Part shown: one piece after another, positions 1 through 64,000 of the stretch
Layout of the letters: each line of letters opens with the position of its first letter
Position numbering within the stretch: the stretch's first letter is position 1
NCBI RefSeq assembly: GCF_900230185.1
Contig: NZ_OCSR01000001.1
Coordinates: forward strand, 620,001-684,000
Origin: Burkholderia sp. OK233
GTDB lineage: Bacteria; Pseudomonadota; Gammaproteobacteria; Burkholderiales; Burkholderiaceae
Direction: 5' to 3'
Length of the DNA stretch: 64,000 bases
Notes under the pieces: generated by a model
Database searches by the model: none
What the model was told of the DNA's origin: nothing
Seen by the model: only the letters and a program-made list of their open reading frames with translations
Made by a program: the position numbers and the translations under genes

Positions 1-156
1 CTGCTTGTTCTTCAGCATGTAGAGGTCGGTCTGCTTGCCGTCGATCACGCGCTGATAGCCTGCCGGCTTCACGTCGACGTAGGGCGCCGAGGCCGTCGCC
101 AGGGCCGGCGGGCCGGCGAGCAGGATCAGTGCTGCGCACGCACGTAACTTCAACAT
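1..156 (-). CDS. Aldose 1-epimerase, N-terminal part (cut by window edge)
   Basis: Only the first 52 codons lie in the window. They give a signal peptide (about residues 1-21, with a hydrophobic core and an ALA-type cleavage site). A segment resembling the start of secreted galactose mutarotases follows (GKQTDLYMLKNK, normally followed by the strand leading to the conserved NYG). The start is the ATG at 156, preceded by AAGGAG about 7 bases upstream. Family members interconvert alpha and beta anomers of aldoses; the signal peptide suggests a periplasmic form. The assignment rests on this short stretch only. Confidence 0.7.
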   Translation of the reverse strand, partial: MLKLRACAALILLAGPPALATASAPYVDVKPAGYQRVIDGKQTDLYMLKNKQ

Positions 157-462
157 CGTTCGTCTCCTTTTTTTTCTGTCGATTTGCCCGGCGTGGCGGT
201 CCCGGGGGCAGCGCCATTCCGGGCTTCCGGTGAGCGCCTAGTATCAGGAGATCGTCGATAACCGACTACTGAAATTACGCGATATATCGATATCCGTACG
301 TTATCGATCGGCATTGCGCCGACGTGCGGATCAATCGTCGCAACGCCGCTCAGTAAATGTCTCGGTACGGCCGCACGCGGGCCGCGCGAACATCATGCGG
401 TCCGCGCGCCACGGAAAAAAGTGATGATCCGATTTGGCAAGCGTGTGTCGCTTTGCAGTAAT
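157..462. other. Intergenic region
   Basis: No coding sequence is supported. It contains the leader of the aldose epimerase gene, with a ribosome site just upstream of 156, an AT-rich patch around 270-300 and a 10-bp palindrome (CGATATATCG, 280-289) that could belong to its promoter. The regulator gene to the right ends at 463. Confidence 0.6.
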
Positions 463-1410
463 TCACGTGCGCGGCGGCTCGCCGTCGTCCTCGTGATGGA
501 ACAGCGTGAGGAACTGCCGCGCGGGGATGCTGATCGGCCGGTCGCGCCGCACGAGGCTGCCGTACGACGGCAGCTTCTGCGCGAGCGTGTAGTCGACGAT
601 CGCGACGAGCCCGTGCTCCGCGTTGCGCTGCGCGACCGTCAGCGGGATCACGCCGAGCATCTGCGAGCGGTCGACGAGGTTCATCGTCGTCAGCATCGAG
701 CCGGTCTCGATCAGCCCGCGCGGCATCGGCTGGTGATGCATCCGGAACTCGCACTCGATGACCTCGCGCGCCGGGCTGCCGCCCGGCTGCAGGATCCACG
801 GATACTCGAGCAGCGCGTCGAACCCAACCGGCCCCGCGCCCGCGAGCGGATGGTCGCGGCCGGAGACGATCGCGAGCGCCTCGTCGTCGACCGCGCGGAA
901 CACGCAGTCGCTGCCGGCGTTGCGGCCGATCACGACCTCGAGCACGCCTTCCTGCAATTGCGGCATCAGCTGATCGCTGGTGTCGACCGCGATCTCGATC
1001 GCGAGCAGCGGATAGCGCGCCTTCAGCTGCACGAGCGCCTCGGTGAGCCGCCCTGGCGACGCGGCCATGATGCTGCCGATCGCGAGCCGCCCGGCGCTGC
1101 CGCGCTGCAGCTCCGCGAGCTCGCGGTTCAGCGCCTCCATGCTGCCGCGGATCCCGCGGAAATAGCCGAGCACGCGCTCGCCGGCCGGATTCAACACGAG
1201 GCCCCGCCCGACGCGATCGAACAGCCGCTGGCCGAGCGCGTTCTCGAGCTCGTGCAGCATCTTCGTGGCGGCCGGCTGCGTGAGGCCGAGCCGGCTGGCC
1301 GCCGCGCGCAGCGTCGAGCATTCGTCAACCGCGAGCAACAGCGCGATCTGACGCATCCGCAGCCGGTTCAGCAGCTGCGGAGTCGAGTCGCGTTTGTCGA
1401 TTGAGCCCAT
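463..1410 (-). CDS. LysR-family transcriptional regulator (GbpR-like) of the sugar-acid operon
   Basis: The protein has 315 residues, normal for the family. An N-terminal winged helix-turn-helix spans about residues 17-76 (RMRQIALLLAVDE, then LTQPAATKMLHELE). A LysR substrate-binding domain follows to the end. The RLRMRQ start resembles GbpR-type regulators of sugar-binding proteins. The gene is divergent from the catabolic operon beginning at 1583, the classical arrangement for a LysR activator. The shared 172-bp gap holds an inverted repeat at 1415-1431 and a promoter-like pair at 1452-1480. The likely inducer is the operon substrate or an intermediate; that is inferred. Confidence 0.9.
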   Translation of the reverse strand: MGSIDKRDSTPQLLNRLRMRQIALLLAVDECSTLRAAASRLGLTQPAATKMLHELENALGQRLFDRVGRGLVLNPAGERVLGYFRGIRGSMEALNRELAELQRGSAGRLAIGSIMAASPGRLTEALVQLKARYPLLAIEIAVDTSDQLMPQLQEGVLEVVIGRNAGSDCVFRAVDDEALAIVSGRDHPLAGAGPVGFDALLEYPWILQPGGSPAREVIECEFRMHHQPMPRGLIETGSMLTTMNLVDRSQMLGVIPLTVAQRNAEHGLVAIVDYTLAQKLPSYGSLVRRDRPISIPARQFLTLFHHEDDGEPPRT

Positions 1411-1414
1411 ATTT

Positions 1415-1431
1415 GATTACCTCAGGTTATC
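1415..1431. promoter_or_regulatory. Probable LysR operator (inverted repeat)
   Basis: GATTACC-TCA-GGTTATC is an imperfect 7-3-7 inverted repeat (6 of 7 pairs match). It lies immediately upstream of the LysR start. Its centre is about 64 bp before the start site predicted from the promoter at 1452-1480, the usual place for a LysR recognition site. Binding itself is inferred. Confidence 0.5.
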
Positions 1432-1451
1432 GATTCATCAAGAGTTTTCAA

Positions 1452-1480
1452 TTTACGGGCACGGTCCGTCTACCTAGCAT
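1452..1480 (+). promoter_or_regulatory. Candidate sigma-70 promoter for the sugar-acid operon
   Basis: TTTACG and TAGCAT are separated by 17 bp, about 100 bp upstream of the first gene. Both boxes are weak matches, as expected for an activator-dependent promoter, and the LysR-type repeat sits just upstream. This is a visual match only. Confidence 0.4.
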
Positions 1481-1582
1481 GAACCCCATATCAGGAAAAG
1501 CCGGATTCCGGCGAAAACGGAGACGCACTATGCAGATGAATTCAACGGTCGCGCACCGCGCGGCGTACGCGGGAGAACCGGC

Positions 1583-2629
1583 ATGACGGCCCCGTCGACC
1601 TTGCCCGTCGTCGCGCTGACGCTCGGCGATCCCGCCGGCATCGGTGCCGAGCTGATCGCGAAGCTGCTCGCGCGCCCCGATGCGACGTCCCGCGCGAACC
1701 TGGTGCTGGTCGGCGACCGCTGGCTGTGGGAAGCCGGCCAGCGCGTCGCCGGCGTGCAAGTCGACGTCGAGCCGATCGCGTCGCTCGCCGCCGCGCGCAA
1801 CCGGCCGTCGATCGCGCGTCCCGCGTTCGTCGAAGTCGACACGATCGATCCGGCACAAGTGAAGGTCGGCGAGGTCTGCGCGGCCGGCGGCCGCTCGGTG
1901 CTGACCGTGCTGAACCTGTGCATGGACGCCACGCTCGCCGGCGAGGTCGACGCGATCTGCTTCGCGCCGCTGAACAAGCACGCGATGAAGCTCGGCGGCC
2001 TGAAGCACGAGGACGAGCTCCACCACTTCGCCGAATACCTCGGCGTGACCGGCTACTTCTGCGAATTCAACACGCTCGGCGAGCTGTGGACGTCGCGCAT
2101 CTCGTCGCACGTGCCGCTCAAGGACGCGCCGGGCTACCTGAGCGTCGAGCGGATCGAGCAGGCGTCGGAGCTGATCTACCGGTCGCTGCTCGCGAACGGC
2201 ATCGCTGCGCCGAAGGTCGCGATCGCCGCGTTCAATCCGCACGGCGGCGACGGCGGCAGCTGCGGCCGCGAAGAGATCGACATCATCGGGCCCGCGGTGA
2301 CGAAGTTGCAGGCGCGCGACTGGCCGACCGACGCGCCGTTCCACGGCCCGTTCCCGGCCGACACGATCTTCCTGAAGGCGCAGGCCGGCGATTACCAGGC
2401 GATCGTCACGATGTACCACGACCAGGGACAGATCGCGATCAAGCTGCTCGGCTTCTCGCGCGGCGTGACCGTGCAGGGCGGGCTGCCGGTGCCGATCACG
2501 ACGCCCGCGCACGGCACCGCGTATGACATCGCGGGCCGCGGCACCGCCGACGTCGGCGCGACCTGGCAGGCCTTGCAGATCGCCTGCCGGATGGGCGCCG
2601 CGCGCCGGCAGCAGACGATTTCCGCGTAA
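1583..2629 (+). CDS. PdxA-family dehydrogenase (PdxA2-like), catabolic
   Basis: The 348-residue protein matches the PdxA fold, an NAD-dependent oxidation-decarboxylation of 4-phospho-hydroxy acids. The metal ligands of E. coli PdxA are present as H176 (SSHVPL), H220 (NPHGGDGG) and H279 (MYHDQG). The N-terminal [10 protein letters not shown] motif is typical. The start ATG has GGGAGA upstream. It lies first in a sugar-acid operon and not near vitamin B6 or ribosome-maturation genes, so a PdxA2-type catabolic role is more likely than pyridoxine synthesis. PdxA2 usually works beside a DUF1537 four-carbon acid kinase, and none is seen here. PdxA relatives such as TphB act on non-phosphorylated substrates, so the substrate is open. 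Confidence 0.82.
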
Positions 2630-2705
2630 CGGCCGCCCGGGCGCTGGCGCGCTTCACGACACATCGAAATACATCGAAGCACATCGAATCTCAGGAGACA
2701 CCGTA

Positions 2706-3878
2706 ATGAAGATCAAGTCCGTACGCGCCCGCGTATTCCAATGGAAGGGCAAGACCGTGCCGCCGCAGGGCAATTTTTGCGCGAACGCGATGGACCTGCT
2801 GTACGCGCCGCAGGAAACGATGAGCACGTTCCGCTTCCATTCGTGGACGGTCGTCGAAGTCGAGACCGACGACGGGATCGTCGGCTACGGCAATGTCGCG
2901 CTCGCGCCGCAGGTTGCGAAGGCGATCATCGACCAGTACCTCGCGCCGCTCGTGATCGGCCAGGACCCGTGGGACTACGAATACCTGAACCAGCGGATGT
3001 ACCGCGCGACGCACGCATGGGGCCGCAAGGGGATCGGGATGGCCGCGATCTCGGGCGTCGACATCGCGATCTGGGACATCCTCGGCAAGAGCGTTGGCAA
3101 GCCGGTCTTCAAGCTGCTCGGCGGCCGAACGAAGGAGAAGATTCCGTGCTACTACTCGAAGCTCTATCGCACCGACCTGAAGGAAATGCAGGCCGAGGCG
3201 CAGAAGTTCCTCGACCAGGGCTTCCGGGCGTTCAAGATGCGCTTCGGCTACGGGCCCGCGCACGGGCAGCAGGGCGTCGTCGAGAACCTGAAGTCGGTCG
3301 CCGCGGTCCGTGAAGTGATTGGCTACGACAACGACCTGATGCTCGAGTGCTACATGGGCTGGAACCTCGAGTACGCGAAGCGGATTCTGCCGAAGCTCGA
3401 GAAGTATCAGCCGCGCTGGCTGGAAGAGCCGGTGATCGCCGACGACATCGACGGCTACGCGGAGCTGAACCAGCTGACGAGCATCCCGATCTCGGGCGGC
3501 GAGCACGAGTTCACGCTGTACGGCTTCAAGCAGCTGCTCGACCGCAAGGCGGTGTCGGTGGTCCAGTACGACACGAACCGCGTCGGCGGCATTACGATGG
3601 CGCACAAGATCAACGCGCTGTGCGAGGCGTACAGCGTGCCGGTGATCCCGCATGCGGGCCAGATGCACAACTATCACCTGACGATGAGCACGCTCGCGTC
3701 TCCGATGAGCGAGTACTTCCCGATGTTCGACGTCGAGGTCGGCAACGAGCTGTTCTATTACATCTTCGACGGCGAGCCGGTCGCCGAGAACGGCTACCTG
3801 CAGCTGCGCGACGACGTGCCGGGCCTCGGCCTCACGCTGAAGACCGAGTTCCTCGGCCAGTTCGATATCGTGGAGTGA
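2706..3878 (+). CDS. Enolase-superfamily sugar-acid dehydratase (mandelate racemase / rhamnonate dehydratase-like)
   Basis: The 390-residue protein starts at the ATG at 2706, which has CAGGAGA upstream; an upstream in-frame extension is discarded. It has the N-terminal capping domain and a barrel with likely metal ligands E214 ([10 protein letters not shown]), E241 (WLEEPV) and E266 (SGGEHE). The catalytic-type histidine H316 is in [11 protein letters not shown], and K177 is in FKMRF. The SGGEHE and IPH patterns resemble L-rhamnonate dehydratase. The enzyme should remove water from an aldonic acid to give a 2-keto-3-deoxy acid. The exact sugar acid cannot be read from the sequence. It lies between the dehydrogenase and the permease of the same operon. 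Confidence 0.85.
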
Positions 3879-4054
3879 TCATGCTGCGCTGGCGCCGCTG
3901 AGGTCCGTTTGCCGCGCGGACGGGCAGGCGTCCGCGCAGAGGCGGAACGCACATGCGTTCCGCGCCGGCGGCCGGCTCCATGCCGGTTCGTCACGGCGTG
4001 ACAGGCGGTCCATCAGAAGTCCGCCGCTGCCAACTACCAAAAACTGGAGACACC

Positions 4055-5347
4055 ATGACTGTGCTGACCCCGGCCAACCCGGCTTACGACGCCGGCGAAG
4101 CCATTCCACGCCGCCGCTGGCTGCGCGTGATTCCGCCGCTGCTGCTCGCGTGCATCATCTCTTACATGGATCGCGTGAACATCGCGTTCGCGATGCCGGG
4201 CGGGATGAACGCCGATCTCGGCATGGACGCGACGATGGCCGGTCTAGCCGGCGGGATCTTCTTCTTCGGCTACCTGTTCCTCCAGATTCCCGGCGGCAAG
4301 CGCGCCGCGCTCGGCAGCGGCAAGAAATTCATTGCGTGGTCGCTCATCAGCTGGGCCGCGCTGTCGGCGCTGACCGGCCTCGTCACGCATACGTGGGAGC
4401 TGCTGACGCTGCGCTTCCTGCTCGGCGTCGCCGAAGGCGGGATGCTGCCCGTCGTGCTGACGATGGTCAGCAACTGGTTCCCCGATCGTGAACGCGGGCG
4501 CGCGAACGCGATGGTCATCATGTTCGTGCCGCTCGCCGGGATGATCACCGCGCCGCTGTCCGGCTACATTCTCGCCGCGTACGACTGGCGCCACCTGTTC
4601 TTCAGTACGGGCGTGTTGTCGCTGCTGTTCCTGATCGTCTGGATGCTGCTCGCCGACGACGGCCCCGAGACCGCGCGCTGGGTGTCGCCGCGCGAGAAGA
4701 CGTACATTCTCGACGCGCTGCGCGAAGAGCAGGAGCGCAAGCGCGCGTCGGGCAAGCCGACCTCGGCGTCGTTCGGCGCGATGATGCGCAACCCGACGAT
4801 CTGGCTGCTGATCGCGATCAACTTCTGCTACCAGGTCGGCATCTACGGCTACACGATGTGGTTGCCGACGCTGCTGAAGAACCTCACGCACACCGGGATG
4901 GGCAAGATCGGCCTGCTCGCGATGCTGCCTTACATCGCGATGGTGATCGGCATGTTCGTGACGTCGTATCTGTCCGACCGGACCGGCAAGCGCCGCCTGT
5001 TCGTGCTGCTGCCGCTCGTCGGCTTCGCCGCATGCCTCGCGCTGTCGGTGCTGACGCACGAGACGATGCTCATGTCGTTCGCATTCCTGATCGGCTGCGG
5101 CTTCTTCCTGCAGGCGGCGGCCGGCGTGTTCTGGGCGATTCCGCCGAAGCTCTGCAGCCCTGAGACCGCCGGCAGTGCGCGCGGCCTGATTAACGCGCTC
5201 GGCAACCTCGGCGGCTTCTGCGGCCCGTACGCGGTCGGTGTGCTGACCCAGCACGTGAACTCGGCGGCCGGCGTGTACAGCCTTGCGGTGACGCTCGCGG
5301 TGGCCGGCCTGCTCGCGCTGACGCTGCCGAAGCGCTGCGAGGACTGA
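4055..5347 (+). CDS. MFS permease, anion:cation symporter (sugar-acid) family
   Basis: The 430-residue protein has about 12 hydrophobic segments. Its first membrane segment carries the YMDRVNIAFAMP signature shared by glucarate, galactarate, tartrate and phthalate transporters of the ACS family. The MFS loop between helices 2 and 3 is present around GKRAALGSGKK. The start chosen is the ATG at 4055 (ACTGGAGA just upstream), because it leaves a normal short cytoplasmic N-terminus. The 177-bp gap after the dehydratase is the longest in the operon. It likely imports the acid degraded by the neighbouring enzymes. Confidence 0.88.
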   Translation: MTVLTPANPAYDAGEAIPRRRWLRVIPPLLLACIISYMDRVNIAFAMPGGMNADLGMDATMAGLAGGIFFFGYLFLQIPGGKRAALGSGKKFIAWSLISWAALSALTGLVTHTWELLTLRFLLGVAEGGMLPVVLTMVSNWFPDRERGRANAMVIMFVPLAGMITAPLSGYILAAYDWRHLFFSTGVLSLLFLIVWMLLADDGPETARWVSPREKTYILDALREEQERKRASGKPTSASFGAMMRNPTIWLLIAINFCYQVGIYGYTMWLPTLLKNLTHTGMGKIGLLAMLPYIAMVIGMFVTSYLSDRTGKRRLFVLLPLVGFAACLALSVLTHETMLMSFAFLIGCGFFLQAAAGVFWAIPPKLCSPETAGSARGLINALGNLGGFCGPYAVGVLTQHVNSAAGVYSLAVTLAVAGLLALTLPKRCED

Positions 5348-5440
5348 GAAACCGACTGACGGTTGCGAACGCAACGAACCCACACTCGCCGCCGCACGGA
5401 ATGCGTGCCGCGGCGAAACCTCGAAGGACGGAGATTCACA

Positions 5441-6388
5441 ATGAACGACATCCTGCTGCTGGTGCAGAAATGCGCCCATACCTTCAGCTTCTACGATCTG
5501 GAGACGAAGGCGGCGCTCAAGCACATCGTGCTGCCGAACTTCCCGCACGAGTTCACCGTCGACGCGGAGCGCCGCTTCGCGTACGTCGGCATCTTCGGGA
5601 TCGAAACCGCATGGACGCGCGGCCAGGACGGCGATCACCGGATCGCCGAGATCGATCTGCACGAGCGCAAGCTCACGCGGATGCTCGACCTGTGGCCGTA
5701 CTACCGGCCGCACGGGATGGCAAGCGACGACGACGGGCGCCTGTACGCGATGAGCGAGGCGAACGACATGCTGCTCGTGTTCGATCGTCCGCGCGAGCAG
5801 ACGGTGCCGAACCTGGCGGTGCCGTCCGGCGGCGTGAAGACGCACCTCGTCACACTGACGCGCGACGCGAGCCGCGCGTACGGCGTGCATCTGCTGTCGA
5901 ACACGGTCACGCAGTTCGATCCGCGCGACGCGACGGTGACGCCGCGCGCGGTGATGCCGGGGCCGCGCCCCGAAGGCAACGCGCTGTCGAGCGACGAGAA
6001 GACGCTGTTCGTCGCGAACCGCGGCGACGACACGCTCGTCGCGATCGACACCGCGACGATGACCTGCGGCCGCCGCGTGAAGACGCGCAACGATCCGAAC
6101 CGCATCTACCGGACGAGCTCGGCCGACGGCCGCGATTTGCTGCTGCTGACGAATTCGGGCGAACGGTCGATCTCGGTGTTCGACGCGGAGCGGCTTGAGG
6201 AAGTCGAGCGCATCGCGCTGCCGGCGAATCCGACCGCGCTGTCGTTCCATCCGTCGCGGCCCGCCGCCTACGTGTCGTTCCAGGACGATCACGTGCGCGA
6301 GCTCGACCTGACTGCCTGGTGCTTCGTCAACGAGATGCCAACGCTGCGCGAGCCGGACGCGTCCTATGTGCTGGCAGGCGGCCGCTGA
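5441..6388 (+). CDS. Beta-propeller protein (YncE / lactonase-like), cytoplasmic
   Basis: The 315-residue protein consists of repeated beta-propeller blades, with patterns such as DEKTLFVANRGDDTLVAID and FHPSRPAAYVSF in successive repeats. There is no signal peptide. The start is the ATG at 5441, with AAGGACGGAG upstream. Such proteins include 6-phosphogluconolactonase-type lactonases and YncE-like scaffolds. In this operon a lactone-opening or lactone-binding role is plausible but unproven. Its last 23 bases overlap the next gene, so the two are probably translated together. Confidence 0.7.
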   Translation: MNDILLLVQKCAHTFSFYDLETKAALKHIVLPNFPHEFTVDAERRFAYVGIFGIETAWTRGQDGDHRIAEIDLHERKLTRMLDLWPYYRPHGMASDDDGRLYAMSEANDMLLVFDRPREQTVPNLAVPSGGVKTHLVTLTRDASRAYGVHLLSNTVTQFDPRDATVTPRAVMPGPRPEGNALSSDEKTLFVANRGDDTLVAIDTATMTCGRRVKTRNDPNRIYRTSSADGRDLLLLTNSGERSISVFDAERLEEVERIALPANPTALSFHPSRPAAYVSFQDDHVRELDLTAWCFVNEMPTLREPDASYVLAGGR

Positions 6389-7364
6389 TCCGCGCGCGGA
6401 CGACGCGGCGCTCGCGCTGCCCGATGCGATCGTCGACGCGCACCATCACTTGTGGCGCCTGAACGGCGACCTCCGCTATCCATGGCTGCAGGGCGCGTAC
6501 GATCCCGAGCACTTCATCCTCGGCGATTACGCGGACCTGTGCCACGACTTCGGCGTCGACGAATTCCGGCGCGCAGCCGGCGGCGCGCCGGTCGTCGCGA
6601 GCGTGCACGTCGAGGCGGAGTGCCTGCGTGACGACGCGCTCGCGGAAACGCGCTGGCTGCATGACGTCGCGGCGCGTCATCCGATTCCGTCGGCCGTAGT
6701 CGCGTGGGTCGACCTGCTCGCCGACGATGCCGACGAACGCCTCGCCGAACAGGCCGCGTATCCGCTCGTGCGCGGCGTGCGCTTCAAGCCGCGCACGTCG
6801 GCGACGCCGGACGCCACGGTCGACGGCCCTGGCACGCTGAGCGACCCGCGTTGGCCGCGCGCGCTCGAACGGCTCGCCGCGCATGAGCTGCGCTGGGATC
6901 TGCGCGTGCCGTTCTGGCATCTCGACGAAACGGCCGCGCGGCTCGGCGATGCGCCGGCCGTCGAAGTCGTGCTCGAACACGCGGGGCTGCCGTGGGACCG
7001 TTCGGACACAGGCCTCGCGCGCTGGCGGCGCGGGATGGAGGCGCTCGCCGAGCAGCCGCGCGTGTCGGTGAAGCTGTCCGAATTTGGGCTGCGCGACGCC
7101 GCATGGAACGACGCTGAGAATCGCCGGATCATCGGCGACGCGGTCGCGATCTTCGGCGCCGAACGCTGCATGTTCGCGAGCAACTTCCCGGTCGCCGGAT
7201 TGCGGATCGCGTATCCGGCGCTGGTGCGGACGTTCGCGGCCGCGATGGCGGACCGGCAGCTGAGCGACGCGGCACGCCGTGCGATCTGGCATGACAACGC
7301 GATCCGGATCTATCGGATCGATCTCGACGAACCTCGCAAACTGGACACACAGACAGGACGATGA
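6366..7364 (+). CDS. Amidohydrolase-2 family hydrolase, probable sugar lactonase
   Basis: The 332-residue protein has the N-terminal metal-binding HxH within VDAHHHLW (H26-H28) and the FASNFPV segment near the C-terminus, a hallmark of the amidohydrolase_2 family. This family includes L-fuconolactonase and L-rhamnono-lactonase. In context it could open the lactone that feeds the dehydratase. It overlaps the propeller gene upstream by 23 bp and the dehydrogenase downstream by 4 bp (ATGA at 7361), both signs of translational coupling. Confidence 0.82.
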
Positions 7365-8944
7365 TGCAGATCACCGGAGAGATGTTGATTGGCGGCGCGT
7401 CGGTACGCGGCGCGGGAGGGACGGTGTTCGCGTTCGATCCGGCGCGCGGCACGGCGCTCGAGCCGCCGTTCGGCGCGAGCAGCGCGGACGACGTCGATCG
7501 CGCGTGCCGGCTCGCGCACGTGGCGTTCGATGTGTTCCGGGCGGCGCCGTTCGAAACGCGCGCGCGCTTTCTCGAGACGATCGCCGAGAACATTCTCGCG
7601 CTCGGCGACGCGCTGATCGCGCGCGCGCATCAGGAATCGGCGCTGCCGGTCGCGCGGCTCGAAGGCGAGCGCGGGCGGACGGTCGGGCAATTGCGGCTCT
7701 TTGCGTCGCACATACGCGACGGGCGCTGGCTCGCCGCGACGATCGATCCCGCGCAGCGCGAGCGCAAGCCGCTGCCACGCGCGGATCTGCGTCTGCAGAA
7801 GATTCCAGTCGGGCCGGTTGCGGTGTTCGGCGCGAGCAATTTCCCGCTTGCGTTCTCGGTCGCGGGCGGCGATACCGCATCCGCGTTCGCGGCCGGGTGC
7901 CCGGTCGTCGTGAAGGCGCATCCCGCGCATCCCGGCACGTCGGAGCTCGTCGGGCGCGCGATCCAGCAGGCCGTGCGCGCGTGTGGGCTGCCGGAAGGCA
8001 CGTTCTCGCTCGTGATCGGCGCGGGCAACGCGATCGGCGAGGTGCTCGTCGCGCATCCGGCGATCAAGGCGGTCGGCTTCACCGGCTCGCGCGGCGGCGG
8101 CCTCGCGCTGATGGACATCGCCGCGAAGCGTCGCGAGCCGATTCCGGTGTATGCGGAGATGAGCAGCATCAATCCGTTCTTCGTGCTGCCGGGCGCGCTC
8201 GCGAAGCGCGGTGCGGAGATCGCGCGCGGGTTCGTCGATTCGCTGACGCTCGGCGTCGGACAGTTCTGCACGAATCCGGGGCTCGTCGTCGTGCTCGACG
8301 GCCCAGATACGCAAGCGTTCGTCGATGCGGCCGCGCAGGCGCTCGGGCAGAAGGGCGCGCAGACGATGCTGACCGCCGGCATTGCGGCCGCGTATGCGAA
8401 CGGCATCGCCGGGCGTGCGGCGGGCGCGAACGTGCGTGCGCTCGCGCGCGGCGCCGACACGAACGCGAAAAGCGCCGCGTGCCCGGCGTTGTTCGCGACG
8501 ACGCAGCATGCGTTCGTGTCGGATCCGCAACTCGAGGACGAAATCTTCGGGCCGACGTCGCTGATCGTGACCTGCAAGAACGTCGACGAGATGATCGCGC
8601 TCGCGGAGCACGTCGAAGGGCAGCTCACGGTGACGCTGCACGTCGAGGCGGACGACGTCGCGCTCGCGCGGCGCCTGCTGCCGACGCTCGAACGCAAGGC
8701 GGGACGGATTCTCGCGAACGGCTATCCGACCGGCGTCGAGGTGTCGCATGCGATGGTGCATGGCGGGCCGTTCCCGGCGACGTCCGATCCGCGCACGACA
8801 TCGGTCGGCACGATGGCGATCGAGCGTTTTCTGCGGCCGGTTTGCTATCAGGATCTACCTGCGGAACTGCTGCCGCTCGCGCTGCAAGACGACAACCCGC
8901 TCGATCTCTGGCGGGTGCGCGACGGCCGGCTCGGCCACGGCTAA
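7361..8944 (+). CDS. 2,5-dioxopentanoate (alpha-ketoglutaric semialdehyde) dehydrogenase
   Basis: The 527-residue aldehyde dehydrogenase has the general base E266 (YAEMSSINP) and nucleophile C303 (GQFCTNPG). The [11 protein letters not shown] cofactor-binding region and the extra length are typical of the ketoglutaric semialdehyde branch. These enzymes oxidise alpha-ketoglutaric semialdehyde to alpha-ketoglutarate with NAD(P), the last step of non-phosphorylating pentonate, hexarate and hydroxyproline routes. Its presence predicts that the operon delivers carbon into the TCA cycle. It is the last gene and is followed by a hairpin at 8964-8994. Confidence 0.88.
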
Positions 8945-8963
8945 CCTGGCACACGATGCAATT

Positions 8964-8994
8964 GCTGATCGCGCCGCATGCGCGCGCGATCAGC
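8964..8994 (+). terminator. Probable operon-end hairpin
   Basis: An 11-bp perfect stem (GCTGATCGCGC pairing with GCGCGATCAGC) with a 9-base loop starts 20 bp after the last operon stop codon. There is no U-tract, so termination may be Rho-assisted. Confidence 0.5.
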
Positions 8995-9490
8995 GCGTCG
9001 CGGCGTTAGCGCGGGATTTTGTCCTGCGTCGCCCGCGCGTCATCGACTATGACGAGTGCCTGCCAATCGACCATCGTCGAACCTCTCGCCCATGCCGACG
9101 TCGAAGCCCACTCCGTTGGTGATGGCGCCGATCTTCACGTCCTGACTGACCGCTGTACGCTCCAGACCTGCCGTATGCTTGAGACGGCTGGGACCGTCCG
9201 CTCGGGGTCGCTATGTAAACCTTTGCATAGGACATTATCAGACATAGATACGGCTTCGACGAGCAAGCCGAGACCGGCTCCGCGTTGCCCGCGTTCGGTC
9301 CTGCCCGTGCCCGATTGTTGCCGAGGCGGAGATACATTATTGCTAGCTATTACATATAAAACTCGATAGCAAGGGTATACACTCATCTTCATCGACATCG
9401 CAGCGCGCGGAGTCAAGTCGCACCGCGACGTGGTTTTCGGAACTCAACGACCGTCTGTCGCACCCGACACCAAATACTGGAGGGTTCACC
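8995..9490. other. Intergenic region before DUF4148 gene
   Basis: No credible gene is seen. The right part (about 9340-9400) is AT-rich and probably contains the promoter of the DUF4148 gene. The left part contains only short out-of-frame coding-like stretches that I could not assign. Confidence 0.5.
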
Positions 9491-9853
9491 ATGATCAGAG
9501 CACTCATTCCCGCCGTCGTTCTCGCTTCGGCTTTGGCCGCGCCGGTCGTATCGTTCGCCCAGCAATCGAACGCGCCTGAGACGCGTGCGCAAGTGCGCGC
9601 CGAGCTCGTCCAGCTCGAAAAGGCAGGCTACAACCCGGCTAATGCCAACGATACCGACTATCCGGCTGACATCCAGGCCGCAGAGGCTCGCGTGGCGGCA
9701 CAAAATGCGAAAAACACGACCGCACAGGCCCCCGTAGCTGACACCAGCGGAGTGGGTGGAGTGGTCAGCGGTTCGTCGGCATCCGGTGCCCCGGCAGCCG
9801 CCCGCCCCGCAGCCAATGATGGCACGAAGCCGATTTACTTCGGCGCTCATTGA
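9491..9853 (+). CDS. Small secreted DUF4148 protein (copy 1)
   Basis: The 120-residue protein starts with a signal peptide (about 1-23, cleaved after SFA) and continues with the DUF4148 core TRAQVRAELVQLEKAGYNP, followed by DYPADIQAAEARVAAQ. The tail is low-complexity Gly/Ser/Ala and ends PIYFGAH. GGAGGG lies just upstream. The family is abundant in Burkholderia, is predicted periplasmic and has no established function. Paralogues occur at 42268 and 49756 (opposite strand), and a broken one at about 41635. A 12-bp-stem hairpin lies about 90 bp downstream. Confidence 0.9.
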   Translation: MIRALIPAVVLASALAAPVVSFAQQSNAPETRAQVRAELVQLEKAGYNPANANDTDYPADIQAAEARVAAQNAKNTTAQAPVADTSGVGGVVSGSSASGAPAAARPAANDGTKPIYFGAH

Positions 9854-9943
9854 ACCATCAGGTTGGCGAGCCGCTGGCGCTCCACAAGGTCGCCGAGCAT
9901 CGTCCTCTGAGCGCGCAGCATCTCTGCACGCCCCCATTCCCAG

Positions 9944-9990
9944 AACTGGCCCGCTCTCGAGGTAACGCCCGGCAGCGGGCCAGTTTCATT
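9944..9990 (+). terminator. Intrinsic terminator-like hairpin
   Basis: AACTGGCCCGCT pairs perfectly with AGCGGGCCAGTT (12 bp, 18-base loop) and is followed by a T-rich run. A degenerate copy of the same stretch lies near 41890, downstream of the broken DUF4148 copy. Confidence 0.6.
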
Positions 9991-10204
9991 TCAGATACCT
10001 CCGCCGTCGGGCTCCCGATGGCTTCGCCCAGATCCTTACGGCCCGGGCGCTTTTTGCTCACTGTCTGGCCGCGAACCCACGATGCCACAGTCGAGGGTGT
10101 CGCGAATGACTCCGCCCAGCGCCCTCATGGCCTGGGGGTTTCGAGCAACCAGCCGGCCCCTCCGCCCTCGTGACTACACCACCCTCCTGCCTTGACAAAA
10201 AAAT

Positions 10205-10427
10205 GTCGACACGCTGGTGAGCCGCGAACTCGTGCTGCGCGCGCAGGAAGAACACAATAGCCGCAAGGCGCTCGTCTACATCAGCGATCACGGGCTGGAG
10301 ATGGTTGCGTCTGAAGGGCAGCGTGGACGCGCACCGCGAGGAAATCGAAGAAGCTTTGGGGCCACACAACTCCAAACAGTTGAAGCGCTCGCTCGAGCGC
10401 CTGATCGAGAAATCACGGTTGCATTGA
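10205..10427 (+). pseudogene. MarR-family regulator remnant, frameshifted
   Basis: Two overlapping frames together give the C-terminal half of a MarR regulator. The wing strand is in the first frame (LVSRELVLRAQEEHNSRKA, then LVYISDHGLEMV). The dimerisation helices are in the second (DAHREEIEEALGPHNSKQ, then LKRSLERLIEKSRLH and stop). A frameshift near 10315 separates them, and the N-terminal half with the recognition helix is missing. The upstream 150 bp (10050-10200) holds nothing recognisable. Confidence 0.65.
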
Positions 10428-10490
10428 CGGCATCCCACAGTTCCGTCGCTGGCCCGTTTCGTTGCATGCCCGGCACATGCAACAGGTCGT

Positions 10491-11660
10491 CTAGAACTTG
10501 TGACGCAGGCCGAGATTGACCATTTCCTGCGTGCTGGTGCCCGCGTATCCGTACGAGCCGATCGAGGCTTGCGCCGCCATCGTGCCGCCCGTGCCATTGC
10601 CGGTTTCGCCGCTCGCATGCTGATAGGCTGCGGTCACATACACATCGGTGCGCTTCGAAAGGGAATAGTCAGCGCCGAGCGAGACCTGGTGATACGTCGC
10701 GGAGGTATCGCCGCTCGACTTTGTATAGCTGTAGCCCACGCCGACCAGAAGGGCTTTGGTGGCTTGATAGTTCACGAATCCCTGACCCGTGTTGTACTTT
10801 TCGTTCGAATCGAACACCGAGGCGCTGTCGCGGCGGTACTGCGAGTTGCTGTAGGCGGCCCCGAGCGTGAACTGCCCAAGCGTATATTGGCCTGCGACGC
10901 GGGCAATCCCGAGCGAGTGCGCGGTCTGGTATCCACTGTTGATCGGGCCATCGAACGTACCGTCCGACGTGCTGTTCCAACCCGCTGCCGGACTGCGCGG
11001 GCCCGCGGACGCAGGGCTGTTCGCTGCATAGAAGTAGCCGGCGGCGAGGGCAATCGGGCCATTATTATAGGCGACCGCCGCCGAATACGATTGCTCCGAG
11101 CCGGTGCTGCCCGCGATGCCGCCGAACGAGTACATCGCTTCAAACTGCAGACCCGACCAGACCGGCGACGTGTACTTGACCGCGTTGTTCACGCGGAAGC
11201 TGTTGTCGTAGTTGTCGACGTCGCCCGCGGTCGCGAATGCGCTGCCAAAATAGTTGTCCTCGGTGATGCCCTGTACGAGATCGATCAGCGGATCGTACTG
11301 GCGGCCGAGCGTCACGGAACCCAGCGAATCGCTTGTCAAACCGACGTAGGCCTGCCGCCCGAATAGCCGGCTGCCTTGCCCCAGTTTGCCGGTGCTCGGA
11401 TCGAAACCGTTTTCGAGCTGGAAGATGGCTTTCAGGCCGCCGCCAAGATCTTCCGTTCCCTTGATGCCCCAACGTGTACCCGACAGATTGCCTGCACTAC
11501 TGTTACCGAGAGCCCAGAGATTCTTGTTGCCCTGTGCGTTGTGCACGTAGGTCAGCGACGTATCGATCGTGCCGTACAAGGTCACGCTGCTTTGCGCATG
11601 CGCGGCGCCGGCGGACGCGAGCGCGGCCAGTGAAATCATCGAAAAGGTGGTGCGTTTCAT
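10491..11660 (-). CDS. Gram-negative trimeric porin (OmpC-type, Burkholderia)
   Basis: The 389-residue protein has a signal peptide ending AHAQ, then SSVTLYGTIDTSLTYV, the standard first strand of Burkholderia porins. It shows alternating beta-strand patterns and a C-terminal RHKF, where the terminal Phe is the outer-membrane assembly signal. The start is the ATG at 11660 with AGGAGA upstream; an 8-residue upstream extension was rejected. The role is general diffusion of small solutes across the outer membrane. It stands alone, with no adjacent gene on its strand. Confidence 0.92.
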   Translation of the reverse strand: MKRTTFSMISLAALASAGAAHAQSSVTLYGTIDTSLTYVHNAQGNKNLWALGNSSAGNLSGTRWGIKGTEDLGGGLKAIFQLENGFDPSTGKLGQGSRLFGRQAYVGLTSDSLGSVTLGRQYDPLIDLVQGITEDNYFGSAFATAGDVDNYDNSFRVNNAVKYTSPVWSGLQFEAMYSFGGIAGSTGSEQSYSAAVAYNNGPIALAAGYFYAANSPASAGPRSPAAGWNSTSDGTFDGPINSGYQTAHSLGIARVAGQYTLGQFTLGAAYSNSQYRRDSASVFDSNEKYNTGQGFVNYQATKALLVGVGYSYTKSSGDTSATYHQVSLGADYSLSKRTDVYVTAAYQHASGETGNGTGGTMAAQASIGSYGYAGTSTQEMVNLGLRHKF

Positions 11661-12019
11661 CTCATCTCCTGGGTTGGACGTCAATCCTCATGCAGCGAGA
11701 CTAATCGCGCAAAACAGTAATGTAAAAAGTCGAAATTTAGATCGTGTCCGATATGCGACATCTGATAATTAACCATCCTTTCAATTAATGAAAAACAGAG
11801 TTGTGGTCATAAAGGAACTTGTCCGAAATGTCCCTGAATTCGGCCGAATTCCGTCCCGCGCAAGCAGAAAGCATGCTTGCCGTAAGCTTCAGTTCAACGC
11901 GCCACGAATATTGCAAACCAGGAAATAATCAATTTCCTTTTGCGGAATTAATAAAATATTATCGGCGCGATACATTGCTTGCCGTTTACCGTATCCGTAG
12001 ACAGCCGATGCCTACGCTT
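11661..12019. other. AT-rich intergenic region, possible small RNA
   Basis: No protein gene is supported. The region is clearly more AT-rich than its surroundings and contains the porin promoter on the minus strand. On the plus strand it ends in the strong terminator at 12020-12043, which has no upstream protein gene to serve, so a non-coding transcript is possible. Confidence 0.35.
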
Positions 12020-12043
12020 AACGCGGCTTCGGCCGCGTTTTTT
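12020..12043 (+). terminator. Intrinsic terminator with UUCG tetraloop
   Basis: AACGCGGC-TTCG-GCCGCGTT followed by a run of T is a textbook Rho-independent terminator with an extra-stable tetraloop. The U-tract is on the plus strand only, so it ends a plus-strand transcript. Confidence 0.75.
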
Positions 12044-12179
12044 GTCTGCAGCGTTCGCCGAACCGGGCGGTTTGCTCACAGTCGATGCCCAGAAGATAGC
12101 GTTCCGCCCAAGCATTGCCGCCTGGGCGCTCAGCAACCGTCTGAAGAAAGCGAGCCCTTGCGGCGTGCCACGGAAGCGC

Positions 12180-12832
12180 TTAAGGGCTTGCTACTCCGAC
12201 ATCCCCGGTGATCTCAACCTTCACCTTAGGGGAGCCCGCAAAACGCTTGCGCACGCCGAATCCATGCCAGCAGACCGCCATCACCGAGATCAGCAGCAGG
12301 CTAATGTAGAGCACGTTCTGGTTCGGCGGCTGAATCCCGACATACACGAGCACTGCCCCGCCGAGCACCGCGAGAAGCGCGATCGGCTTCGACCACACAC
12401 CGAGGTTGAACGGTCCCTTACGCACCCACGTCTTGCCCTCCGTGTTCAGACCGGCCGCGACCGGTATCACATACGACACGTAAAGGAACACCGCGCTGCC
12501 CGTCGCGAGAACAGCAAACGCATCGCCGTAAAGCGTTGCCGCGAAAGCGAGGAACGCCGACACCCAGATCGCCGCGCCCGGCGTGCTGTGCGTATCGTTG
12601 ACCTTCTTGAGCCAATTCGATGCCGGCAGTCCGCCGTCGCGGGCAAACGCATCCATCATCTGTGAGCAGGACGTGAGGCTCGCGAGGCCGCACAGGTAGT
12701 TCGACAGGAAGATGCCGATACCGAGCGGCACGCGCAGCCATGTCGGCAATGTGCCGAGCAGCGCATTGGCTAACGTTGCCCCCCATAGATTGAAAATCTG
12801 CCCGTAACCCGCGCCAAGTCTCGCCTCCAGGG
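12180..12832 (-). pseudogene. Amino-acid permease (APC superfamily), 5'-truncated
   Basis: About 215 C-terminal residues of an amino-acid permease are present. They include MMDAFARDGGLPAS, TPGAAIW and the following five or so membrane segments (YGDAFAVLATGSAVFLYVSY, SKPIALLAVLGGAVLVYVG), and end at the stop at 12180. Intact relatives are about 500 residues. Upstream of about 12832 the homology stops and unrelated sequence is fused in frame, so the first six or more helices are lost. It is probably non-functional. Confidence 0.75.
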
Positions 12833-12974
12833 ACATCCGCCTGCATGGAAACGCGCTCGAAGCCAATGTCTGTCGGCCGGCGCATGCGCGGCCTGCAGCG
12901 AGAAGGCTTTGTCCGCAGCGATCAAGGCGACGGGTTACTCGGGTGGCAAGTCGACGTGGCGAACGACTGATTTC

Positions 12975-13237
12975 TGGCCTTGTTGCCATAGCTGAAGCGA
13001 CCGACCTTGAGATCGATGATGACCAGGCGTCTCAAACGTCGATGAAAAAACACCAGATCGACCCTGAACCACGTGTTGTCGATTCTCAGGCGGCGCTGCC
13101 GGCCGACGAAAGCGAAGTCGTCGCCAAGTTCCAGCAGGAAATCCGCCAGATGCTGGATCAGCGCCTCATCAAGATCCGACTCCGAGTACTCGTCCTTGAT
13201 GTCGGGGAACTCGAGGACGAACGGGTCGATGACGCGA
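12975..13237 (-). pseudogene. DUF1016 / YhcG-type PD-(D/E)XK nuclease fragment
   Basis: About 85 residues of the C-terminal nuclease domain are seen: DPFVLEFPDIKDEYSESDLD, then FLLELGDDFAFVGRQRRLRI, FRVDLVFFHRRL and VIIDLKVGRF. The last two blocks carry the D and DxK catalytic pattern of this family. Both ends are missing, so it is a relic. DUF1016 proteins are found in mobile and defence-associated regions. It sits next to another broken gene and the nuclease-like gene at 13714. Confidence 0.7.
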
Positions 13238-13259
13238 CATACGCAACGACCGTCGAGCG

Positions 13260-13618
13260 TCCGTAGTCAGATCGGAACCAACCTTCGGATGTCTGCGATA
13301 GGGCTTGGTTCAACATCTGCAACTGTGGCCGGTTTGCGACGGCCGCGCCAAGTCGCGTTCGGTAAAACGTTCGTTTTATCGAACGCTCCGGCGTGAACTG
13401 CCGGAGCGTTCGGCCGGCCGAATCACGGCGTAGCATGAACACCGCGTAGGCACCGAGGGCTGCCGTTTTCGGATCGAGCCCCTTGAACTGGAAAGAAAGG
13501 TCTCCACCTCACCATCCAGCGCCAATGAGAGCGCAACGCCGAACACAGCCTTTGGTGGCAGTCGAACGTCGTCCTCGGCAATCAAGTCAAATTCGCGTGG
13601 GCGCACCTGCATATTTTG
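13260..13618 (-). pseudogene. Unrecognised gene remnant with one frameshift
   Basis: Two minus-strand frames join into one plausible protein. The first runs PREFDLIAEDDVRLPPKAV, then FGVALSLALDGEVETFLS. The second continues FQFKGLDPKTAALGAYAVFM, then LRRDSAGRTLRQFTPERS. The switch falls in the T-rich stretch near 13490. I do not recognise the family. It lies upstream of the DUF1016 fragment on the same strand and may have been its operon partner. Confidence 0.45.
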
Positions 13619-13713
13619 GGTGTCCAATCACCTTAACGTTCAAGCCAACTGACAAACACACCTTAGCCATGGGATCATCTTGCCGGATCTAAAATAAATG
13701 GACGTTACTTGGC

Positions 13714-15351
13714 ATGCCTCCCCTCGCCGTCGATCCTGCTGTTACAGCCTTTCGCCGTGTGACCTCTAAACAATGGCACGCGCTTTCAGGTAAGGCCGCG
13801 ATTAACACCGCACTCGCAATCTTTAAGGAAAATCACCCGCCCCAGGCTGACCTTATCGGCGTGGAAGCGGCTGAGTACCTGGAGCAATTCATAGCAGCCA
13901 CGCAAGAACATATTCAGCGTGCACATTCAGGGTATGGGGGCGTACGCTGGCTATGGTATTTGCGGAGAGCGCCGGATGCCTTCTTTTCCGGAAGTTATGG
14001 CACGACCATCGGATACGATAGATTCCTTGCGGAGATCGTGTCGTCAGCTTTCGCTAGGGAGGACCGGAGCGAGTTAGCCACCCGAATCACGTTCAAGGTT
14101 GACGACGCTGCTATCCGTCATGTCGCCTCGTTCGTCGGTCGGGTAAAACTGCTTTCGCAGCTACATATTCTCTATCGACGCGTAGGCAAAGGTGCAACGC
14201 TTGATGCACGTCAGCCGATCCTAGTCGCGAGGACTCCAGCCGACGTTGAAAATGCGATTGCAATATATGATCAGCGGCACGACCGTTCACATGAATTCTT
14301 CGGTTCGGGTCTTGGTTTGGCCACTGTCGAGCCAAGTTCCTCGGATTTCGTGGAAGCGGCTGAGCGCTTCGGCCTGACCGCCTTCTTGTCCTTTGGCTGC
14401 CACCCGAGCTACTACCCCTCCATCCAATACCCAGACGCTAATGGCGCTCAAATGGAAGTGACAGTGGAGGCGCGTCATATGCTCAAGGCATTAGATTTAC
14501 GGAATGTTCTCCAGCCTTTTGATGGTGAAGCTGGGTCGCCCGAGTACCTGCGCGATGTCGCATCGCTAATCCAACTACTCGTCATGTTGCCTGCTTTGAT
14601 GACACAGGCCCCTTGGGCGTTCGGGTCCATCCTACAACAGGGCTACTTCTTCTGTGGTGCGAAGCGGCTAGAAGCCCTATTCGACGCCTATCTTCCAGAA
14701 GTCGCAGCCATACTCACAAGAGAAACACCGGGGTTCCGATGGTCTACCACGGCTGCCGAATGGCTGGAGGACGTCAACCAGGTCAACGCGTCCCCGTGGC
14801 CCTTAATAGCTGGCAACGTTTGTCGCCAATACGCGGAGCAGTACTTGCTCGACATTACTGGCTCCTCCCACGCATTTCTGCAAAGACTCGAAATGTCTAG
14901 GGCGCCAACGCTGGGCAACGTGCGCGGGGCAGCGTTCGAATTGCAGTGTCAAGAGATTATTGATCGGTCACCTTGGGCACCCCCGCCAGCCATTAGGGAA
15001 CTTCGCGGGCGACCACTTCGGCGTGCCGGCCAAAGACTCACGGACATCGATGCTTTGGCAGCAAGGGACGGAGTACTATTGATTGTTTCATGCAAGAGCA
15101 GGATCTACGACCGTGAATACGACCGGGGTACTTACCGTGTCGTTCAGAATGAGCGATCCAGTATTGACGACGCAGTGACGCAATGGGATTCGGTTGTAGA
15201 AGGACTCAATCGTGAACCTACCGGCGACAACTTCGACTTTTCAGCCTTCAAAGAGATTGTCGGTGTCGTATGCACGCCTTTCCCCGTTTATACCAGCAGC
15301 CAACAGGGCATTGTCAAGTTGTTGGGCCGGTCACGTAAGATGGCGAGATGA
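13714..15351 (+). CDS. Unrecognised 545-residue protein with restriction-nuclease-like C-terminal core, 3' end replaced by IS
   Basis: The first 400 residues match no family I recognise; they are mixed alpha/beta with no signal peptide or membrane segment. From about residue 405 there is a PD-(D/E)XK-like pattern: E409 (RGAAFELQ), D444 and D446 (DIDALAARDG), then a hydrophobic strand into VSCKS with K461. The usual acidic residue of the E-x-K pair is S459, so activity is uncertain. The IS6-family inverted repeat begins at 15307, so the last 15 or so residues are IS-encoded and the native C-terminus is lost. Base composition is less GC-rich than the flanks, suggesting transfer. A solitary defence or mobile-element nuclease is a reasonable guess. 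No good ribosome site precedes 13714, so the start is uncertain. Confidence 0.6.
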   Translation: MPPLAVDPAVTAFRRVTSKQWHALSGKAAINTALAIFKENHPPQADLIGVEAAEYLEQFIAATQEHIQRAHSGYGGVRWLWYLRRAPDAFFSGSYGTTIGYDRFLAEIVSSAFAREDRSELATRITFKVDDAAIRHVASFVGRVKLLSQLHILYRRVGKGATLDARQPILVARTPADVENAIAIYDQRHDRSHEFFGSGLGLATVEPSSSDFVEAAERFGLTAFLSFGCHPSYYPSIQYPDANGAQMEVTVEARHMLKALDLRNVLQPFDGEAGSPEYLRDVASLIQLLVMLPALMTQAPWAFGSILQQGYFFCGAKRLEALFDAYLPEVAAILTRETPGFRWSTTAAEWLEDVNQVNASPWPLIAGNVCRQYAEQYLLDITGSSHAFLQRLEMSRAPTLGNVRGAAFELQCQEIIDRSPWAPPPAIRELRGRPLRRAGQRLTDIDALAARDGVLLIVSCKSRIYDREYDRGTYRVVQNERSSIDDAVTQWDSVVEGLNREPTGDNFDFSAFKEIVGVVCTPFPVYTSSQQGIVKLLGRSRKMAR

Positions 15352-16136
15352 AGAAATCGAAATCGCTCTATCACGGTCACCGTTTTCCGGCGGCAGTCAT
15401 CAGTTGCGCCGTGCGCTGGTATTTCCGTTTTCAGTTGAGCTTGCGCGACATCGAGGAGCTGCTCTTCGAGCGTGGGATCATCGTGACATACGAGACGATT
15501 CGATGCTGGTGCGACAAGTTCGGCAAGGGCTTCGCTCATCGAGCGAAAGCCGCACGGCGCAAGCCCGGTAGCACGTGGCACCTCGACGAGATGTTCATCG
15601 CGCTGCGAGGCGAGCCGTACCTGTTGTGGCGAGCGGTCGATGAGCACGGCGCCGAACTGGACATCCTGGTGCAAAAGCGGCGTGATAAGGCCGCCGCCAA
15701 ACGTTTCTTCAAGCGTGTGCTGCGCTCAAGCCCGGTCCCGCGCAAGATTGTCACCGATCAGTTGCGCAGCTACCCGGCCGCAAAAGCTGAGATCCCGGAG
15801 CTCGCGAACGTGAAGCACGTGTTCGTCAAGGCGGCGGCACGGGTGAACAACCGCGCCGAGAACAGCCACCAGCCGACCCGCGAACGTGAGCGTCGCATGC
15901 GCGGCTTTCGCGACCCAAAACGCACACAGAAATTTCTCACGTGCTTCGAGCCGATCCGGCAACATTTTGCGCTCAAACGGCATCTGTTGCGCGCTTCACT
16001 CTATCGCAAACAGCTCCTTGCCCGGTTCGTCGCCTGGCGCGAATTTACCGAGATCACCCAAAATCCGTTGATCGCTTTCTGACCAGTCGTCGCACTGATC
16101 GTCGTGACGTCCTGCTCTCGGCAAGTTGACAAAGCC
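15307..16136 (+). mobile_element. IS6-family insertion sequence, apparently intact
   Basis: The element is about 830 bp with imperfect terminal repeats: GGCATTGTCAAGTTGTTGGG at the left and, read inward, GGCTTTGTCAACTTGCCGAG at the right. No 8-bp target duplication is visible, which fits deletion or recombination after replicative insertion. Its left end truncates the nuclease-like gene and its right end abuts an ISKra4 remnant. Confidence 0.8.
15348..16082 (+). CDS. IS6-family transposase
   Basis: The 244-residue DDE transposase has catalytic residues D80 (WHLDEMF), D137 (VTDQLRSY) and E171 (NNRAENSHQ), the normal spacing and length for IS6. The start codon overlaps the end of the nuclease-like gene by 4 bp, because that gene runs into the IS. 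Related C-terminal fragments are found at about 41283-41590. Confidence 0.93.
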   Translation: MKKSKSLYHGHRFPAAVISCAVRWYFRFQLSLRDIEELLFERGIIVTYETIRCWCDKFGKGFAHRAKAARRKPGSTWHLDEMFIALRGEPYLLWRAVDEHGAELDILVQKRRDKAAAKRFFKRVLRSSPVPRKIVTDQLRSYPAAKAEIPELANVKHVFVKAAARVNNRAENSHQPTRERERRMRGFRDPKRTQKFLTCFEPIRQHFALKRHLLRASLYRKQLLARFVAWREFTEITQNPLIAF

Positions 16137-16154
16137 GTTTGTTCGCTTCCGACA

Positions 16155-16589
16155 TTACGTTTGGGTCGGAAGCACAGTGGCGTGGCAGCAGTTCGCAGCC
16201 AAGCTCGCTCACTTGCTTGATCTGCGTGAGATACGAGATCCAGCAGCGAGAAGCTAAGTCAGGAAAGCGAGCTATAGCCTCTCGAATGTGGTCACTTATC
16301 TCGAGAGCAACGTTGAGTCGCTGATCGACTATCGCACATGGCAACATGCGGGAGGGCGGATCTCCACCGGCTTCGTCGAATCGTCGACTAATCGGATTGT
16401 TGGCCGTCGAATGTGCAAGAGCCAGCATATGCGTTGGAGTCGCGTGGGGGCACACAGTGTCGTGCAATTGCGCGTCGCGTTGTTGAACAAGGAATTCCAC
16501 GAACTCGCACAACGACAGTTTCCGTGGATTGGCCAGCGACGTGTTACATGGCTCTGGCAGAAAACATCCCAGGGTTTTTAACGGCTTCC
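16155..16589 (+). mobile_element. ISKra4-family remnant (3' part)
   Basis: This is the C-terminal third of an ISKra4-type transposase, with frame changes early on. It includes WQQFAAKLAHLLDLRE, GGRISTGFVESSTNRIVG, MRWSRVGAHSVVQLRVALLN and a stop. The right inverted repeat follows (GGAAGCCGTTAAAAACCCTG read inward from 16589). The same gene part and the same end occur in the longer degenerate copy at 39388-40901. The left half is lost at the IS6 boundary. Confidence 0.75.
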
Positions 16590-16905
16590 AGCAACACCCG
16601 TCGCCGCGATAGAACGGCGGCAGCGCTCCAGATCGCGAGCGCAAGAACGATTGCGGCAGCCGTCAGTATCGGCTTCCCGGCCATCCTGCCGTTCGTAGAT
16701 GTCAGTGGCTTTTTGAGCGAGATGGTCAGGGGAGTCCACCGATACCAAATATCACTGGCAAAACAACCACAAAGAAACAGAGCACCAGCGTCAGAAACTG
16801 AGGCGGAACCGATATTTCCTCATGCGTGATAGCGCTGTTGGTCGGGTTGCCCGGTAGCCCGATGTCTCGGTTGAGGGGATCTCCTTGCGTCTGCCGGTTC
16901 GTCAT
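16590..16905 (-). pseudogene. Truncated small membrane protein remnant
   Basis: From the ATG at 16905 a 59-residue frame runs through QFLTLVLCFFVVVLPVIFGI and stops at 16726. A second frame then continues with PLTISLKKPLTSTNGRMAG and another hydrophobic stretch (TAAAIVLALAIWSAAAVLSR) up to the ISKra4 end. This looks like the N-terminal part of a transporter cut by the IS and shifted once. I cannot name the family. Confidence 0.4.
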
Positions 16906-17013
16906 GGTGGGCGAGAGGTGATCGAAAAGCGTGTAGCACATCACGTGCGAATTGCTGGGGATGCCTCAGGCTTTCCCAGCACCTCGCAAAATCGTCGCTA
17001 ATATCGACGATCG

Positions 17014-18093
17014 TTAGAAGGAGTGCCGGATGCCAACATTTGCGCCATAGGTTGTTCCGGCGACTCCGGTGAGGATGCTGTGGATAGTCACCGACAGACC
17101 CGTATTCATCGCGCCGTGATTGTTCACGACGGCAAACTGCGCATACAGCAACGTTTGCTTCGAAAGAGAATAGTTCGCGCCGACCGCACCGAGAATCGAA
17201 TGATTGGTCGTGTCATTGCGGTCGCTCGTCACCCAGACACCGCCGTTGAAGTCGAGATCGGGGCGGGCGAAATAATCGAGACCGCCACCATAGACATTGG
17301 CGTTGAACTTGCCGGCCACCTTGTAGCTAACGAATGAGAGCTTGGCCGTCAATGTACCGAACCGGTAAGCCATGCCCAATGTGCGCCCCAGGAATTCCGC
17401 GCTGGTGGGCACCGGCGTGGGCGTCCCTCCGGCATTTCCGTCGTAAATCGACGCATTGACCATGAGGGAGCCGTTGTCGTATTTCAGGCTGCCCGACCAT
17501 TGCTTGCCGGCCTGGAAGTCACCGGCCACGCCGCCGGGTGCGAACATCGCACTGCCTTCAAATCCCAATACCTTCGGACTACTATACCAAATTGCGTTGG
17601 CGTTGACCGAACCTGTGAGACTGACGTTGTCGCTATAGATGACGATGCCGCTGCCGAACGCCGAGAAGTGGCGCGGGTCTGAATCGAGCACGGTCAGGAA
17701 GAACGGCGAGTATTGTTCGCCGAATCTGATTTTCCCGTAATTGCCTTCCAGTCCTACCCACGCTTGCCGGCCCCAGAAATTTCCGTTCGAAGTGGCGTAC
17801 CCGCCGTTTGCAGGGCTAATACCGCTCTCGAGATCGAAGGTCGTGCTGTTTCCACCGCCGAGATCCTCCCGGCCCTGCATACCGAAGACAGATGGCGAAT
17901 AACCGCTCGTCGTCAACGCATAGGTCGCCCCGGCGTTTTTGTTGGCGGCGTTGGGGGTCTGGCTGGCGTATTGCAAGCCGGCATCGACCACGCCATAGAG
18001 CGTAACGCTGCTTTGCGCGTGGGCGAGACCAGCCGATATCAAAAGCATACTGCCCGCGGCCCACCGCGTCGTCGAACGGAACAAAATCGCCAT
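17014..18093 (-). CDS. Gram-negative trimeric porin (OmpC-type), second copy
   Basis: The 359-residue protein has a signal peptide ending LAHAQ, SSVTLYGVVDAGLQY as first strand, the FGMQGREDLGGG turn and FWGRQAWVGL, all standard for Burkholderia porins. It ends in VGIRHSF with terminal Phe. The start ATG at 18093 has CCGGAGA upstream. It is clearly divergent from the porin at 10491, so this is not a recent duplicate. It is monocistronic, and no regulator is adjacent except the distant TetR gene on the same strand. Confidence 0.92.
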   Translation of the reverse strand: MAILFRSTTRWAAGSMLLISAGLAHAQSSVTLYGVVDAGLQYASQTPNAANKNAGATYALTTSGYSPSVFGMQGREDLGGGNSTTFDLESGISPANGGYATSNGNFWGRQAWVGLEGNYGKIRFGEQYSPFFLTVLDSDPRHFSAFGSGIVIYSDNVSLTGSVNANAIWYSSPKVLGFEGSAMFAPGGVAGDFQAGKQWSGSLKYDNGSLMVNASIYDGNAGGTPTPVPTSAEFLGRTLGMAYRFGTLTAKLSFVSYKVAGKFNANVYGGGLDYFARPDLDFNGGVWVTSDRNDTTNHSILGAVGANYSLSKQTLLYAQFAVVNNHGAMNTGLSVTIHSILTGVAGTTYGANVGIRHSF

Positions 18094-18694
18094 TTTATCT
18101 CCGGATATATTATGTAGTACTTATGTAAAACGTCACTTCTCGACCTGCTGCTGCAGGTCTGCGTGTTCTTTCGACGGACGGCGTGCTTCGCAGCGCTAGA
18201 ACTTGTGCGGGTCGCTTACGAAGAGATCGGGGCGGCCGCGGATCCGCATGCTCACTTGATCTCTCCTCTTCACCAGGCTTTACCTTAAGCCCGACCATGC
18301 GCCCGCGTTATTCTCTATTGCGTATCGATCGTCGCATCGGAACGATCGGTTAGTTGAAGGGGACGTTAAACGAGTGACGACCGCGTTCATTCTATGCATC
18401 GGCGACGAACCGTCAATTTGGGGTTTTTGCGCCCATAACAATGCACGAACTGTCATCCTGACGTGTGTGTGCGGCTAGGCGAGCGGGTTTTGAAAAGAAA
18501 TCGAATCCGATGATGGACGCTTCGAGTGATGGAATGAACCCCGATTGGGAAAACGCACGCGCGTTATTTCATCAGGCGCTTCTAGCGGCTGCGCGTCTGA
18601 CTTGATCCGTTTTTCGGACGACTGCTGAAAACTCAGCCGGACGCTTTCGAGCTTTACGAGCAGCCCAAGGGCTGCCCGCGCGGGCGGACACGGT
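18094..18694. other. Intergenic region, no gene recognised
   Basis: It contains the porin leader and AT-rich upstream sequence (about 18300-18450). A short plus-strand frame at about 18510-18604 (NPDWENARALFHQALLAAAR) is followed by a stop and could be a gene scrap. Nothing could be identified. Confidence 0.4.
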
Positions 18695-19408
18695 TCAACC
18701 TGCCGGCGACGCGTAGCTTCTGCTGGTTGTCTGCGCGATCAGATACCAGTGGGAGAACGTGGTTGCCATGTCGGCTTGGTCGTTGGGCACGCCAAGGCCG
18801 CGAAGCGTGATACGGATGACGCTGCTGATATACGCGCGAGGGTCTTTGGAGCGGCCCAGCATGATTGTGCGCATGCCTTCCACGGTGGCGCCCATCACCG
18901 AGTCAGCAGCGGCGGTCACGTCGTCGAAGTGCAACTTGGCCTCGGCTGCGCCGGCGCGCAGGTCGTGGTAGATGCAATCGAGCAGGATCGATTCGCGCGG
19001 AATCAGTTCGGCTCTCACGACGAAACCCGCCCAACGATGGTCAGTCAATGCGCGCGCCAGAAATAGGCGCATGCCGGTGCTCACGCGTTGCAGCAGATCG
19101 ATCAGAACGCCGTACACGGGCAGGATGTCGAGCGTCATTCGATCGGTTGCCTCCTTTCCCACCGCCACCAGCGCCTCCTCCAGCGACGCAAAGTGCTTGT
19201 AAAACGTGCCGCGTGAAATGTCGGCCGCCTTGACGACGTCTTCGATGGATGTCGAGAGGTCTTTCCTTTCAGCGAAGACTTCCATTGTCGCGCGCAGGAT
19301 ACGTCCACGCATGGCATCTCGCTTCTTGCGGGCGGCGACAATTCGATGATCTTCGTACAAGTGTTTTCCAGACGTGGCGGGGCGGTGTTCGAGGGTCGAG
19401 TGTTGCAT
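18695..19408 (-). CDS. TetR-family transcriptional regulator
   Basis: The 237-residue protein has an N-terminal helix-turn-helix, MRGRILRATMEVFAE then ISRGTFYKHFASLEEAL, at about residues 35-80, and a helical ligand domain of normal size. I chose the ATG at 19408; the further upstream frame runs into the IS6-derived sequence beginning at 19425 and is not native. So the gene starts 17 bp from an IS end and its original promoter may be lost or IS-provided. The target is unknown; no divergent partner gene survives. Confidence 0.88.
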   Translation of the reverse strand: MQHSTLEHRPATSGKHLYEDHRIVAARKKRDAMRGRILRATMEVFAERKDLSTSIEDVVKAADISRGTFYKHFASLEEALVAVGKEATDRMTLDILPVYGVLIDLLQRVSTGMRLFLARALTDHRWAGFVVRAELIPRESILLDCIYHDLRAGAAEAKLHFDDVTAAADSVMGATVEGMRTIMLGRSKDPRAYISSVIRITLRGLGVPNDQADMATTFSHWYLIAQTTSRSYASPAG

Positions 19409-19424
19409 GGATGGCTCCAATAAC

Positions 19425-20026
19425 GGCTCTGTCGCAATAACGCGGTCCGCTATGATGCGCGGAAGAAGATGAACGACAGAAAACTCGATGAAAACGTTGA
19501 ATCCCGCCGTGCCCAGAGTGCTCAAATGCCTGCATCATCCGCTCGACGTGATCCTGACGTGCGTTCGCCGGCATGTGGCCTATCCGCTGAGCCTGCGGCA
19601 CCTCGAAGAGATGATCCCCCAAGGGGACTTCCTTCGGGGCGTACCGGGCCGTTGACAAGGACGGCCATACGATTGACTTTCTGTTACGCGCTCATCGGGA
19701 CAAGACTGCAACCCCGCGTTACTTTGAGAAATCGATCGCCCAGAATAGCCTGCCCGAAATGGGGACCATCGACAAAAGCGGCGCCAATCTTGTCGCACTC
19801 GAAGCCATCAAGCGACGCACGCGACCCATGCTGGGGTTCAAGTCTTTTCGCTGCGCCCTGATTCTTCTCGGCGGAATCGAACTCATGCATATGATCGCCA
19901 AAGGACACATGAAGTTCTCTCGCCGAATTCATCCGTCTGCCGCTGATCAATTTTACGACCTGGCAACATAAGCACGGCTTCGGATAGCGAGAGCGTTTTC
20001 TCCGCGAGTCTTACCGCGACAAAACC
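19425..20026 (+). mobile_element. IS6-family element with internal deletion
   Basis: Terminal repeats are recognisable: GGCTCTGTCGCAATAA at the left and GGTTTTGTCGCGGTAA read inward from 20026. Between them the transposase N-terminus (VPRVLKCLHHPLDVILTC, YPLSLRHLEEM) is joined to its C-terminal half (HRDKTATPRYFEKSI, MLGFKSFRCALILLGGIELM, SAADQFYDLAT, stop). The central DDE part is missing. The total of 602 bp compares with about 820 in intact elements. The same C-terminus and end recur at 52951-53059. Confidence 0.8.
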
Positions 20027-20031
20027 GTTTC

Positions 20032-20063
20032 GCTGGGGTGGCCCAGGTATAAAGCGTCAGCAT
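20032..20063 (-). pseudogene. Glutathione S-transferase stub (first ten codons)
   Basis: Reading left from 20063, MLTLYTWATP matches the start of the GST at 25675 (MLKLYTWATP). The sequence then passes into the IS6 end. This is the broken last gene of the duplicated copy of the left catabolic block. Confidence 0.7.
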
Positions 20064-20071
20064 TCTCGCCC

Positions 20072-20371
20072 TCATCCCTTGTCCGGATTGCCCGACGTCC
20101 AATCCCAGGGCCTGACCGAGACCTCGGCGAATAAATCCGCCTTTCTGTAGGGGTCGCCGGCCGAGAACCGTTCGGCGGCCGCGAGGTCTGGCGCCTCGAT
20201 CACGATCAACGAACCGATCATCGTTGCGCCGTCAGGCGCCATGAATGGTCCGCCCAGCCGGTAAGTCACGCTAGGATGGGGGGCATGCAAGTATTCGCGA
20301 TGAGCCGGGCGCGTCCTGACTCTAAGATCAGTGACCCCGGGTCGGTCGACGGCGACGATAGCGAAGTACAT
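20072..20371 (-). CDS. YCII-domain protein (copy A)
   Basis: The 99-residue protein has a YciI-type dimeric alpha/beta fold pattern: MYFAIVAVDRPG, RPAHREYL, GATMIGSLIVIEA and AERFSAGDPYRKADLF. Members are small dimeric proteins that often act beside oxygenases or in ring-cleavage pathways; the YCII-muconolactone isomerase similarity is structural. The paralogue at 25684 differs at about a dozen positions. In both copies it directly follows the NMO gene, so the two probably act on linked steps. Confidence 0.8.
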   Translation of the reverse strand: MYFAIVAVDRPGVTDLRVRTRPAHREYLHAPHPSVTYRLGGPFMAPDGATMIGSLIVIEAPDLAAAERFSAGDPYRKADLFAEVSVRPWDWTSGNPDKG

Positions 20372-20488
20372 CGAAGCTCCTTAGTGTAGGTGAGGACCCA
20401 AGAGGTCGGCACGCTCAATCAAGACGGGATCATTCATCAACGGCATCGGGATTCTCGTTCTGATTTCGCATTGATGGCCTCGGCTTGT

Positions 20489-21496
20489 TTAGCGACCAGT
20501 CCGCAAATCCGCGATCTTGTCGAGCGCCGCCTCCGCTGTCGCCTCGATTTCCCCAACGATTTCTACTACAGACTTAACATCGTGTATGAGTTGAACCGTT
20601 GCGCCAGCATAGAGCGGACCTGCCTCCCAATCTCCCTCCATGGCGTCCCAGGGAGCCGCGACGTCATAGCGATAGAGTGGTTTTCCATTGGGGAAACACG
20701 ATATCGGCTCGCCTTCCCCTGGTCGTCGACCGGAAGTTGGACGACCGGCGTCTTCCCATCTGGAGAACGTGCAATTGCGTATCACCCGATGGGGAGACTC
20801 CTGCCAACCCGCATCGAAGAGCTCGGTCTCTACAAGGTCCGTCGCGCGAGCGGCAACAACCCGCTCCTTGTAACCGCGATGGTTGGCCGATTCCTTGCTC
20901 GCGACAAAGCGCGTTCCCATCCAGACTCCACAAGCACCAAGAGCCATCGCAGCGACCAGGCCCCGCCCCTCGGCAATACCGCCCGCAGCGACCACGGGGA
21001 CCCCTTTGGCGGCGTCAACGATAGAAGGCAGGAGCGACATCGTAGGCGCGGTCCCTACCAGATGACCTCCTGACTCGCGTCCTTGGGAAACGATAAAGTC
21101 GACGCCAATATCCTTTGCGCGCGCCGCATCTTCCGCGTTGCCCACTGTCCAGAACACAAGCCCGCCCGCATCTTTGATGATGCGAACATAGGGCTCGAGA
21201 TTTCCCTGCCACAGGGAGAATACGCGCACCCCCGCATCCAGTGCAGCGGCGAGCCTCTTCCGCTGGTCAACGATCAACGTCAGATTTGCACCAAACCGAC
21301 CGTTCGTAACCCGGCTAATTTCTGCAAGCTCGTCGCCTACAGTCTCTTCCGGCATATGCATCAGCGCAGTAAAGCCGAAGCTGCCGCTGTTCGCCATCGC
21401 TCCGAGAAATTCCGCGCTTGAGCCTCGCCCGAGAGGACCCGCCACGACCGGAACGCGCAAATCAAGTGCTTGGGTCAACGCTGTTTCGAAAGGCAT
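20489..21496 (-). CDS. Nitronate monooxygenase / NPD family (copy A)
   Basis: The 335-residue FMN-binding TIM-barrel protein shows the flavin-binding GRESGGHLVG and GVPVVAAGGIAEGRG segments, followed by GVWMGTRFVAS. This is the NMO (2-nitropropane dioxygenase-like) signature. Members oxidise alkyl nitronates, but many act on unknown substrates. The start ATG at 21496 is preceded by a GGAGAA site. It is the near-duplicate of the gene at 26130. Followed by YCII in the same operon. Confidence 0.88.
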   Translation of the reverse strand: MPFETALTQALDLRVPVVAGPLGRGSSAEFLGAMANSGSFGFTALMHMPEETVGDELAEISRVTNGRFGANLTLIVDQRKRLAAALDAGVRVFSLWQGNLEPYVRIIKDAGGLVFWTVGNAEDAARAKDIGVDFIVSQGRESGGHLVGTAPTMSLLPSIVDAAKGVPVVAAGGIAEGRGLVAAMALGACGVWMGTRFVASKESANHRGYKERVVAARATDLVETELFDAGWQESPHRVIRNCTFSRWEDAGRPTSGRRPGEGEPISCFPNGKPLYRYDVAAPWDAMEGDWEAGPLYAGATVQLIHDVKSVVEIVGEIEATAEAALDKIADLRTGR

Positions 21497-21549
21497 ATCA
21501 GCTTTTCTCCATGCTCAGATCGAGCGCTTATCGAGTTCATGGGTCCGCC

Positions 21550-21676
21550 TCAGATTTTCGCGGGCGCCAGCTGCGCAGACGCTACAAAGATCCTGCCATC
21601 CGCCACCGTGACCTCATAGGTTTCAATGTCCCCGTCTGCCGGCGGCGACAACGCCTTACCTGTGGTGACATCGAAT
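21550..21676 (-). pseudogene. Rieske ferredoxin, 3' remnant (copy A)
   Basis: Only the last 42 or so residues (FDVTTGKALSPPADGDIETY to QLAPAKI) remain. All four cluster ligands are lost. Comparison with the intact gene at 27190 shows a deletion of about 230 bp whose ends share AATT (CGAATT joined to TTCGCCTGACT). Confidence 0.8.
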
Positions 21677-22178
21677 TTCGCCTGACTTTTTTTCAGACCT
21701 GCGGATTCGACGGGGTTAGATCAACGTGGCACCCCGTGTGCATTGACTCCAAGTTAAACCTTTTTCCTGACGGGATAACTCCCCTCAAACTTGATAGACT
21801 TTTAGGCGAATCGAAAAAATCACGACCTTGCTTGGAGCGCCTGGCCGTTAGCCTGGGCCTTGGTAGAAAAGAACGACCGTGACCACCGAAGTGCGGAAGG
21901 TCCCGCCGTTTCGACAATCCTTCTTCCATCTCCGCTTGGTCCGTTCGCGGTTCTGGACCAATCCCTCCCGGCGCAACAGGACGTGCAGGCCAGGCAGGCT
22001 CGCCGGTACGACGGGATATCGGTGGCACGCCCAAGCTCGGGGAAGCAGCTGCGCAGATGAAACGCGAAGCCCGGGACGTCACAGCCACCCAAGACGCATA
22101 ACATCACGCGCCAACGTGCGCCGCAACGGTCGCGGCGACTCGATGGCGCGTCCCAGGAATCCTGTGTTGTACCGCAGA
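21677..22178. other. Duplicated leader and unassigned sequence
   Basis: The left part (to about 21851) matches the leader upstream of the Rieske gene at 27545-27718. The remainder (about 21880-22178) contains only broken coding-like stretches, perhaps transposase-derived, which I could not assign. Confidence 0.45.
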
Positions 22179-22817
22179 TCAACTCAACCCTATCTCTACT
22201 ACGCGCTTCCGGAATGCCTTACGTTCGCAAAGCAAGTCGTACCATCGTTGTACATTGCGGAAGTGAGGGCGTTCCACAGGGAGCGTTAGCCAGCGGTAAG
22301 CCAACGGCCCTACCGCAATATCCGCAATCGAAAAGGATCCGCCTCCCAGATATTCCGATCGCTCAAGAAACCGATCGAGCAAACCGAACAGTTCCGCATT
22401 TTGTTCACGGGCTTCATCAATTGCATCCTGGCTGCGCTCATGAGCCGGCGTTCGGACGATCCTCCGAAAGAGAAGTCCGTTCACCGGCGCTAAGGAGGAC
22501 AACTGCCAGTCCATCCAGCGATCGACCCAGGAGCGCGCAACAGACTCCGCTGGATACAGCGCGTCAGCGCGAAAATAATTGGCGAGATATCGGAGTATCG
22601 CGTTGGATTCCCACACCACCGCGTCTCCGTGAATCAGCGTGGGAACGACGCCATTCGGATTCTTTGCGAGGTAGTCGGCATCTTTGTTACCACCGAACTG
22701 ACCGCCCACGTCCACGCGCTCGCATGGCTGCTCGATTTCATCAAGTAACCACATGACTTTCTGCACGTTAGAGGAGTTGCTCCTCCCGAGAACCGTCAAC
22801 GCGTTACTGTTCGTCAT
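22179..22817 (-). CDS. Glutathione S-transferase (GstB-like)
   Basis: The 212-residue protein has an N-terminal thioredoxin-like domain (LGRSNSSNVQKVMWLLDE, NPNGVVPTLI, VVWESNAILRYLA) with the usual cis-Pro and Glu-Ser glutathione site. An all-helical C-terminal domain contains FSIADIAVGPLAYRW. It overlaps the upstream GST gene by 4 bp (ATGA), so the two are coupled. It likely conjugates or deglutathionylates a pathway intermediate; the substrate is unknown. Confidence 0.9.
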   Translation of the reverse strand: MTNSNALTVLGRSNSSNVQKVMWLLDEIEQPCERVDVGGQFGGNKDADYLAKNPNGVVPTLIHGDAVVWESNAILRYLANYFRADALYPAESVARSWVDRWMDWQLSSLAPVNGLLFRRIVRTPAHERSQDAIDEAREQNAELFGLLDRFLERSEYLGGGSFSIADIAVGPLAYRWLTLPVERPHFRNVQRWYDLLCERKAFRKRVVEIGLS

Positions 22818-23431
22818 GGCAAAATCTCCATGCCTCGCTGCACAGCGGTCCTCGAACCGATCGAGTCGTACCAACGTTTAACATTTGGAACATCCTCCCA
22901 CGCGAGTTGATGTAAATTAAAACGTGCTACCCATGGATAGATCGCAATATCGGCGATGGAATATTCGCTACCCGTGACATATTCCGAATCGCCGAGGCGT
23001 CCATCTAACACCCTGTACAGTCGATGCGTTTCTGCCGTATAACGGTCAAGGCCATATTTCTCCTGTGGCGCGTAACGGCGGAAATGATGCGTCTGCCCGA
23101 ACATCGGGCCGATGCCGCCCATCTGAAACATGAGCCACTGCATCGTCTCGTGACGTTCAACCCCGGAGGGCGGCAATAATTTTCCTGTCTTCTCTGCCAG
23201 GTAAATCAAGATCGCGCCGGATTCGAACAGCGTGATCTTCTTCCCTTGTGGTCCTTCCGGATCGACAATCACGGGGATCTTATTGTTCGGATTCATGGCG
23301 AGAAAGCTATCCTCGAATTGCTCGCCCTCTGAGATATCCACCATATGCACTTTGAAGGGGATCCGTAGCTCTTCTAAAGCTATGGATATTTTCCTTGCGT
23401 TTGGTGTTCCCCAAGCATACAAATCAATCAT
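22814..23431 (-). CDS. Glutathione S-transferase (YfcG/YghU-like, Nu-class type)
   Basis: The 205-residue protein begins MIDLYAWGTPNARKISI and contains NPNNKIPVIVD, LFESGAILIYLAEKTGK, WLMFQMGGIGPMFGQ and YSIADIAIYPWVAR. These closely resemble YfcG-type enzymes with disulfide-bond reductase or glutathione-transfer activity. The ATG at 23431 was chosen because it matches family N-termini; 17 upstream codons were rejected. It is coupled to the downstream GST by ATGA and lies 72 bp after glutathione reductase. Confidence 0.9.
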   Translation of the reverse strand: MIDLYAWGTPNARKISIALEELRIPFKVHMVDISEGEQFEDSFLAMNPNNKIPVIVDPEGPQGKKITLFESGAILIYLAEKTGKLLPPSGVERHETMQWLMFQMGGIGPMFGQTHHFRRYAPQEKYGLDRYTAETHRLYRVLDGRLGDSEYVTGSEYSIADIAIYPWVARFNLHQLAWEDVPNVKRWYDSIGSRTAVQRGMEILP

Positions 23432-23503
23432 CTTTTTCCTCTCCCGCGATGCATTCTCTGTTATAGCGGCACGTCGGGTCATTCCGCGGCGCTGATACCC
23501 GAA

Positions 23504-24874
23504 TCAGGAACCCAGCCGAGTTGCATATCTTGCATTTCTCAGCGTGACGAACTCTTCCGCCACGCTCGGGTGTACACCCAGTGTGGCGTCAAAGTCCGCC
23601 TTCGTTGCTCCCGCCTTGAGTGCCACAGCAATGCCTTGAATGATCTCGGCAGCGTCCGGCGCCACGATGTGCGCACCCAGGATTCGTTCAGTCGTCGCGT
23701 CCGCAATGAGCTTCACCAGGACGCGCTCATTTCGACCGGAAAGTGCAGCGCGCATTGGGCGAAAGACGCTGCCGTACACCCGAACACCGTCGTGTATCGC
23801 ACAAGCTTGCTCCTCGGTGAGACCTACCGAGGCGACCTGCGGCTGACTAAATACGGCAAACGGAACACCTTCGTGGTCTACTGGACGGGACATGTCTCCG
23901 AAGACGGTGTCGGCAAAAGCATGGCCTTCGTGGATCGCGACAGGTGTCAGGTTAAGACGATTTGTGACGTCGCCCACCGCGTAGACGTGATCGGACGATG
24001 TGCGCGAATAGCTGTCTACAGGGATCGCTCCGTGTGCGTCAACATGAACGCCGACACGTTCAAGGCCCAGACTGCCTGTGTTCGGCCTTCGTCCTGTCGC
24101 GGCCATCACGAGATCCACCTCCAGAATCTCGCCAGAACCGAGGTAAAGCAGATATGCGTTGTCTTTTCGCTCAACTGCAGCGACTGTACTAGCGAGTCGC
24201 ATCTGAATATCGTTCGCAGCCAGCTCACTCCCAATATGCTCCCGGACCTGTTCGTCGAATCCGCGTAGCAGCTTCGATCCACGATGGATCATCCACACGC
24301 TTGATCCAAGTCCCTTAAAAATGCCTGCAAATTCGCAGGCTATATATCCACCCCCAACAATCGCGACCCTTTCTGTAGCGTGTTCCATCGCTAACACGTC
24401 GTTGGACGTCACCATCAGTTCGGTGCCGGGAAACTTAGGCACCTCTGGCGTCGCTCCAGTGGCGACCAATATGCGACCCGCCGTATAGCTCACATCGTTC
24501 ACGCGAACCTCGTGTGCGCCAACAATGGTTGCTTTTCCCGTTATCACCTCGACCCCGGCCTTGCCGAGTAGCTCCTCATATATCCGCTCCAAACGTGCAA
24601 CCTCGATGTCTTTCGCACGAATCAGGCTTTGCCAGTTGTGTGACGCTTCTGACACCCGCCAGCCGAACCCCTTGCTGTCCTCAAGCCCCATTCCGAATTG
24701 GGATGCGTACATCAACAGTTTTTTCGGCACACACCCACGAATCACGCATGTACCGCCGAGCCTGTACTCTTCCGCGACAGCGACCTTCGCGCCATATCCT
24801 GCCGCTATACGACTTGCACGGACGCCACCGGATCCACCGCCTATAACGAACAGGTCAAAGTCATACGTATTCAT
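23504..24874 (-). CDS. gor: Glutathione reductase
   Basis: The 456-residue flavoprotein has the FAD site IGGGSGGVRASR, the redox disulfide C43/C48 (GGTCVIRGCVPKK), an NAD(P)-binding IVGGGYIACEF and the C-terminal active-site HPSVAEEFVTL. This is the complete glutathione-reductase set. The start is the ATG at 24874. Placed between GST genes, it would regenerate glutathione used by the pathway. It is upstream of the two coupled GST genes and may be read from the same transcript as the genes to its right or from its own leader (24875-25050). Confidence 0.92.
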   Translation of the reverse strand: MNTYDFDLFVIGGGSGGVRASRIAAGYGAKVAVAEEYRLGGTCVIRGCVPKKLLMYASQFGMGLEDSKGFGWRVSEASHNWQSLIRAKDIEVARLERIYEELLGKAGVEVITGKATIVGAHEVRVNDVSYTAGRILVATGATPEVPKFPGTELMVTSNDVLAMEHATERVAIVGGGYIACEFAGIFKGLGSSVWMIHRGSKLLRGFDEQVREHIGSELAANDIQMRLASTVAAVERKDNAYLLYLGSGEILEVDLVMAATGRRPNTGSLGLERVGVHVDAHGAIPVDSYSRTSSDHVYAVGDVTNRLNLTPVAIHEGHAFADTVFGDMSRPVDHEGVPFAVFSQPQVASVGLTEEQACAIHDGVRVYGSVFRPMRAALSGRNERVLVKLIADATTERILGAHIVAPDAAEIIQGIAVALKAGATKADFDATLGVHPSVAEEFVTLRNARYATRLGS

Positions 24875-25050
24875 CGAGAGTTCCCGCACACTGTAAAAAG
24901 ACGAAAGCACCTAACCTGCTTCACGGTTACCTCCGAACGGACCGCCGACGTCCGTTTGAGTGAACAGGACATTCAGCTCCGCCAGGCACTAGAGAAATTT
25001 TTGTACGTTCGAAAAGGGACGGCGCCCGAGGATATGAATCATCACGCGCC

Positions 25051-25675
25051 TCAGGCAGGCGTTGCCGGCACATTCATGCCCCGCCGAACGGCAGGTCTGG
25101 CGCCGACCGCGTCGAACCATCGGCGGACGTGCGGCACGGTCTCCCAATCCAGGTCATGAAGCGCGTGACGTGCGACCCAAGGATAGATCGCGATATCCGC
25201 TATGCTGAACGCCTCGCCGTTGAGGTACGGCGATGCATCGAGCTGCGTATTCAACACCGCGTATAGCCGTCGCGTCTCTGCCTGATAGCGCGCCAGCCCG
25301 TAAGTCTCGTTCGCTGCGTAGCGCCTGTAGTGATGAAGCTGCCCGAAGATCGGTTCGACACCACCCATTTGAAACATAAGCCAGCGTCGATGCCCGGCGT
25401 GAGCCGTTTGCCGGAAGCAGCGCGCTGCCGAATTTCTCTGCAAGGTAGATGAGGATTGCGCCCGACTCGGCCAGCACCACACGATCGCCCCCTTCCCCGT
25501 CGGTGTCGACCAGTACCGGGATCTTGTTGTTCGCATTCAAAGCAAGGAACTCGGAGCGAAGCTGCTCGCCCTTCGTGATGTTCACCGAATGCACCTCATA
25601 AGAGAGGCCGAGCTCCTCGAGCATGACGGACACCTTGCGACCATTCGGCGTGGCCCACGTATAGAGCTTCAGCAT
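25051..25675 (-). pseudogene. Glutathione S-transferase, frameshifted
   Basis: From the ATG at 25675 (MLKLYTWATPNGRKVSVM) the frame is intact to ALLPANGSRRAS. It then slips near 25400, where the second frame continues WLMFQMGGVEPIFGQLHH to the stop at 25051. Compared with the intact paralogue at 22814, about 5 bases are missing between Thr and the Trp of WLMFQ. Otherwise it is full length and close to that paralogue, so this is either a recent pseudogene or a base-calling error. Confidence 0.75.
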
Positions 25676-25683
25676 TCTCGCCC

Positions 25684-25983
25684 TCACGCCTTGTCCGGAT
25701 TGCCCGTTCCCCAATCCCAGGGCCTGACCGAGACCTCCGCGAACAGATCCGCCTTTCTGTAGGGGTCGCCGGCGGAAAACCGTTCGACGGCCGCGAGGTC
25801 TTGCGCCTCGATCACAATCAACGTCCCGATCATCGTCGCGCCGTCAGGCGCGAGGAGTGGTCCGCCCAGCCTGTAAGTCACGCCAGGATGGGCGGCTTGC
25901 AAGTATTCGCGGTGAGCCGGGCGCGTGCTGACTCTAAGATCAGTGCTCCCCGGTCGGTCGATGGCGATGATAGCGAAGTACAT
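25684..25983 (-). CDS. YCII-domain protein (copy B)
   Basis: The 99-residue protein is a near copy of the one at 20072 (MYFAIIAIDRPG, RPAHREYLQ, GATMIGTLIVIEAQDL, SAGDPYRKADLF). It lies 8 bp upstream of the frameshifted GST and about 145 bp after NMO copy B. A small enzyme or accessory protein of the same pathway is expected; the function is not known. Confidence 0.8.
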   Translation of the reverse strand: MYFAIIAIDRPGSTDLRVSTRPAHREYLQAAHPGVTYRLGGPLLAPDGATMIGTLIVIEAQDLAAVERFSAGDPYRKADLFAEVSVRPWDWGTGNPDKA

Positions 25984-26129
25984 CGAAGCTCCTTAGTGTA
26001 AGTGAAGACCCAAGAGGTCGGCACCCTCAATCAAGAGGCCCGCCTGCTGTAGGCTTTTCCGCGCCTGGGACCGTGCATCAACGGCATTGGGATTCTCGTT
26101 CTGATTTCCCATTGATCGCCCCGGCTTGT

Positions 26130-27137
26130 TTAGCGACCGGTCCGCAAATCCGCGACTTTTTCAAGCGCCGCCTTCGCCGTCGCCTCGATTTCCCCAACGA
26201 TTTCTGCTACAGACTTGACATCGTGTATGAGGTCAATCGTTGTGCCGGCATAGAGCGGACTGGCCTCCCAATCTCCCTCCATGGCCTCCCAAGCAGCCGC
26301 GGCGTTATAGCGATAGAGTGCTTTTCCATTGGGAAAACGCGATATAAGCTCGCCTTCTCCAGGTCGTTGGCCGGCAGATTGGCGACCGGCGGCTTCCCAT
26401 CTGGAGAACGTGGAATTGCGTATCACCCGATGGGGACATTCCTGCCCAGGCGGATCGAAGAGCTCGGTTTCTACAAGGTCCGTCGCGCGGGCTGCAACAA
26501 GCCGCTCCTTGTAACCGCGATGGTTGGCCGATTCCTTGCTCGCGACAAAACGCGTTCCCATCCAGACTCCACAAGCACCAAGAGCCATCGCAGCGACCAG
26601 GCCACGCCCATCTGCGATACCGCCCGCCGCTACCACGGGGACCCCTTTGGCGGCGTCAACGATGGAAGGCAGGAGCGACATCGTAGGCGCGCTTCCTACG
26701 TAATGACCGCCTGCCTCCCGTCCTTGGGACACGATAAAGTCGACGCCAATATCCTTTGCGCGCGCCGCATCTTCGGGGTTACCCACTGTCCAGAACACAA
26801 GCCCGCCTGCATCCTTGATGACACGAACATAGGGTTCGAGATCTCCCTGCCACAGGGAGAATACGCGCACCCCCGCATCCAGTGCAGCGGCGAGCCACTT
26901 CCGCCGATCACGGGTCAACGACAGATTTGCACCAAACCGACCGTTCGTAACCCGGCTAATTTCTGCAAGCTCGTCGCCTACAGTCTCTTCCGGCATATGC
27001 GCCGCCGCAGTAAAGCCGAAGCTGCCGCTATCGGCCATCGCTCCGAGAAATTCCGCGCTTGAGCCTCGCCCGAGAGGACCCGCCACGACCGGAACGCGTA
27101 AATCAAGTGCTTTGGTCAATGCTGTTTCAAAAGGCAT
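26130..27137 (-). CDS. Nitronate monooxygenase / NPD family (copy B)
   Basis: The 335-residue FMN barrel protein carries GREAGGHYVGSAPTMSLLP, GVPVVAAGGIADGRGLVAAM and GVWMGTRFVASK. I chose the ATG at 27137, which gives the same length as copy A and has GGAGAAA upstream; a GTG 15 bases earlier is the alternative. The proteins of the two copies differ at scattered positions, so both may still be functional. Its leader and the Rieske gene lie directly upstream. Confidence 0.88.
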   Translation of the reverse strand: MPFETALTKALDLRVPVVAGPLGRGSSAEFLGAMADSGSFGFTAAAHMPEETVGDELAEISRVTNGRFGANLSLTRDRRKWLAAALDAGVRVFSLWQGDLEPYVRVIKDAGGLVFWTVGNPEDAARAKDIGVDFIVSQGREAGGHYVGSAPTMSLLPSIVDAAKGVPVVAAGGIADGRGLVAAMALGACGVWMGTRFVASKESANHRGYKERLVAARATDLVETELFDPPGQECPHRVIRNSTFSRWEAAGRQSAGQRPGEGELISRFPNGKALYRYNAAAAWEAMEGDWEASPLYAGTTIDLIHDVKSVAEIVGEIEATAKAALEKVADLRTGR

Positions 27138-27189
27138 ATCGGCTTTCTCCACGCTCAGATCGAGCGCTTATCGAGTTCATGGGTCCGTC

Positions 27190-27522
27190 TCAGATTTTCG
27201 CGGGAGCCAGCTGCGCAGATGCTACAAAGATCCTGTCATCCGCCACCGTGACCTCGTAGGTTTCAATGTCCCCGTCTGCCGGCGGCGACAACGCCTTGCC
27301 TGTGGTGACATCGAATTGCGCACCATGGAGCGGACATTCGACCACACAGCCCTCGAGGTAGCCGTCCGAGAGATAGGCCAAAGCGTGCGAACAGATATCA
27401 CTGGTCGCATACACCTTGCCTTCCACGTTAGAGAGCAGAATCCGCGTGGTTCCCACGAACACACATTTCATGTTGCCGGGCTTTAATTCCGCGACACTAC
27501 AAACATCCTGACCTTTAAGCAT
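27190..27522 (-). CDS. Rieske [2Fe-2S] ferredoxin
   Basis: The 110-residue soluble ferredoxin has the complete Rieske ligand set: C44 and H46 (CSH) and C63 and H66 (CPLH). It resembles the small NirD/BphF-type electron carriers of multicomponent oxygenases. It is the first gene of the leftward block and precedes NMO copy B. It could serve the Rieske oxygenase at 37694, whose own ferredoxin gene looks damaged. Confidence 0.9.
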   Translation of the reverse strand: MLKGQDVCSVAELKPGNMKCVFVGTTRILLSNVEGKVYATSDICSHALAYLSDGYLEGCVVECPLHGAQFDVTTGKALSPPADGDIETYEVTVADDRIFVASAQLAPAKI

Positions 27523-27787
27523 GCTTCACCTTTAATTCACCTAATTTCGCCTGACTCTTTTCAGACCTGTAGATTCGACGCGGTTAGATCAACGTGGCAC
27601 CCCGTCTGAATTGACTCCAAGATAAACCCTTTTCCTGACGGGATAACTCCCCTCAATCTTGATAGACCTTCCGGCGATTCGAAAAAATCATGAACTTGCG
27701 TGGAGTGCTTGGCCCCCGGTGTCAGACTCGTTGTAGCGTCATCTGATTCACGTCGACAAAGGTCGGCGGGCGGTACGCTCAGGGTGA
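27523..27787. other. Leader of the left catabolic block
   Basis: No gene is seen. The stretch 27545-27718 is conserved in both duplicate copies and presumably contains the promoter and operator of the block. No convincing -35/-10 pair could be fixed by eye. Confidence 0.4.
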
Positions 27788-27975
27788 ATGAAGACCTGCT
27801 CGCTGGAAAGAATAGAAGCGCTGGTGCGTCGCATGATGCCGCCGGAGAACGCACCAGCTGGAGACGGCTTGCGAGGCACTGGACGTGAGCGAGCGCACGT
27901 TCCGGCACTGGGTAGCACACGGCGAGGACGCGGTGCGCGCCGATGGCCGCACAAGCGATGCTTTGCTCGATTGAT
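27788..27975 (+). mobile_element. Transposase helix-turn-helix fragment
   Basis: In shifted frames the segment reads SLERIEALVRRMMPPENAP, then LDVSERTFRHWVAHGEDAVR. This is a transposase-type DNA-binding N-terminus; the catalytic domain is absent. The family cannot be fixed. Confidence 0.45.
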
Positions 27976-28374
27976 CCCGACGGCGTCGTGGTCTATGTGA
28001 GCGACTGACACCCATGCCGGCAAGCGCTACGTCCATTTCACCCGTGAACGGGTTGCGGGCCTTGCTCAGTGCGAAGCCGACGTTCTGGAACGGCAAAAAG
28101 CTGCTTTCGCGATAGCGGCCCACATCTGACATATCTGTTACTGGCCACGCTCTGCCTCGATCGCCAGGTCGGGAAGCTAACCTTCATCGCATCGTCACTG
28201 CCTCGGATCACGGGCAAGCTGCCGCCACAAAGGCAACATTTCGAACCGGTCGGTTCGATGGAAGATTCACTTGAACCCCCGAAAAAATCAAGGGTTGATG
28301 GCAATTGACAGCGCTGCACCGAGCGGTTTAGTGTGGACGTATCGTTCAGTTTGACTTCAGCAACAATGGAATAG
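27976..28374. other. Intergenic region, scraps only
   Basis: A short plus-strand stretch near 28010-28130 (HAGKRYVHFTRERVAGLAQC) looks coding but has no start and ends at once. The rest contains the upstream region of the TetR gene. Nothing else is identified. Confidence 0.35.
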
Positions 28375-29058
28375 ATGACTATCTCGTTAGCGCGTTCGAA
28401 GACGACCCCATCTTGCGCGAGCCTCTCGCCCAATGGAGCAGCAGTTCAGTCCGAAAAGGCACGTGTCGTTCTTGCGGGGGCGAGGGCCGTTTTCTTGGCC
28501 AACGGTTTTAGCGCCGCGACGACCGACATGATCCAGCAGGCCGCCGGGGTATCGAAATCGACGGTCTATTCGCACTATCCCAACAAGGAAGCCTTGTTCG
28601 TGGCAGTTGTCGAAGCCGAATGTGAGCAGTTTCTGAAAACTGTCCGTCAGCACAAATTTCCTGAGAGATGCCTTGTAGACAATCTGGATGCGATAGCGCA
28701 GGCGTACCTTGAGATTGTGCTGTCGCGTGATGGACTGGCGTTGTATCGGGCCATTGTGTCCGAAGCGACGAGATTTCCCGAGCTTGGAAGACGCTTCTAT
28801 CTAGCGGGTCCGGGTGCCATGAATAATGCCGTCGCGGAAACTTTGGAAGCCGCCGAGGCTAGAGGGGAAGTCGACCTTGGTAGCGTCGGACGCGATTCCG
28901 CAGCCTCGCTCCTTGTGAATATGGTGCGTGGCGAAGCGCAGATGCAATGCCTGACGCACCCCGAATCCTCTGCGTCTGCCGCCCAACGGGATCGATGGGC
29001 AAAAGACGCGGTCACAACCTTTCTGCGTGCTTTCCAGAAAAATGCCTCAGGCGGCTGA
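28375..29058 (+). CDS. TetR-family regulator between the catabolic blocks
   Basis: The 227-residue protein has the AcrR-type N-terminal domain, VVLAGARAVFLANGFSAAT then TTDMIQQAAGVSKSTVYSHY, and a C-terminal ligand domain of the kind found in TetR proteins with an added Pfam tetramer-type tail. The first ATG (28375) gives a 30-residue leader before the first helix, so a later start is possible. It is divergent from the leftward block starting at 27522, which makes it the prime candidate to repress that block and itself. Confidence 0.88.
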   Translation: MTISLARSKTTPSCASLSPNGAAVQSEKARVVLAGARAVFLANGFSAATTDMIQQAAGVSKSTVYSHYPNKEALFVAVVEAECEQFLKTVRQHKFPERCLVDNLDAIAQAYLEIVLSRDGLALYRAIVSEATRFPELGRRFYLAGPGAMNNAVAETLEAAEARGEVDLGSVGRDSAASLLVNMVRGEAQMQCLTHPESSASAAQRDRWAKDAVTTFLRAFQKNASGG

Positions 29059-29202
29059 CACTGAATACATTCACTTGCAGAGAATGCGCGGACCTAAGCA
29101 CCGCTGTACATGGCAAGCGCCTGTCGCGTCGCTCCTGCGCAGTAGTGCATTAGCATTGGCGCTCCAGCGTCAGGGTGACTCTCAACTGTGACTTGATAGT
29201 GG

Positions 29203-30126
29203 GTGGAACACATGGATCGGATGGCCAGTCTCACCGCCTTTGTCCGCGTCGTAGAAAGCGGCGGCTTTACCGTGGCGGCGCGCCGCCTCGACCTGTCGAC
29301 AACGACGGTCAGCAACCAGGTCCAGGCGCTCGAAAACAGCCTCGGTGTGCGTCTGTTGAACCGCACCACACGCCGTGTGAATCTAACCGAGATCGGCCGC
29401 GAGTATTACGAGCGCTGCTCACACATCTTGCAGGAGCTGGCGGAGGCGGACGAGATTACCAGCGCGCAGCAGGTGACTCCGCGCGGCCGGCTTCTCCTGC
29501 GTTGCCACCAATCACTGGACCGCTTCGTCGCGCCGGTCACTACCCGCTTCTCGGCCGCTTACCCGGAAGTCTCGCTAGATTTCCAGATCGACGACGTGAT
29601 CGACCCCGTGCGGGACGGGTTCGACCTATCGATCATGCCGGCATCACCGCCTGATTCGACCCTGGTCAGACGGACTCTGGCGAAATGGCACTTCGTATTG
29701 TGCTGTGCGCCGGCTTACCTCGAAACGCATCCCACGCCCCACAGCCCGGCCGACTTGGCCGACCATAACTGCCTGAATTATGCCTATACGATCTTCGGCA
29801 ACGCGTTTCATTTCTTCGATCCTGCCGGCAATCCAATGAGCACTCGCGTGTCGGGCAACCTGGTCACCGCCAGCCTTACCGTCATGCGCGCAGCTGCCAC
29901 TGCCGGACTCGGATTGTGGCTGTGCCCCCCGTTTCTCGTTTCCGATCTTCTCGCCTCCGGCGCGCTAGTGCCGCTGCTGCCCGACTACCGAACGCAGGAG
30001 TTGGAGATCGTCGCCCTCTACCCCCATCGGCGGCACTTAAGCACCAAGGTCCGGCTGCTCCTCGATATGCTGGTCGAACGGTTCGCCGACGAGCAGCGCT
30101 GGCTTGATGCCATGCCTGATCGGTAA
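29203..30126 (+). CDS. LysR-family regulator between the catabolic blocks
   Basis: The 307-residue protein has an N-terminal winged helix (MASLTAFVRVVESGGFTVAA, LSTTTVSNQVQALENSLG) and a substrate-binding domain of the AaeR/DmlR-like group. The start may be the ATG at 29203 or 29212. It runs toward the aldehyde dehydrogenase gene, ending 198 bp from its stop, so it is convergent with the right block. It probably regulates one of the catabolic blocks at a distance; that is inferred. Confidence 0.9.
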   Translation: MEHMDRMASLTAFVRVVESGGFTVAARRLDLSTTTVSNQVQALENSLGVRLLNRTTRRVNLTEIGREYYERCSHILQELAEADEITSAQQVTPRGRLLLRCHQSLDRFVAPVTTRFSAAYPEVSLDFQIDDVIDPVRDGFDLSIMPASPPDSTLVRRTLAKWHFVLCCAPAYLETHPTPHSPADLADHNCLNYAYTIFGNAFHFFDPAGNPMSTRVSGNLVTASLTVMRAAATAGLGLWLCPPFLVSDLLASGALVPLLPDYRTQELEIVALYPHRRHLSTKVRLLLDMLVERFADEQRWLDAMPDR

Positions 30127-30323
30127 GACCGGAGCAGTCGCTTTCCGTCCGCGCCACGCTTCGGTCGAGGCGGCAAGCGACCTGCGAAAGGTGATACGAC
30201 CTGTTACTCGACGGTAGGCGACATGACCTCTTGCTCGCGGTCTTCCGCGCCCATCCGTCATCAGTGGGTTATCTTCGTGCTGCCCATACAAGCTATACAA
30301 GAGCCGAATTTCCACCTTCGCGA

Positions 30324-31769
30324 TCAAGCCATCGTGTAGGCCGTCTTGACCGTGGTGTATTGCTCTCGCGCGTACGTCCCTTGCTCACGAGAGCCATAGC
30401 TCGAACTCTTCCGGCCCCCGAACGGCACGTGATAGTCGACACCCGCTGTCGGCACGTTGACCATCACCATGCCAGCCTCGCTATTGCGCTTGAAATGCGT
30501 CGCATACTTCAGCGAGCTCGTGCAGATACCCGAGGACAGGCCGAACTCGGTGTCGTTGGCCATCGCGAGCGCTTCGTCGTAATCCCTCACGCGCACAACG
30601 TTGGCGACCGGGCCGAAGACCTCCTCGCGCGAGATCCGCATGCTATTAGTCGTTTCGGTGAAGAGCGCCGGCTGGAGATAAAAGCCCGGCGTCCCGCGCT
30701 TCAGGCGCTCGCCACCGAAGACCAGCTTGCCGCCCTCGTCCCTGGCGATCTGGATGTACTTCAGGTCCTGCTCGAGCTGGCTCTGGTCGACCACCGGGCC
30801 GATCTGCGCGCCTTGTTTCAGTGCATCGTCGACGACGATGCCTTTCAGCCGCTCGATGCAGGCCTCCACGAAACGGTCATGGATGCCGGCCTGGACAATC
30901 AGGCGCGAAGACGCCGTGCAGCGCTGACCGGTGGAAAAGAAGGCGCCGTTGACGGCCACTTCGACCGCCGTGTTCAGGTCAGCGTCGTCAAGCACGACAA
31001 GCGGGTTCTTGCCCCCCATCTCGAGCTGGACCTTTTTCATCGGGGCCGAGACGATGCACGCGGCCGCGACCTTGCGTCCGGTCGAGACCGAGCCCGTGAA
31101 GGAGATCACGTGCACGTCCTTGTGTTCGAGCAGCGCCTGGCCAACAACCGAACCGCGGCCCATGACAAGATTGAGCACGCCCTTAGGCAGGCCGGCGCGC
31201 TGGATGATGTCGACGAGCGCCCAGGCCGAGCCCGGCACAAGGTCGGCCGGCTTGATGACCACGCAATTGCCCCAGGCGAGAGCCGGCGCGATCTTCCACG
31301 CCGGGATGGCAATCGGGAAGTTCCAGGGCGTGATCATCCCGACGATCCCTATCGGCTCGCGAGTGATCTCGACACCGACACCAGGGCGCACGGAAGGCAT
31401 TGCCTCACCACCGGTACGCAGGCATTCACCGGCGACGAAGGCGAAGATCTGCCCGGCACGGGTCACCTCGCCGATGCCTTCGGCGAGCGTCTTGCCTTCC
31501 TCGCGCGAGAGAAGCCGGCCGAGCTCGTCCTTGCGGGCGATGATCTCATCGGAGGCCTTCTTCAGGATGTCGAAGCGCTGCTGTGGCGTTGTACGGCTCC
31601 AGCCCGGGAAAGCGGCCTTAGCCGCGGCCACCGCATTGTTCACGTCCGCAACGGAACCCTGGGCATACTCGCCGACAAGGTCATTCGTATCGGACGGGTT
31701 GATGTTGCGAGTGACACTCGTCCCTTCAGAGGATTCACCGGCGATAAGATTGGAATAAAGTCTAGACAT
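30324..31769 (-). CDS. Aldehyde dehydrogenase (NAD(P)-dependent)
   Basis: The 481-residue enzyme has the full class signature: MITPWNFPIAIPAWK, ISFTGSVSTGRKVAA, the general-base Glu in LEMGGKNPLVV and the nucleophile Cys in STGQRCTAS. The ATG at 31769 (GAGAAAG upstream) matches family N-termini; 14 upstream codons were dropped. It resembles the YcbD and benzaldehyde/semialdehyde branch. It is the last gene of the right catabolic block and likely oxidises an aldehyde product of that pathway. Confidence 0.92.
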   Translation of the reverse strand: MSRLYSNLIAGESSEGTSVTRNINPSDTNDLVGEYAQGSVADVNNAVAAAKAAFPGWSRTTPQQRFDILKKASDEIIARKDELGRLLSREEGKTLAEGIGEVTRAGQIFAFVAGECLRTGGEAMPSVRPGVGVEITREPIGIVGMITPWNFPIAIPAWKIAPALAWGNCVVIKPADLVPGSAWALVDIIQRAGLPKGVLNLVMGRGSVVGQALLEHKDVHVISFTGSVSTGRKVAAACIVSAPMKKVQLEMGGKNPLVVLDDADLNTAVEVAVNGAFFSTGQRCTASSRLIVQAGIHDRFVEACIERLKGIVVDDALKQGAQIGPVVDQSQLEQDLKYIQIARDEGGKLVFGGERLKRGTPGFYLQPALFTETTNSMRISREEVFGPVANVVRVRDYDEALAMANDTEFGLSSGICTSSLKYATHFKRNSEAGMVMVNVPTAGVDYHVPFGGRKSSSYGSREQGTYAREQYTTVKTAYTMA

Positions 31770-31879
31770 AGCTTTCTCGATCTTTCTTCTGTTGAGACAA
31801 ATCATTGGCAAGCATGGACTAAAACATGTTGCGGTGTCTCGCCGACTTGCCCCAAGGTTTCGTAAGTTTGGCGGTAGAT

Positions 31880-32125
31880 GGCGTCGGCATCACGGACGCG
31901 GTCGCCCGTGACTGGATGCGCTCGACCGCGCCCTTTTGCATTAACACCGCTGACTGCATCGCATAGCTGTTCTGTCCTGTGCGCCGTCATGACGACATCC
32001 GCGCCTTCATTTGCAAGGCTTACAGCTACGCCACGTCACAAACCCCGGCTGGACGACAGAACGAGTGCTCGCTTTCCAGTCAAGCCGAGATCCGTCGTTC
32101 TTCTCCAAACCTCTCGAACCGCCTC
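31880..32125 (-). pseudogene. Short-chain dehydrogenase N-terminal remnant
   Basis: Joined frames on the minus strand read LTGKRALVLSSSRGLGRG-like, then VAVSLANEGADVVMTAHRTE and VSGVNAKG. This is the first 60 or so residues of an SDR (nucleotide-binding loop and second strand), with at least one frameshift. The rest is deleted before the aldehyde dehydrogenase leader. It lies directly downstream of the decarboxylase-like gene on the far side of the IS5 element. Confidence 0.6.
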
Positions 32126-32130
32126 AGTGA

Positions 32131-32946
32131 CTAGAGGGTGTTAGGAACTTGGACAGTCGGCGCAACATGTACAAGCATGAGCATGGCGAAGACAACGAAG
32201 TGCAGGCCTGCTAACGTTTCAGGTAGGCGCTCGTAGTCTCGCGCCAGTCGCCGGAACCGGTTGAGCCAGCCGAAACTACGTTCGACAACCCATCGGCGCG
32301 GCAGCAGCACGAAGCCCTTCTTCGCCTCTGGTAGTTTGATGATCTGAAGTTCGATGCCTTCGTCATGCGCAGCCTGTCGAGCTGTGTCACCGGTATAGCC
32401 CTGGTCAGCGAATGCAAGCTTTACCGTCTGACCGGTTGCCTGCTGAACCTGACGCGCAAGCTCGGCTACCTGTGCGCGCTCCTGCTCGTTGGCCGGCGTG
32501 ATGTGTACCGCCAGCAGCAGACCTAACGTGTCGACAGCCATATGGACTTTGCTGCCTCGCTTGCGCTTGTGACCGTCGTAACCCGCGCGCGGTCCGCTCT
32601 CGCAGGTGGACTGCAAGGTGCGCCCATCCAGGATCACCGCACTGGGCTGCCCCTGACGCTCCTGCGCGACCCGAATTACAGATCGCAGATCACTGACCAT
32701 TGCCTCGAAGCAGCCCGCGTTCAACCAGCGTTGCGTTTGCTGGTAGACCAACTCCCATGGTGGAAAATTGGTCGGCAGCATACGCCACGACGCACCCGCT
32801 CGCGCCATCCAGCGCAACGCATTGAACATCTCGCGCAGTTCATACCGCCGCTGTGGCGCATCTTCATTCATCAACGTTAGATAGGGAGCCGCAAAGCTCC
32901 ACTCTTCATCCGAGACATCTGTGGGGTATGGCTTGCGTTCTGTCAT
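32131..32946 (-). CDS. IS5-family transposase
   Basis: The 271-residue DDE transposase contains AVILDGRTLQST, AFADQGYTGDTARQAA and the C-terminal RRWVVERSFGWLNRFRRLA, which carries the catalytic Glu. The start is the ATG at 32946 (MTERKPYPTD). The TAG stop at 32131-32133 is supplied by the CTAG target site and not by the element itself, so the reading frame closes only because of where it inserted. Confidence 0.93.
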   Translation of the reverse strand: MTERKPYPTDVSDEEWSFAAPYLTLMNEDAPQRRYELREMFNALRWMARAGASWRMLPTNFPPWELVYQQTQRWLNAGCFEAMVSDLRSVIRVAQERQGQPSAVILDGRTLQSTCESGPRAGYDGHKRKRGSKVHMAVDTLGLLLAVHITPANEQERAQVAELARQVQQATGQTVKLAFADQGYTGDTARQAAHDEGIELQIIKLPEAKKGFVLLPRRWVVERSFGWLNRFRRLARDYERLPETLAGLHFVVFAMLMLVHVAPTVQVPNTL

Positions 32947-32989
32947 TCCGCCAGGGTACCAGGTCTGGCGGAAAGTGCCTAACACCCTC
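32134..32989 (-). mobile_element. IS5-family insertion sequence, intact
   Basis: The 856-bp element has matching ends (GAGGGTGTTAGGAACTT at the left, GAGGGTGTTAGGCACTTT read inward from the right). It is inserted in a CTAG site with TA duplicated on both sides. It separates the decarboxylase-like gene from the SDR remnant without damaging the former's stop codon. Confidence 0.88.
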
Positions 32990-33444
32990 TAGACTGTGGC
33001 GTCGGCTCGCTCCTTGCTCTCGGACTCGGCCAACTGAGCGATGATCTCTGCACCGCGGTTTGCGACCGGCATCCCACCATAGATGTAAGCCAGACTAACG
33101 ACGGCTTGCATCTCTTCCCAGGTAGCGCCAGCTCTACGCGCTGCGCGGGCATGCAACATGGCCGCGTCGAGTAGTTTGGCGAGGAGCATGCCAAACACGA
33201 TGAGCTGAGAGATTTTCGTATCGAAACACGCCGGATACATAGCGCGACGGCGCGCCTCCTCTTGCAGACCAAGGAGTTCAGGATCGAGCGCGCCCGTCAC
33301 CGCCAGTCGAGCGGCTATGCGTGGCGGCACGAAGCCGATGAGGTCCTTGTAGTCCTGCTCGCGTTCAGTGAGAGGAGTTTGTGTATCTGCGTATGAGCCG
33401 ATTTCGCTTCTAACCGCATCCATATCCAAGCTGGCGTGTGCCAT
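32989..33444 (-). CDS. Carboxymuconolactone decarboxylase-like (AhpD fold) protein
   Basis: The 151-residue all-helical protein shows KISQLIVFGMLLAKLLDAAM, LHARAARRAGATWEEMQAVV and AYIYGGMP. This is the CMD pattern, but the CxxC of AhpD peroxidase partners is replaced: the segment lacks both cysteines, leaving the histidine. The ATG at 33444 was chosen over a longer frame. It would act in a ring-fission or lactone step, or as a non-redox relative. The IS5 element begins exactly at its stop codon. Confidence 0.78.
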   Translation of the reverse strand: MAHASLDMDAVRSEIGSYADTQTPLTEREQDYKDLIGFVPPRIAARLAVTGALDPELLGLQEEARRRAMYPACFDTKISQLIVFGMLLAKLLDAAMLHARAARRAGATWEEMQAVVSLAYIYGGMPVANRGAEIIAQLAESESKERADATV

Positions 33445-33576
33445 TGATAGAGTCCTTCCATTTCGAAATTTATTGTCGTCAGCGTGCCGATGATCGAGCC
33501 CGCGCACATCGGCAACATGAAGCACAACGTTGTCCAGGACTGTCCGCCCAGGCAGGGTAGCCGGCGGAGCTTCGCT

Positions 33577-34548
33577 TCAGGGCTGCAGCACCAGGGAGCC
33601 GACCGTCTTGCGGGACTCCATGGCACGATGCGCTTCAGCTGCGTCCTTGAGCGGGAAGCGCTGGTTGATGAGGACCTTCACTGCGCCCGACAGCACGACG
33701 TCGAACACCTCCTTGGCGCCCTCTTCGACATGGGCGCGGGTCGGCAGGTAAGCATTCTGGGTCGGGCGGGTCAGGAACAGCGAACCCTTCTTGTCGAGGA
33801 TGCTGATGTCGAATGGCGGCACCGGGCCGGAGGACTGGCCGTAGAGCACCATCAGGCCGCGCGGCTTGAGGCAGTCGAGCGAGCCCATGAAGGTATCCTT
33901 ACCGATCGAGTCATAGACGACCGGAACGCCGACGCCGCCCGTGATCTCCTTCACCGCCTTGACGAAGCGGTCCTTGCCGTGGATCAGCGGATAGTCGCAG
34001 CCGTGAGCCTTCACGATCTGCGCCTTTTCCTCGGTCGACACGGTGCCGATAACGGTCGCGCCAAGATGCTTGGCCCACTGGCAGAGCACGAGGCCCACGC
34101 CGCCCGCGGCGGCATGCACGAGGATCGTGTCGCCCTTGCTGACCTGGTAGGTCTGGCGGCACAGGAACTGGGCCGTCATGCCCTTCTGCATCATCGCCGC
34201 ACCGAACTCGTCGCTGATGCCGTCGGGGAGTTTGACGAGGCGATCGGCCGGCACGAGCCGGACCTGGGCATAGGCGCCTTGCACGCCGCTATAGACGACG
34301 CGGTCGCCCGGCTTCAGCGAAGTGACGTCAGGCCCGACTGCCTCGACCACGCCGACGGCTTCGCGCCCCGGGATGAAGGGCCGCGGCAGCTCGTAGAGGC
34401 CGGCGCGGTAGTAGATGTCGATGAAGTTCACGCCAACGGCCGTCTGGCGAAGTCGTGCTTGTCCTGGACCGGGATCGCCGACGGAGATCTCATCCCAGAC
34501 AAGTTTTTCGGGTCCGCCGGTCTCGTGAATGCGGATGGCATAGGGCAT
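33577..34548 (-). CDS. NADPH:quinone oxidoreductase (zeta-crystallin type)
   Basis: The 323-residue medium-chain reductase lacks structural zinc ligands. It has GVNFIDIYYRAGLY, PGREAVGVVEAVG and the NADPH loop HAAAGGVGLVLCQWAKHLGA, all diagnostic of QOR-type enzymes. It reduces quinones or enones with NADPH in the cytoplasm. It lies between the decarboxylase-like and DUF3500 genes on the same strand and probably reduces a quinone or unsaturated ketone made by the oxygenase. Confidence 0.92.
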   Translation of the reverse strand: MPYAIRIHETGGPEKLVWDEISVGDPGPGQARLRQTAVGVNFIDIYYRAGLYELPRPFIPGREAVGVVEAVGPDVTSLKPGDRVVYSGVQGAYAQVRLVPADRLVKLPDGISDEFGAAMMQKGMTAQFLCRQTYQVSKGDTILVHAAAGGVGLVLCQWAKHLGATVIGTVSTEEKAQIVKAHGCDYPLIHGKDRFVKAVKEITGGVGVPVVYDSIGKDTFMGSLDCLKPRGLMVLYGQSSGPVPPFDISILDKKGSLFLTRPTQNAYLPTRAHVEEGAKEVFDVVLSGAVKVLINQRFPLKDAAEAHRAMESRKTVGSLVLQP

Positions 34549-34612
34549 CAGTTATCTCCTTCAGTTGGCTAGGTATTGCAGATTGGGGCGTGCCGACATG
34601 TCGGCCACGCAG

Positions 34613-35881
34613 TCACTTCGGCGCTTCCGCTGCACTCCGGCCAGCGGGCTCAGCCGTGTTGTGCGAGTGCGACCCGTGGGTGTGCGCGTGCGTATGGGCT
34701 CCATGGTCATCGGTGTGCCACTGGAGGTAATGCTGGCGCAGCAGGTCCTTGCCATAGTCCTTGCCATTCGGCGTGCGCACGAGCGTGTGGATGTGATCGC
34801 GGGACGGCGTATTGTTGTCGAACACGATGCCGGGCTGGTGGTCGAACTCGACCAGGATCGCCGGGCTCAGGATGCGGTAATAGAACGCGCTGGTATCGTC
34901 GAACGGCCCGATCCAGGCGAAATGCGTATCGTCGAGATGGTGTTTGACCTCGGCCCAGCGCAGTTCGGCATGACCGGGGCGGATCTGCCCGATATAGGTC
35001 GCCAGCAGCGCCTTGAGACGCTCGCGGCCTTCCTGCGGCAGGTCCGCATAACGGATGCCGCCCGGCTCGATATGCCGGTTATCGTTGAACGCACCAGCGA
35101 ACACTTCCCACGGCAGCTCAGTGCCGATCGTCGCCTGTTGCCGCGCCTCGGCCGACAGCGCGCTCATCAGCGCATGCCCCTGTTCCTCCTCGGCGGCAAA
35201 CACGCGGGTACCCTTATGTTTGCCGAACCGCGCCAGGACCGGCTCTGATCCCATAAGGGTCGGCGTCGTGACGAGCTGGTCGCCGAGCACGAAGCAATTG
35301 ACGTTGAGGTGGTGGCCATCGATCTGCCAGCCCCAGGGCTCGTTGGGCGAGGGCGTGCCGAAAATGCTGACCCAGTAGTACCACTCGCTGTATTCCTCGG
35401 GCTTGCCCGTTATTTCGAGGGCGTGCTCGTTGAGCCGCATGACGTCGCACGCGGTCTGATAACCCGTCGCGCTCATCGTCTCGCGCAGCAGTGCCAGCGC
35501 TGCCTCGCGCTGGCCGTGGCCGAGATCGGCGAGGCAGATCCCACTGCGGGGTATCAGCCAGGGATGAAAGTTGGACCACTGCCGCCACGCCTCGTCGTCG
35601 ATTGCGAGGCACGCGGCGCGCCGCTGCCCGGCGTCGAGGCTCGCGAGAAAGGTGCGCGCCGCGTCGAGCAGCGGGGCGAGCGAGGCGTCGGCGGCAGTGG
35701 CCGGGAATAGCCCCGGGGCAACCGAGCCGGTGCAGCTTATCCCGCGAAATGGCTCGGCCAGACCCGCCTGTGCCATATCGACCAGCTTCTGCTGGCGCGA
35801 CGTCAGCTCGAATGCTCGGATCGCCGGCGCCGCCGGCCAGTTGCGCAATCCGAAATGTGCTGTTTCTCCTGCCATACTCAT
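34613..35881 (-). CDS. DUF3500 protein with histidine-rich tail
   Basis: The 422-residue protein belongs to DUF3500. It has the conserved core WGWQIDGHHLNVNCFVLGDQ with neighbouring LVTTPTLMGSEP, and later RDHIHTLVRTPNGKDYG. The C-terminus is His-rich (HTDDHGAHTHAHTHGSHSH), suggesting metal binding. No signal peptide is apparent. The start is the ATG at 35881, with GGGAGG upstream. No enzymatic function is established for the family. Its place between the NMO remnant and quinone reductase in an oxygenase operon points to a catabolic, possibly metal-dependent, step. Confidence 0.82.
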   Translation of the reverse strand: MSMAGETAHFGLRNWPAAPAIRAFELTSRQQKLVDMAQAGLAEPFRGISCTGSVAPGLFPATAADASLAPLLDAARTFLASLDAGQRRAACLAIDDEAWRQWSNFHPWLIPRSGICLADLGHGQREAALALLRETMSATGYQTACDVMRLNEHALEITGKPEEYSEWYYWVSIFGTPSPNEPWGWQIDGHHLNVNCFVLGDQLVTTPTLMGSEPVLARFGKHKGTRVFAAEEEQGHALMSALSAEARQQATIGTELPWEVFAGAFNDNRHIEPGGIRYADLPQEGRERLKALLATYIGQIRPGHAELRWAEVKHHLDDTHFAWIGPFDDTSAFYYRILSPAILVEFDHQPGIVFDNNTPSRDHIHTLVRTPNGKDYGKDLLRQHYLQWHTDDHGAHTHAHTHGSHSHNTAEPAGRSAAEAPK

Positions 35882-35941
35882 CGTCCTCCCGGTTGTTCGG
35901 CCGCCACCCGAAGGCAAGCCGAGATTGGAAACACGCTCGTG

Positions 35942-36163
35942 CTAAGTGAAGCGTTGAGCTAACGCGGCTTCGGCCTCAGCGACCACGCGGCCAACGATTG
36001 CACCGGCCAGCTCGACCGCCCGTATCAAATCGATCGCTTCGCCGGCGTAAACGGCAGCGGTCTCGTAGTCGCCCGCCGCGCGGGCTTTCGGCGCTAGCAG
36101 GATTGGGTGACGCATTCCGGGCAAGTCGGTCCGTTTCGTCCGCAACGTCGATTCGGCCGTCAT
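35942..36163 (-). pseudogene. Nitronate monooxygenase, internally deleted
   Basis: The 73-codon frame joins an NMO N-terminus (GMRHPILLAP) directly to the C-terminal helices (YAGEAIDLIRAVELAGAIVG, EAEAALAQRF). The roughly 250-residue barrel between them is missing, so no flavin site remains. Its start overlaps the reductase stop by 4 bp (ATGA), showing that the original gene was part of the operon. Confidence 0.75.
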
Positions 36164-37413
36164 ACTTGCGCTGCCTCACGTCGCGAGAGGCTGGTGGCGT
36201 ACGCCCGCAAATCGAAATCGGGGTCGGCGGCCTGTTCCGGCGACAGACGCGGGTCGGCGAGCAGCAGTCGGCGCGAGATCACGTGGTCGGTCGGCCGATT
36301 GATCGACTCGACGCCGGTCAGGGTGCCGTCGCGGAAGCAGAACACCGAAAAGCTGCGACTCTCAGGGTCGCCGCGCAGCACCACGCGGTCGCCGCCGACG
36401 GTGTTGCCGGCGATCTGCAATTTCAAATCGGCTTGGTCGGTCCAGAACCATGGCACCTTGTCGTAGGGTATCGATTTGCCGACGATCCCAGCAGCGACGG
36501 CGTGGCCCTGGTCAACGGCGTTCTGCACCGATTCGAGGCGGCAGCGGCCGGCCGCGAAGCGGCTCGGGAAGTTGGCGCAATCGCCGACCGCGAAGATCGT
36601 TGGGTCGGCGGTCGCCAGGTTCTGGTCGACGACGATGCCGTTGTCGATCGCCAGCCCCGCTGCCGCAGCGATCTCGGTATTTGGCAGGACGCCGATGCCG
36701 ATCAATACGAGGTCGGCCGGCAGTTTGCGGCCATCGCTAGTTTCAACCCCGCTGACCCGCCCGTAGCCGAGAATACGGACGACGCCGGTGCCGAGCAGAA
36801 CGTCGGAGCCCCAGTCTCGGTGCGCCCTGGTGTAGAAGCGGGACGTCTCCTCGGAGACGACGCGCCCCATCGGCCGCTGCGTCACCTCGACGATGTGTAC
36901 GCCAACCCCAGCCTGACGAGCGACAGCGGCAAATTCGAGGCCAATGAAGCCGGCGCCGATGACGACGACTTCGCGCGCCTCTGCGAGTCGCGGCCGCAAA
37001 GCGTCGGCGTCAGCGAGCGTGCGCAGCGGCAAAACGCCATCAAGTTCGACGCCCGGGACCGACAAGGGACGGAAGCGGGCACCGGTCGCCAACACCAATC
37101 GGTCGTACGCAACCTTGCGGCCAGAGGCGAGTTCGACATGCCGCGTCTGCCGATCAATCGCAGTCGCGGTCTCGCCTCGTTCCAGCTCGATTCGTTCCTT
37201 TTCGTAGAACGTCTCCGGCCGCAGCCAGAGGCCGTCGAGCCCCGTCTCGCCTGCCAGGTAGGATTTCGACAGGGGTGGTCGGTCGTAGGGGATGCAGGGC
37301 TCGTCGCCGATCACCCGAATCCTGCCGTCGAACCCCGCCTGGCGCAGCGAGGTGGCCGTCTGAAAGCCGGCCTGGCCGGCACCGACGATGACAACTGTCG
37401 AGTTCGGCTTCAT
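36160..37413 (-). CDS. FAD-dependent ferredoxin reductase of the Rieske oxygenase system
   Basis: The 417-residue protein has two nucleotide-binding folds, VVIVGAGQAGFQTATSLR for FAD and VVVIGAGFIGLEFAAVAR for NAD(P)H. It also has the IFAVGDCANFPS motif and a C-terminal reductase domain as in BphA4/rubredoxin reductases. The ATG at 37413 overlaps the ferredoxin stop by 4 bp. It should pass electrons from NADH to a ferredoxin that feeds the oxygenase encoded upstream. Confidence 0.93.
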   Translation of the reverse strand: MKPNSTVVIVGAGQAGFQTATSLRQAGFDGRIRVIGDEPCIPYDRPPLSKSYLAGETGLDGLWLRPETFYEKERIELERGETATAIDRQTRHVELASGRKVAYDRLVLATGARFRPLSVPGVELDGVLPLRTLADADALRPRLAEAREVVVIGAGFIGLEFAAVARQAGVGVHIVEVTQRPMGRVVSEETSRFYTRAHRDWGSDVLLGTGVVRILGYGRVSGVETSDGRKLPADLVLIGIGVLPNTEIAAAAGLAIDNGIVVDQNLATADPTIFAVGDCANFPSRFAAGRCRLESVQNAVDQGHAVAAGIVGKSIPYDKVPWFWTDQADLKLQIAGNTVGGDRVVLRGDPESRSFSVFCFRDGTLTGVESINRPTDHVISRRLLLADPRLSPEQAADPDFDLRAYATSLSRREAAQV

Positions 37414-37598
37414 AACCGGGTGTCCATCAGTTCCACGACGAGGCCGCCCGTCCCCGGCGACGCCACCCATTGGCAGGAGAGGCCGCCGTTCGGACGGCGC
37501 TCACAAGGTGTAAATTCGAGCATCTCGTTTTCGTTCCATTTTGAGGTGCAGCCGGGATCGCCTTCCGCGACATGGTCGTGGCAGGCGTCGCACATCAC
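37410..37598 (-). CDS. Plant-type [2Fe-2S] ferredoxin, N-terminally short
   Basis: The 62-residue frame resembles the C-terminal half of adrenodoxin-type ferredoxins: CDACHDHV, NEMLEFTPCERRPNGGLSCQ, GGLVVEL. The usual set is C-x5-C-x2-C plus a distal Cys. Here the last three are present but the first appears replaced: just upstream, without a normal start, the frame reads GEGGDAVMC. About 35 N-terminal residues have no clear counterpart. It may be a non-functional remnant. It lies between oxygenase and reductase genes, as expected for the electron carrier. Confidence 0.6.
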   Translation of the reverse strand: MMCDACHDHVAEGDPGCTSKWNENEMLEFTPCERRPNGGLSCQWVASPGTGGLVVELMDTRL

Positions 37599-37693
37599 CG
37601 CATCACCGCCCTCGCCTGCGACGCTGACGAAGCCGTTGACGACGCGGGATGCACGTCCCTGGCGTCGAGCGCCAGGAACGTAGCTTCAGCAAA

Positions 37694-38965
37694 TCAGGCG
37701 AGGCGCCCCACGTTGTCGCCGAGGGCGGCGGCTTCGGCCGAGGTGAGGACCGCGTTCCAGGTCCCGGTCGGAATGCCGTACGCGGCGTCCTTGTCGCGCA
37801 CGACGTTGAGCGGGTCGAGGCCTTGTTCCAGCCGCTTCAATTGCTCGCGCAACATACGTCGCAACATGACGACGCCGGTGTCGGAGGTGCCAAGGTTTTC
37901 GAGCGCATGCACGGCAGTCGTGCGCTGGCCCTCTTGCGCTTCGCGGTCGTCGGGCTTGCGCTGGCGCTCCTCGTAGCTCCGCTCCAAAGCCGCGCCCGGC
38001 CGGACCGCGTCGCTGATGTCAGTGCCGGGGCGCCAGTCGGCTTTCGGCACGCCCCCCTCCAACGGCCAGGCGACGATGCTGATGCCGCGAACATGCTCGT
38101 TGTCGATCGGCACCGTCCAGGACAGTTCAGTGGCGCGCGTTTTGCGAGCGCCGCTGTCGTAGACGGCGGGGACCAGGAAGGCGTTCGGCAAGATGCATTC
38201 GGCATGGCGAATGAAGTGGTTGCCATTCGGCAACTCGCGCACCATGTTGAAGCGGACTCCTAATGGCGTCTTCTCAAAGTCGATCTTGGCCATGTCGCGC
38301 ACCTTCGTGCCCTGCGTTAGGCCCTCGAGCATGTTATGCCCCTGGTTGCCGCTGATCACCTGGTGCAACATGATGAGGTGCCAGGGATCGACGACGTTCT
38401 CGTAATGCTGCAGCCAGTTGCAGTCCTTGACGTAGCCGATCCCTTGGTCGCCCCAGAGCCGCATGCCACGCAGTTCGACCTCGCCCACCACGTTCGGGTC
38501 GATGATGTCGTAGACCGGGAATATCGGCTCTGTGCCGGCCGGGCCCATATAGACGAAGACGAGCCCGCCAAATTCGAGGGCCGGATAGGCCGGCTGCCAG
38601 ACATTCATCCGCTCGCGAAACTCCTCGGTCTCGCACGGCATCTCGAGGCAGCGTCCATCGGTGCCGTAGAGCCAGCCGTGAAAGCAGCAACGCAACCCCC
38701 TTTCCTCGACCCGCCCCCATTCGAGCGAGGTGCCGCGATGCGAGCAATGCGGCTTCAAGGCGCCGACCTTCCCTGCCCCGTCGCGGAACAGAACGATCTC
38801 CTCGCAGAGGAGCTTTTCCTTGCGCGGCCGGTCGCTCACTTCATCCGAGGTGCAGACAGGCTGCCAGTAGCGTCGCAGCAACTCGCCCATTGGGCTGCCC
38901 GCCTCGACGCTGGTAAGTTCGGAAGCGGCTGGTGGGGTTTGGTGTCCATAAGCAGACTGCATCAT
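37694..38965 (-). CDS. Rieske non-heme iron oxygenase, alpha subunit
   Basis: The 423-residue protein has the complete Rieske site C74/H76 and C93/H96 (CSHRGTSLEWG, CCFHGWLYG). The mononuclear iron triad is D193, H196 and H201 (NVVDPWHLIMLHQ). Single-subunit architecture and the RYWQPVCTSDEV opening place it with phthalate dioxygenase and O-demethylase-type (VanA/LigX-like) enzymes. GGAGGA precedes two tandem ATGs (38965 and 38962). It is the first gene of the right block and probably hydroxylates or demethylates the pathway substrate. Confidence 0.92.
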   Translation of the reverse strand: MMQSAYGHQTPPAASELTSVEAGSPMGELLRRYWQPVCTSDEVSDRPRKEKLLCEEIVLFRDGAGKVGALKPHCSHRGTSLEWGRVEERGLRCCFHGWLYGTDGRCLEMPCETEEFRERMNVWQPAYPALEFGGLVFVYMGPAGTEPIFPVYDIIDPNVVGEVELRGMRLWGDQGIGYVKDCNWLQHYENVVDPWHLIMLHQVISGNQGHNMLEGLTQGTKVRDMAKIDFEKTPLGVRFNMVRELPNGNHFIRHAECILPNAFLVPAVYDSGARKTRATELSWTVPIDNEHVRGISIVAWPLEGGVPKADWRPGTDISDAVRPGAALERSYEERQRKPDDREAQEGQRTTAVHALENLGTSDTGVVMLRRMLREQLKRLEQGLDPLNVVRDKDAAYGIPTGTWNAVLTSAEAAALGDNVGRLA

Positions 38966-39118
38966 GTTCCTCCAAGTATTGTCGTTGTGTCGTCAAAGTA
39001 GGAGTGAAGATATCCTCGACGGGCATCGGAATAAACATGTCGCGGCTGGAAAGACTGTCAGGCGCCGTCGGATAATCACTCCTGCTTCGTGTGCAAGCAC
39101 GTCCTTGACGGTGGCTTA
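38966..39118. promoter_or_regulatory. Upstream region of the Rieske oxygenase operon
   Basis: This 150-bp stretch between the oxygenase start and the IS66 scrap must hold whatever remains of the operon promoter. A CTGACA with ATGTTT 17 bp downstream can be read on the minus strand around 39030-39055, but the match is weak. Confidence 0.3.
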
Positions 39119-39301
39119 ACTCACGCCGGGACATCGAGCTCGGGTTTGGCCAGTTTCCAGGGGAGCAACGCCTCGTAGTCGCCGGAGCTCTTTGCGTAGG
39201 GCAGCGCCTTGATCAGTCACGTAGTGGTAGATGTCGACGCAATTGGCCTTGCACGACTCAACGAGCGAATGGAGGTTGGCACTCGCTTTCGCTCCACCCA
39301 C
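39119..39301 (-). mobile_element. IS66-family transposase C-terminal scrap
   Basis: The minus strand reads GGAKASANLHSLVESCKAN, then after a frameshift GDYEALLPWKLAK and a stop. This is the well-known C-terminus of IS66 TnpC. Nothing else of the element remains. It marks the right edge of the catabolic island. Confidence 0.7.
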
Positions 39302-39387
39302 TGTGACGTCCCGCGCTGTAATGGGTGAAACGACGCCGGTTGTCTCGCGTTGAAATGGAAATCAGCACGATCACACGGAGCGCGAAA

Positions 39388-40901
39388 GAAACCGTTAAAA
39401 ACCCTGGGACGGCGGCATGGAACGGGGTATCTTTATCGCGCAGATCCGACGAACAGGAGGCGCTATGCAATGCACTGTCGTTCTTGAGTTCGATGATGGC
39501 GATTCAAACACATGGCGTCGAGTCGAATTGATGCGGCTGCACCGAGATCCTGCGAAAGCCGAATCCGGCGACGTGGGCCTGTCTCTTGACGATGTGAAGA
39601 CACTGCTACAGACAGTTCAGCAGGAATTCACAACGGCGCAAATCCAGCAATTCTGCGAGCGGCGTCGACGGTGCCGCGTGTGTGTGGTGTCGCGCCGACG
39701 TCATGACAGTCACGGCTCCGAGTTGAAGACCACGCTTGGAAAGGTCTTCTACTGCCGCGAGCGATGGAACGCTTGCAATTGCGGTGCCGACGAGTCACGT
39801 TATGTCTCGCCGCTGAAGAACTTCCTGCCTGAGTCAAGTACTGGCGAACTGCGGTGGTTGCACGCAACCGTTGGGGCTTCGATGCCGTATCGTCAGGCGA
39901 TGCAAGTCATGCGGTTGCTGTTGCCGACGAGTGGCCGCGACAATCACGTCACCCTTCGCAATCACACTGCTTCCGTGGGCGGGTACATTCAAGACGCCAC
40001 CCGGCCCAGTTGCCCCTCTGAAGCCACACCGGTAGAGGCTGAGCTCGGTATCGATGTCGGCTACGTTCGCCAGGTCAAGGGTGTTTCAAGGGCAACGGCC
40101 GTGGCAAAGACTCTTCGTCCATCGCCGTTGTTGTGGCTGCCGTGGGTCCGGTCGGTAAGCCGCCCCCCGAGTACGGGCATCCGCTCTGCCGCGTAGCAGG
40201 CAATTGCATATAGAGATGTGCAAGTTCCTGAAAGATAGTGGCTACGAGCCGACGAATCGCGTCTGCGTTCTCTCCGATGGAGCGAGGGATCTCGCTGCCG
40301 TTGCGACGGCTCTTCCGCATGCTAGTCGATGGGTTCTGGATTGGGCCCACATCGGCCGAATGTTTCAGTATGTCGATCAAGCGATTGCACCGCTCGCATA
40401 TGGTCGCCTCACGCCGGCTGGCTCTGTCTTCGAATTGTGGGACCTATTTGTGCGCTTCCGAAGCTGGGTATGGGTGGGTGAAACCGATCGTTGGCAGGTG
40501 GCGGGTGAAAAGCTCTGCGAATTACTCGCCTTGCGAGAGCAACGTGACCCAACTGCGCTGGGGAAACGAGCCCAAGCGGCTCGTTACAAGGTAATGGATC
40601 TTCTCTACTACCTGCAGGCAAACCTCCACTCCCTCGTCGACTATCGAAGCTGGCAGCGAGCGGGGCGAAGGATATCTAGAGGTTTTGTTGAATCCGCGAT
40701 CAACCGCATCGTGGGTCGCCGCATGTGCAAGGGTCAGCAGATGCGCTGGAGCCGACGAGGTGCGCACTGCCTCATCCAGGTTCGAGTTGCGCTCCTAAAC
40801 CGAGAACTCGATGCGCTACCGCAGCGCCTGTTTCCTTGGCTAGGTGGGCGACGCATTTCCTGGCCTTGGCAGGAAACTTCCCACCCTTTTTAACGGCTTC
40901 C
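39388..40901 (+). mobile_element. ISKra4-family element, full length but degenerate
   Basis: The element is about 1.5 kb. The ends are GAAACCGTTAAAAACCCTGG at the left and GGAAGCCGTTAAAAAGGGTG read inward from 40901. The transposase is split: an N-terminal frame (39464 to about 40060, with the zinc-type CRVCVVSRRRH) and a C-terminal frame (40204-40893, with GRRISRGFVESAINRIVGRR) are separated by frameshifts around 40060-40200. The transposase is therefore inactive, although both ends survive. Confidence 0.8.
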
Positions 40902-41016
40902 ATCAACACCAGACGCGCTCTTAGCCGGGGCGAAACTCCGGCATCGGACCAACTGCTCCGGGCAACCGTGCCGTCGCCCGACTTTGGATGTCCGTTAACC
41001 CAAAGTCTTCGGCCGT

Positions 41017-41226
41017 TTGATTGTGCTAGCCGAACAGGACCATCGTAACGTCAAGTCCAGGACGAACGCCATGCTCGGTTTCAAACGTTTCAGGAGCGCC
41101 GCGATCACGCTCGCAGGCATTGAGTTGATGCATCGCATTCGCAAGGGGCAATTTGGTCTTGTCAGGTTGCGACTCAAAGACGCCACCGTGTCCGCCGTCT
41201 GGAATGCGGCTCTCTCGGTTCAATAA
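41017..41226 (+). mobile_element. IS6-family transposase C-terminal fragment (type 1)
   Basis: The frame reads AMLGFKRFRSAAITLAGIEL, then MHRIRKGQFGL and LKDATVSAVWNAALSVQ with a stop, an IS6 transposase end. The N-terminal and catalytic parts are absent. Confidence 0.7.
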
Positions 41227-41282
41227 GGTATCCTGATCTATTATCCGTAGACCGTTCAAACCATCTGTTTGCACCAGAACCG

Positions 41283-41399
41283 GTTCGTTGCCTGGCGCGA
41301 ATTCGCCCAACTCGCCCAAAATCCGTCGACCGGTTTCTGAACGATCGTCACACCTGCCGGCGTTTCGTCTCACGCTCGGCAAGTTGACAACGCCCGAGT
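41283..41399 (+). mobile_element. IS6-family 3' end (type 2)
   Basis: NRFVAWREFAQLAQNPSTGF plus stop and the terminal repeat CGGCAAGTTGACAACGCC match the end of the intact element at 15307-16136. Confidence 0.7.
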
Positions 41400-41590
41400 G
41401 ACGCATGCGTGGTTTCCGCGACCCCAACGCACGCAGGCTTTCTTATCGAGCTTCGGTCCGATCCGGCAGCACCTCGCGCACAAGCGAGACCTGCTATGCG
41501 CCTCGCTCTATCACAAACAGCTCGCCCCACGCTTCGCCGCCCGGCATCGGTTCACTGAAACCACCCAAGATCCGTCCGTTTCCTGAGCAA
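41400..41590 (+). mobile_element. IS6-family 3' end (second type 2 copy)
   Basis: Frames with one shift give MRGFRDP, then FLSSFGPIRQHLAHKRDLLC and LAPRFAARHRFTETTQDPS with a stop. This is again the C-terminus of the 15307-type transposase. It is placed head-to-tail behind the previous end, so at least two insertions or recombination events occurred here. Confidence 0.65.
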
Positions 41591-41634
41591 ATTCGTGTCC
41601 CTTCCGCTCATGCGTCGCGAACGCTTTAACGTGA

Positions 41635-41800
41635 CAACGCCCCCCGATGACATCCAAGCTGCCGAAGCCCGCTTGGCTGCACAAAACGCCGCAGCAGGCG
41701 TTGGTGGAGTGGTCAGCGGTTCGTCGCAGTCAGGTGGTCGGAGTGGTGTGTCTGCCGCCGACCGGAACGCGATATACAACCATCCCCATGCATTGACCCG
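41635..41800 (+). pseudogene. DUF4148 gene, 3' half only
   Basis: The segment reads DDIQAAEARLAAQN, VGGVVSGSSQSGG and AADRNAIYNHPH, matching the C-terminal half of DUF4148 copies 1 and 3. The signal peptide and first core motif are replaced by the IS6 end. The following 250 bp resemble the region downstream of copy 1. Confidence 0.7.
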
Positions 41801-42267
41801 GACGCGCCAGAAGGATGCCGAAAGCATCCGGTCATTGAGCATGGCCCTCTGAGCGCGCAGGACCTCTGCGCCACCGTCCAAAGAACTGACTCGCTACCTC
41901 GGTAATGCCCGATAGCAGGCAAGTTTGGTCTAAATCGATACCGCCTCCATCGGGTCCTCCGATTCCGGTGGATTTGCCCCGCTTCCCTGTCTGGGCTTTT
42001 TTCGCGCGTTTCAGCCGCCCGTGCTGTTCGTTTTCGTACATCAATCTGGCGAAATCGTCAGATGCCCCCCGCCGTTATCGGATGACGGTGACGACCGCAC
42101 GCGGCCCCCCTGCGTCTGATTGGCAAAGTTTTTCCATTTCAAAAATGGCAACAATGTCTTTTAACAATAGCGATTACTCCGCGCAGATTGCCTATATAGA
42201 CTGCAATCACTGGCTACGAACAAGGTTGCTCGCAGCAAGGCCAAACAAAATTCTGGAGGTTGTAATT
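41801..42267. other. Intergenic region before DUF4148 copy 2
   Basis: The left part (to about 42030) is homologous to the downstream flank of DUF4148 copy 1, including a decayed version of its hairpin. The right part is AT-rich and should contain the promoter of copy 2. No gene is seen. Confidence 0.5.
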
Positions 42268-42588
42268 ATGAAGTCGCTCATTCAAGCCGTTGTCATTGCC
42301 GCTGCGCTCGCCGCCCCGGTTGCCGTTTTTGCCCAATCGAACCAGCCCGCGACCCGCGCGCAAGTCCGCGCGCAACTGGTCCAGCTCGAAAAGGCCGGTT
42401 ACAACCCGGCGGCGGATGATCTCAACTACCCGGCGAACCTTCAGGCTGCACAGGCGCGTGTCGCTGAACAAAACGGTTCGGCAAGCGCTATCGGTGGCGC
42501 GGTTAGCGGTTCGTCCGTCTCGGGAGCACACGCCTATAAGACCGAAGCGGAAGCCACCGGCCCGTACTCGATCTACTTCGGCCAATAA
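42268..42588 (+). CDS. Small secreted DUF4148 protein (copy 2)
   Basis: The 106-residue protein has a signal peptide cleaved after VFA, then TRAQVRAQLVQLEKAGYNP, LNYPANLQAAQARVAEQN and the tail YSIYFGQ. GGAGG lies 9 bases upstream of the ATG at 42268. It is closely related to copy 1, including the GYNP core and aromatic tail. Predicted periplasmic, unknown function. Confidence 0.9.
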   Translation: MKSLIQAVVIAAALAAPVAVFAQSNQPATRAQVRAQLVQLEKAGYNPAADDLNYPANLQAAQARVAEQNGSASAIGGAVSGSSVSGAHAYKTEAEATGPYSIYFGQ

Positions 42589-42734
42589 GCTGTCTTCCAG
42601 GAAATGGGCTGTGAGTAACAAACAAGCAGATTGCCGTTGACATCCGCCGGATACAGGCGTATCTCACTCCAGCGGCCGCTCTTCGATTGTCGGTTAGGCA
42701 GTAACTCGTTTCCACGCTCACCTCAACCTCGAAG

Positions 42735-42940
42735 TCATGCTCGAACTTGGCACGGATGTCGGCTTTCAGGCGCTCGATCTGATCGAAGATCGCGTTCAGC
42801 CATTCGCTCAGGTTCAACTGCTTACGCCGGGTAGACCTCATCGTGACATGCCAGCGAGCTGAACCGTCCGCGCATCGCGTGTGAATACCCTGATATCCGG
42901 CTTCAGCGTACACATCCGCTTCTTCGCCGTGCAGCAATGC
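42735..42940 (-). mobile_element. IS5-family transposase fragment
   Basis: The minus-strand frame reads LHGEEADVYAEAGYQGIHTR, then WHVTMRSTRRKQLNLSE and AIFDQIERLKADIRAKFEH. This is the region around the second catalytic Asp and the start of the C-terminal part of IS5-type transposases. Both ends are gone. It lies 19 bp from the LysR stop codon. Confidence 0.7.
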
Positions 42941-42958
42941 CAGGGCTGCAGACCCGAA

Positions 42959-43864
42959 CTAGCTTTGATCGGCAAGATGAATCGAATACAAATCTACTAA
43001 CCAGTCGATAAAAATGTCAACCCGCTTTGGCCTGGTTCGATTAGGCATATACACAACGGACACAGGACGGGGATTTAATGGATAGTCTCTCAGAATCTTG
43101 CACAGTCGGCCGGCTCGCACATGAGCGTCGAGTATAAAGGTGCTCCCCTGTATCAATCCGAGGCCCGCAAGCCCGCATGCCACGTAGGTATCTGTGTCGT
43201 TCACCAGGATCGCGCTCTTCAGCTGAACGGAACGGACCTCGTTTCCCTCCAGAAACTCCCAACTTCTGATACGGCCTGACTTCATGGCGTAACTCACGCC
43301 GATGTGATCGCTGAGGTCATCCAGGGTGAAGGGCTCGCCATGGGCCTGGATATATTCAGGCGACGCAAAGGTTAGCGTTTTGTACGTACCCACTTTTTTA
43401 GCGACTAGTCCAGGTTCGCTCACTGTTCCCACGCGCAGGGCGCAGTCCAGCCCCTCTTCGATCAGATCGGGGTGGTGATCAGCAATGCTGATGTCCAGTC
43501 GAATATCAGGATTACTGGCGAAAAATTTCGGTAGTTCCGGGATAACGGTCGACTTCGCGACTAGCGAGGGCATGCTGACACGGACTATTCCGCTTTTGCT
43601 TCCCTTGGAAGCCTGAGCGTCGGCGTCCATTTCGTCTAGATCCCGAAGAAGCACAACGCAACGTTCGTAGTAGCGAAGGCCCGCATCTGTCGGCTTGCTT
43701 CGACGGGTTGTCCGGATAAGAAGTTTCACGCCCAGGTCCGACTCAAGGGCCTGAACCATACGGCTAGCATAGACTGTTGACGTATGCAGAACTTCGGCGG
43801 CTCTCGTGAAGCTGGTCGATTCGACCACCTTCACATACACCTTCATTGCGGAGATCTTGTCCAT
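42959..43864 (-). CDS. LysR-family regulator
   Basis: The 301-residue protein has MDKISAMKVYVKVVESTSFT then LHTSTVYASRMVQALESDLG as winged helix, followed by a substrate-binding domain of the same broad group as the LysR at 29203. It is isolated among IS fragments: IS5 scraps lie on both sides (42735 and 44064). No divergent gene remains, so its target cannot be inferred. Confidence 0.9.
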   Translation of the reverse strand: MDKISAMKVYVKVVESTSFTRAAEVLHTSTVYASRMVQALESDLGVKLLIRTTRRSKPTDAGLRYYERCVVLLRDLDEMDADAQASKGSKSGIVRVSMPSLVAKSTVIPELPKFFASNPDIRLDISIADHHPDLIEEGLDCALRVGTVSEPGLVAKKVGTYKTLTFASPEYIQAHGEPFTLDDLSDHIGVSYAMKSGRIRSWEFLEGNEVRSVQLKSAILVNDTDTYVACGLAGLGLIQGSTFILDAHVRAGRLCKILRDYPLNPRPVSVVYMPNRTRPKRVDIFIDWLVDLYSIHLADQS

Positions 43865-44063
43865 CGTGTGTTGTTACGTCTTTATTTACATGTCGAGGTT
43901 CGCTAATTGTGCAAGGGAAGGTCTGCACAACCGGTATCCTGTGCGCCAGTAGTTTGCTGCCTGCGTTGTATCCGCGTGAAGATGCTGGGACTTCGATCGC
44001 AGTTCTATTCCAACCGTGGCAACTCACGTTTGTCCAGTCTCATGGCGTCTACGTCTGAGTGTT
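43865..44063. other. LysR upstream region
   Basis: No gene is seen. It presumably contains the promoter of the LysR gene. Confidence 0.4.
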
Positions 44064-44410
44064 TCACGCATTGCGCAGAGCCTTCCGCGCCATCCACAGG
44101 TTACACAGCTCAAACGGCGTCGTGATCTGAGCCGTGTTCTTCATCATCCCCCGGCATCGGGTCTTTGTATAGCCAAACTGTTGCTTCAGGACGTGGAATG
44201 GATGCTCGACCTTGGCATGGATGCCGGTTTTCAGGTATTCGATCTGATCGAATATCGCGTACAGCCGGCCGCTCAGGTTCAACTAGTCACGCCGGGCAGG
44301 CCTCATCGCAACATGCCCGCGAGCTGAACCGCCCGTGCATCGCTTGTGAATACCCCGATATCCAGCATCAGCGGACCCATCCGCCTCTTCCCAGTGCAGC
44401 AATGCCAGGA
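44064..44410 (-). mobile_element. IS5-family transposase fragment, C-terminal
   Basis: The minus strand reads GRLYAIFDQIEYLKTGIHAK, then VEHPFHVLKQQFGYTKTR and NTAQITTPFELCNLWMARKA, with a frameshift upstream. This is a different copy from the one at 42735 but the same IS5 subgroup. The two could be ends of one element or separate insertions. Confidence 0.7.
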
Positions 44411-44737
44411 ACACCCGAATCTGACGAGTACAGGCCTAATTGCCAAGAGCGTCTATTGCCGAATGCAGTACCTGTTCTTGTCGACGTTGCAATTCATCGC
44501 GAGCAATACGACATCAAAATGTGAAGGCAGCTCGATTGTCGACGACCTGGACCAGATGGCCGACCGGCTGTTCTTGGCCGGTCACTATGAGTGATAATCA
44601 CAGATGGCATAGTCATCGTAAATATCGTGTTCCGCATTGAGATCGCCGGCTGCCAACGCATGCCAGCGCGTATTCAGGGCTTCACGTATTTTTTCTCCTG
44701 CATGGGACCGCCTCCGGATACGGTTCGCGCTTCATTA
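44411..44737. other. Intergenic region, nothing recognised
   Basis: There are only short unassigned frames, and no regulatory element is evident. Confidence 0.4.
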
Positions 44738-45676
44738 TTAGTTACTTCGCGGAATAAAACCGGGGCTGCCGGTCTTCACGACTTCGTTGAACCTCTGCCT
44801 GGTCTGAATCCGATTGATCTCGTCGAACGCGTCTGCCGTGAGAGCAGAGATGTCGAAATTCTCCCGCGCACGAGCCGCAGTCTTGGGCGTTGTAAGCACA
44901 GCCGTGCCACGCTGCACCGCCCAGGCGAGCAGCACCTGTGCTGGCGTCTTTCCGACTCGCGCGGCTATCTGCGAGATGACCGGGTCGTCGAGCGGCCCTG
45001 GCTTTATTCCGTGACCCAATGGCGCAAAAGCCAAAAACACTATCTCTTTCTCCTTGCAGAATTCCCGGAGTTCCGTTTCTGGAAGATAAGGATGCGCTTC
45101 GACCTGGACCACGGCCGGCTTGATTCTTACCGATTCGTAGAGTGGCAGCAATTCGTTCAAGGTGATGTCAGACCGTCCGATGGCCCGGCATCTTCCATGG
45201 TCGACGAGATCTTCCATCGCCCTCCACGTGTCGAGCAAAGTCACACCTTTATCGTAGAGGACATCTCCATGCTCGTCGCGCGGATCCTGCTCATCTCCTG
45301 GTTGAAATGCAAACGGCGTATGAATGAGGTAAAGATCCAGATAGTCAAGCCCAAGCCTTTCAAGACTTGCCTCGAAAGCCGGTTCGACACGCTCGGGTCG
45401 ATGATTTGAATTCCATAGCTTGGTGGTCACAAAGATTTCTTCGCGTGCGATCCCTCCCACGGCAAGTCCTACCTGCAGCGCCCCGCCCACCTCACGCTCG
45501 TTCCGATATCGCTCGGCACAATCGAAGTGTCGATATCCGACTTCCAGCGCGTCTCTGGTGGCGCTTGCAGTCGTGGCGACATCGGAAATCAGCGTGCCAA
45601 ATCCGACTGCGGGCATACGGCCCCCTCCGTGATTAAGCACTATCCTTCTGACCCGAAAATCGGAAGACTCAACCAT
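44738..45676 (-). CDS. Aldo/keto reductase
   Basis: The 312-residue protein has the complete AKR tetrad D52, Y57, K86 and H119 (HFDCAERYRNE, TTKLWNS, LIHTPF) and a C-terminal NADPH-binding region (VLTTPKTAARARENFD). It reduces aldehydes or ketones with NADPH. It lies 103 bp downstream of the cyclic-nucleotide-domain flavoprotein on the same strand, so the two may be co-transcribed. The physiological substrate is unknown. Confidence 0.92.
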   Translation of the reverse strand: MVESSDFRVRRIVLNHGGGRMPAVGFGTLISDVATTASATRDALEVGYRHFDCAERYRNEREVGGALQVGLAVGGIAREEIFVTTKLWNSNHRPERVEPAFEASLERLGLDYLDLYLIHTPFAFQPGDEQDPRDEHGDVLYDKGVTLLDTWRAMEDLVDHGRCRAIGRSDITLNELLPLYESVRIKPAVVQVEAHPYLPETELREFCKEKEIVFLAFAPLGHGIKPGPLDDPVISQIAARVGKTPAQVLLAWAVQRGTAVLTTPKTAARARENFDISALTADAFDEINRIQTRQRFNEVVKTGSPGFIPRSN

Positions 45677-45779
45677 GGTGACACCTCCGTACTATGTAGT
45701 GCCCAGCGACGAAGGACCGACGCTTGAGCGTGCGATTGTGGCACCAGGTCCACGATCAAGTCTCCATCGACCCGTACGT

Positions 45780-47513
45780 TCACCGCGCATCGCCCAGGAA
45801 ACGATGAATCTGCGCCACCGCGGCCGCGCCCTCACCCACTGCCGACGCGACACGCTTGGTTGATCCTGAACGAACGTCGCCGATCGCGAAGACACCCTCG
45901 ACGCTCGTCTGCAACGGCATCGATTGCACGCCTGCTTCCGCAAGATCGGTGCCTGTCAATACAAACCCTTTGCTGTCGAGCGACACGCCGCATGTCTTGA
46001 GCCAGCCAGTATTTGGTTCCGCGCCGATGAATACGAACAGATGATGTGTCGTCATGCTTTTTTCAATTCCACCGGCACCACGGTAGTGCACGCGCTCGAG
46101 GCGCGCATCCCCCTCTAGCGCGGTCAATTCAATACGCGTATGAAGCGTCACATTCGGCAGCGATGCGACACGTTCGGCCAGGTAGTGCGACATGCTGTGT
46201 TCGAGGCTCGCGCCTCGAATGAACATATGCACGTGCTCGGCGTGTGACGCCAGAAACACCACCGCCTGGCCCGCCGAATTGCCGCCACCGACCAGCAACA
46301 CCGGCTCCTTGCGGCACAGTCTCGCCTCGATCGGCGTAGCCCAGTAATAGACGCCACAGCGTTCGAAGCGCGCGAGGTCATTGACGACAGGTCGCCGATA
46401 CTCTGCGCCACTCGCGATGACCACAGTGCGCGCGGTAATGCGGCGGCCATCGGCAAGCGCCACGACAGGCGGTTGCTTGTCGCAATACAACGCCTTGACC
46501 TCGCACGGGATGCCGATATGTGCACCGAACTTCTGCGCCTGGACGAACGCGCGGCCCGCTAGAGCTTGACCCGTGATGCCGGTGGGGAAGCCCAGATAGT
46601 TCTCGATGCGCGCACTCGTACCGGCCTGGCCACCGGGTGCGCGACAGTCGAGCGCCGCGACCGACAGTCCCTCGGATGCCGCGTAGACGGCCGCCGCCAG
46701 TCCCGCAGGGCCTGCGCCGACGATCGCCACATCGTAGACGTGCGTCGGATCGAACTCGGGAATCAGTCCGAGGCAAGATGCAAGCTGCCCCTCATCGGGG
46801 TTTCGCAGCACAGTGCCGTTCGGACAAACGACGAACGGGAAGTCGTCGGGCTGCGGCGTCAGGCGCTCGAGCAGCGCGATGGCTTCGGCATCCTGCTCCG
46901 CATCGAGCGTCACGTTCGGAAAAGCGTTGCGGCGCAGGAAATTCTGCAACGCGAGGAGTTGTGGGTGATTGGAGGAGCCGACAAGAACGACCCCTTGTCC
47001 GCGCTCGATTACGAGGACACGCCTCAGAATCAGTGCGCGCATGATCTTTTCGCCAAGATCGGCTTCACTGATCATCATGGTGCTAAGTTCGTCGGGCCGC
47101 ACCAACACCGCTTCGACATCTTCGACGACATGCGCGTCTACAACTGCGGGCTTGCTCGAGAGCTGGGTGACATCCGAGGTGAACTCGCCGCGCTGCGTAT
47201 AGGTGTGAATGATCCGTTCGTGGCCGAGGCCATCACGACCGACTATCCGGACTTTGCCCGACAGCAGGACGAACATTCCCGGGCAGAGACTTCCCGCACG
47301 GTAGAGCAATTCCCCTTTGGCGTAGCGGGACAGGCTGCCAAAGCGCCGCACCCTGTCGACTTCAGCACCCGTGAGGACCGGAAACATCTGGTGGTAACGC
47401 GGATGGTCGCGCACGTTCGGGTCATCGGCGAGCGCGCCGTCATCGATACGGCTCCCATCCCCTGCCAGCTGACCGGTGGGCGTACCGCTTTCCAGCCCTG
47501 ACTCGTTGCTCAT
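45780..47513 (-). CDS. Cyclic-nucleotide-binding domain fused to thioredoxin-reductase-like flavoprotein
   Basis: The 577-residue protein has an N-terminal cNMP-binding domain at about residues 50-165 (KGELLYRAGSLCPGMFVLLS, GEFTSDV). A linker region follows at about 175-250. The C-terminal FAD/NAD(P)H module has IVGAGPAGLAAAVYAASEGL, LLVGGGNSAGQAVVFLAS and VFAIGDVRSGSTKR. The CxxC disulfide of thioredoxin reductases is absent: the equivalent stretch reads GVYYWATPIEA. It is therefore a redox-sensing or other flavin reductase with possible nucleotide control, not a thioredoxin reductase. Confidence 0.9.
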   Translation of the reverse strand: MSNESGLESGTPTGQLAGDGSRIDDGALADDPNVRDHPRYHQMFPVLTGAEVDRVRRFGSLSRYAKGELLYRAGSLCPGMFVLLSGKVRIVGRDGLGHERIIHTYTQRGEFTSDVTQLSSKPAVVDAHVVEDVEAVLVRPDELSTMMISEADLGEKIMRALILRRVLVIERGQGVVLVGSSNHPQLLALQNFLRRNAFPNVTLDAEQDAEAIALLERLTPQPDDFPFVVCPNGTVLRNPDEGQLASCLGLIPEFDPTHVYDVAIVGAGPAGLAAAVYAASEGLSVAALDCRAPGGQAGTSARIENYLGFPTGITGQALAGRAFVQAQKFGAHIGIPCEVKALYCDKQPPVVALADGRRITARTVVIASGAEYRRPVVNDLARFERCGVYYWATPIEARLCRKEPVLLVGGGNSAGQAVVFLASHAEHVHMFIRGASLEHSMSHYLAERVASLPNVTLHTRIELTALEGDARLERVHYRGAGGIEKSMTTHHLFVFIGAEPNTGWLKTCGVSLDSKGFVLTGTDLAEAGVQSMPLQTSVEGVFAIGDVRSGSTKRVASAVGEGAAAVAQIHRFLGDAR

Positions 47514-48589
47514 CGCGGACTCTCCTTCAGCGGCTGATCGCCACCGCCATCGCCTGGTCGACTGTCGCCGCTGCCGGCAGCCGATGGCTCCGACACGTCA
47601 ATAAATGGAGAAGACTGCTGACTATTTCTGCTCGCCTTCTTTCGACAGTCACCGGTGCGCAGGGGGATGAGTGGGCACTGTGGCCGCCTACGCGATTGCA
47701 ACGAAAAGAGTAATCGAGTTATTGCCGCTGGCCAAGAATTCTTGCATTCGTTCTTCGGATCCGCATCGGACTTTATGGATGAGCGCCCAGCGGAAACACA
47801 GGACCGGGCGGCACGATCGAAGATGGATGGTGAGATTCTCGAGTCCGTGCATGGGGTTCCAGCGCGGCCCAGCCCATACCGAAGAGAATACGTCGCGACA
47901 AAACCTTACATGATGACCAAGTTTCCTCGCAACGTCGTCGTCCACTTATCTGATAACGCCACCTTGAAAGTCGCCAATTCTGACGCATACTGGAAGGGGC
48001 CCGCTGACCGGCTAGATAACGCGAACGTGGCGTCGTCCACCCGGCGGCAACTCCTCCGGTCAAACCGCGCGCCCCGTGGTTCGATGCTGATGCGCGGTTC
48101 CGCCAACCAACCTTGCACTCGAAATGGCAACGGATTCGGCAAAACAGCAGACTCGTACTGAACGTCGCTCGACGGCTTACTGAGGAGTTTTACTGGAGAG
48201 CGTTTGACAAGCAGGCAATCGCCAACGTCAAGCGTCGGGTCAATTTGGCCATTCTCCCAGCGACCCGGATGTTAACGCCGGGTGGGGACGTATTCATAGC
48301 ATCTGCACCACACCCCAAAGCCTGCCAGAAGATCAACAACTCATGGATATGGCACTCCAGATGTCGCCAGAGATGGAGCAGCGCTTCGGCCACTTTGTGC
48401 ACACTGTGGGCGTTCAGGCTCACAGCCTTGTTATGTGCGGCACATCGCGTTAAAGCGGTTCGCGAGCTCGGCATTGCGAACACCGGCGCCGGTGTTCGAA
48501 CTCAATGTCAATGCGCCTCGCTTTAGGACCTTTCGGTGCCGTTAGTTCCACCGGCAAGAGAGCGCAGTCAACTTTTTCGGAGGTTTAGT
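47514..48589. other. Large intergenic region with palindrome
   Basis: No gene is confidently seen over about 1.1 kb. A plus-strand frame near 48300-48450 (QSLPEDQQLMDMALQMSPEM, then EQRFGHFVHTVGVQAHS) looks coding but lacks a start and family. The region ends with the operator-like palindrome at 48477-48498 and the SDR leader. Confidence 0.4.
48477..48498. promoter_or_regulatory. Perfect 22-bp palindrome upstream of the SDR gene
   Basis: The half-site CGAACACCGGC is followed immediately by its exact reverse complement, 91 bp before the SDR start codon. This is the form of a TetR- or MarR-type operator. The cognate regulator is unknown. Confidence 0.5.
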
Positions 48590-49300
48590 ATGAATACGTC
48601 GCAAAAAGTCGTTGTCGTTACTGGTGCGTCGCAAGGTATTGGCGCAGAGACGGTCAAAGCTTTCCGTAAACGTGGCTACCGCGTGGTCGCAACGGCACGA
48701 ACCATCAAGCCATCGGATGACCCGGACATACTGACGGTGGCGGGCGATATCGCCGATCCTGAAACTGCTCGTCGGGTGATTGCCGAAGGTGTGGCACGCT
48801 TTGGCCGTATCGACACACTTGTCAATAACGCCGGCATCTTCATTGCGAAGCCCTTCACCACATACACCGCCGAAGACTACGCAGCAGCGACGGGCGTGAA
48901 CCTCGCTGGTTTCTTCCATATCACGCAGCTCGCGATCGCTGAAATGGAGAAGAATTCGAGCGGCCACGTTGTCAGTATCACGACCAGCCTCGCCGACCAT
49001 GCAATCGACGGAGTCCCTTCGGTATTGGCGTCGCTGACAAAGGGCGGTCTGAACGCGGCCACGAAGTCACTCGCGATCGAATACGCAAAGCGCGGCATCC
49101 GCGCGAACGCTGTCTCGCCTGGCATCATCAAGTCGCCTATGCACGCACCGGAAACTCACGAGGCGCTCGGGGCGCTCCATCCGGTCGGCCACATGGGCGA
49201 GATGACCGATATCGTGGACGCCATCCTGTATCTGGATTCGGCACCCTTCGTGACAGGCGAAATCCTCCACGTCGACGGCGGCCAGAGCGCTGGTCATTGA
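48590..49300 (+). CDS. Short-chain dehydrogenase/reductase lacking the catalytic Tyr
   Basis: The 236-residue SDR has TGASQGIGAETVKAF as cofactor loop, NNAGIF, and a C-terminal TGEILHVDGGQSAGH. The catalytic-Tyr position four residues before the active Lys reads A in VLASLTKGGL, so the classical Y-x3-K is not present. The ATG at 48590 has GGAGG 8 bases upstream; 18 upstream codons were dropped. It is followed 60 bp later by a tautomerase gene, a pairing that suggests keto/enol chemistry. Confidence 0.88.
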   Translation: MNTSQKVVVVTGASQGIGAETVKAFRKRGYRVVATARTIKPSDDPDILTVAGDIADPETARRVIAEGVARFGRIDTLVNNAGIFIAKPFTTYTAEDYAAATGVNLAGFFHITQLAIAEMEKNSSGHVVSITTSLADHAIDGVPSVLASLTKGGLNAATKSLAIEYAKRGIRANAVSPGIIKSPMHAPETHEALGALHPVGHMGEMTDIVDAILYLDSAPFVTGEILHVDGGQSAGH

Positions 49301-49360
49301 AGCACTCCCGGGCGTCGCTGTCCGGCGGCCTTGTGCATCAATCACGATAAGGAGAGAGGC

Positions 49361-49597
49361 ATGCCTATCGTTACGATTCAGGTGACCCGCGAGGGTACCA
49401 AGCCTGGCAACGAATCGGTCACAGCGGAAGAAAAGGCCCAGCTCATCAAGGGCGTGAGCCAGCTGCTGCTCGACGTACTGAACAAGCCTCTCGAGGCAAC
49501 CTTCGTAGTCATCGAAGAGGTGGACACGGAGAACTGGGGCTGGGGCGGATTGCCTGTCGACGTCTATCGCAGGGAGCGAGGATTGAAACCGGCCTGA
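49361..49597 (+). CDS. 4-oxalocrotonate tautomerase-family protein
   Basis: The 78-residue protein begins Met-Pro, and the Pro becomes the catalytic N-terminal residue after Met removal (MPIVTIQVTREG). It has the beta-alpha-beta tautomerase pattern with EEKAQLIKGVSQLLLDVLNK and TFVVIEEVDTENWGWGG. A GGAGAG site precedes the ATG. It is probably co-transcribed with the SDR. It catalyses keto-enol tautomerisation or a related reaction; the substrate is unknown. Confidence 0.9.
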   Translation: MPIVTIQVTREGTKPGNESVTAEEKAQLIKGVSQLLLDVLNKPLEATFVVIEEVDTENWGWGGLPVDVYRRERGLKPA

Positions 49598-49755
49598 CCG
49601 CCACGACCTGCCTTGCGATTCAGGTCGGACTAACCTCGTTAAAGGCACGGCAAATGCAGAGGCATCGATGTAGCATCAATGCTCAACTACCGATAACTTA
49701 AACCAGGACGGTCGCACGATGACCGATAGCAACCGTCCGTCGCGCCTATCGGCGT

Positions 49756-50061
49756 TCAGCGGCTATACATTGCATTCCAGTTGGCAGCCGACACGCGGCT
49801 ACCCGGCTGCAATGTGCCGCTCGACGCGCCACCGTAGCTGCTCGCCGATGCATCGCGCGCTACCACCTTCGCTTCGGGGGCCTGGATTGCATCAGGATAG
49901 TGCGCTGGATCGCCGTCACCGACGCGATAACCCACGCTCTCCAGTCGCGCGAGTTCTGCGCGGACCTGCGCACGTGTCGTGTGCCCCGTCGATTGAGCGA
50001 ACGACGCAACTGGAATCACGAGAGCGCTGGCAAAAATGGCTGCACGGATAATTGCCTTCAT
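49756..50061 (-). CDS. Small secreted DUF4148 protein (copy 3)
   Basis: The 101-residue protein has a signal peptide cleaved after SFA, then TRAQVRAELARLESVGYRVG, HYPDAIQAPEAKVVA and the tail AANWNAMYSR. It is more divergent than copies 1 and 2 and on the opposite strand. The start ATG at 50061 was preferred to one 9 bases upstream. Confidence 0.88.
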   Translation of the reverse strand: MKAIIRAAIFASALVIPVASFAQSTGHTTRAQVRAELARLESVGYRVGDGDPAHYPDAIQAPEAKVVARDASASSYGGASSGTLQPGSRVSAANWNAMYSR

Positions 50062-50332
50062 GGCAAACACCTCGACTAATGTTGGACGGCCTGCAACAAA
50101 CTCAGTTGTTTGAAGCGGTGATTCAAGTCTATGCCTCGGCGTTGTCGGGGTTAACCCCCAGATCGATCAAGGCATTGTTTACCGAGAGCGCGTGAATGCG
50201 GGCAACGACTGGCTCGCAAAGCGCGAATGTGCATCCCAACTACTTCAATCGCGATCTGATCGCACCGCCCGCGCGCAATCGATCGACATTGTCCTTCTGC
50301 GGTAGCATCATCACCGCAACCCGGAGGCTCGA

Positions 50333-50755
50333 ATGACTGCGAAACCACTAACGCTTGGTATCGATCACATCGGCTTGACCGTTCGCGATCTGAGCCTCAC
50401 TCGCGACTTTTTCATCAGTTGTCTGGGATGGACGCAGATTGGAGAGAAGCCGGATTATCCGGCTGCATTCGTGTCTGACGGGCAGGTGATGCTGACGCTG
50501 TGGGAAGTGCAGAATCAATCGGGCCGTGTGGAATTCGACCGCAAAGCGAACGTGGGCCTGCATCACCTGGCCTTGCGCGTCGGCAGTGAAGCAGCGCTCG
50601 AGGACGTCTTCTCGAAGGTATCCAAATGGCCCGGTGTCGAAGTTCAATTTGCGCCAGAAACCTTGGGGGCCGGCCCAAAGCGGCACACGATGATTTTTGA
50701 ACCGGGCGGGATTCGGCTCGAGTTCGACTTCGATCCACGAGTCTCGGCCGCCTGA
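50333..50755 (+). CDS. VOC-family (glyoxalase / dioxygenase-like) protein
   Basis: The 140-residue protein has one vicinal-oxygen-chelate module: LGIDHIGLTVRDL with the first metal His, GLHHLALRV with the second and FEPGGIRLEFDFD with the C-terminal Glu. Substrates of this family vary (glyoxalase, antibiotic resistance, ring-cleavage). GGAGG lies upstream. It stands alone, about 270 bp from the divergent DUF4148 gene. Confidence 0.88.
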   Translation: MTAKPLTLGIDHIGLTVRDLSLTRDFFISCLGWTQIGEKPDYPAAFVSDGQVMLTLWEVQNQSGRVEFDRKANVGLHHLALRVGSEAALEDVFSKVSKWPGVEVQFAPETLGAGPKRHTMIFEPGGIRLEFDFDPRVSAA

Positions 50756-51016
50756 GCGCGTGCACGTCTAACCGCGAGCCTCCGCCTGTGAGGTCCCTGT
50801 CCGAGAAGTACCGCGCAGCTGACTCAGTGCGGTAAGCGGTCTGCGACCTTTGCTACGCGGGGTCCCCTTGTTTTCCGTGCACAAAGTGACGGTAGGCAAG
50901 CCTTGGATTGATGCGGGTCTCGGCGGTGTGCGGTGCATCAATCGCTGCATATTCAAGTACTTGCTGTTCGCTTCCGAATCGGCCGGAAACCCGCGTCGTT
51001 GTGTGCTCGACGCAAG

Positions 51017-52626
51017 CGAGAGCGTGCAAAAGTCGGGGAGATCGATTTCATCAGGACTCCATAGTCTACGGCATGGTTGCACGGTCCATTCTGGCCGTTG
51101 GCCGGCGCCCGCCTGCCGACACCGGCCCGATGCGTTTGCCGTAGCCCGAGGCGACAATCTTGAGCGCCGAGATACGACGGGCCGAGAATTCCCCGTTCAG
51201 AACCGCAACCCTGACCTGCGCCATGCAATGCGCTCCTTCGTCAGTCCAGCGCATCTGCCGCTTCTTGGCCATACGGTAGCTGACGACCTGGTTCACCGCG
51301 GACTCGGCGATGCTGCTGCTGATCGGCAAGCCCTTGCGATGCCGCGCGCTGTAGTTGACCAACGTGCGCGCGTTGTTCCTCAGGTAACTGGAGACAGTGT
51401 TCAAATTCCACCACAGGGTTTTGAATTCGTACCCCTCCCTCGCCAGCAGCCGACTGTCCAGTGCCTTGATCCGCTTCAACGCCTTGCTGCCCTTGCCATG
51501 CCAGACCAACCACTTCGCGTGGGTGATTTCGGTCTCCACCGATTCCCGTTCCATCGAGTCGATCATCTTGCTGCCGAACACGGAACGCTGCGCCGCCTGA
51601 AACTTCATCGCAATGTGAAACCAGTCGAGGATCCGGCCGCGAGCCAGCTGACTGCCCTCGACGGTCTTCGCAAATTCACCAGCATCGTCGCTGATCACGG
51701 TCACCCGTTCATCGCTCCTCACACCGTTCCGGCCGAGGAACTGATCTAGTCGCGCTGCAGCCGAGGTGACTTCCCTGTGTACATACGCATACAGCTTTGG
51801 CGGACCGTCGGTGAACGTCGCCCGTCCGGCGACGATGTTCACGTGGCGGCCAGGGTCTCTCCCGGAGTCGCAATTTCGCAGCCACGCCGAGTCGACGCTC
51901 ACGGCGGCGACATGGCTGGATTCGCGAACCTGTTCGTCTGCAACAGACTGGGGCGGCTGCACGATCTCGCCCTCGAAATCAGCGTCGAGCTGCTTTCCAA
52001 TGTCGAGAATCCGATCCCGGATGCCGCTCGACGAGATGCCCCTGTCCAGCGGCAACACCTCCTTTAGCATGGCCGTAGCCAGCCGGTAGGGCAAATGAGC
52101 TGCCCACTTCGCCTGGAGGTATTCCAGCTCCAAAGTGACGCGTCTGGGTAGCGCTTTCGACAAGGGATGCACCACACGCTGCGGCGTTTGCGCAGTTCCT
52201 TGACACGCACACGACCATAGCCGAGGACTTTTCACGGTCACTTTGCCGTAGACGGTGCGTAGCACCGTCGAGCGACTGTCCTTGTGCCTCAAAGCCGCAC
52301 CGCAGCTCTGACAATGGGTCTGGCCTGAGAGCCACTGCTTCACTTGTTTCGAAATCAGTTCGATCTGCACCTTTGCCAGCAGCGACCGCCCTTCCGCGAG
52401 AGTCAGGCCCAGTTCGGCAAGACTACGGTCAGGGCGCTCAACGACGGCCAGAACTCGGTCGCCTTCCTCGACCGTGTCGCCGTCGACCAACCTTGCTTCG
52501 ATGATTAACCGCATGGCTTGCTCCCACCGTTGCGAGACCGATCAGCCTACTCCACACGAAACCGGAGCCGCTGCCGGAAGTACACGCGGCTCTCCTTACG
52601 AGCCTCCCCAACTTTTGCACGCTCTC
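51017..52626 (-). mobile_element. ISKra4-family insertion sequence, intact
   Basis: The element is about 1.61 kb with matching ends (GAGAGCGTGCAAAAGTCGGG at the left, GAGAGCGTGCAAAAGTTGGG read inward from 52626). No target duplication was seen. It belongs to the same family as the degenerate elements at 16155 and 39388 but has different end sequences. Confidence 0.85.
51066..52514 (-). CDS. ISKra4-family transposase
   Basis: The 482-residue protein has an N-terminal zinc-finger-like THCQSCGAALRHKD. Conserved VYGKVTVKSPRLWSC and HPLSKALPRRVTLELEYLQ follow, then the catalytic block with VSVDSAWLRN, VISDDAGEFAKTV and SSIAESAVNQVVSYRMAKK. It is full length and uninterrupted, so it is probably active. 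Confidence 0.92.
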   Translation of the reverse strand: MRLIIEARLVDGDTVEEGDRVLAVVERPDRSLAELGLTLAEGRSLLAKVQIELISKQVKQWLSGQTHCQSCGAALRHKDSRSTVLRTVYGKVTVKSPRLWSCACQGTAQTPQRVVHPLSKALPRRVTLELEYLQAKWAAHLPYRLATAMLKEVLPLDRGISSSGIRDRILDIGKQLDADFEGEIVQPPQSVADEQVRESSHVAAVSVDSAWLRNCDSGRDPGRHVNIVAGRATFTDGPPKLYAYVHREVTSAAARLDQFLGRNGVRSDERVTVISDDAGEFAKTVEGSQLARGRILDWFHIAMKFQAAQRSVFGSKMIDSMERESVETEITHAKWLVWHGKGSKALKRIKALDSRLLAREGYEFKTLWWNLNTVSSYLRNNARTLVNYSARHRKGLPISSSIAESAVNQVVSYRMAKKRQMRWTDEGAHCMAQVRVAVLNGEFSARRISALKIVASGYGKRIGPVSAGGRRPTARMDRATMP

Positions 52627-52950
52627 CCGTGAATCGAGTGAATAACGCGTTCATTCCGGCACAATTCGACGCCGCTGCGGCCGCCCGGATTGTGCACTGC
52701 GGCTATCGTACGTTTTCGTCCGTTTCTTGACGGCACCCCATTTAGACGACTTTGTGTCATTTCTCGGACAACTTTGTGTCGTTTGACAGGACTCGTAGCC
52801 GTGCAACACGTGACCCGTATCCCCTTGGTCGCCCGGCCAGAAAACATTGCCTTTGGGCTCGCCCGGCCTGTCATCGGTACTGATGAACCCGAGGAGTTTC
52901 TTGAACGTCGTCGGAGCCCAGAAACTGCGGGCCGAGGACAGATGAAATGT
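52627..52950. other. Unassigned sequence with short direct repeats
   Basis: It contains two closely spaced copies of a 13-base ACGACTTTGTGTC-like word (52746-52758 and 52768-52780), which resembles multiple-repeat ends of IS21-type elements. The rest (52800-52930) is coding-like on the minus strand (TTFKKLLGFISTDDRPGEPK) but unrecognised. Confidence 0.4.
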
Positions 52951-53059
52951 GATCGCGGAAGCCATTCGTCTGCCGCCGATCAATTCTACGACCTCGCAAT
53001 ATAAGCAATACTTCGCATATCGATCTCGCTCGCCCCTTGTTCCTTACCGCGACAAAGCC
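52951..53059 (+). mobile_element. IS6-family right end
   Basis: SAADQFYDLAI, a stop and the terminal repeat TTACCGCGACAAAGCC match the right end of the element at 19425-20026. Only the last 110 bp remain. The end lies 3 bp from the efflux gene's stop codon. Confidence 0.75.
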
Positions 53060-53062
53060 CTG

Positions 53063-54454
53063 TTATTCCGCGTTCTCCTTGTCGATACTGTCGGTGCTCC
53101 AGCCACCGCCCATGGCCTGATAAAGTTGCACACGTGAGCTCAGCGCGCTGGCGCGGATCTGGACGACACTGAGTTGTGCCGAGAGCAGACCACGCTGCGC
53201 ATCGAGTTGATCCAGATAGGTCGTATAGCCTTCGCGATAGCGATTGGTGGCGATGCGCAACGTCTCGATCAGCGTGTCGCGCTGGGCTTTGACCAGCGTC
53301 AACTGCTCGTCGTAACGCTTTGCCGAAGCGAGCGCATCTTCCACTTCACGGAAGGCAGTCAGTACCGTGCCGCGATAGGCGAACGCCGCCTCATCACTCT
53401 GCGCGCCCGCCTTCTCGGCCTCGGCGGTCAGCCTTCCCCCCTCGAACAACGGCGCGAGAATACTTCCGCCCAGCGACCAGATAGTGATCGGGTCCACCTG
53501 CGCGGTGGAAAAGGACCGGCCCAGCGCGGTTGACAGGCGCACCTGCGGCAGGAAATTCTTCCGTGCCACGGCCAGCGACTTGTCTGCCGCGGCGAGTTGA
53601 TACTCCGCCTCCGCTACATCGGGGCGGCGACGCAACAGGCTGGACGGCAGGCCCGCGGGAATGTCGGGCTCGGTCAAGGCATCAAAGACTGCACCGCGCT
53701 CAATCGCCGCCGGAGCTTCATCAGTGAGCAGGCTCAATGAATTTTCGGCCTGGGCAATCGCCAGTTCGGTCCTGGGAATGAGTTGCGCGGTCGATTCGTA
53801 TTCCGCCTGCGCCTGTTGCAGCTCCAGCCTGGACGAATAGCCTTGCTCGAATTGCCTCCTGGCGAGGCGTAATGAATCTTTACGCGCAGCCAGCGTCGCG
53901 CGCGCGATCTTCAATTGCGCGTCGAGGCTGAGCAGGGTGATGTAGCCGCTCGCCGTCGAACTGGCTACCGACAACCGCGTAGCGTCCCTCGCTGCTTCGC
54001 TGGCCAGATAGGCATCGCGTGCCGCCGAACGTTGATCGGCCAGCCGGCCGAACAGATCCACTTCCCACGCCACCTCGACATCGAACCGCCCGGCGCTCTG
54101 GACAAGCGGCGTCCCGAAGGGGCTGACGCTGCGGGAGCGCGCACCCTCGACGCCGAGATCGAGCGTCGGCAGCAGCTGCGCGCGTGCCAGCTGTACATTG
54201 GCGCGCGCCGCACGCATGCGGCTGGCAGCGAGGCCGATATCGGCATTATTGGCCAGCGCCTTTTCGACCAGCGCAGTCAATACCGGATCGCCGAATTGCC
54301 GCCACCAGGCCGTATCCAGCGGCATCGTTGGTCCAGCATCGGTACGCCACTTCGCGGGTGGCGTGACATCGGGCACAGCCGCGGTTTTTACTGCCGGTCC
54401 TGCACAGGCCGGCAGCAGCAGCGCAAGGATGAGGAGGGGGACGCAGCGGTTCAC
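53063..54454 (-). CDS. Outer-membrane efflux factor (NodT/OprM family lipoprotein)
   Basis: The 463-residue protein starts at a GTG (54454) that overlaps the preceding gene by 4 bp (GTGA). The lipoprotein signal is LLPACAG with C17 as lipidation site. Two outer-membrane-factor repeats follow, with NADIGLAASRMRAARANVQL and LRIATNRYREGYTTYLDQLD. It forms the TolC-like exit duct for the MFS/HlyD pump encoded upstream. An IS6 end abuts its stop codon. Confidence 0.92.
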   Translation of the reverse strand: MNRCVPLLILALLLPACAGPAVKTAAVPDVTPPAKWRTDAGPTMPLDTAWWRQFGDPVLTALVEKALANNADIGLAASRMRAARANVQLARAQLLPTLDLGVEGARSRSVSPFGTPLVQSAGRFDVEVAWEVDLFGRLADQRSAARDAYLASEAARDATRLSVASSTASGYITLLSLDAQLKIARATLAARKDSLRLARRQFEQGYSSRLELQQAQAEYESTAQLIPRTELAIAQAENSLSLLTDEAPAAIERGAVFDALTEPDIPAGLPSSLLRRRPDVAEAEYQLAAADKSLAVARKNFLPQVRLSTALGRSFSTAQVDPITIWSLGGSILAPLFEGGRLTAEAEKAGAQSDEAAFAYRGTVLTAFREVEDALASAKRYDEQLTLVKAQRDTLIETLRIATNRYREGYTTYLDQLDAQRGLLSAQLSVVQIRASALSSRVQLYQAMGGGWSTDSIDKENAE

Positions 54455-55587
54455 TGGCCACCGCCGCGGGTATCGATCGCAGTCTCGACCGACATGCCTG
54501 GCCGCAACCGTTTTGCCAGTTCCTGCCCCGGGTCGACACTGATGCGCACGGCGATGCGTTGCGCCACCTTGACGAAATTCCCGGTCGCATTGTCGGATTT
54601 GATCGCCGCGAACTCCGACCCGGTCGCCGGTGCAATTCTTTCGACATGGCCATGCAGTTCCGCGCCGCCGAGCGCATCGACCGAGAATGTCGCGCGCTGA
54701 CCGACGCGCATGTTGTGTGTCTGCGCTTCCTTGTAATTGGAGACGATCCATACATTGTGCGGTACCAGCGACATCAGCTGGGTACCCGCGGTGACATAGG
54801 CGCCGTTACGCACACCCACTTCGGAAAGCTGCCCGTCGACTGGCGCACGAATGATGGTGTGGTCCAGGTCGATTTGCGCACTGAGCAATGCGGCCTGATT
54901 AGCATCGATTGCGGCCTGCAGTCCCGGACGCGCGACGAGCACGGTGCGCACATCTTCCGAGCCGATCGCGCGACTGGCAAGGGCTTGCTGCAAGGTGGCC
55001 TGCGCGGCGAGCAGCGCGGCGCGGGCCTGGTCATGCTCGCGTCTCGAGAGCGAGCCATCGTTGACCAGAGCATCAGCGCGATGCATGTCTGCCTGGGCGC
55101 GAACGAGTTGTGCGCGGGCACTCGCGATATTCGCTTCCTGGCCCAGGATGGCTATTTCACGTGAGCGCTGCGACTGCGTGGAATTGGCGAATGTGGCCCG
55201 CTGCTCGCCGAGGTTGGCCTCGGCCTGCGCGACCCGGGCACGATAGGTGCGATCGTCGATCGTTACGAGCACTTGTCCGGCCTTCACCTCGGCGAAGTCA
55301 TCGACCGGCACACTCGTGACATAACCGCTCACCTGCGGGCTGATTATCGTCACCAGTCCGCGCACATAGGCATTATCGGTTTTTTCCGGTAAACCAGCGA
55401 ACGGCGGCAATCGCCATGCGTACAGGACAACCAGTATCGCGACGATCGCGAGCAGCACGATGGCGATCATGGTCGCCTGATTTTTCTCGGGTGGGCGCCA
55501 GCCGCGCGCGGCCGGCGGATCTGGCGTGGCAGCGACGGCAGGCGGCTCGGTGCCGGCCTTCGACGGCCCTGTGTTCGGTGTATTCAT
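54451..55587 (-). CDS. HlyD-family (EmrA-type) membrane fusion protein
   Basis: The 378-residue protein has a single N-terminal membrane segment (about 38-60, MIAIVLLAIVAILVVLYAW). The lipoyl/barrel-sandwich halves are separated by a coiled-coil hairpin (VDDFAEVKAGQVLVTIDD, then SAQIDLDHTIIRAPVDGQLS). It bridges an inner-membrane MFS pump to the outer-membrane factor. It is coupled to the downstream gene by a 4-bp overlap and lies 23 bp after the MFS gene. Confidence 0.93.
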   Translation of the reverse strand: MNTPNTGPSKAGTEPPAVAATPDPPAARGWRPPEKNQATMIAIVLLAIVAILVVLYAWRLPPFAGLPEKTDNAYVRGLVTIISPQVSGYVTSVPVDDFAEVKAGQVLVTIDDRTYRARVAQAEANLGEQRATFANSTQSQRSREIAILGQEANIASARAQLVRAQADMHRADALVNDGSLSRREHDQARAALLAAQATLQQALASRAIGSEDVRTVLVARPGLQAAIDANQAALLSAQIDLDHTIIRAPVDGQLSEVGVRNGAYVTAGTQLMSLVPHNVWIVSNYKEAQTHNMRVGQRATFSVDALGGAELHGHVERIAPATGSEFAAIKSDNATGNFVKVAQRIAVRISVDPGQELAKRLRPGMSVETAIDTRGGGQ

Positions 55588-55610
55588 CGAATCACTTACC
55601 CTTTCCGGCG

Positions 55611-57239
55611 TTATTTTTCATGGCCGGTCTGTGCGGCCTGAGCCGACATTGCTTTCTGCTGGAGAACGATGATCGGCGAAAGCTCCTGGCGCCGCCGCAT
55701 CGACCAACGAATCGCGAAACCCCACAACAGGGTCAGCACGGCGAGTACCCCGACAAGCAGGAATACATCGTTATACGCGAGGATATTCGCTTCGCGCGAC
55801 ACCGTCTGCGAAAACCTGGCCGCGCCGTCTTCATGTATCCGTGCGGCGACCAACGGATTGGCCATGGTGATTGTCTGCACCAGTTCGTTCGAATGGAATC
55901 GCTCGCGGAATGTCTGAAAGGTGCCAAGGAATGCAGTGCCAATCTGTCCGCCGACACTCTGGCTGATATTGAACAGGACCACAAAACTGACAAAATTCTG
56001 GCCGCCCGCCAGTAGCGTCTGCGCCATACCGATCACCATCGCGCGGCCCAGGAACAGCAGCGAGGCGAACCCGATCAGCGCCTGGGTGAAGTAAAAATTC
56101 GCTGGCCGCGTGAGATTGGTCGCGTCGGCATCGAGGAATGCGCCAATCGCGATGAGGAGCGTTGCCAACCGGACCGCGGATGCGGGATTGTCCGGCTTGA
56201 AGGTTAATACGCTGACCGCGATTCCGGCGATCGAGGCTGTCAGGATGATCAGGTTAAGTGTAATCATCTGATCGTTGAGCATGCCGAATATCGTCAACAG
56301 CCCGACCGAGCCGAAAGTCTGCTCGGAAAGCAGGATACGGATCGCCGCTGCAACCAGGATCACCCGCACCATCTCGCGCCTACTCAGCCATCGCGTATTG
56401 ATCAGCGGGCTGGCACGTCGATGTTCGATCAGCAGCCCAGCGGCGATCAGCGCGATGCCGGCAGCCAGCGACCAACCCATCCATGCACGCTCGGTCCACC
56501 ATTCGATCCGCCCTTCGGAAACCACGGCAACCAGTAGCGCCAGGCCAGGCCCGAGCAGGCCGAAGGTGAGGAAATCCAGCGGCTCGAATGCTTTGCTACG
56601 GTCGCTAGGCGGTAATGGCAGCAGCATCACCGCGATGAGCGACGCTAGCGCCAGCGCGAACTCGAACCAGTAGAGCATATGCCAGTCACCCGCATCCAGC
56701 AGCCCGGGCGACAGGAGGCGCGCAAGCGGAACGGCAAGCTGGGGAATGCTGATGCCGATCATGATGCCCAGCAGTTTTTTCGGCGGGAGCATCGCTTGAA
56801 GCAGGTAATTTATGGCCAACGTCGTAAGCCCGGCTGCAGCGATGGCGCTCACAGCGCGCACTGCGACCGCCATCCAGAACGTTTCCACGAACAGATGCAG
56901 CAAGTTGATCAGCGCATGCACTACAAGGGTATAGCGAACAAAGGACTGCAAGCCGAATTGCTGCCGATACTTCACGAGCATGAGATTGGCCGAGACGTAG
57001 ACCATGAAATAGGCGGCAGTAAGCCAGTTGGCCTCATTGCTGAAGAGACCGAGCGTCCCCTGCGCGAAGTTCAGATTCACCGTGACCAGCGCGTTGCCTA
57101 GGCCCTGCGTGATGCCGAGCAGGCAGCCGATCGCGAAATAGCCCATGCGCCGGCTGCGAGCGTGTTCTGGATTGTAGGGGGAGCCTGGCAGCGTTGGCCG
57201 CTCATGCGGCTTGAAGACGTAATCAGTCGGCGCAGACAT
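55611..57239 (-). CDS. DHA2/EmrB-type MFS drug-efflux transporter
   Basis: The 542-residue protein has about 14 membrane segments, consistent with the DHA2 family. The N-terminus is at the ATG at 57239; 41 codons further upstream were rejected because the extension is polar and atypical. Segments such as FSNEANWLTAAYFMVYVSAN and the late SQSVGGQIGTAFLGTFQTF resemble EmrB/FusB-type pumps. It is the first gene of a three-gene efflux operon. The substrate is unknown. Confidence 0.9.
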   Translation of the reverse strand: MSAPTDYVFKPHERPTLPGSPYNPEHARSRRMGYFAIGCLLGITQGLGNALVTVNLNFAQGTLGLFSNEANWLTAAYFMVYVSANLMLVKYRQQFGLQSFVRYTLVVHALINLLHLFVETFWMAVAVRAVSAIAAAGLTTLAINYLLQAMLPPKKLLGIMIGISIPQLAVPLARLLSPGLLDAGDWHMLYWFEFALALASLIAVMLLPLPPSDRSKAFEPLDFLTFGLLGPGLALLVAVVSEGRIEWWTERAWMGWSLAAGIALIAAGLLIEHRRASPLINTRWLSRREMVRVILVAAAIRILLSEQTFGSVGLLTIFGMLNDQMITLNLIILTASIAGIAVSVLTFKPDNPASAVRLATLLIAIGAFLDADATNLTRPANFYFTQALIGFASLLFLGRAMVIGMAQTLLAGGQNFVSFVVLFNISQSVGGQIGTAFLGTFQTFRERFHSNELVQTITMANPLVAARIHEDGAARFSQTVSREANILAYNDVFLLVGVLAVLTLLWGFAIRWSMRRRQELSPIIVLQQKAMSAQAAQTGHEK

Positions 57240-58009
57240 GACTTGTTGGAACTCCTCTTTGGACAGAACATATTCTGCGAGTAGACCAGGAAAGCAGTCC
57301 AGACTATCAGCCGGAACTTCACCGCCAACGTGACAACGTTTCAATGCCGTACCTTGCACCAAAACGGACTATCGGGCAGTTCGTTCAACCACACGCATGT
57401 CGTGATCGAGGTCGGGCGTTACCTTGTCGGCCTCCTTCACAAGGTCGTTCCAACGACGTAGGGGGAGCGCGGCGAAGGTCCAATCCATATCTCATCACGT
57501 AAAAGCCGAAAAATCACTTTTCTAAATAATCTCCACTTCTAAACATATAATTTTTCGGAATGAATCTAAAGAAGATTTTGTGACGCGTTCGTCCTTCGAT
57601 TGGCAACGATCTAAGCGACCGTGTCGAACGTCCCAAACTGGCCGAACCCGGTCCGATGCTGACCGCCATTGATCGCTGATCGTAACGGACACGCGAACGG
57701 CATAAACCGGCCCCGTCCCGCGGCCCTTCAGATCGTTGCTTCGAACGTCATCACCCTGCTCGAAAGCTGCAACAGCACGAGGCCGTCCGTGGAGGACCAG
57801 GTTTTATGTCAACCCCATCAGGGCCTGCGCGACGCGTGTTCCTTGACATCGCCGCGTCGATTTGCCTATTCTTATGACGAATATAGGTAGTTCCCAAATG
57901 AGTCGCTGAGGGACTCTCCCCATGAGTACGATCAAACAGGATGCGGGAACAAATTCGAGTGTGTTCTCGCATTAGCAATCAATCGGCTTTCAACCTAGTG
58001 GAGGCAGAT
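57240..58009. other. Intergenic region
   Basis: No gene is seen over about 770 bp. An AT-rich block near 57510-57580 (containing AACATATAATTTTTCGGAA) probably holds the efflux operon promoter on the minus strand. Base composition drops further to the right, at the edge of the foreign segment with the aegerolysin-like gene. Confidence 0.45.
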
Positions 58010-58393
58010 ATGGCCGCCAGAAGCGTAGTTGTTAAACTCGTCAATAAGACGGACTTGGCTCTATCTATTGATTTCAATAACTGTTCACTTCAAGTTGGAG
58101 AGTGGGTGACCAAGCCACCCGAATCTATTTCGGCTCAATCTACTGGCCAGTGGGAATCAGAGTCGGATTCCTATCACGATGGGGCGATAGGGCGCTGTCA
58201 ATATATTATTCAAGATGGCGCTGGTAATTTGGCTCACGTAGATTGGTCTGATCCATTTCTTGGGAAGAGTGAGGCGGACTCTGGTGTAAGCGATAACGAT
58301 CTCTACGAATGTACGCCGCCTGATCCACATTCATATCTAGGGCAAAACCAAGACCATCCGACTATGGTGTTCACGTTGACGAGTAAGGGTTAG
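58010..58393 (+). CDS. Aegerolysin / Crystal protein ET79-like small protein
   Basis: The 127-residue acidic protein has no signal peptide. Its features are ARSVVVKLVNKTDLAL, GEWVTKPPESISAQSTGQWE, SESDSYHDGAIGRCQYII, VDWSDPFLGKS and a C-terminal beta strand. The pattern of one beta-sandwich with W/P turn motifs and Gly-Trp-Ser-Glu-Ser resembles bacterial ET79-type aegerolysins, which bind membrane lipids and in Bacillus thuringiensis accompany insecticidal proteins. GGAGG lies 6 bases before the ATG at 58010. Base composition is far more AT-rich than the flanks, suggesting recent acquisition. No MACPF partner gene is visible. The assignment is from memory of the motif pattern. Confidence 0.55.
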   Translation: MAARSVVVKLVNKTDLALSIDFNNCSLQVGEWVTKPPESISAQSTGQWESESDSYHDGAIGRCQYIIQDGAGNLAHVDWSDPFLGKSEADSGVSDNDLYECTPPDPHSYLGQNQDHPTMVFTLTSKG

Positions 58394-58782
58394 GTTTTAC
58401 GCTCCTTAGGATTATTTTAAAAATCCCGCTCACAGCTTTAGGTTGGTATCTTGGATACTCAATTTTCGAATTTTAAATAGATGGACCAAGCAACATTCAA
58501 TCGGATTTGCAACGAAAATACGAAGATTAAGAACGATTTAGGTCACGCGTAACGTCAGGCGATAAGTTGATGCCTCCTGGCTGCGCCCTCGTTTCCGACG
58601 CGTCATTGCTCTGTCCGAGATACACGTGCGTTCGCGGTGGCGAGGCTATGTATTGGAATGCCGCCAAAAACTGCAACATTCCGGCCGCCGTCCGCGATCG
58701 GTCGGCAGGCCGCCGTTCGACGCGAAATCGTCAGCGTCTCTTCTTGGCCACTGAGACAGATCACGATCGTCTCAGGTCGACC
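58394..58782. other. AT-rich intergenic region
   Basis: This low-GC stretch (to about 58560) belongs to the same foreign segment as the aegerolysin-like gene. No gene or terminator is clear. Confidence 0.45.
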
Positions 58783-60467
58783 CAGCTTGTGTGAAAACGC
58801 ACGCTGATCGCCTAAACTGAAGTAACGCATTCAGGTCGGGCGAATACATGAAGCGATTCGTTGAAGGCGATGACCGTAGGCAAGCTGTCTTGCTGCCCGA
58901 GTATCTCGAGGACTATGTGTCCGACGACAATCCAGTGCGCGTGGTCGACGTCTTTGTCGATGAGCTCGATCTTCATGATCTCGGCTTTGACGGAACCGCT
59001 CCCGCGATGACGGGACGCCCCTCATATCATCCATCCGTGCTGCTCAAGATTTACGTCTACGGCTATCTAAACCGGATTCAGTCGAGTCGGCGCCTGGAAC
59101 GTGAGACTCAACGCAACGTTGAACTCATGTGGCTAACAGGCCGCCTTTCGCCGGACTTCAAGACCATCGCCGACTTCCGTCGTAACAACGGCAAAGCGAT
59201 TCGCAATGTCTGCAGCCAGTTCATCGTGCTATGCCGTAACCTGGACCTCTTCTCAAAGTCGATAGTGGCCATCGACGGCAGCAAGTTCAAAGCCGTCAAC
59301 AATCGTGATCGCAATTTTACAAGCGGAAAGGTTCAGGCGCGTCTGCAGCAGATCGATGAGAGCATCGCGCGATATCTTTCCGCAATGGAGACGGCAGACC
59401 GGACCCAGTCCGATGTTACTGAAGCGAAGACGAGTCGCATCAGCGACAAGATCAGCAAGCTCAAACAGCAGATGCAGGACCTCAAGACGATGGAGCAGCG
59501 ATTAGGCGACTCGCCAGATGGGCAGGTCTCGCTGACTGATCCAGACGCACGCTCAATGGCAACGAGCGGTCGAGGAACAGGAATGGTCGGCTACAACGTT
59601 CAGACAGCAGTTGATGACACGCATCATCTGATCGTGGCACATGAGGTGACGAACGTCGGCAACGATCGCAGCCAGTTGGCGAACATGGCCGGCCAGGCGC
59701 GGGCGGCGACCGGCATCACCGATCTGACTGTTGTTGCCGACCGGGGCTACTTCAAGAGTGAGGAAATCCTGCAGTGTCATGAGGCAGGCATTACGGCCTT
59801 CGTTCCTAAACCGCTGACTTCAGGCAAGAACGCAGACGGCTACTTCGGCAAGCAGGATTTTATCTACATCGCCAAAGATGACGAGTACCTATGCCCCGCC
59901 CAGCAGCGGCTCAACTGGCGTTTCACAACAATTGAGCATGGCATGACGCTGCATTGCTATTCGAGCTCAGCCTGTTCTACCTGCGCCATCAGAAAACAAT
60001 GCACATCTGGCAAACAGGCTCGCCGTATAAAGCGCTGGGAACATGAGGCCGTCGTCGAAGCGATGCAGCAACGGCTCGACCAGAAGCCGGACATGATGCG
60101 CATACGCCGCCAGACCGTCGAGCACCCGTTCGGTACGCTGAAGTTCTGGATGGGCGCGGCACACTTCCTGATGAAGACACGCGAGCATGTCAGCACCGAG
60201 ATGAGCCTTCATGTGCTCGCATACAACCTCAGGCGCGTCATGGCGATCCTCGGCGTTGGGGCGATGATGCAAAAGATGCGGGCCTGAGGGTAGGCTCGCA
60301 TCAGGCCGCGCGCGCTGGCGCGTATTAGGGCGCCTAGGCACCTCGTCGTCTCATAGAGCGATCAAAGAACCCGACGACCGTAAGACGGTCCAATTTGGCC
60401 GTCGACGGCTGTAATTGGTCGCGCGAAAAATCGTCGGAGCGACTGCGCTGCGTTTTTACACAACCTG
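58783..60467 (+). mobile_element. IS1182-family insertion sequence, intact
   Basis: The 1685-bp element has ends CAGCTTGTGTGAAAACGC at the left and CAGGTTGTGTAAAAACGC read inward from 60467. A 4-bp target duplication GACC lies directly outside both ends. The element is complete and looks recent. Confidence 0.9.
58848..60287 (+). CDS. IS1182-family transposase
   Basis: The 479-residue DDE transposase begins MKRFVEGDDRRQAVLLPEYL. Further motifs are TGRPSYHPSVLLKIYVYGYL, SIVAIDGSKFKAVNNRDRNF, VVADRGYFKSEEILQCHEAG and a C-terminal RRQTVEHPFGTLKFWMG. It is full length and related to, but clearly different from, the transposase at 62069. Confidence 0.95.
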   Translation: MKRFVEGDDRRQAVLLPEYLEDYVSDDNPVRVVDVFVDELDLHDLGFDGTAPAMTGRPSYHPSVLLKIYVYGYLNRIQSSRRLERETQRNVELMWLTGRLSPDFKTIADFRRNNGKAIRNVCSQFIVLCRNLDLFSKSIVAIDGSKFKAVNNRDRNFTSGKVQARLQQIDESIARYLSAMETADRTQSDVTEAKTSRISDKISKLKQQMQDLKTMEQRLGDSPDGQVSLTDPDARSMATSGRGTGMVGYNVQTAVDDTHHLIVAHEVTNVGNDRSQLANMAGQARAATGITDLTVVADRGYFKSEEILQCHEAGITAFVPKPLTSGKNADGYFGKQDFIYIAKDDEYLCPAQQRLNWRFTTIEHGMTLHCYSSSACSTCAIRKQCTSGKQARRIKRWEHEAVVEAMQQRLDQKPDMMRIRRQTVEHPFGTLKFWMGAAHFLMKTREHVSTEMSLHVLAYNLRRVMAILGVGAMMQKMRA

Positions 60468-61030
60468 GACCCTTTCCGGACAATGACAGGGAAGCCACGT
60501 CAACGGCAGCTGCCAAGGTGCAACGGTCATCCTCGCCTACGTGCTGGCCGACCTGCGACGCAGTCGCAAGCATTCGCTGCACGGCGAAAGCCCATCGTTT
60601 GCAATTTGTAAATATGGCTGCCTTTTGTCCGAAATTCATCAGGCACCGTCCGAATATCGTGAAGTACAGTATTTGTTTGCTATGCGACTTTAAGCGTGGC
60701 CGACTCACGAAGTCACAATTTCGCGGATTTTCGTGCACCCCTTCTGCATGTATCTGCCGACACCTAGCGAAAATGACTGCTTGGTGAAGCGTTCCATTAT
60801 CCAATACTCTGGCGCACGCTCAGGCATTCCTCGCCTCACCCTCGGGAACAGCCGCCCGCGCCGACAGTCTCTCGTTCTCTCATTGCTTGCTCCGCGAACG
60901 GCGGCAGCTAGGTATCACTGCGGCCAATTTTTTAATTTCATTTGTTTGAATTGGGCGCCTCACCCCACGAGGTTATATGCCCCTGCGCCCTGTGACGTTA
61001 CGCGCCTGATTCGGTGACAAGGAGATGACC
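60468..61030. other. Intergenic region
   Basis: No convincing gene is seen. An AT-rich patch at about 60600-60700 and the upstream region of the secreted-protein gene (ending in AAGGAG before 61031) are the only notable parts. Confidence 0.45.
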
Positions 61031-61618
61031 ATGAAGATCAAGCATTTAAACATTTTGTCAGCAACCGCCGTTGCACTTCTCTCGCTCAGTGGTGCCGCGC
61101 AGGCCGACGACCACGGCGGCCGCGGCGGCCTTTGCTCGAACGCAACGCTAAAAGGACCGTTTGGGTTTATCGGTCACGGGGAGATTCTTGGATTGATAGG
61201 TGCCGATGGTAAGGTTCATCCGTACGCCTCTACGTCGATCCTTGATGACGTTGCCCTAGTGACGTTCGACGGCGCAGGCGGTTTTACGCGCACCGACTTC
61301 GGGGTTATCGGCGGGCTGCCGAAAGGGGGGCAGCCTACATTTAATCCGAACCAGAACGGAACCTACACGGTGAACTCCGATTGCACCGGCACCATGAAAA
61401 TCGTCTATACCGCCGGCGGAGCCGTGCCGGCCGGCGTCGAGACTGATCTGAACATCGTCGTCGCTGCCGACGGGACGCTCATCGAATCCGTTGTTAATAG
61501 GGCGGTCACCGTTTCAGGCGCTAGCATGGACAGTCAAGCAGTGTGTCCACCGTCTTGCGAGCAAGGTGTGCAAGAAAGCTTTGAGGGGAAAAAGGTCCTG
61601 GTCTACGGCTTCCGCTAG
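61031..61618 (+). CDS. Secreted protein of unknown function
   Basis: The 195-residue protein has a signal peptide (about 1-25, ending AQADD). An N-terminal LCSNATLKGPFGFIGHGEI and beta-rich sequence follow (VTFDGAGGFTRTDFGVIGG, NGTYTVNSDCTGTMKIVY), with four or so cysteines that could pair. The repeat-like LKGPF...DGAGG...GTYTVNSDCTG pattern resembles small secreted beta-barrel proteins in soil proteobacteria, but I cannot name a function. The second ATG (61031) was chosen because AAGGAG is correctly spaced from it and not from the one at 61025. Confidence 0.8.
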   Translation: MKIKHLNILSATAVALLSLSGAAQADDHGGRGGLCSNATLKGPFGFIGHGEILGLIGADGKVHPYASTSILDDVALVTFDGAGGFTRTDFGVIGGLPKGGQPTFNPNQNGTYTVNSDCTGTMKIVYTAGGAVPAGVETDLNIVVAADGTLIESVVNRAVTVSGASMDSQAVCPPSCEQGVQESFEGKKVLVYGFR

Positions 61619-61930
61619 TTGGGTCCCGGATGGACTCACGCTCGCTAAGGCGCTTGCCATGAGTGGCGCTGAGTTCGACCTTGGGCGCAGGTTTTCGGTC
61701 CTTTAATTTCCGCGCCTTCCGCCTGGCGATTGGGTCACTTCCCCGACCTATCGCGATACGGAGGGCGTCGGTGCCGGTGATGTTGGCGGACACCGACGCC
61801 ACCAACATGATCAGGGCGGCCCACGGAGGGGGCGTCGATCGACATGATCGCGAGCGTAAGTCGGTTGTTTGGGGTGGAGCGGACGTTCGACCGTCCGCGT
61901 GAAGGTCTGGTTGAACGTCTCTTGGTGGCC
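61619..61930. other. Intergenic region
   Basis: Nothing was identified. Short coding-like frames on the minus strand have no recognisable family. Confidence 0.4.
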
Positions 61931-63565
61931 CAGAGCGTGTCAAAACGCCTAGCCACTGGGAATTGATGAAACCTGTCTCGGCGCGGATCGCCGCATGTCA
62001 ATTGCGGCAAGCCGAACGTCAAATCACAGCCGCACACATCACGAAGGCTCGACAAGCCCATACGGGCGTCACGCCCGCATCGCCTTCATAACCGCTTCGG
62101 AACCGAGTAGCCTGATCACTCGCTTGATGTTGTACGCCAGCACGTGCAAGCTCATCTCCGTGCTCACCCGCTCTATGGTCCGCGTCAGGAAATGAGTGGC
62201 GCCCATCCATGCCTTGATCGTGCCGAAGGGGTGCTCGACAGTCTGTCGCCGGATGCGCATCATCTCAGGCGCATGATCAAGTCGCGCCTGCATCTCATCA
62301 AGAACAGCTTCGTGTTCCCAGCGTGTCACGCGACGTTGAGGACCTGGCGTGCAGTCCCCTTTTAGCGGACATTGCTGGCAATTCGAACTCCAATACTTAC
62401 TGATCTTCAGGCCGCGCTCAACGGTTGTGAATCGCCAGATGAGCCGCTCGCCTGCTGGGCACCGATACTCGTTCGTGTTTGCGTTGTAAATGAAGTCCTC
62501 CTTGCCGAAGCGGCCATGAGCCGTTGCGCTCGATGTCACCGTCTTCGGAACGAACACGCTTATTCCAGCCTCATGGCATGCAAGTATCTCCTCACTCTTG
62601 TAGTAGCCGCGATCTGCAACTGCGGTGAGCTTGTCGACACCCATCTCTGTACGGGCAAGCTTCGCCATCGACGTCAACTGATCACGATCAATGCCGTCAT
62701 TGGTAACGACGTGCGCGACGATCAGATGGTGCTTCGCGTCAACCGCCGTCTGGACGTTGTAGCCGACGACTCCCGTTCCTCGTGTCTTCATCGAACGGGC
62801 ATCCGGATCCGTGAGCGATACCTGTCCGTCGGGTGCCGCGTTGAGTTGGACCTCGATCTCCTTGAGGCTTCGCATCTGTTCCTTCAAGGCCGCAATCTTG
62901 TCCTGCAGTCGCTCTGTCCTGACCTTCGCGATTGCAGGCTCCTGACGATCCGCTGTGTCCATCGCCGCAAGATAGCGAGCGATACTTGACTCGATGTCGC
63001 GCATGCGTCGTTCGAGCTTGGCGCTGGTGAAGTTGCGGTCGCGATGGTTCACCGCCTTGAACTTGCTGCCGTCGATTGCGACCAATGCATCGGAGAACAG
63101 GTCCAGACGCTGACAGAGCATGACGAACTGACGGCATACACTGCGAATGGCCTTGCCGTTGTCCTTACGAAACCGCGAGATGGTCTTGAAGTCCGGCGCC
63201 AGACGGCCCGTAAGCCACATCAGTTCGACATTGCGCTGGGCCTCCCGTTCGAGGCGACGGCTGGATTGAATACGGTTCAGGTAACCGTAGATGTAGATCT
63301 TGAGCATCACCTCGGGGTGATACGACGGCCGACCAGTCAACGCTGGTTCGACGCCTTCAAACCCGAGCTTCTGAAGATCAAGCTCGTCTACAAAGACATC
63401 AACTACGCGCACGGGATTGGTGTCCGTTACGTAGTCGTCAAGTGCTTCGGGGAGGAGAAAGCTCTGAGTACGACTGTCGCCTTGAACGAACCGCTTCATC
63501 TCGCTCATCCCCCGCTATAGGATGAAGAATTGTAGCGCTCCAAAAATGCGTTTTGACACACTCTG
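61931..63565 (-). mobile_element. IS1182-family insertion sequence, second intact element
   Basis: The 1635-bp element has ends CAGAGCGTGTCAAAACGC at the left and CAGAGTGTGTCAAAACGC read inward from 63565. It has a 4-bp target duplication GGCC. It is in the opposite orientation to the element at 58783. Confidence 0.9.
62069..63508 (-). CDS. IS1182-family transposase (second)
   Basis: The 479-residue protein is homologous to the transposase at 58848 (MKRFVQGDSRTQSFLLPEAL, ALVAIDGSKFKAVNHRDRNF, AVADRGYYKSEEILACHEAG, RRQTVEHPFGTIKAWMG). It differs at many positions, so this is a separate IS species. The start may be the ATG at 63508 or 63499. Confidence 0.95.
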   Translation of the reverse strand: MSEMKRFVQGDSRTQSFLLPEALDDYVTDTNPVRVVDVFVDELDLQKLGFEGVEPALTGRPSYHPEVMLKIYIYGYLNRIQSSRRLEREAQRNVELMWLTGRLAPDFKTISRFRKDNGKAIRSVCRQFVMLCQRLDLFSDALVAIDGSKFKAVNHRDRNFTSAKLERRMRDIESSIARYLAAMDTADRQEPAIAKVRTERLQDKIAALKEQMRSLKEIEVQLNAAPDGQVSLTDPDARSMKTRGTGVVGYNVQTAVDAKHHLIVAHVVTNDGIDRDQLTSMAKLARTEMGVDKLTAVADRGYYKSEEILACHEAGISVFVPKTVTSSATAHGRFGKEDFIYNANTNEYRCPAGERLIWRFTTVERGLKISKYWSSNCQQCPLKGDCTPGPQRRVTRWEHEAVLDEMQARLDHAPEMMRIRRQTVEHPFGTIKAWMGATHFLTRTIERVSTEMSLHVLAYNIKRVIRLLGSEAVMKAMRA

Positions 63566-64000
63566 GGCCGGTCTCTGACTGACGCGACCGGCGGGGGCCG
63601 CCCCGCTTCTGCCGTTCGGCCCGGGTTGCCCCAAAAAAACTGCTTCCAACGTACTACGGTCATTTTTGCCGTCGTCTCATCTGGAGTGTGGTCAGCCGAA
63701 CCCGGAAGTTCGGCGTCTGCTGCAGTTCCCGCGCGCGCCGATCCACAAATTTCGCGTTTGCGCCTGGCGCGCGCCGAGCAGTGATCCAATCTTCCCTCAA
63801 ACGCACCTTTGCGCTCGCCGCCACAGTCAGAAAGGCGACTTGGGATCTCTGATGCAAATCATTTTCGCATTCCCAAGACTCTCTCCTCAAACCCGGCTCA
63901 CTGAATTTTCCCGGCTATGCGTATCACCGCGTTTGCGTTCATGAGAATCTAGTTTGTCGCGTTAGGACCGGCTCTGCCGCTTCGAAAGCGACACACTTTT
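63566..64000. other. Intergenic region to the window end
   Basis: No gene is recognised. It carries the Fur-box-like site at 63852-63870, so an iron-regulated gene may begin beyond the window edge. Confidence 0.45.
63852..63870. promoter_or_regulatory. Fur-box-like site
   Basis: ATGCAAATCATTTTCGCAT is a partly symmetric 19-mer that matches the Fur consensus arms (ATGC-AAA and TTT-GCAT) as used in Burkholderia promoters. It is a single visual match only. Confidence 0.4.

Follow-up and report, generated by a model that had tools for sequence, protein, structure and literature searches.

Among the described systems that most resemble the gene island considered here are the tft genes for 2,4,5-T and the pPNP1 cluster of Pseudomonas sp. 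JS425, which, like the island, contain a TftG-like YCII protein, an aldehyde dehydrogenase (ALDH) and a Rieske-type ferredoxin (in pPNP1, the YCII gene has an intradiol dioxygenase on one side and the ferredoxin on the other). The tft cluster also carries a glutathione-reductase-like gene. A second point of comparison is the fungal 1,2,3,5-tetrahydroxybenzene pathway studied through AN10530 of A. nidulans, which reportedly includes an FAA-hydrolase-like partner. According to a review (PMC12388069), AN10530, a DUF3500 protein accompanied by a hydroxylase, is proposed to open 1,2,3,5-tetrahydroxybenzene. Two further systems resemble single components of the island, namely the phthalate-4,5-dioxygenase-type Rieske oxygenases and ApmL/Amc20 (PDB 9x86), a protein of amipurimycin biosynthesis.

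The island lies in a 64,000-nt window (the whole stretch of DNA analysed) of Burkholderia sp. OK233 contig NZ_OCSR01000001.1, to which all coordinates refer, and gene identities were assigned by Pfam/NCBIfam profile searches. As the sequence-only reading of this DNA had described, two leftward blocks flank a rightward TetR/LysR pair:

20035..21846, minus strand: truncated duplicate of 25647-27714 (89-90% DNA identity)
20489..21496, minus strand: NMO/FabK-like flavoprotein, copy 1 (PF03060; 87% identical to copy 2)
22179..22874, minus strand: GST1 (PF02798/PF00043)
22814..23482, minus strand: GST2, YfcG/Nu-type (NF010579, E 3.3e-60, under cut-off; YfcG among solved relatives)
23504..24910, minus strand: glutathione-disulfide reductase, GR (TIGR01424, 608.7 bits, cut-off 606.05)
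25051..25714, minus strand: third GST, degenerate and split over two frames (missed in the sequence-only reading)
25687..25983, minus strand: YCII protein, TftG-like (PF03795)
26130..27152, minus strand: NMO/FabK-like flavoprotein, copy 2 (PF03060)
27190..27522, minus strand: Rieske-type ferredoxin (PF00355; CxH..CxxH)
28375..29058, plus strand: TetR regulator (PF00440/PF14246)
29203..30126, plus strand: LysR regulator (PF00126/PF03466; 79-88% identity in syntenic loci)
30324..31811, minus strand: ALDH (PF00171, E 1.7e-163; GQRC motif)
32131..32992, minus strand: IS5-family element between CMD and ALDH (NF033580 above cut-off; 20-bp inverted repeats; likewise missed earlier)
32989..33525, minus strand: CMD-like protein (PF02627, 29.1 bits; stop codon abuts the IS5 element)
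33577..34548, minus strand: QOR, resembling NAD(P)H:quinone reductases (NF008024, 337 bits; cut-off 348, narrowly missed)
34613..35917, minus strand: DUF3500 protein, predicted ring-opening metalloenzyme (PF12006, 324.9 bits, cut-off 27.2)
36160..37470, minus strand: BphA4-type ferredoxin reductase, FdR (PF07992 + PF14759)
37694..38965, minus strand: Rieske oxygenase alpha subunit, RO (PF00355; CxH..CxxH and ExxxDPxHxxxxH motifs)

Compared with the tft/pPNP1 type, the island is without a detected maleylacetate reductase or intradiol dioxygenase and adds DUF3500, NMO, QOR, CMD and the GST pair, and the two ferredoxins gave no match to each other. It differs from the fungal pathway in being bacterial, in having a Rieske system and in that no FAA hydrolase was found in it by tblastn, the likeness being drawn from the published description.

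In Cupriavidus pinatubonensis HN-2 the genes stand in the same order (RO-FdR-DUF3500-QOR-CMD-ALDH / LysR / ferredoxin-NMO-YCII-GR-GST-GST), with 59-93% protein identity, and this recurrence places the grouping beyond chance. In P. panacisoli and P. hiiakae the cluster is rearranged, and an FAD hydroxylase is either added to the Rieske oxygenase or substituted for it; the gene set is common to three Paraburkholderia loci besides the synteny with HN-2. TetR gave no match in the syntenic loci. The island is real and conserved across Paraburkholderia and Cupriavidus, so that the expected co-occurrence in other genomes extends to gene order in another genus, and literature searches gave no named pathway for such a catabolic island, as had been supposed. 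Regarding the bounding insertion sequences, support for IS6 and IS66 is limited to stretches of ~170 bp that match transposase genes of Paraburkholderia (near 19.64-19.81 kb and 39.13-39.31 kb). With IS remnants present and the cluster common to different genera, horizontal transfer of the island is plausible. The remnants at both ends, together with the split-frame GST, the truncated duplicate and the IS5 element between CMD and ALDH, could also indicate a decaying, insertion-riddled relic whose pathway no longer works in the present strain. We regard this as very unlikely, given that the remaining enzyme genes are open, that the gene set is conserved across two genera and that the counterpart of the third GST is broken in HN-2 too and fragmentary in P. 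panacisoli, which makes this gene look dispensable.

The three-component oxygenation system is complete, with an alpha subunit carrying both Rieske and mononuclear iron motifs, a Rieske ferredoxin and a reductase whose closest solved relatives are ferredoxin/putidaredoxin reductases; catalytic motifs were found in the oxygenase, the ferredoxin, ALDH and GR. The oxygenase is 93-95% identical to its HN-2 and P. panacisoli counterparts. Its best solved match is of the phthalate-4,5-dioxygenase type (PDB 7fhr, E 1.3e-40), and its closest plasmid relatives are ~42% identical; in the one plasmid relative inspected the partner is a PDR/VanB reductase, as opposed to the ferredoxin and BphA4-type reductase of the island. 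In the P. hiiakae genome no RO homologue was found at E<=1e-20 and the cluster has a FAD_binding_3 hydroxylase, while the P. panacisoli cluster holds both. The other functions listed in the sequence-only reading also have their genes: quinone reduction (a quinone reductase-like protein), aldehyde oxidation, glutathione transfer with recycling (two GSTs and a GR above its cut-off) and a CMD-like protein, in which the CxxC motif was not found and for which there is no solved relative at E<=0.01. The ALDH is 37-39% identical to ALDHs from two hydroxyquinol-type clusters.

The NMO genes call for a different description. Three loci had been counted, but the interval holds only two (131.5 and 142.7 bits against PF03060), and the genome's third match at E<=1e-30 is ~5 Mb distant, with 38% identity. 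One of the two, NMO copy 1, lies in the truncated partial duplication, which also contains a GST fragment, a second YCII (20078-20371) and a ferredoxin remnant (21553-21681). Among eight genomes compared, NMO copies of 84-87% identity are confined to these clusters. While family membership stands, the nitronate chemistry ascribed to these proteins is not established: among solved structures, FabK-type enoyl reductases match best, and the matches that follow include a "putative nitroalkane dioxygenase" and PA1024.

The YCII protein and the GSTs give an indication of substrate type. The best solved match of YCII is TftG, a chlorohydroxyquinol dehydrochlorinase (E 1.5e-11), and proteins related to YCII and to the GST pair (in which GST1, from the inner ATG chosen in this analysis, overlaps GST2 by 4 bp) are encoded in clusters with maleylacetate reductase plus intradiol dioxygenase or chloromuconate cycloisomerase. 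These relatives point to hydroxyquinol-type aromatics, whereas nothing specific was found for the cyclic ketones or nitroalkanes suggested earlier. One could picture a cluster whose target is a phenol bearing halogen or nitro groups, handled in the style of 2,4,5-T or p-nitrophenol degradation, with DUF3500 in a side role, since the YCII is TftG-like and since plasmids carrying chloromuconate cycloisomerase or genes of the hydroxyquinol type also bear the GST pair and YCII. This seems rather improbable to us, as maleylacetate reductase and hydroxyquinol dioxygenase gave no tblastn match at 1e-4 in the window or the syntenic stretches, and DUF3500 is present in 5/5 window-type loci. Two GSTs with a dedicated glutathione reductase, GST2 being YfcG/Nu-like, might instead split aryl ethers, like the beta-etherases of lignin breakdown, the remaining genes degrading the released phenol; the relatives of the pair, however, adjoin YCII or maleylacetate reductase genes, and we give this explanation hardly any weight.

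Ten reference sequences covering ring cleavage and the reactions after it gave no match in the island or the syntenic stretches (tblastn, 1e-4); a weak cycloisomerase-like match at 2.9-3.5 kb is outside the island. Because no known ring-opening enzyme type was found among the island genes, the DUF3500 protein becomes the likely ring-opener. Residues H202, H203, H375, H377 and R381 are invariant in 54/54 DUF3500 sequences (E357 in 52/54), the four-histidine motif (GHH, HxH) being thus kept family-wide, and the four histidines and the arginine form a putative metal site. A comparison of the DUF3500 profile with one known class, the hydroquinone dioxygenase PnpD, showed no relation (hhalign probability 0.2%). 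The statement that DUF3500 has no assigned function is outdated, given the title of PDB 9x86 ("dehydratase ApmL"), the only solved relative and fold match, and the ring-opening proposal described in PMC12388069. This title and the lack of an FAA hydrolase match in the island count against ring opening by DUF3500.

The clade of the window's DUF3500 is marked by E225, D279 and N280. The neighbourhood search upheld the repeated association of DUF3500 with Rieske genes, which it adjoins in five other genomes (HN-2, P. panacisoli, P. sprentiae, genome G236 and Streptomyces chartreusis), and with NMO in three (HN-2, P. panacisoli and P. hiiakae). FAA hydrolase is frequent near DUF3500 relatives, directly beside DUF3500 in several. 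A ring hydroxylase or FAA hydrolase lies within 7 kb in 15/26 clade loci versus 1/26 other DUF3500 loci (p=4e-5), a contrast in which the signature and the counted families were chosen post hoc and eight loci supplied reference proteins. Without the reference-supplying and window-type loci, the same post hoc contrast gives 5/16 versus 1/25 outside the clade (p=0.026), and 5/16 versus 1/20 control stretches (p=0.069); if P450 is counted as well, the outside-clade loci with such a neighbour become 2/26. Eleven of the 26 clade loci have no hydroxylase or FAA-hydrolase neighbour, including that of a 72%-identical homologue (L005).

Based on the synteny, the hydroxylase swap, the YCII/GST relatives, the ring-cleavage searches, the invariant residues, the clade neighbours and the fungal proposal, we tentatively predict, at slightly less than an even chance, that the island degrades an aromatic compound via a polyhydroxybenzene, with DUF3500, probably a metalloenzyme, opening the ring in place of a classical dioxygenase. 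RO, ferredoxin and ferredoxin reductase would hydroxylate or dealkylate the substrate (in P. hiiakae, the FAD hydroxylase would take the place of RO). QOR and the NMO/FabK-like flavoproteins may then hold an oxidation-prone, hydroquinol-type intermediate reduced, while YCII and the GST pair would remove a substituent, the resulting GSSG being recycled by the cluster's own GR. DUF3500 would open the ring at a site formed by H202, H203, H375, H377 and E357, and the CMD-like protein and ALDH could process the ring-opened acid or semialdehyde, with LysR and TetR presumably controlling the two blocks.

The main rival holds that DUF3500 is a metal-dependent dehydratase whose substrate is a hydroxylated alicyclic intermediate or one with the ring already open, ring opening itself falling to a different activity. 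It draws on ApmL, labelled dehydratase (by PDB entry title only), which shares the fold and the GHHL and HxH motifs with the window protein; however, ApmL is biosynthetic, has 297 aa and differs at 225, 279 and 280 (read by eye), thus lacking the residues that mark the clade, and no other ring-opening gene was found in the island. We judge it unlikely, although worth keeping in mind. Returning to ring opening by DUF3500, a bolder conjecture, advanced with reserve, is that the E225/D279/N280 clade forms a structural class of its own, new among the dioxygenases that open aromatic rings. Its members would hold their metal through four histidines and a glutamate, in a fold so far solved only in ApmL, and would stand in interchangeably for intradiol/extradiol enzymes at the step that follows a Rieske, FAD or HpaB hydroxylase. 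If the polyhydroxybenzene reading of the island is right, it would add one more ring-opening type to the few known, link the fungal tetrahydroxybenzene proposal to bacteria, place the family in a bacterial context, supply candidates for its catalytic residues together with a simple assay, and oppose its two labels, ring-cleaver and dehydratase, in testable form. The Pfam entry of the family (PF12006) still reads "unknown function"; when 7997 candidates were scored, 5185 proved to be homologues at E<=0.001.

The gene calls and Pfam scan of the window place the island (20-39 kb) in two leftward blocks flanking a rightward TetR/LysR pair, confirming the leftward layout proposed in the sequence-only reading:

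38965 to 30324, minus strand, block 1: Rieske oxygenase alpha subunit (RO), ferredoxin reductase (FdR), DUF3500 protein, quinone reductase (QOR), CMD-like protein, IS5-family element, aldehyde dehydrogenase (ALDH)
27522 to 20489, minus strand, block 2: Rieske ferredoxin (Fdx), NMO/FabK-like flavoprotein (NMO), YCII, GST split over two frames, glutathione reductase (GR), GST2, GST1, second NMO

Intergenic spacing inside the blocks ranges from small overlaps (4 bp for GST1/GST2, given the start codon that we chose) up to 242 bp. The two exceptions are the IS5 element, which has a 319-bp flank, and the 682 bp that precede NMO copy 1 (20489-21496). Co-transcription within the blocks is predicted as likely. 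The inverted repeats of the IS5 element lie at 32131-32150 and 32973-32992; the element abuts the CMD stop and cuts ALDH off from the rest of block 1. The IS6 and IS66 elements proposed to bound the island were seen, but only as remnants of ~170 bp. Instead of the three NMO loci claimed, the interval has two NMO genes, the third match in the genome being distant (38% identical). The second NMO sits within a partial duplicate (20035-21846 matching 25647-27714 at 89-90% DNA identity), which additionally holds another YCII gene and the remnant of a ferredoxin gene; it is a partial Fdx-NMO-YCII-GST set, and the P. panacisoli cluster likewise has two NMO copies. The RO motifs CxH..CxxH and ExxxDPxHxxxxH were found, as were motifs in the ferredoxin, ALDH (GQRC) and GR (GGTCVIRGCVP). 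Protein identities of 82-95% to Paraburkholderia and Cupriavidus would put the source of the window in the Burkholderiaceae.

Cupriavidus pinatubonensis HN-2 has the same gene set in the same order, all in one direction (RO 93%, FdR 86%, DUF3500 86%, QOR 90%, CMD 84%, ALDH 89% and LysR 88% identity; Fdx 85%, NMO 87%, YCII 87%, GR 65%, GST2 68% and GST1 59%), with no TetR match at this locus and with the third GST broken as in the window. P. panacisoli carries on a single contig the Rieske system, a FAD_binding_3 hydroxylase, a second QOR and the transhydrogenase PntAB, together with the shared genes. P. hiiakae has NMO, YCII, GR, GST2, GST1, QOR, CMD, ALDH, the FAD hydroxylase, a second QOR, DUF3500, PntAB and LysR. 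Neither of the two stretches read gave a ferredoxin match, and the P. hiiakae genome has no RO homologue at E<=1e-20. Its NMO match (G692:C11:44739-45752) is interrupted by one in-frame TAA. The UYCP14C stretch, which covers the end of YCII onward, follows the P. hiiakae order. All of these window-type loci contain DUF3500, QOR, CMD, ALDH, YCII, GR, the GST pair and LysR, and also NMO wherever the stretch extends to its position; NMO copies at 84-87% were confined to these clusters among the eight genomes searched. From these gene contents we therefore conclude that a constant core is combined with an exchangeable hydroxylase.

The DUF3500 of the window belongs to a clade with an E225/D279/N280 signature, for which we counted, by tblastn, Rieske oxygenase, FAD_binding_3 hydroxylase, HpaB or FAA hydrolase neighbours at <=7 kb from DUF3500. 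Both the signature and the counted families were picked post hoc, after looking at the data, and, with the window and the duplicate locus L088 excluded, a neighbour was present in 15/26 clade loci against 1/26 other DUF3500 loci (Fisher p=4e-5; 2/26 outside the clade if P450, excluded from the count, is included) and 1/20 stretches taken from other parts of genomes that carry DUF3500 (p=2e-4). Reference proteins had come from eight of the loci, and four loci are clusters of the window type; without these eleven loci the counts are 5/16 against 1/25 (p=0.026) and against 1/20 stretches (p=0.069). No counted neighbour was found in L005, L006, L007, L008, L010, L011, L037, L079, L081, L083 and L086, some of which are short stretches; L005, among the nearest relatives beyond the cluster type (72% identity), has no reference genes. 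By annotation, clade neighbourhoods read as follows:

P. sprentiae: LLM flavoprotein, Rieske, FAA hydrolase, DUF3500, FAA hydrolase, cupin
S. chartreusis: DUF3500, Rieske, epoxide hydrolase, PDR/VanB reductase
Thioclava: DUF3500, FAA hydrolase, HpaH, HpaI-type aldolase
Alphaproteobacterial MAG: DUF3500 adjoining HpaB

DUF3500 genes outside the clade are mostly alone, or near hypothetical and HupE/UreJ genes. On the Agrobacterium rubi and Deinococcus aetherius plasmids (L075, L076), HupE/UreJ follows a non-clade DUF3500 directly or one gene on, a different association.

The primary paper on the A. nidulans case (Martins 2024) is said to describe DUF3500 as a likely ring-cleavage enzyme, clustered with a monooxygenase and a FAA-hydrolase-like gene. 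The A. nidulans DUF3500 protein AN10530 is proposed to turn 1,2,3,5-tetrahydroxybenzene into 5-hydroxydienelactone (PMC12388069), a Rhodococcus DUF3500 gene is tabulated a few locus tags from a MhpA-type hydroxylase (PMC8416521) and the domain is merely listed in PMC3990503. The dehydratase label of the solved relative 9x86 ('dehydratase ApmL') comes from the entry title; 'ApmL' does not occur in the available portions of PMC10698177 or PMC11188666, nor 'Apm' in that of PMC12247030. A search with ten reference proteins, covering ring cleavage and the reactions after it, gave no match at 1e-4 in the island or the syntenic stretches (one weak cycloisomerase-like match lies outside the island, at 2.9-3.5 kb of the window), and Pfam scans of the island ORFs contain no known ring-cleavage family. 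Among the island genes, DUF3500 is the remaining candidate for the ring-opening step.

The best solved relative of YCII is TftG, a 5-chloro-2-hydroxyhydroquinone dehydrochlorinase (E 1.5e-11), with which it has in common one His and a DP(Y/F)xKA motif. Among the plasmid relatives inspected, YCII in B. multivorans (55%) and on pPNP1 (48%) is flanked by an intradiol dioxygenase on one side and a Rieske-type protein on the other, with ALDH and maleylacetate reductase upstream, and two YCII genes of C. necator pBB2 (44%) adjoin maleylacetate reductase. The top plasmid match (B. cenocepacia, 56%) has no annotated feature beneath it. The GST2-GST1 pair has relatives that lie side by side or overlap in Sphingobium herbicidovorans pSHV3 (59/50%, beside YCII), in Sphingobium MI1205 pMI2 (65/49%, where a YCII at 33%, a maleylacetate reductase and a chloromuconate cycloisomerase are also present) and in P. 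aromaticivorans (66/54%, accompanied by maleylacetate reductase and Rieske genes); Tardibacter pHSL1 has one GST near a muconate cycloisomerase. Gene surroundings of this kind suggest hydroxyquinol or chloro/hydroxy-aromatic catabolism. The 10-kb pSHV3 also carries nitroreductase-annotated fragments adjoining IS1247.

In the pathway that we propose, the Rieske system would first hydroxylate or dealkylate the substrate, QOR and the NMO-like flavoproteins would provide redox care at the quinone level (PA1024, among the solved matches of NMO, is a quinone reductase), YCII and the GST pair would remove a substituent, with GSSG recycled by GR, DUF3500 would open the ring, and the CMD-like and ALDH enzymes would complete the degradation. 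The best solved match of RO is a phthalate-4,5-dioxygenase-type protein and the UYCP14C FAD hydroxylase resembles polyketide oxygenases; therefore, no single substrate compound can be named. The earlier proposal of an undescribed degradation pathway was mostly right as an observation and right in kind as an interpretation, with imprecise chemistry. What is new here is the conserved cluster, the hydroxylase exchange around a constant DUF3500-containing core, the invariant putative site and the catabolic clade; there is also a real chance that the DUF3500 step, as predicted from sequence, represents a new class of ring-opening enzyme.

Elsewhere in the window, a GC-richer rightward set (1583-8941, plus strand; PdxA-like, MR_MLE enolase-superfamily, MFS transporter, amidohydrolase and aldehyde dehydrogenase) looks like a separate catabolic operon. 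Genes for an outer-membrane efflux protein and a HlyD-type adaptor (53063-55587, minus strand) form part of an efflux system, and a cyclic-nucleotide-binding domain is fused to a thioredoxin-reductase-like flavoprotein at 45780-47513 (minus strand). DDE_Tnp_1/DUF772 transposase genes form an inverted pair (58848-60287, plus strand; 62069-63508, minus strand), possibly a composite element.
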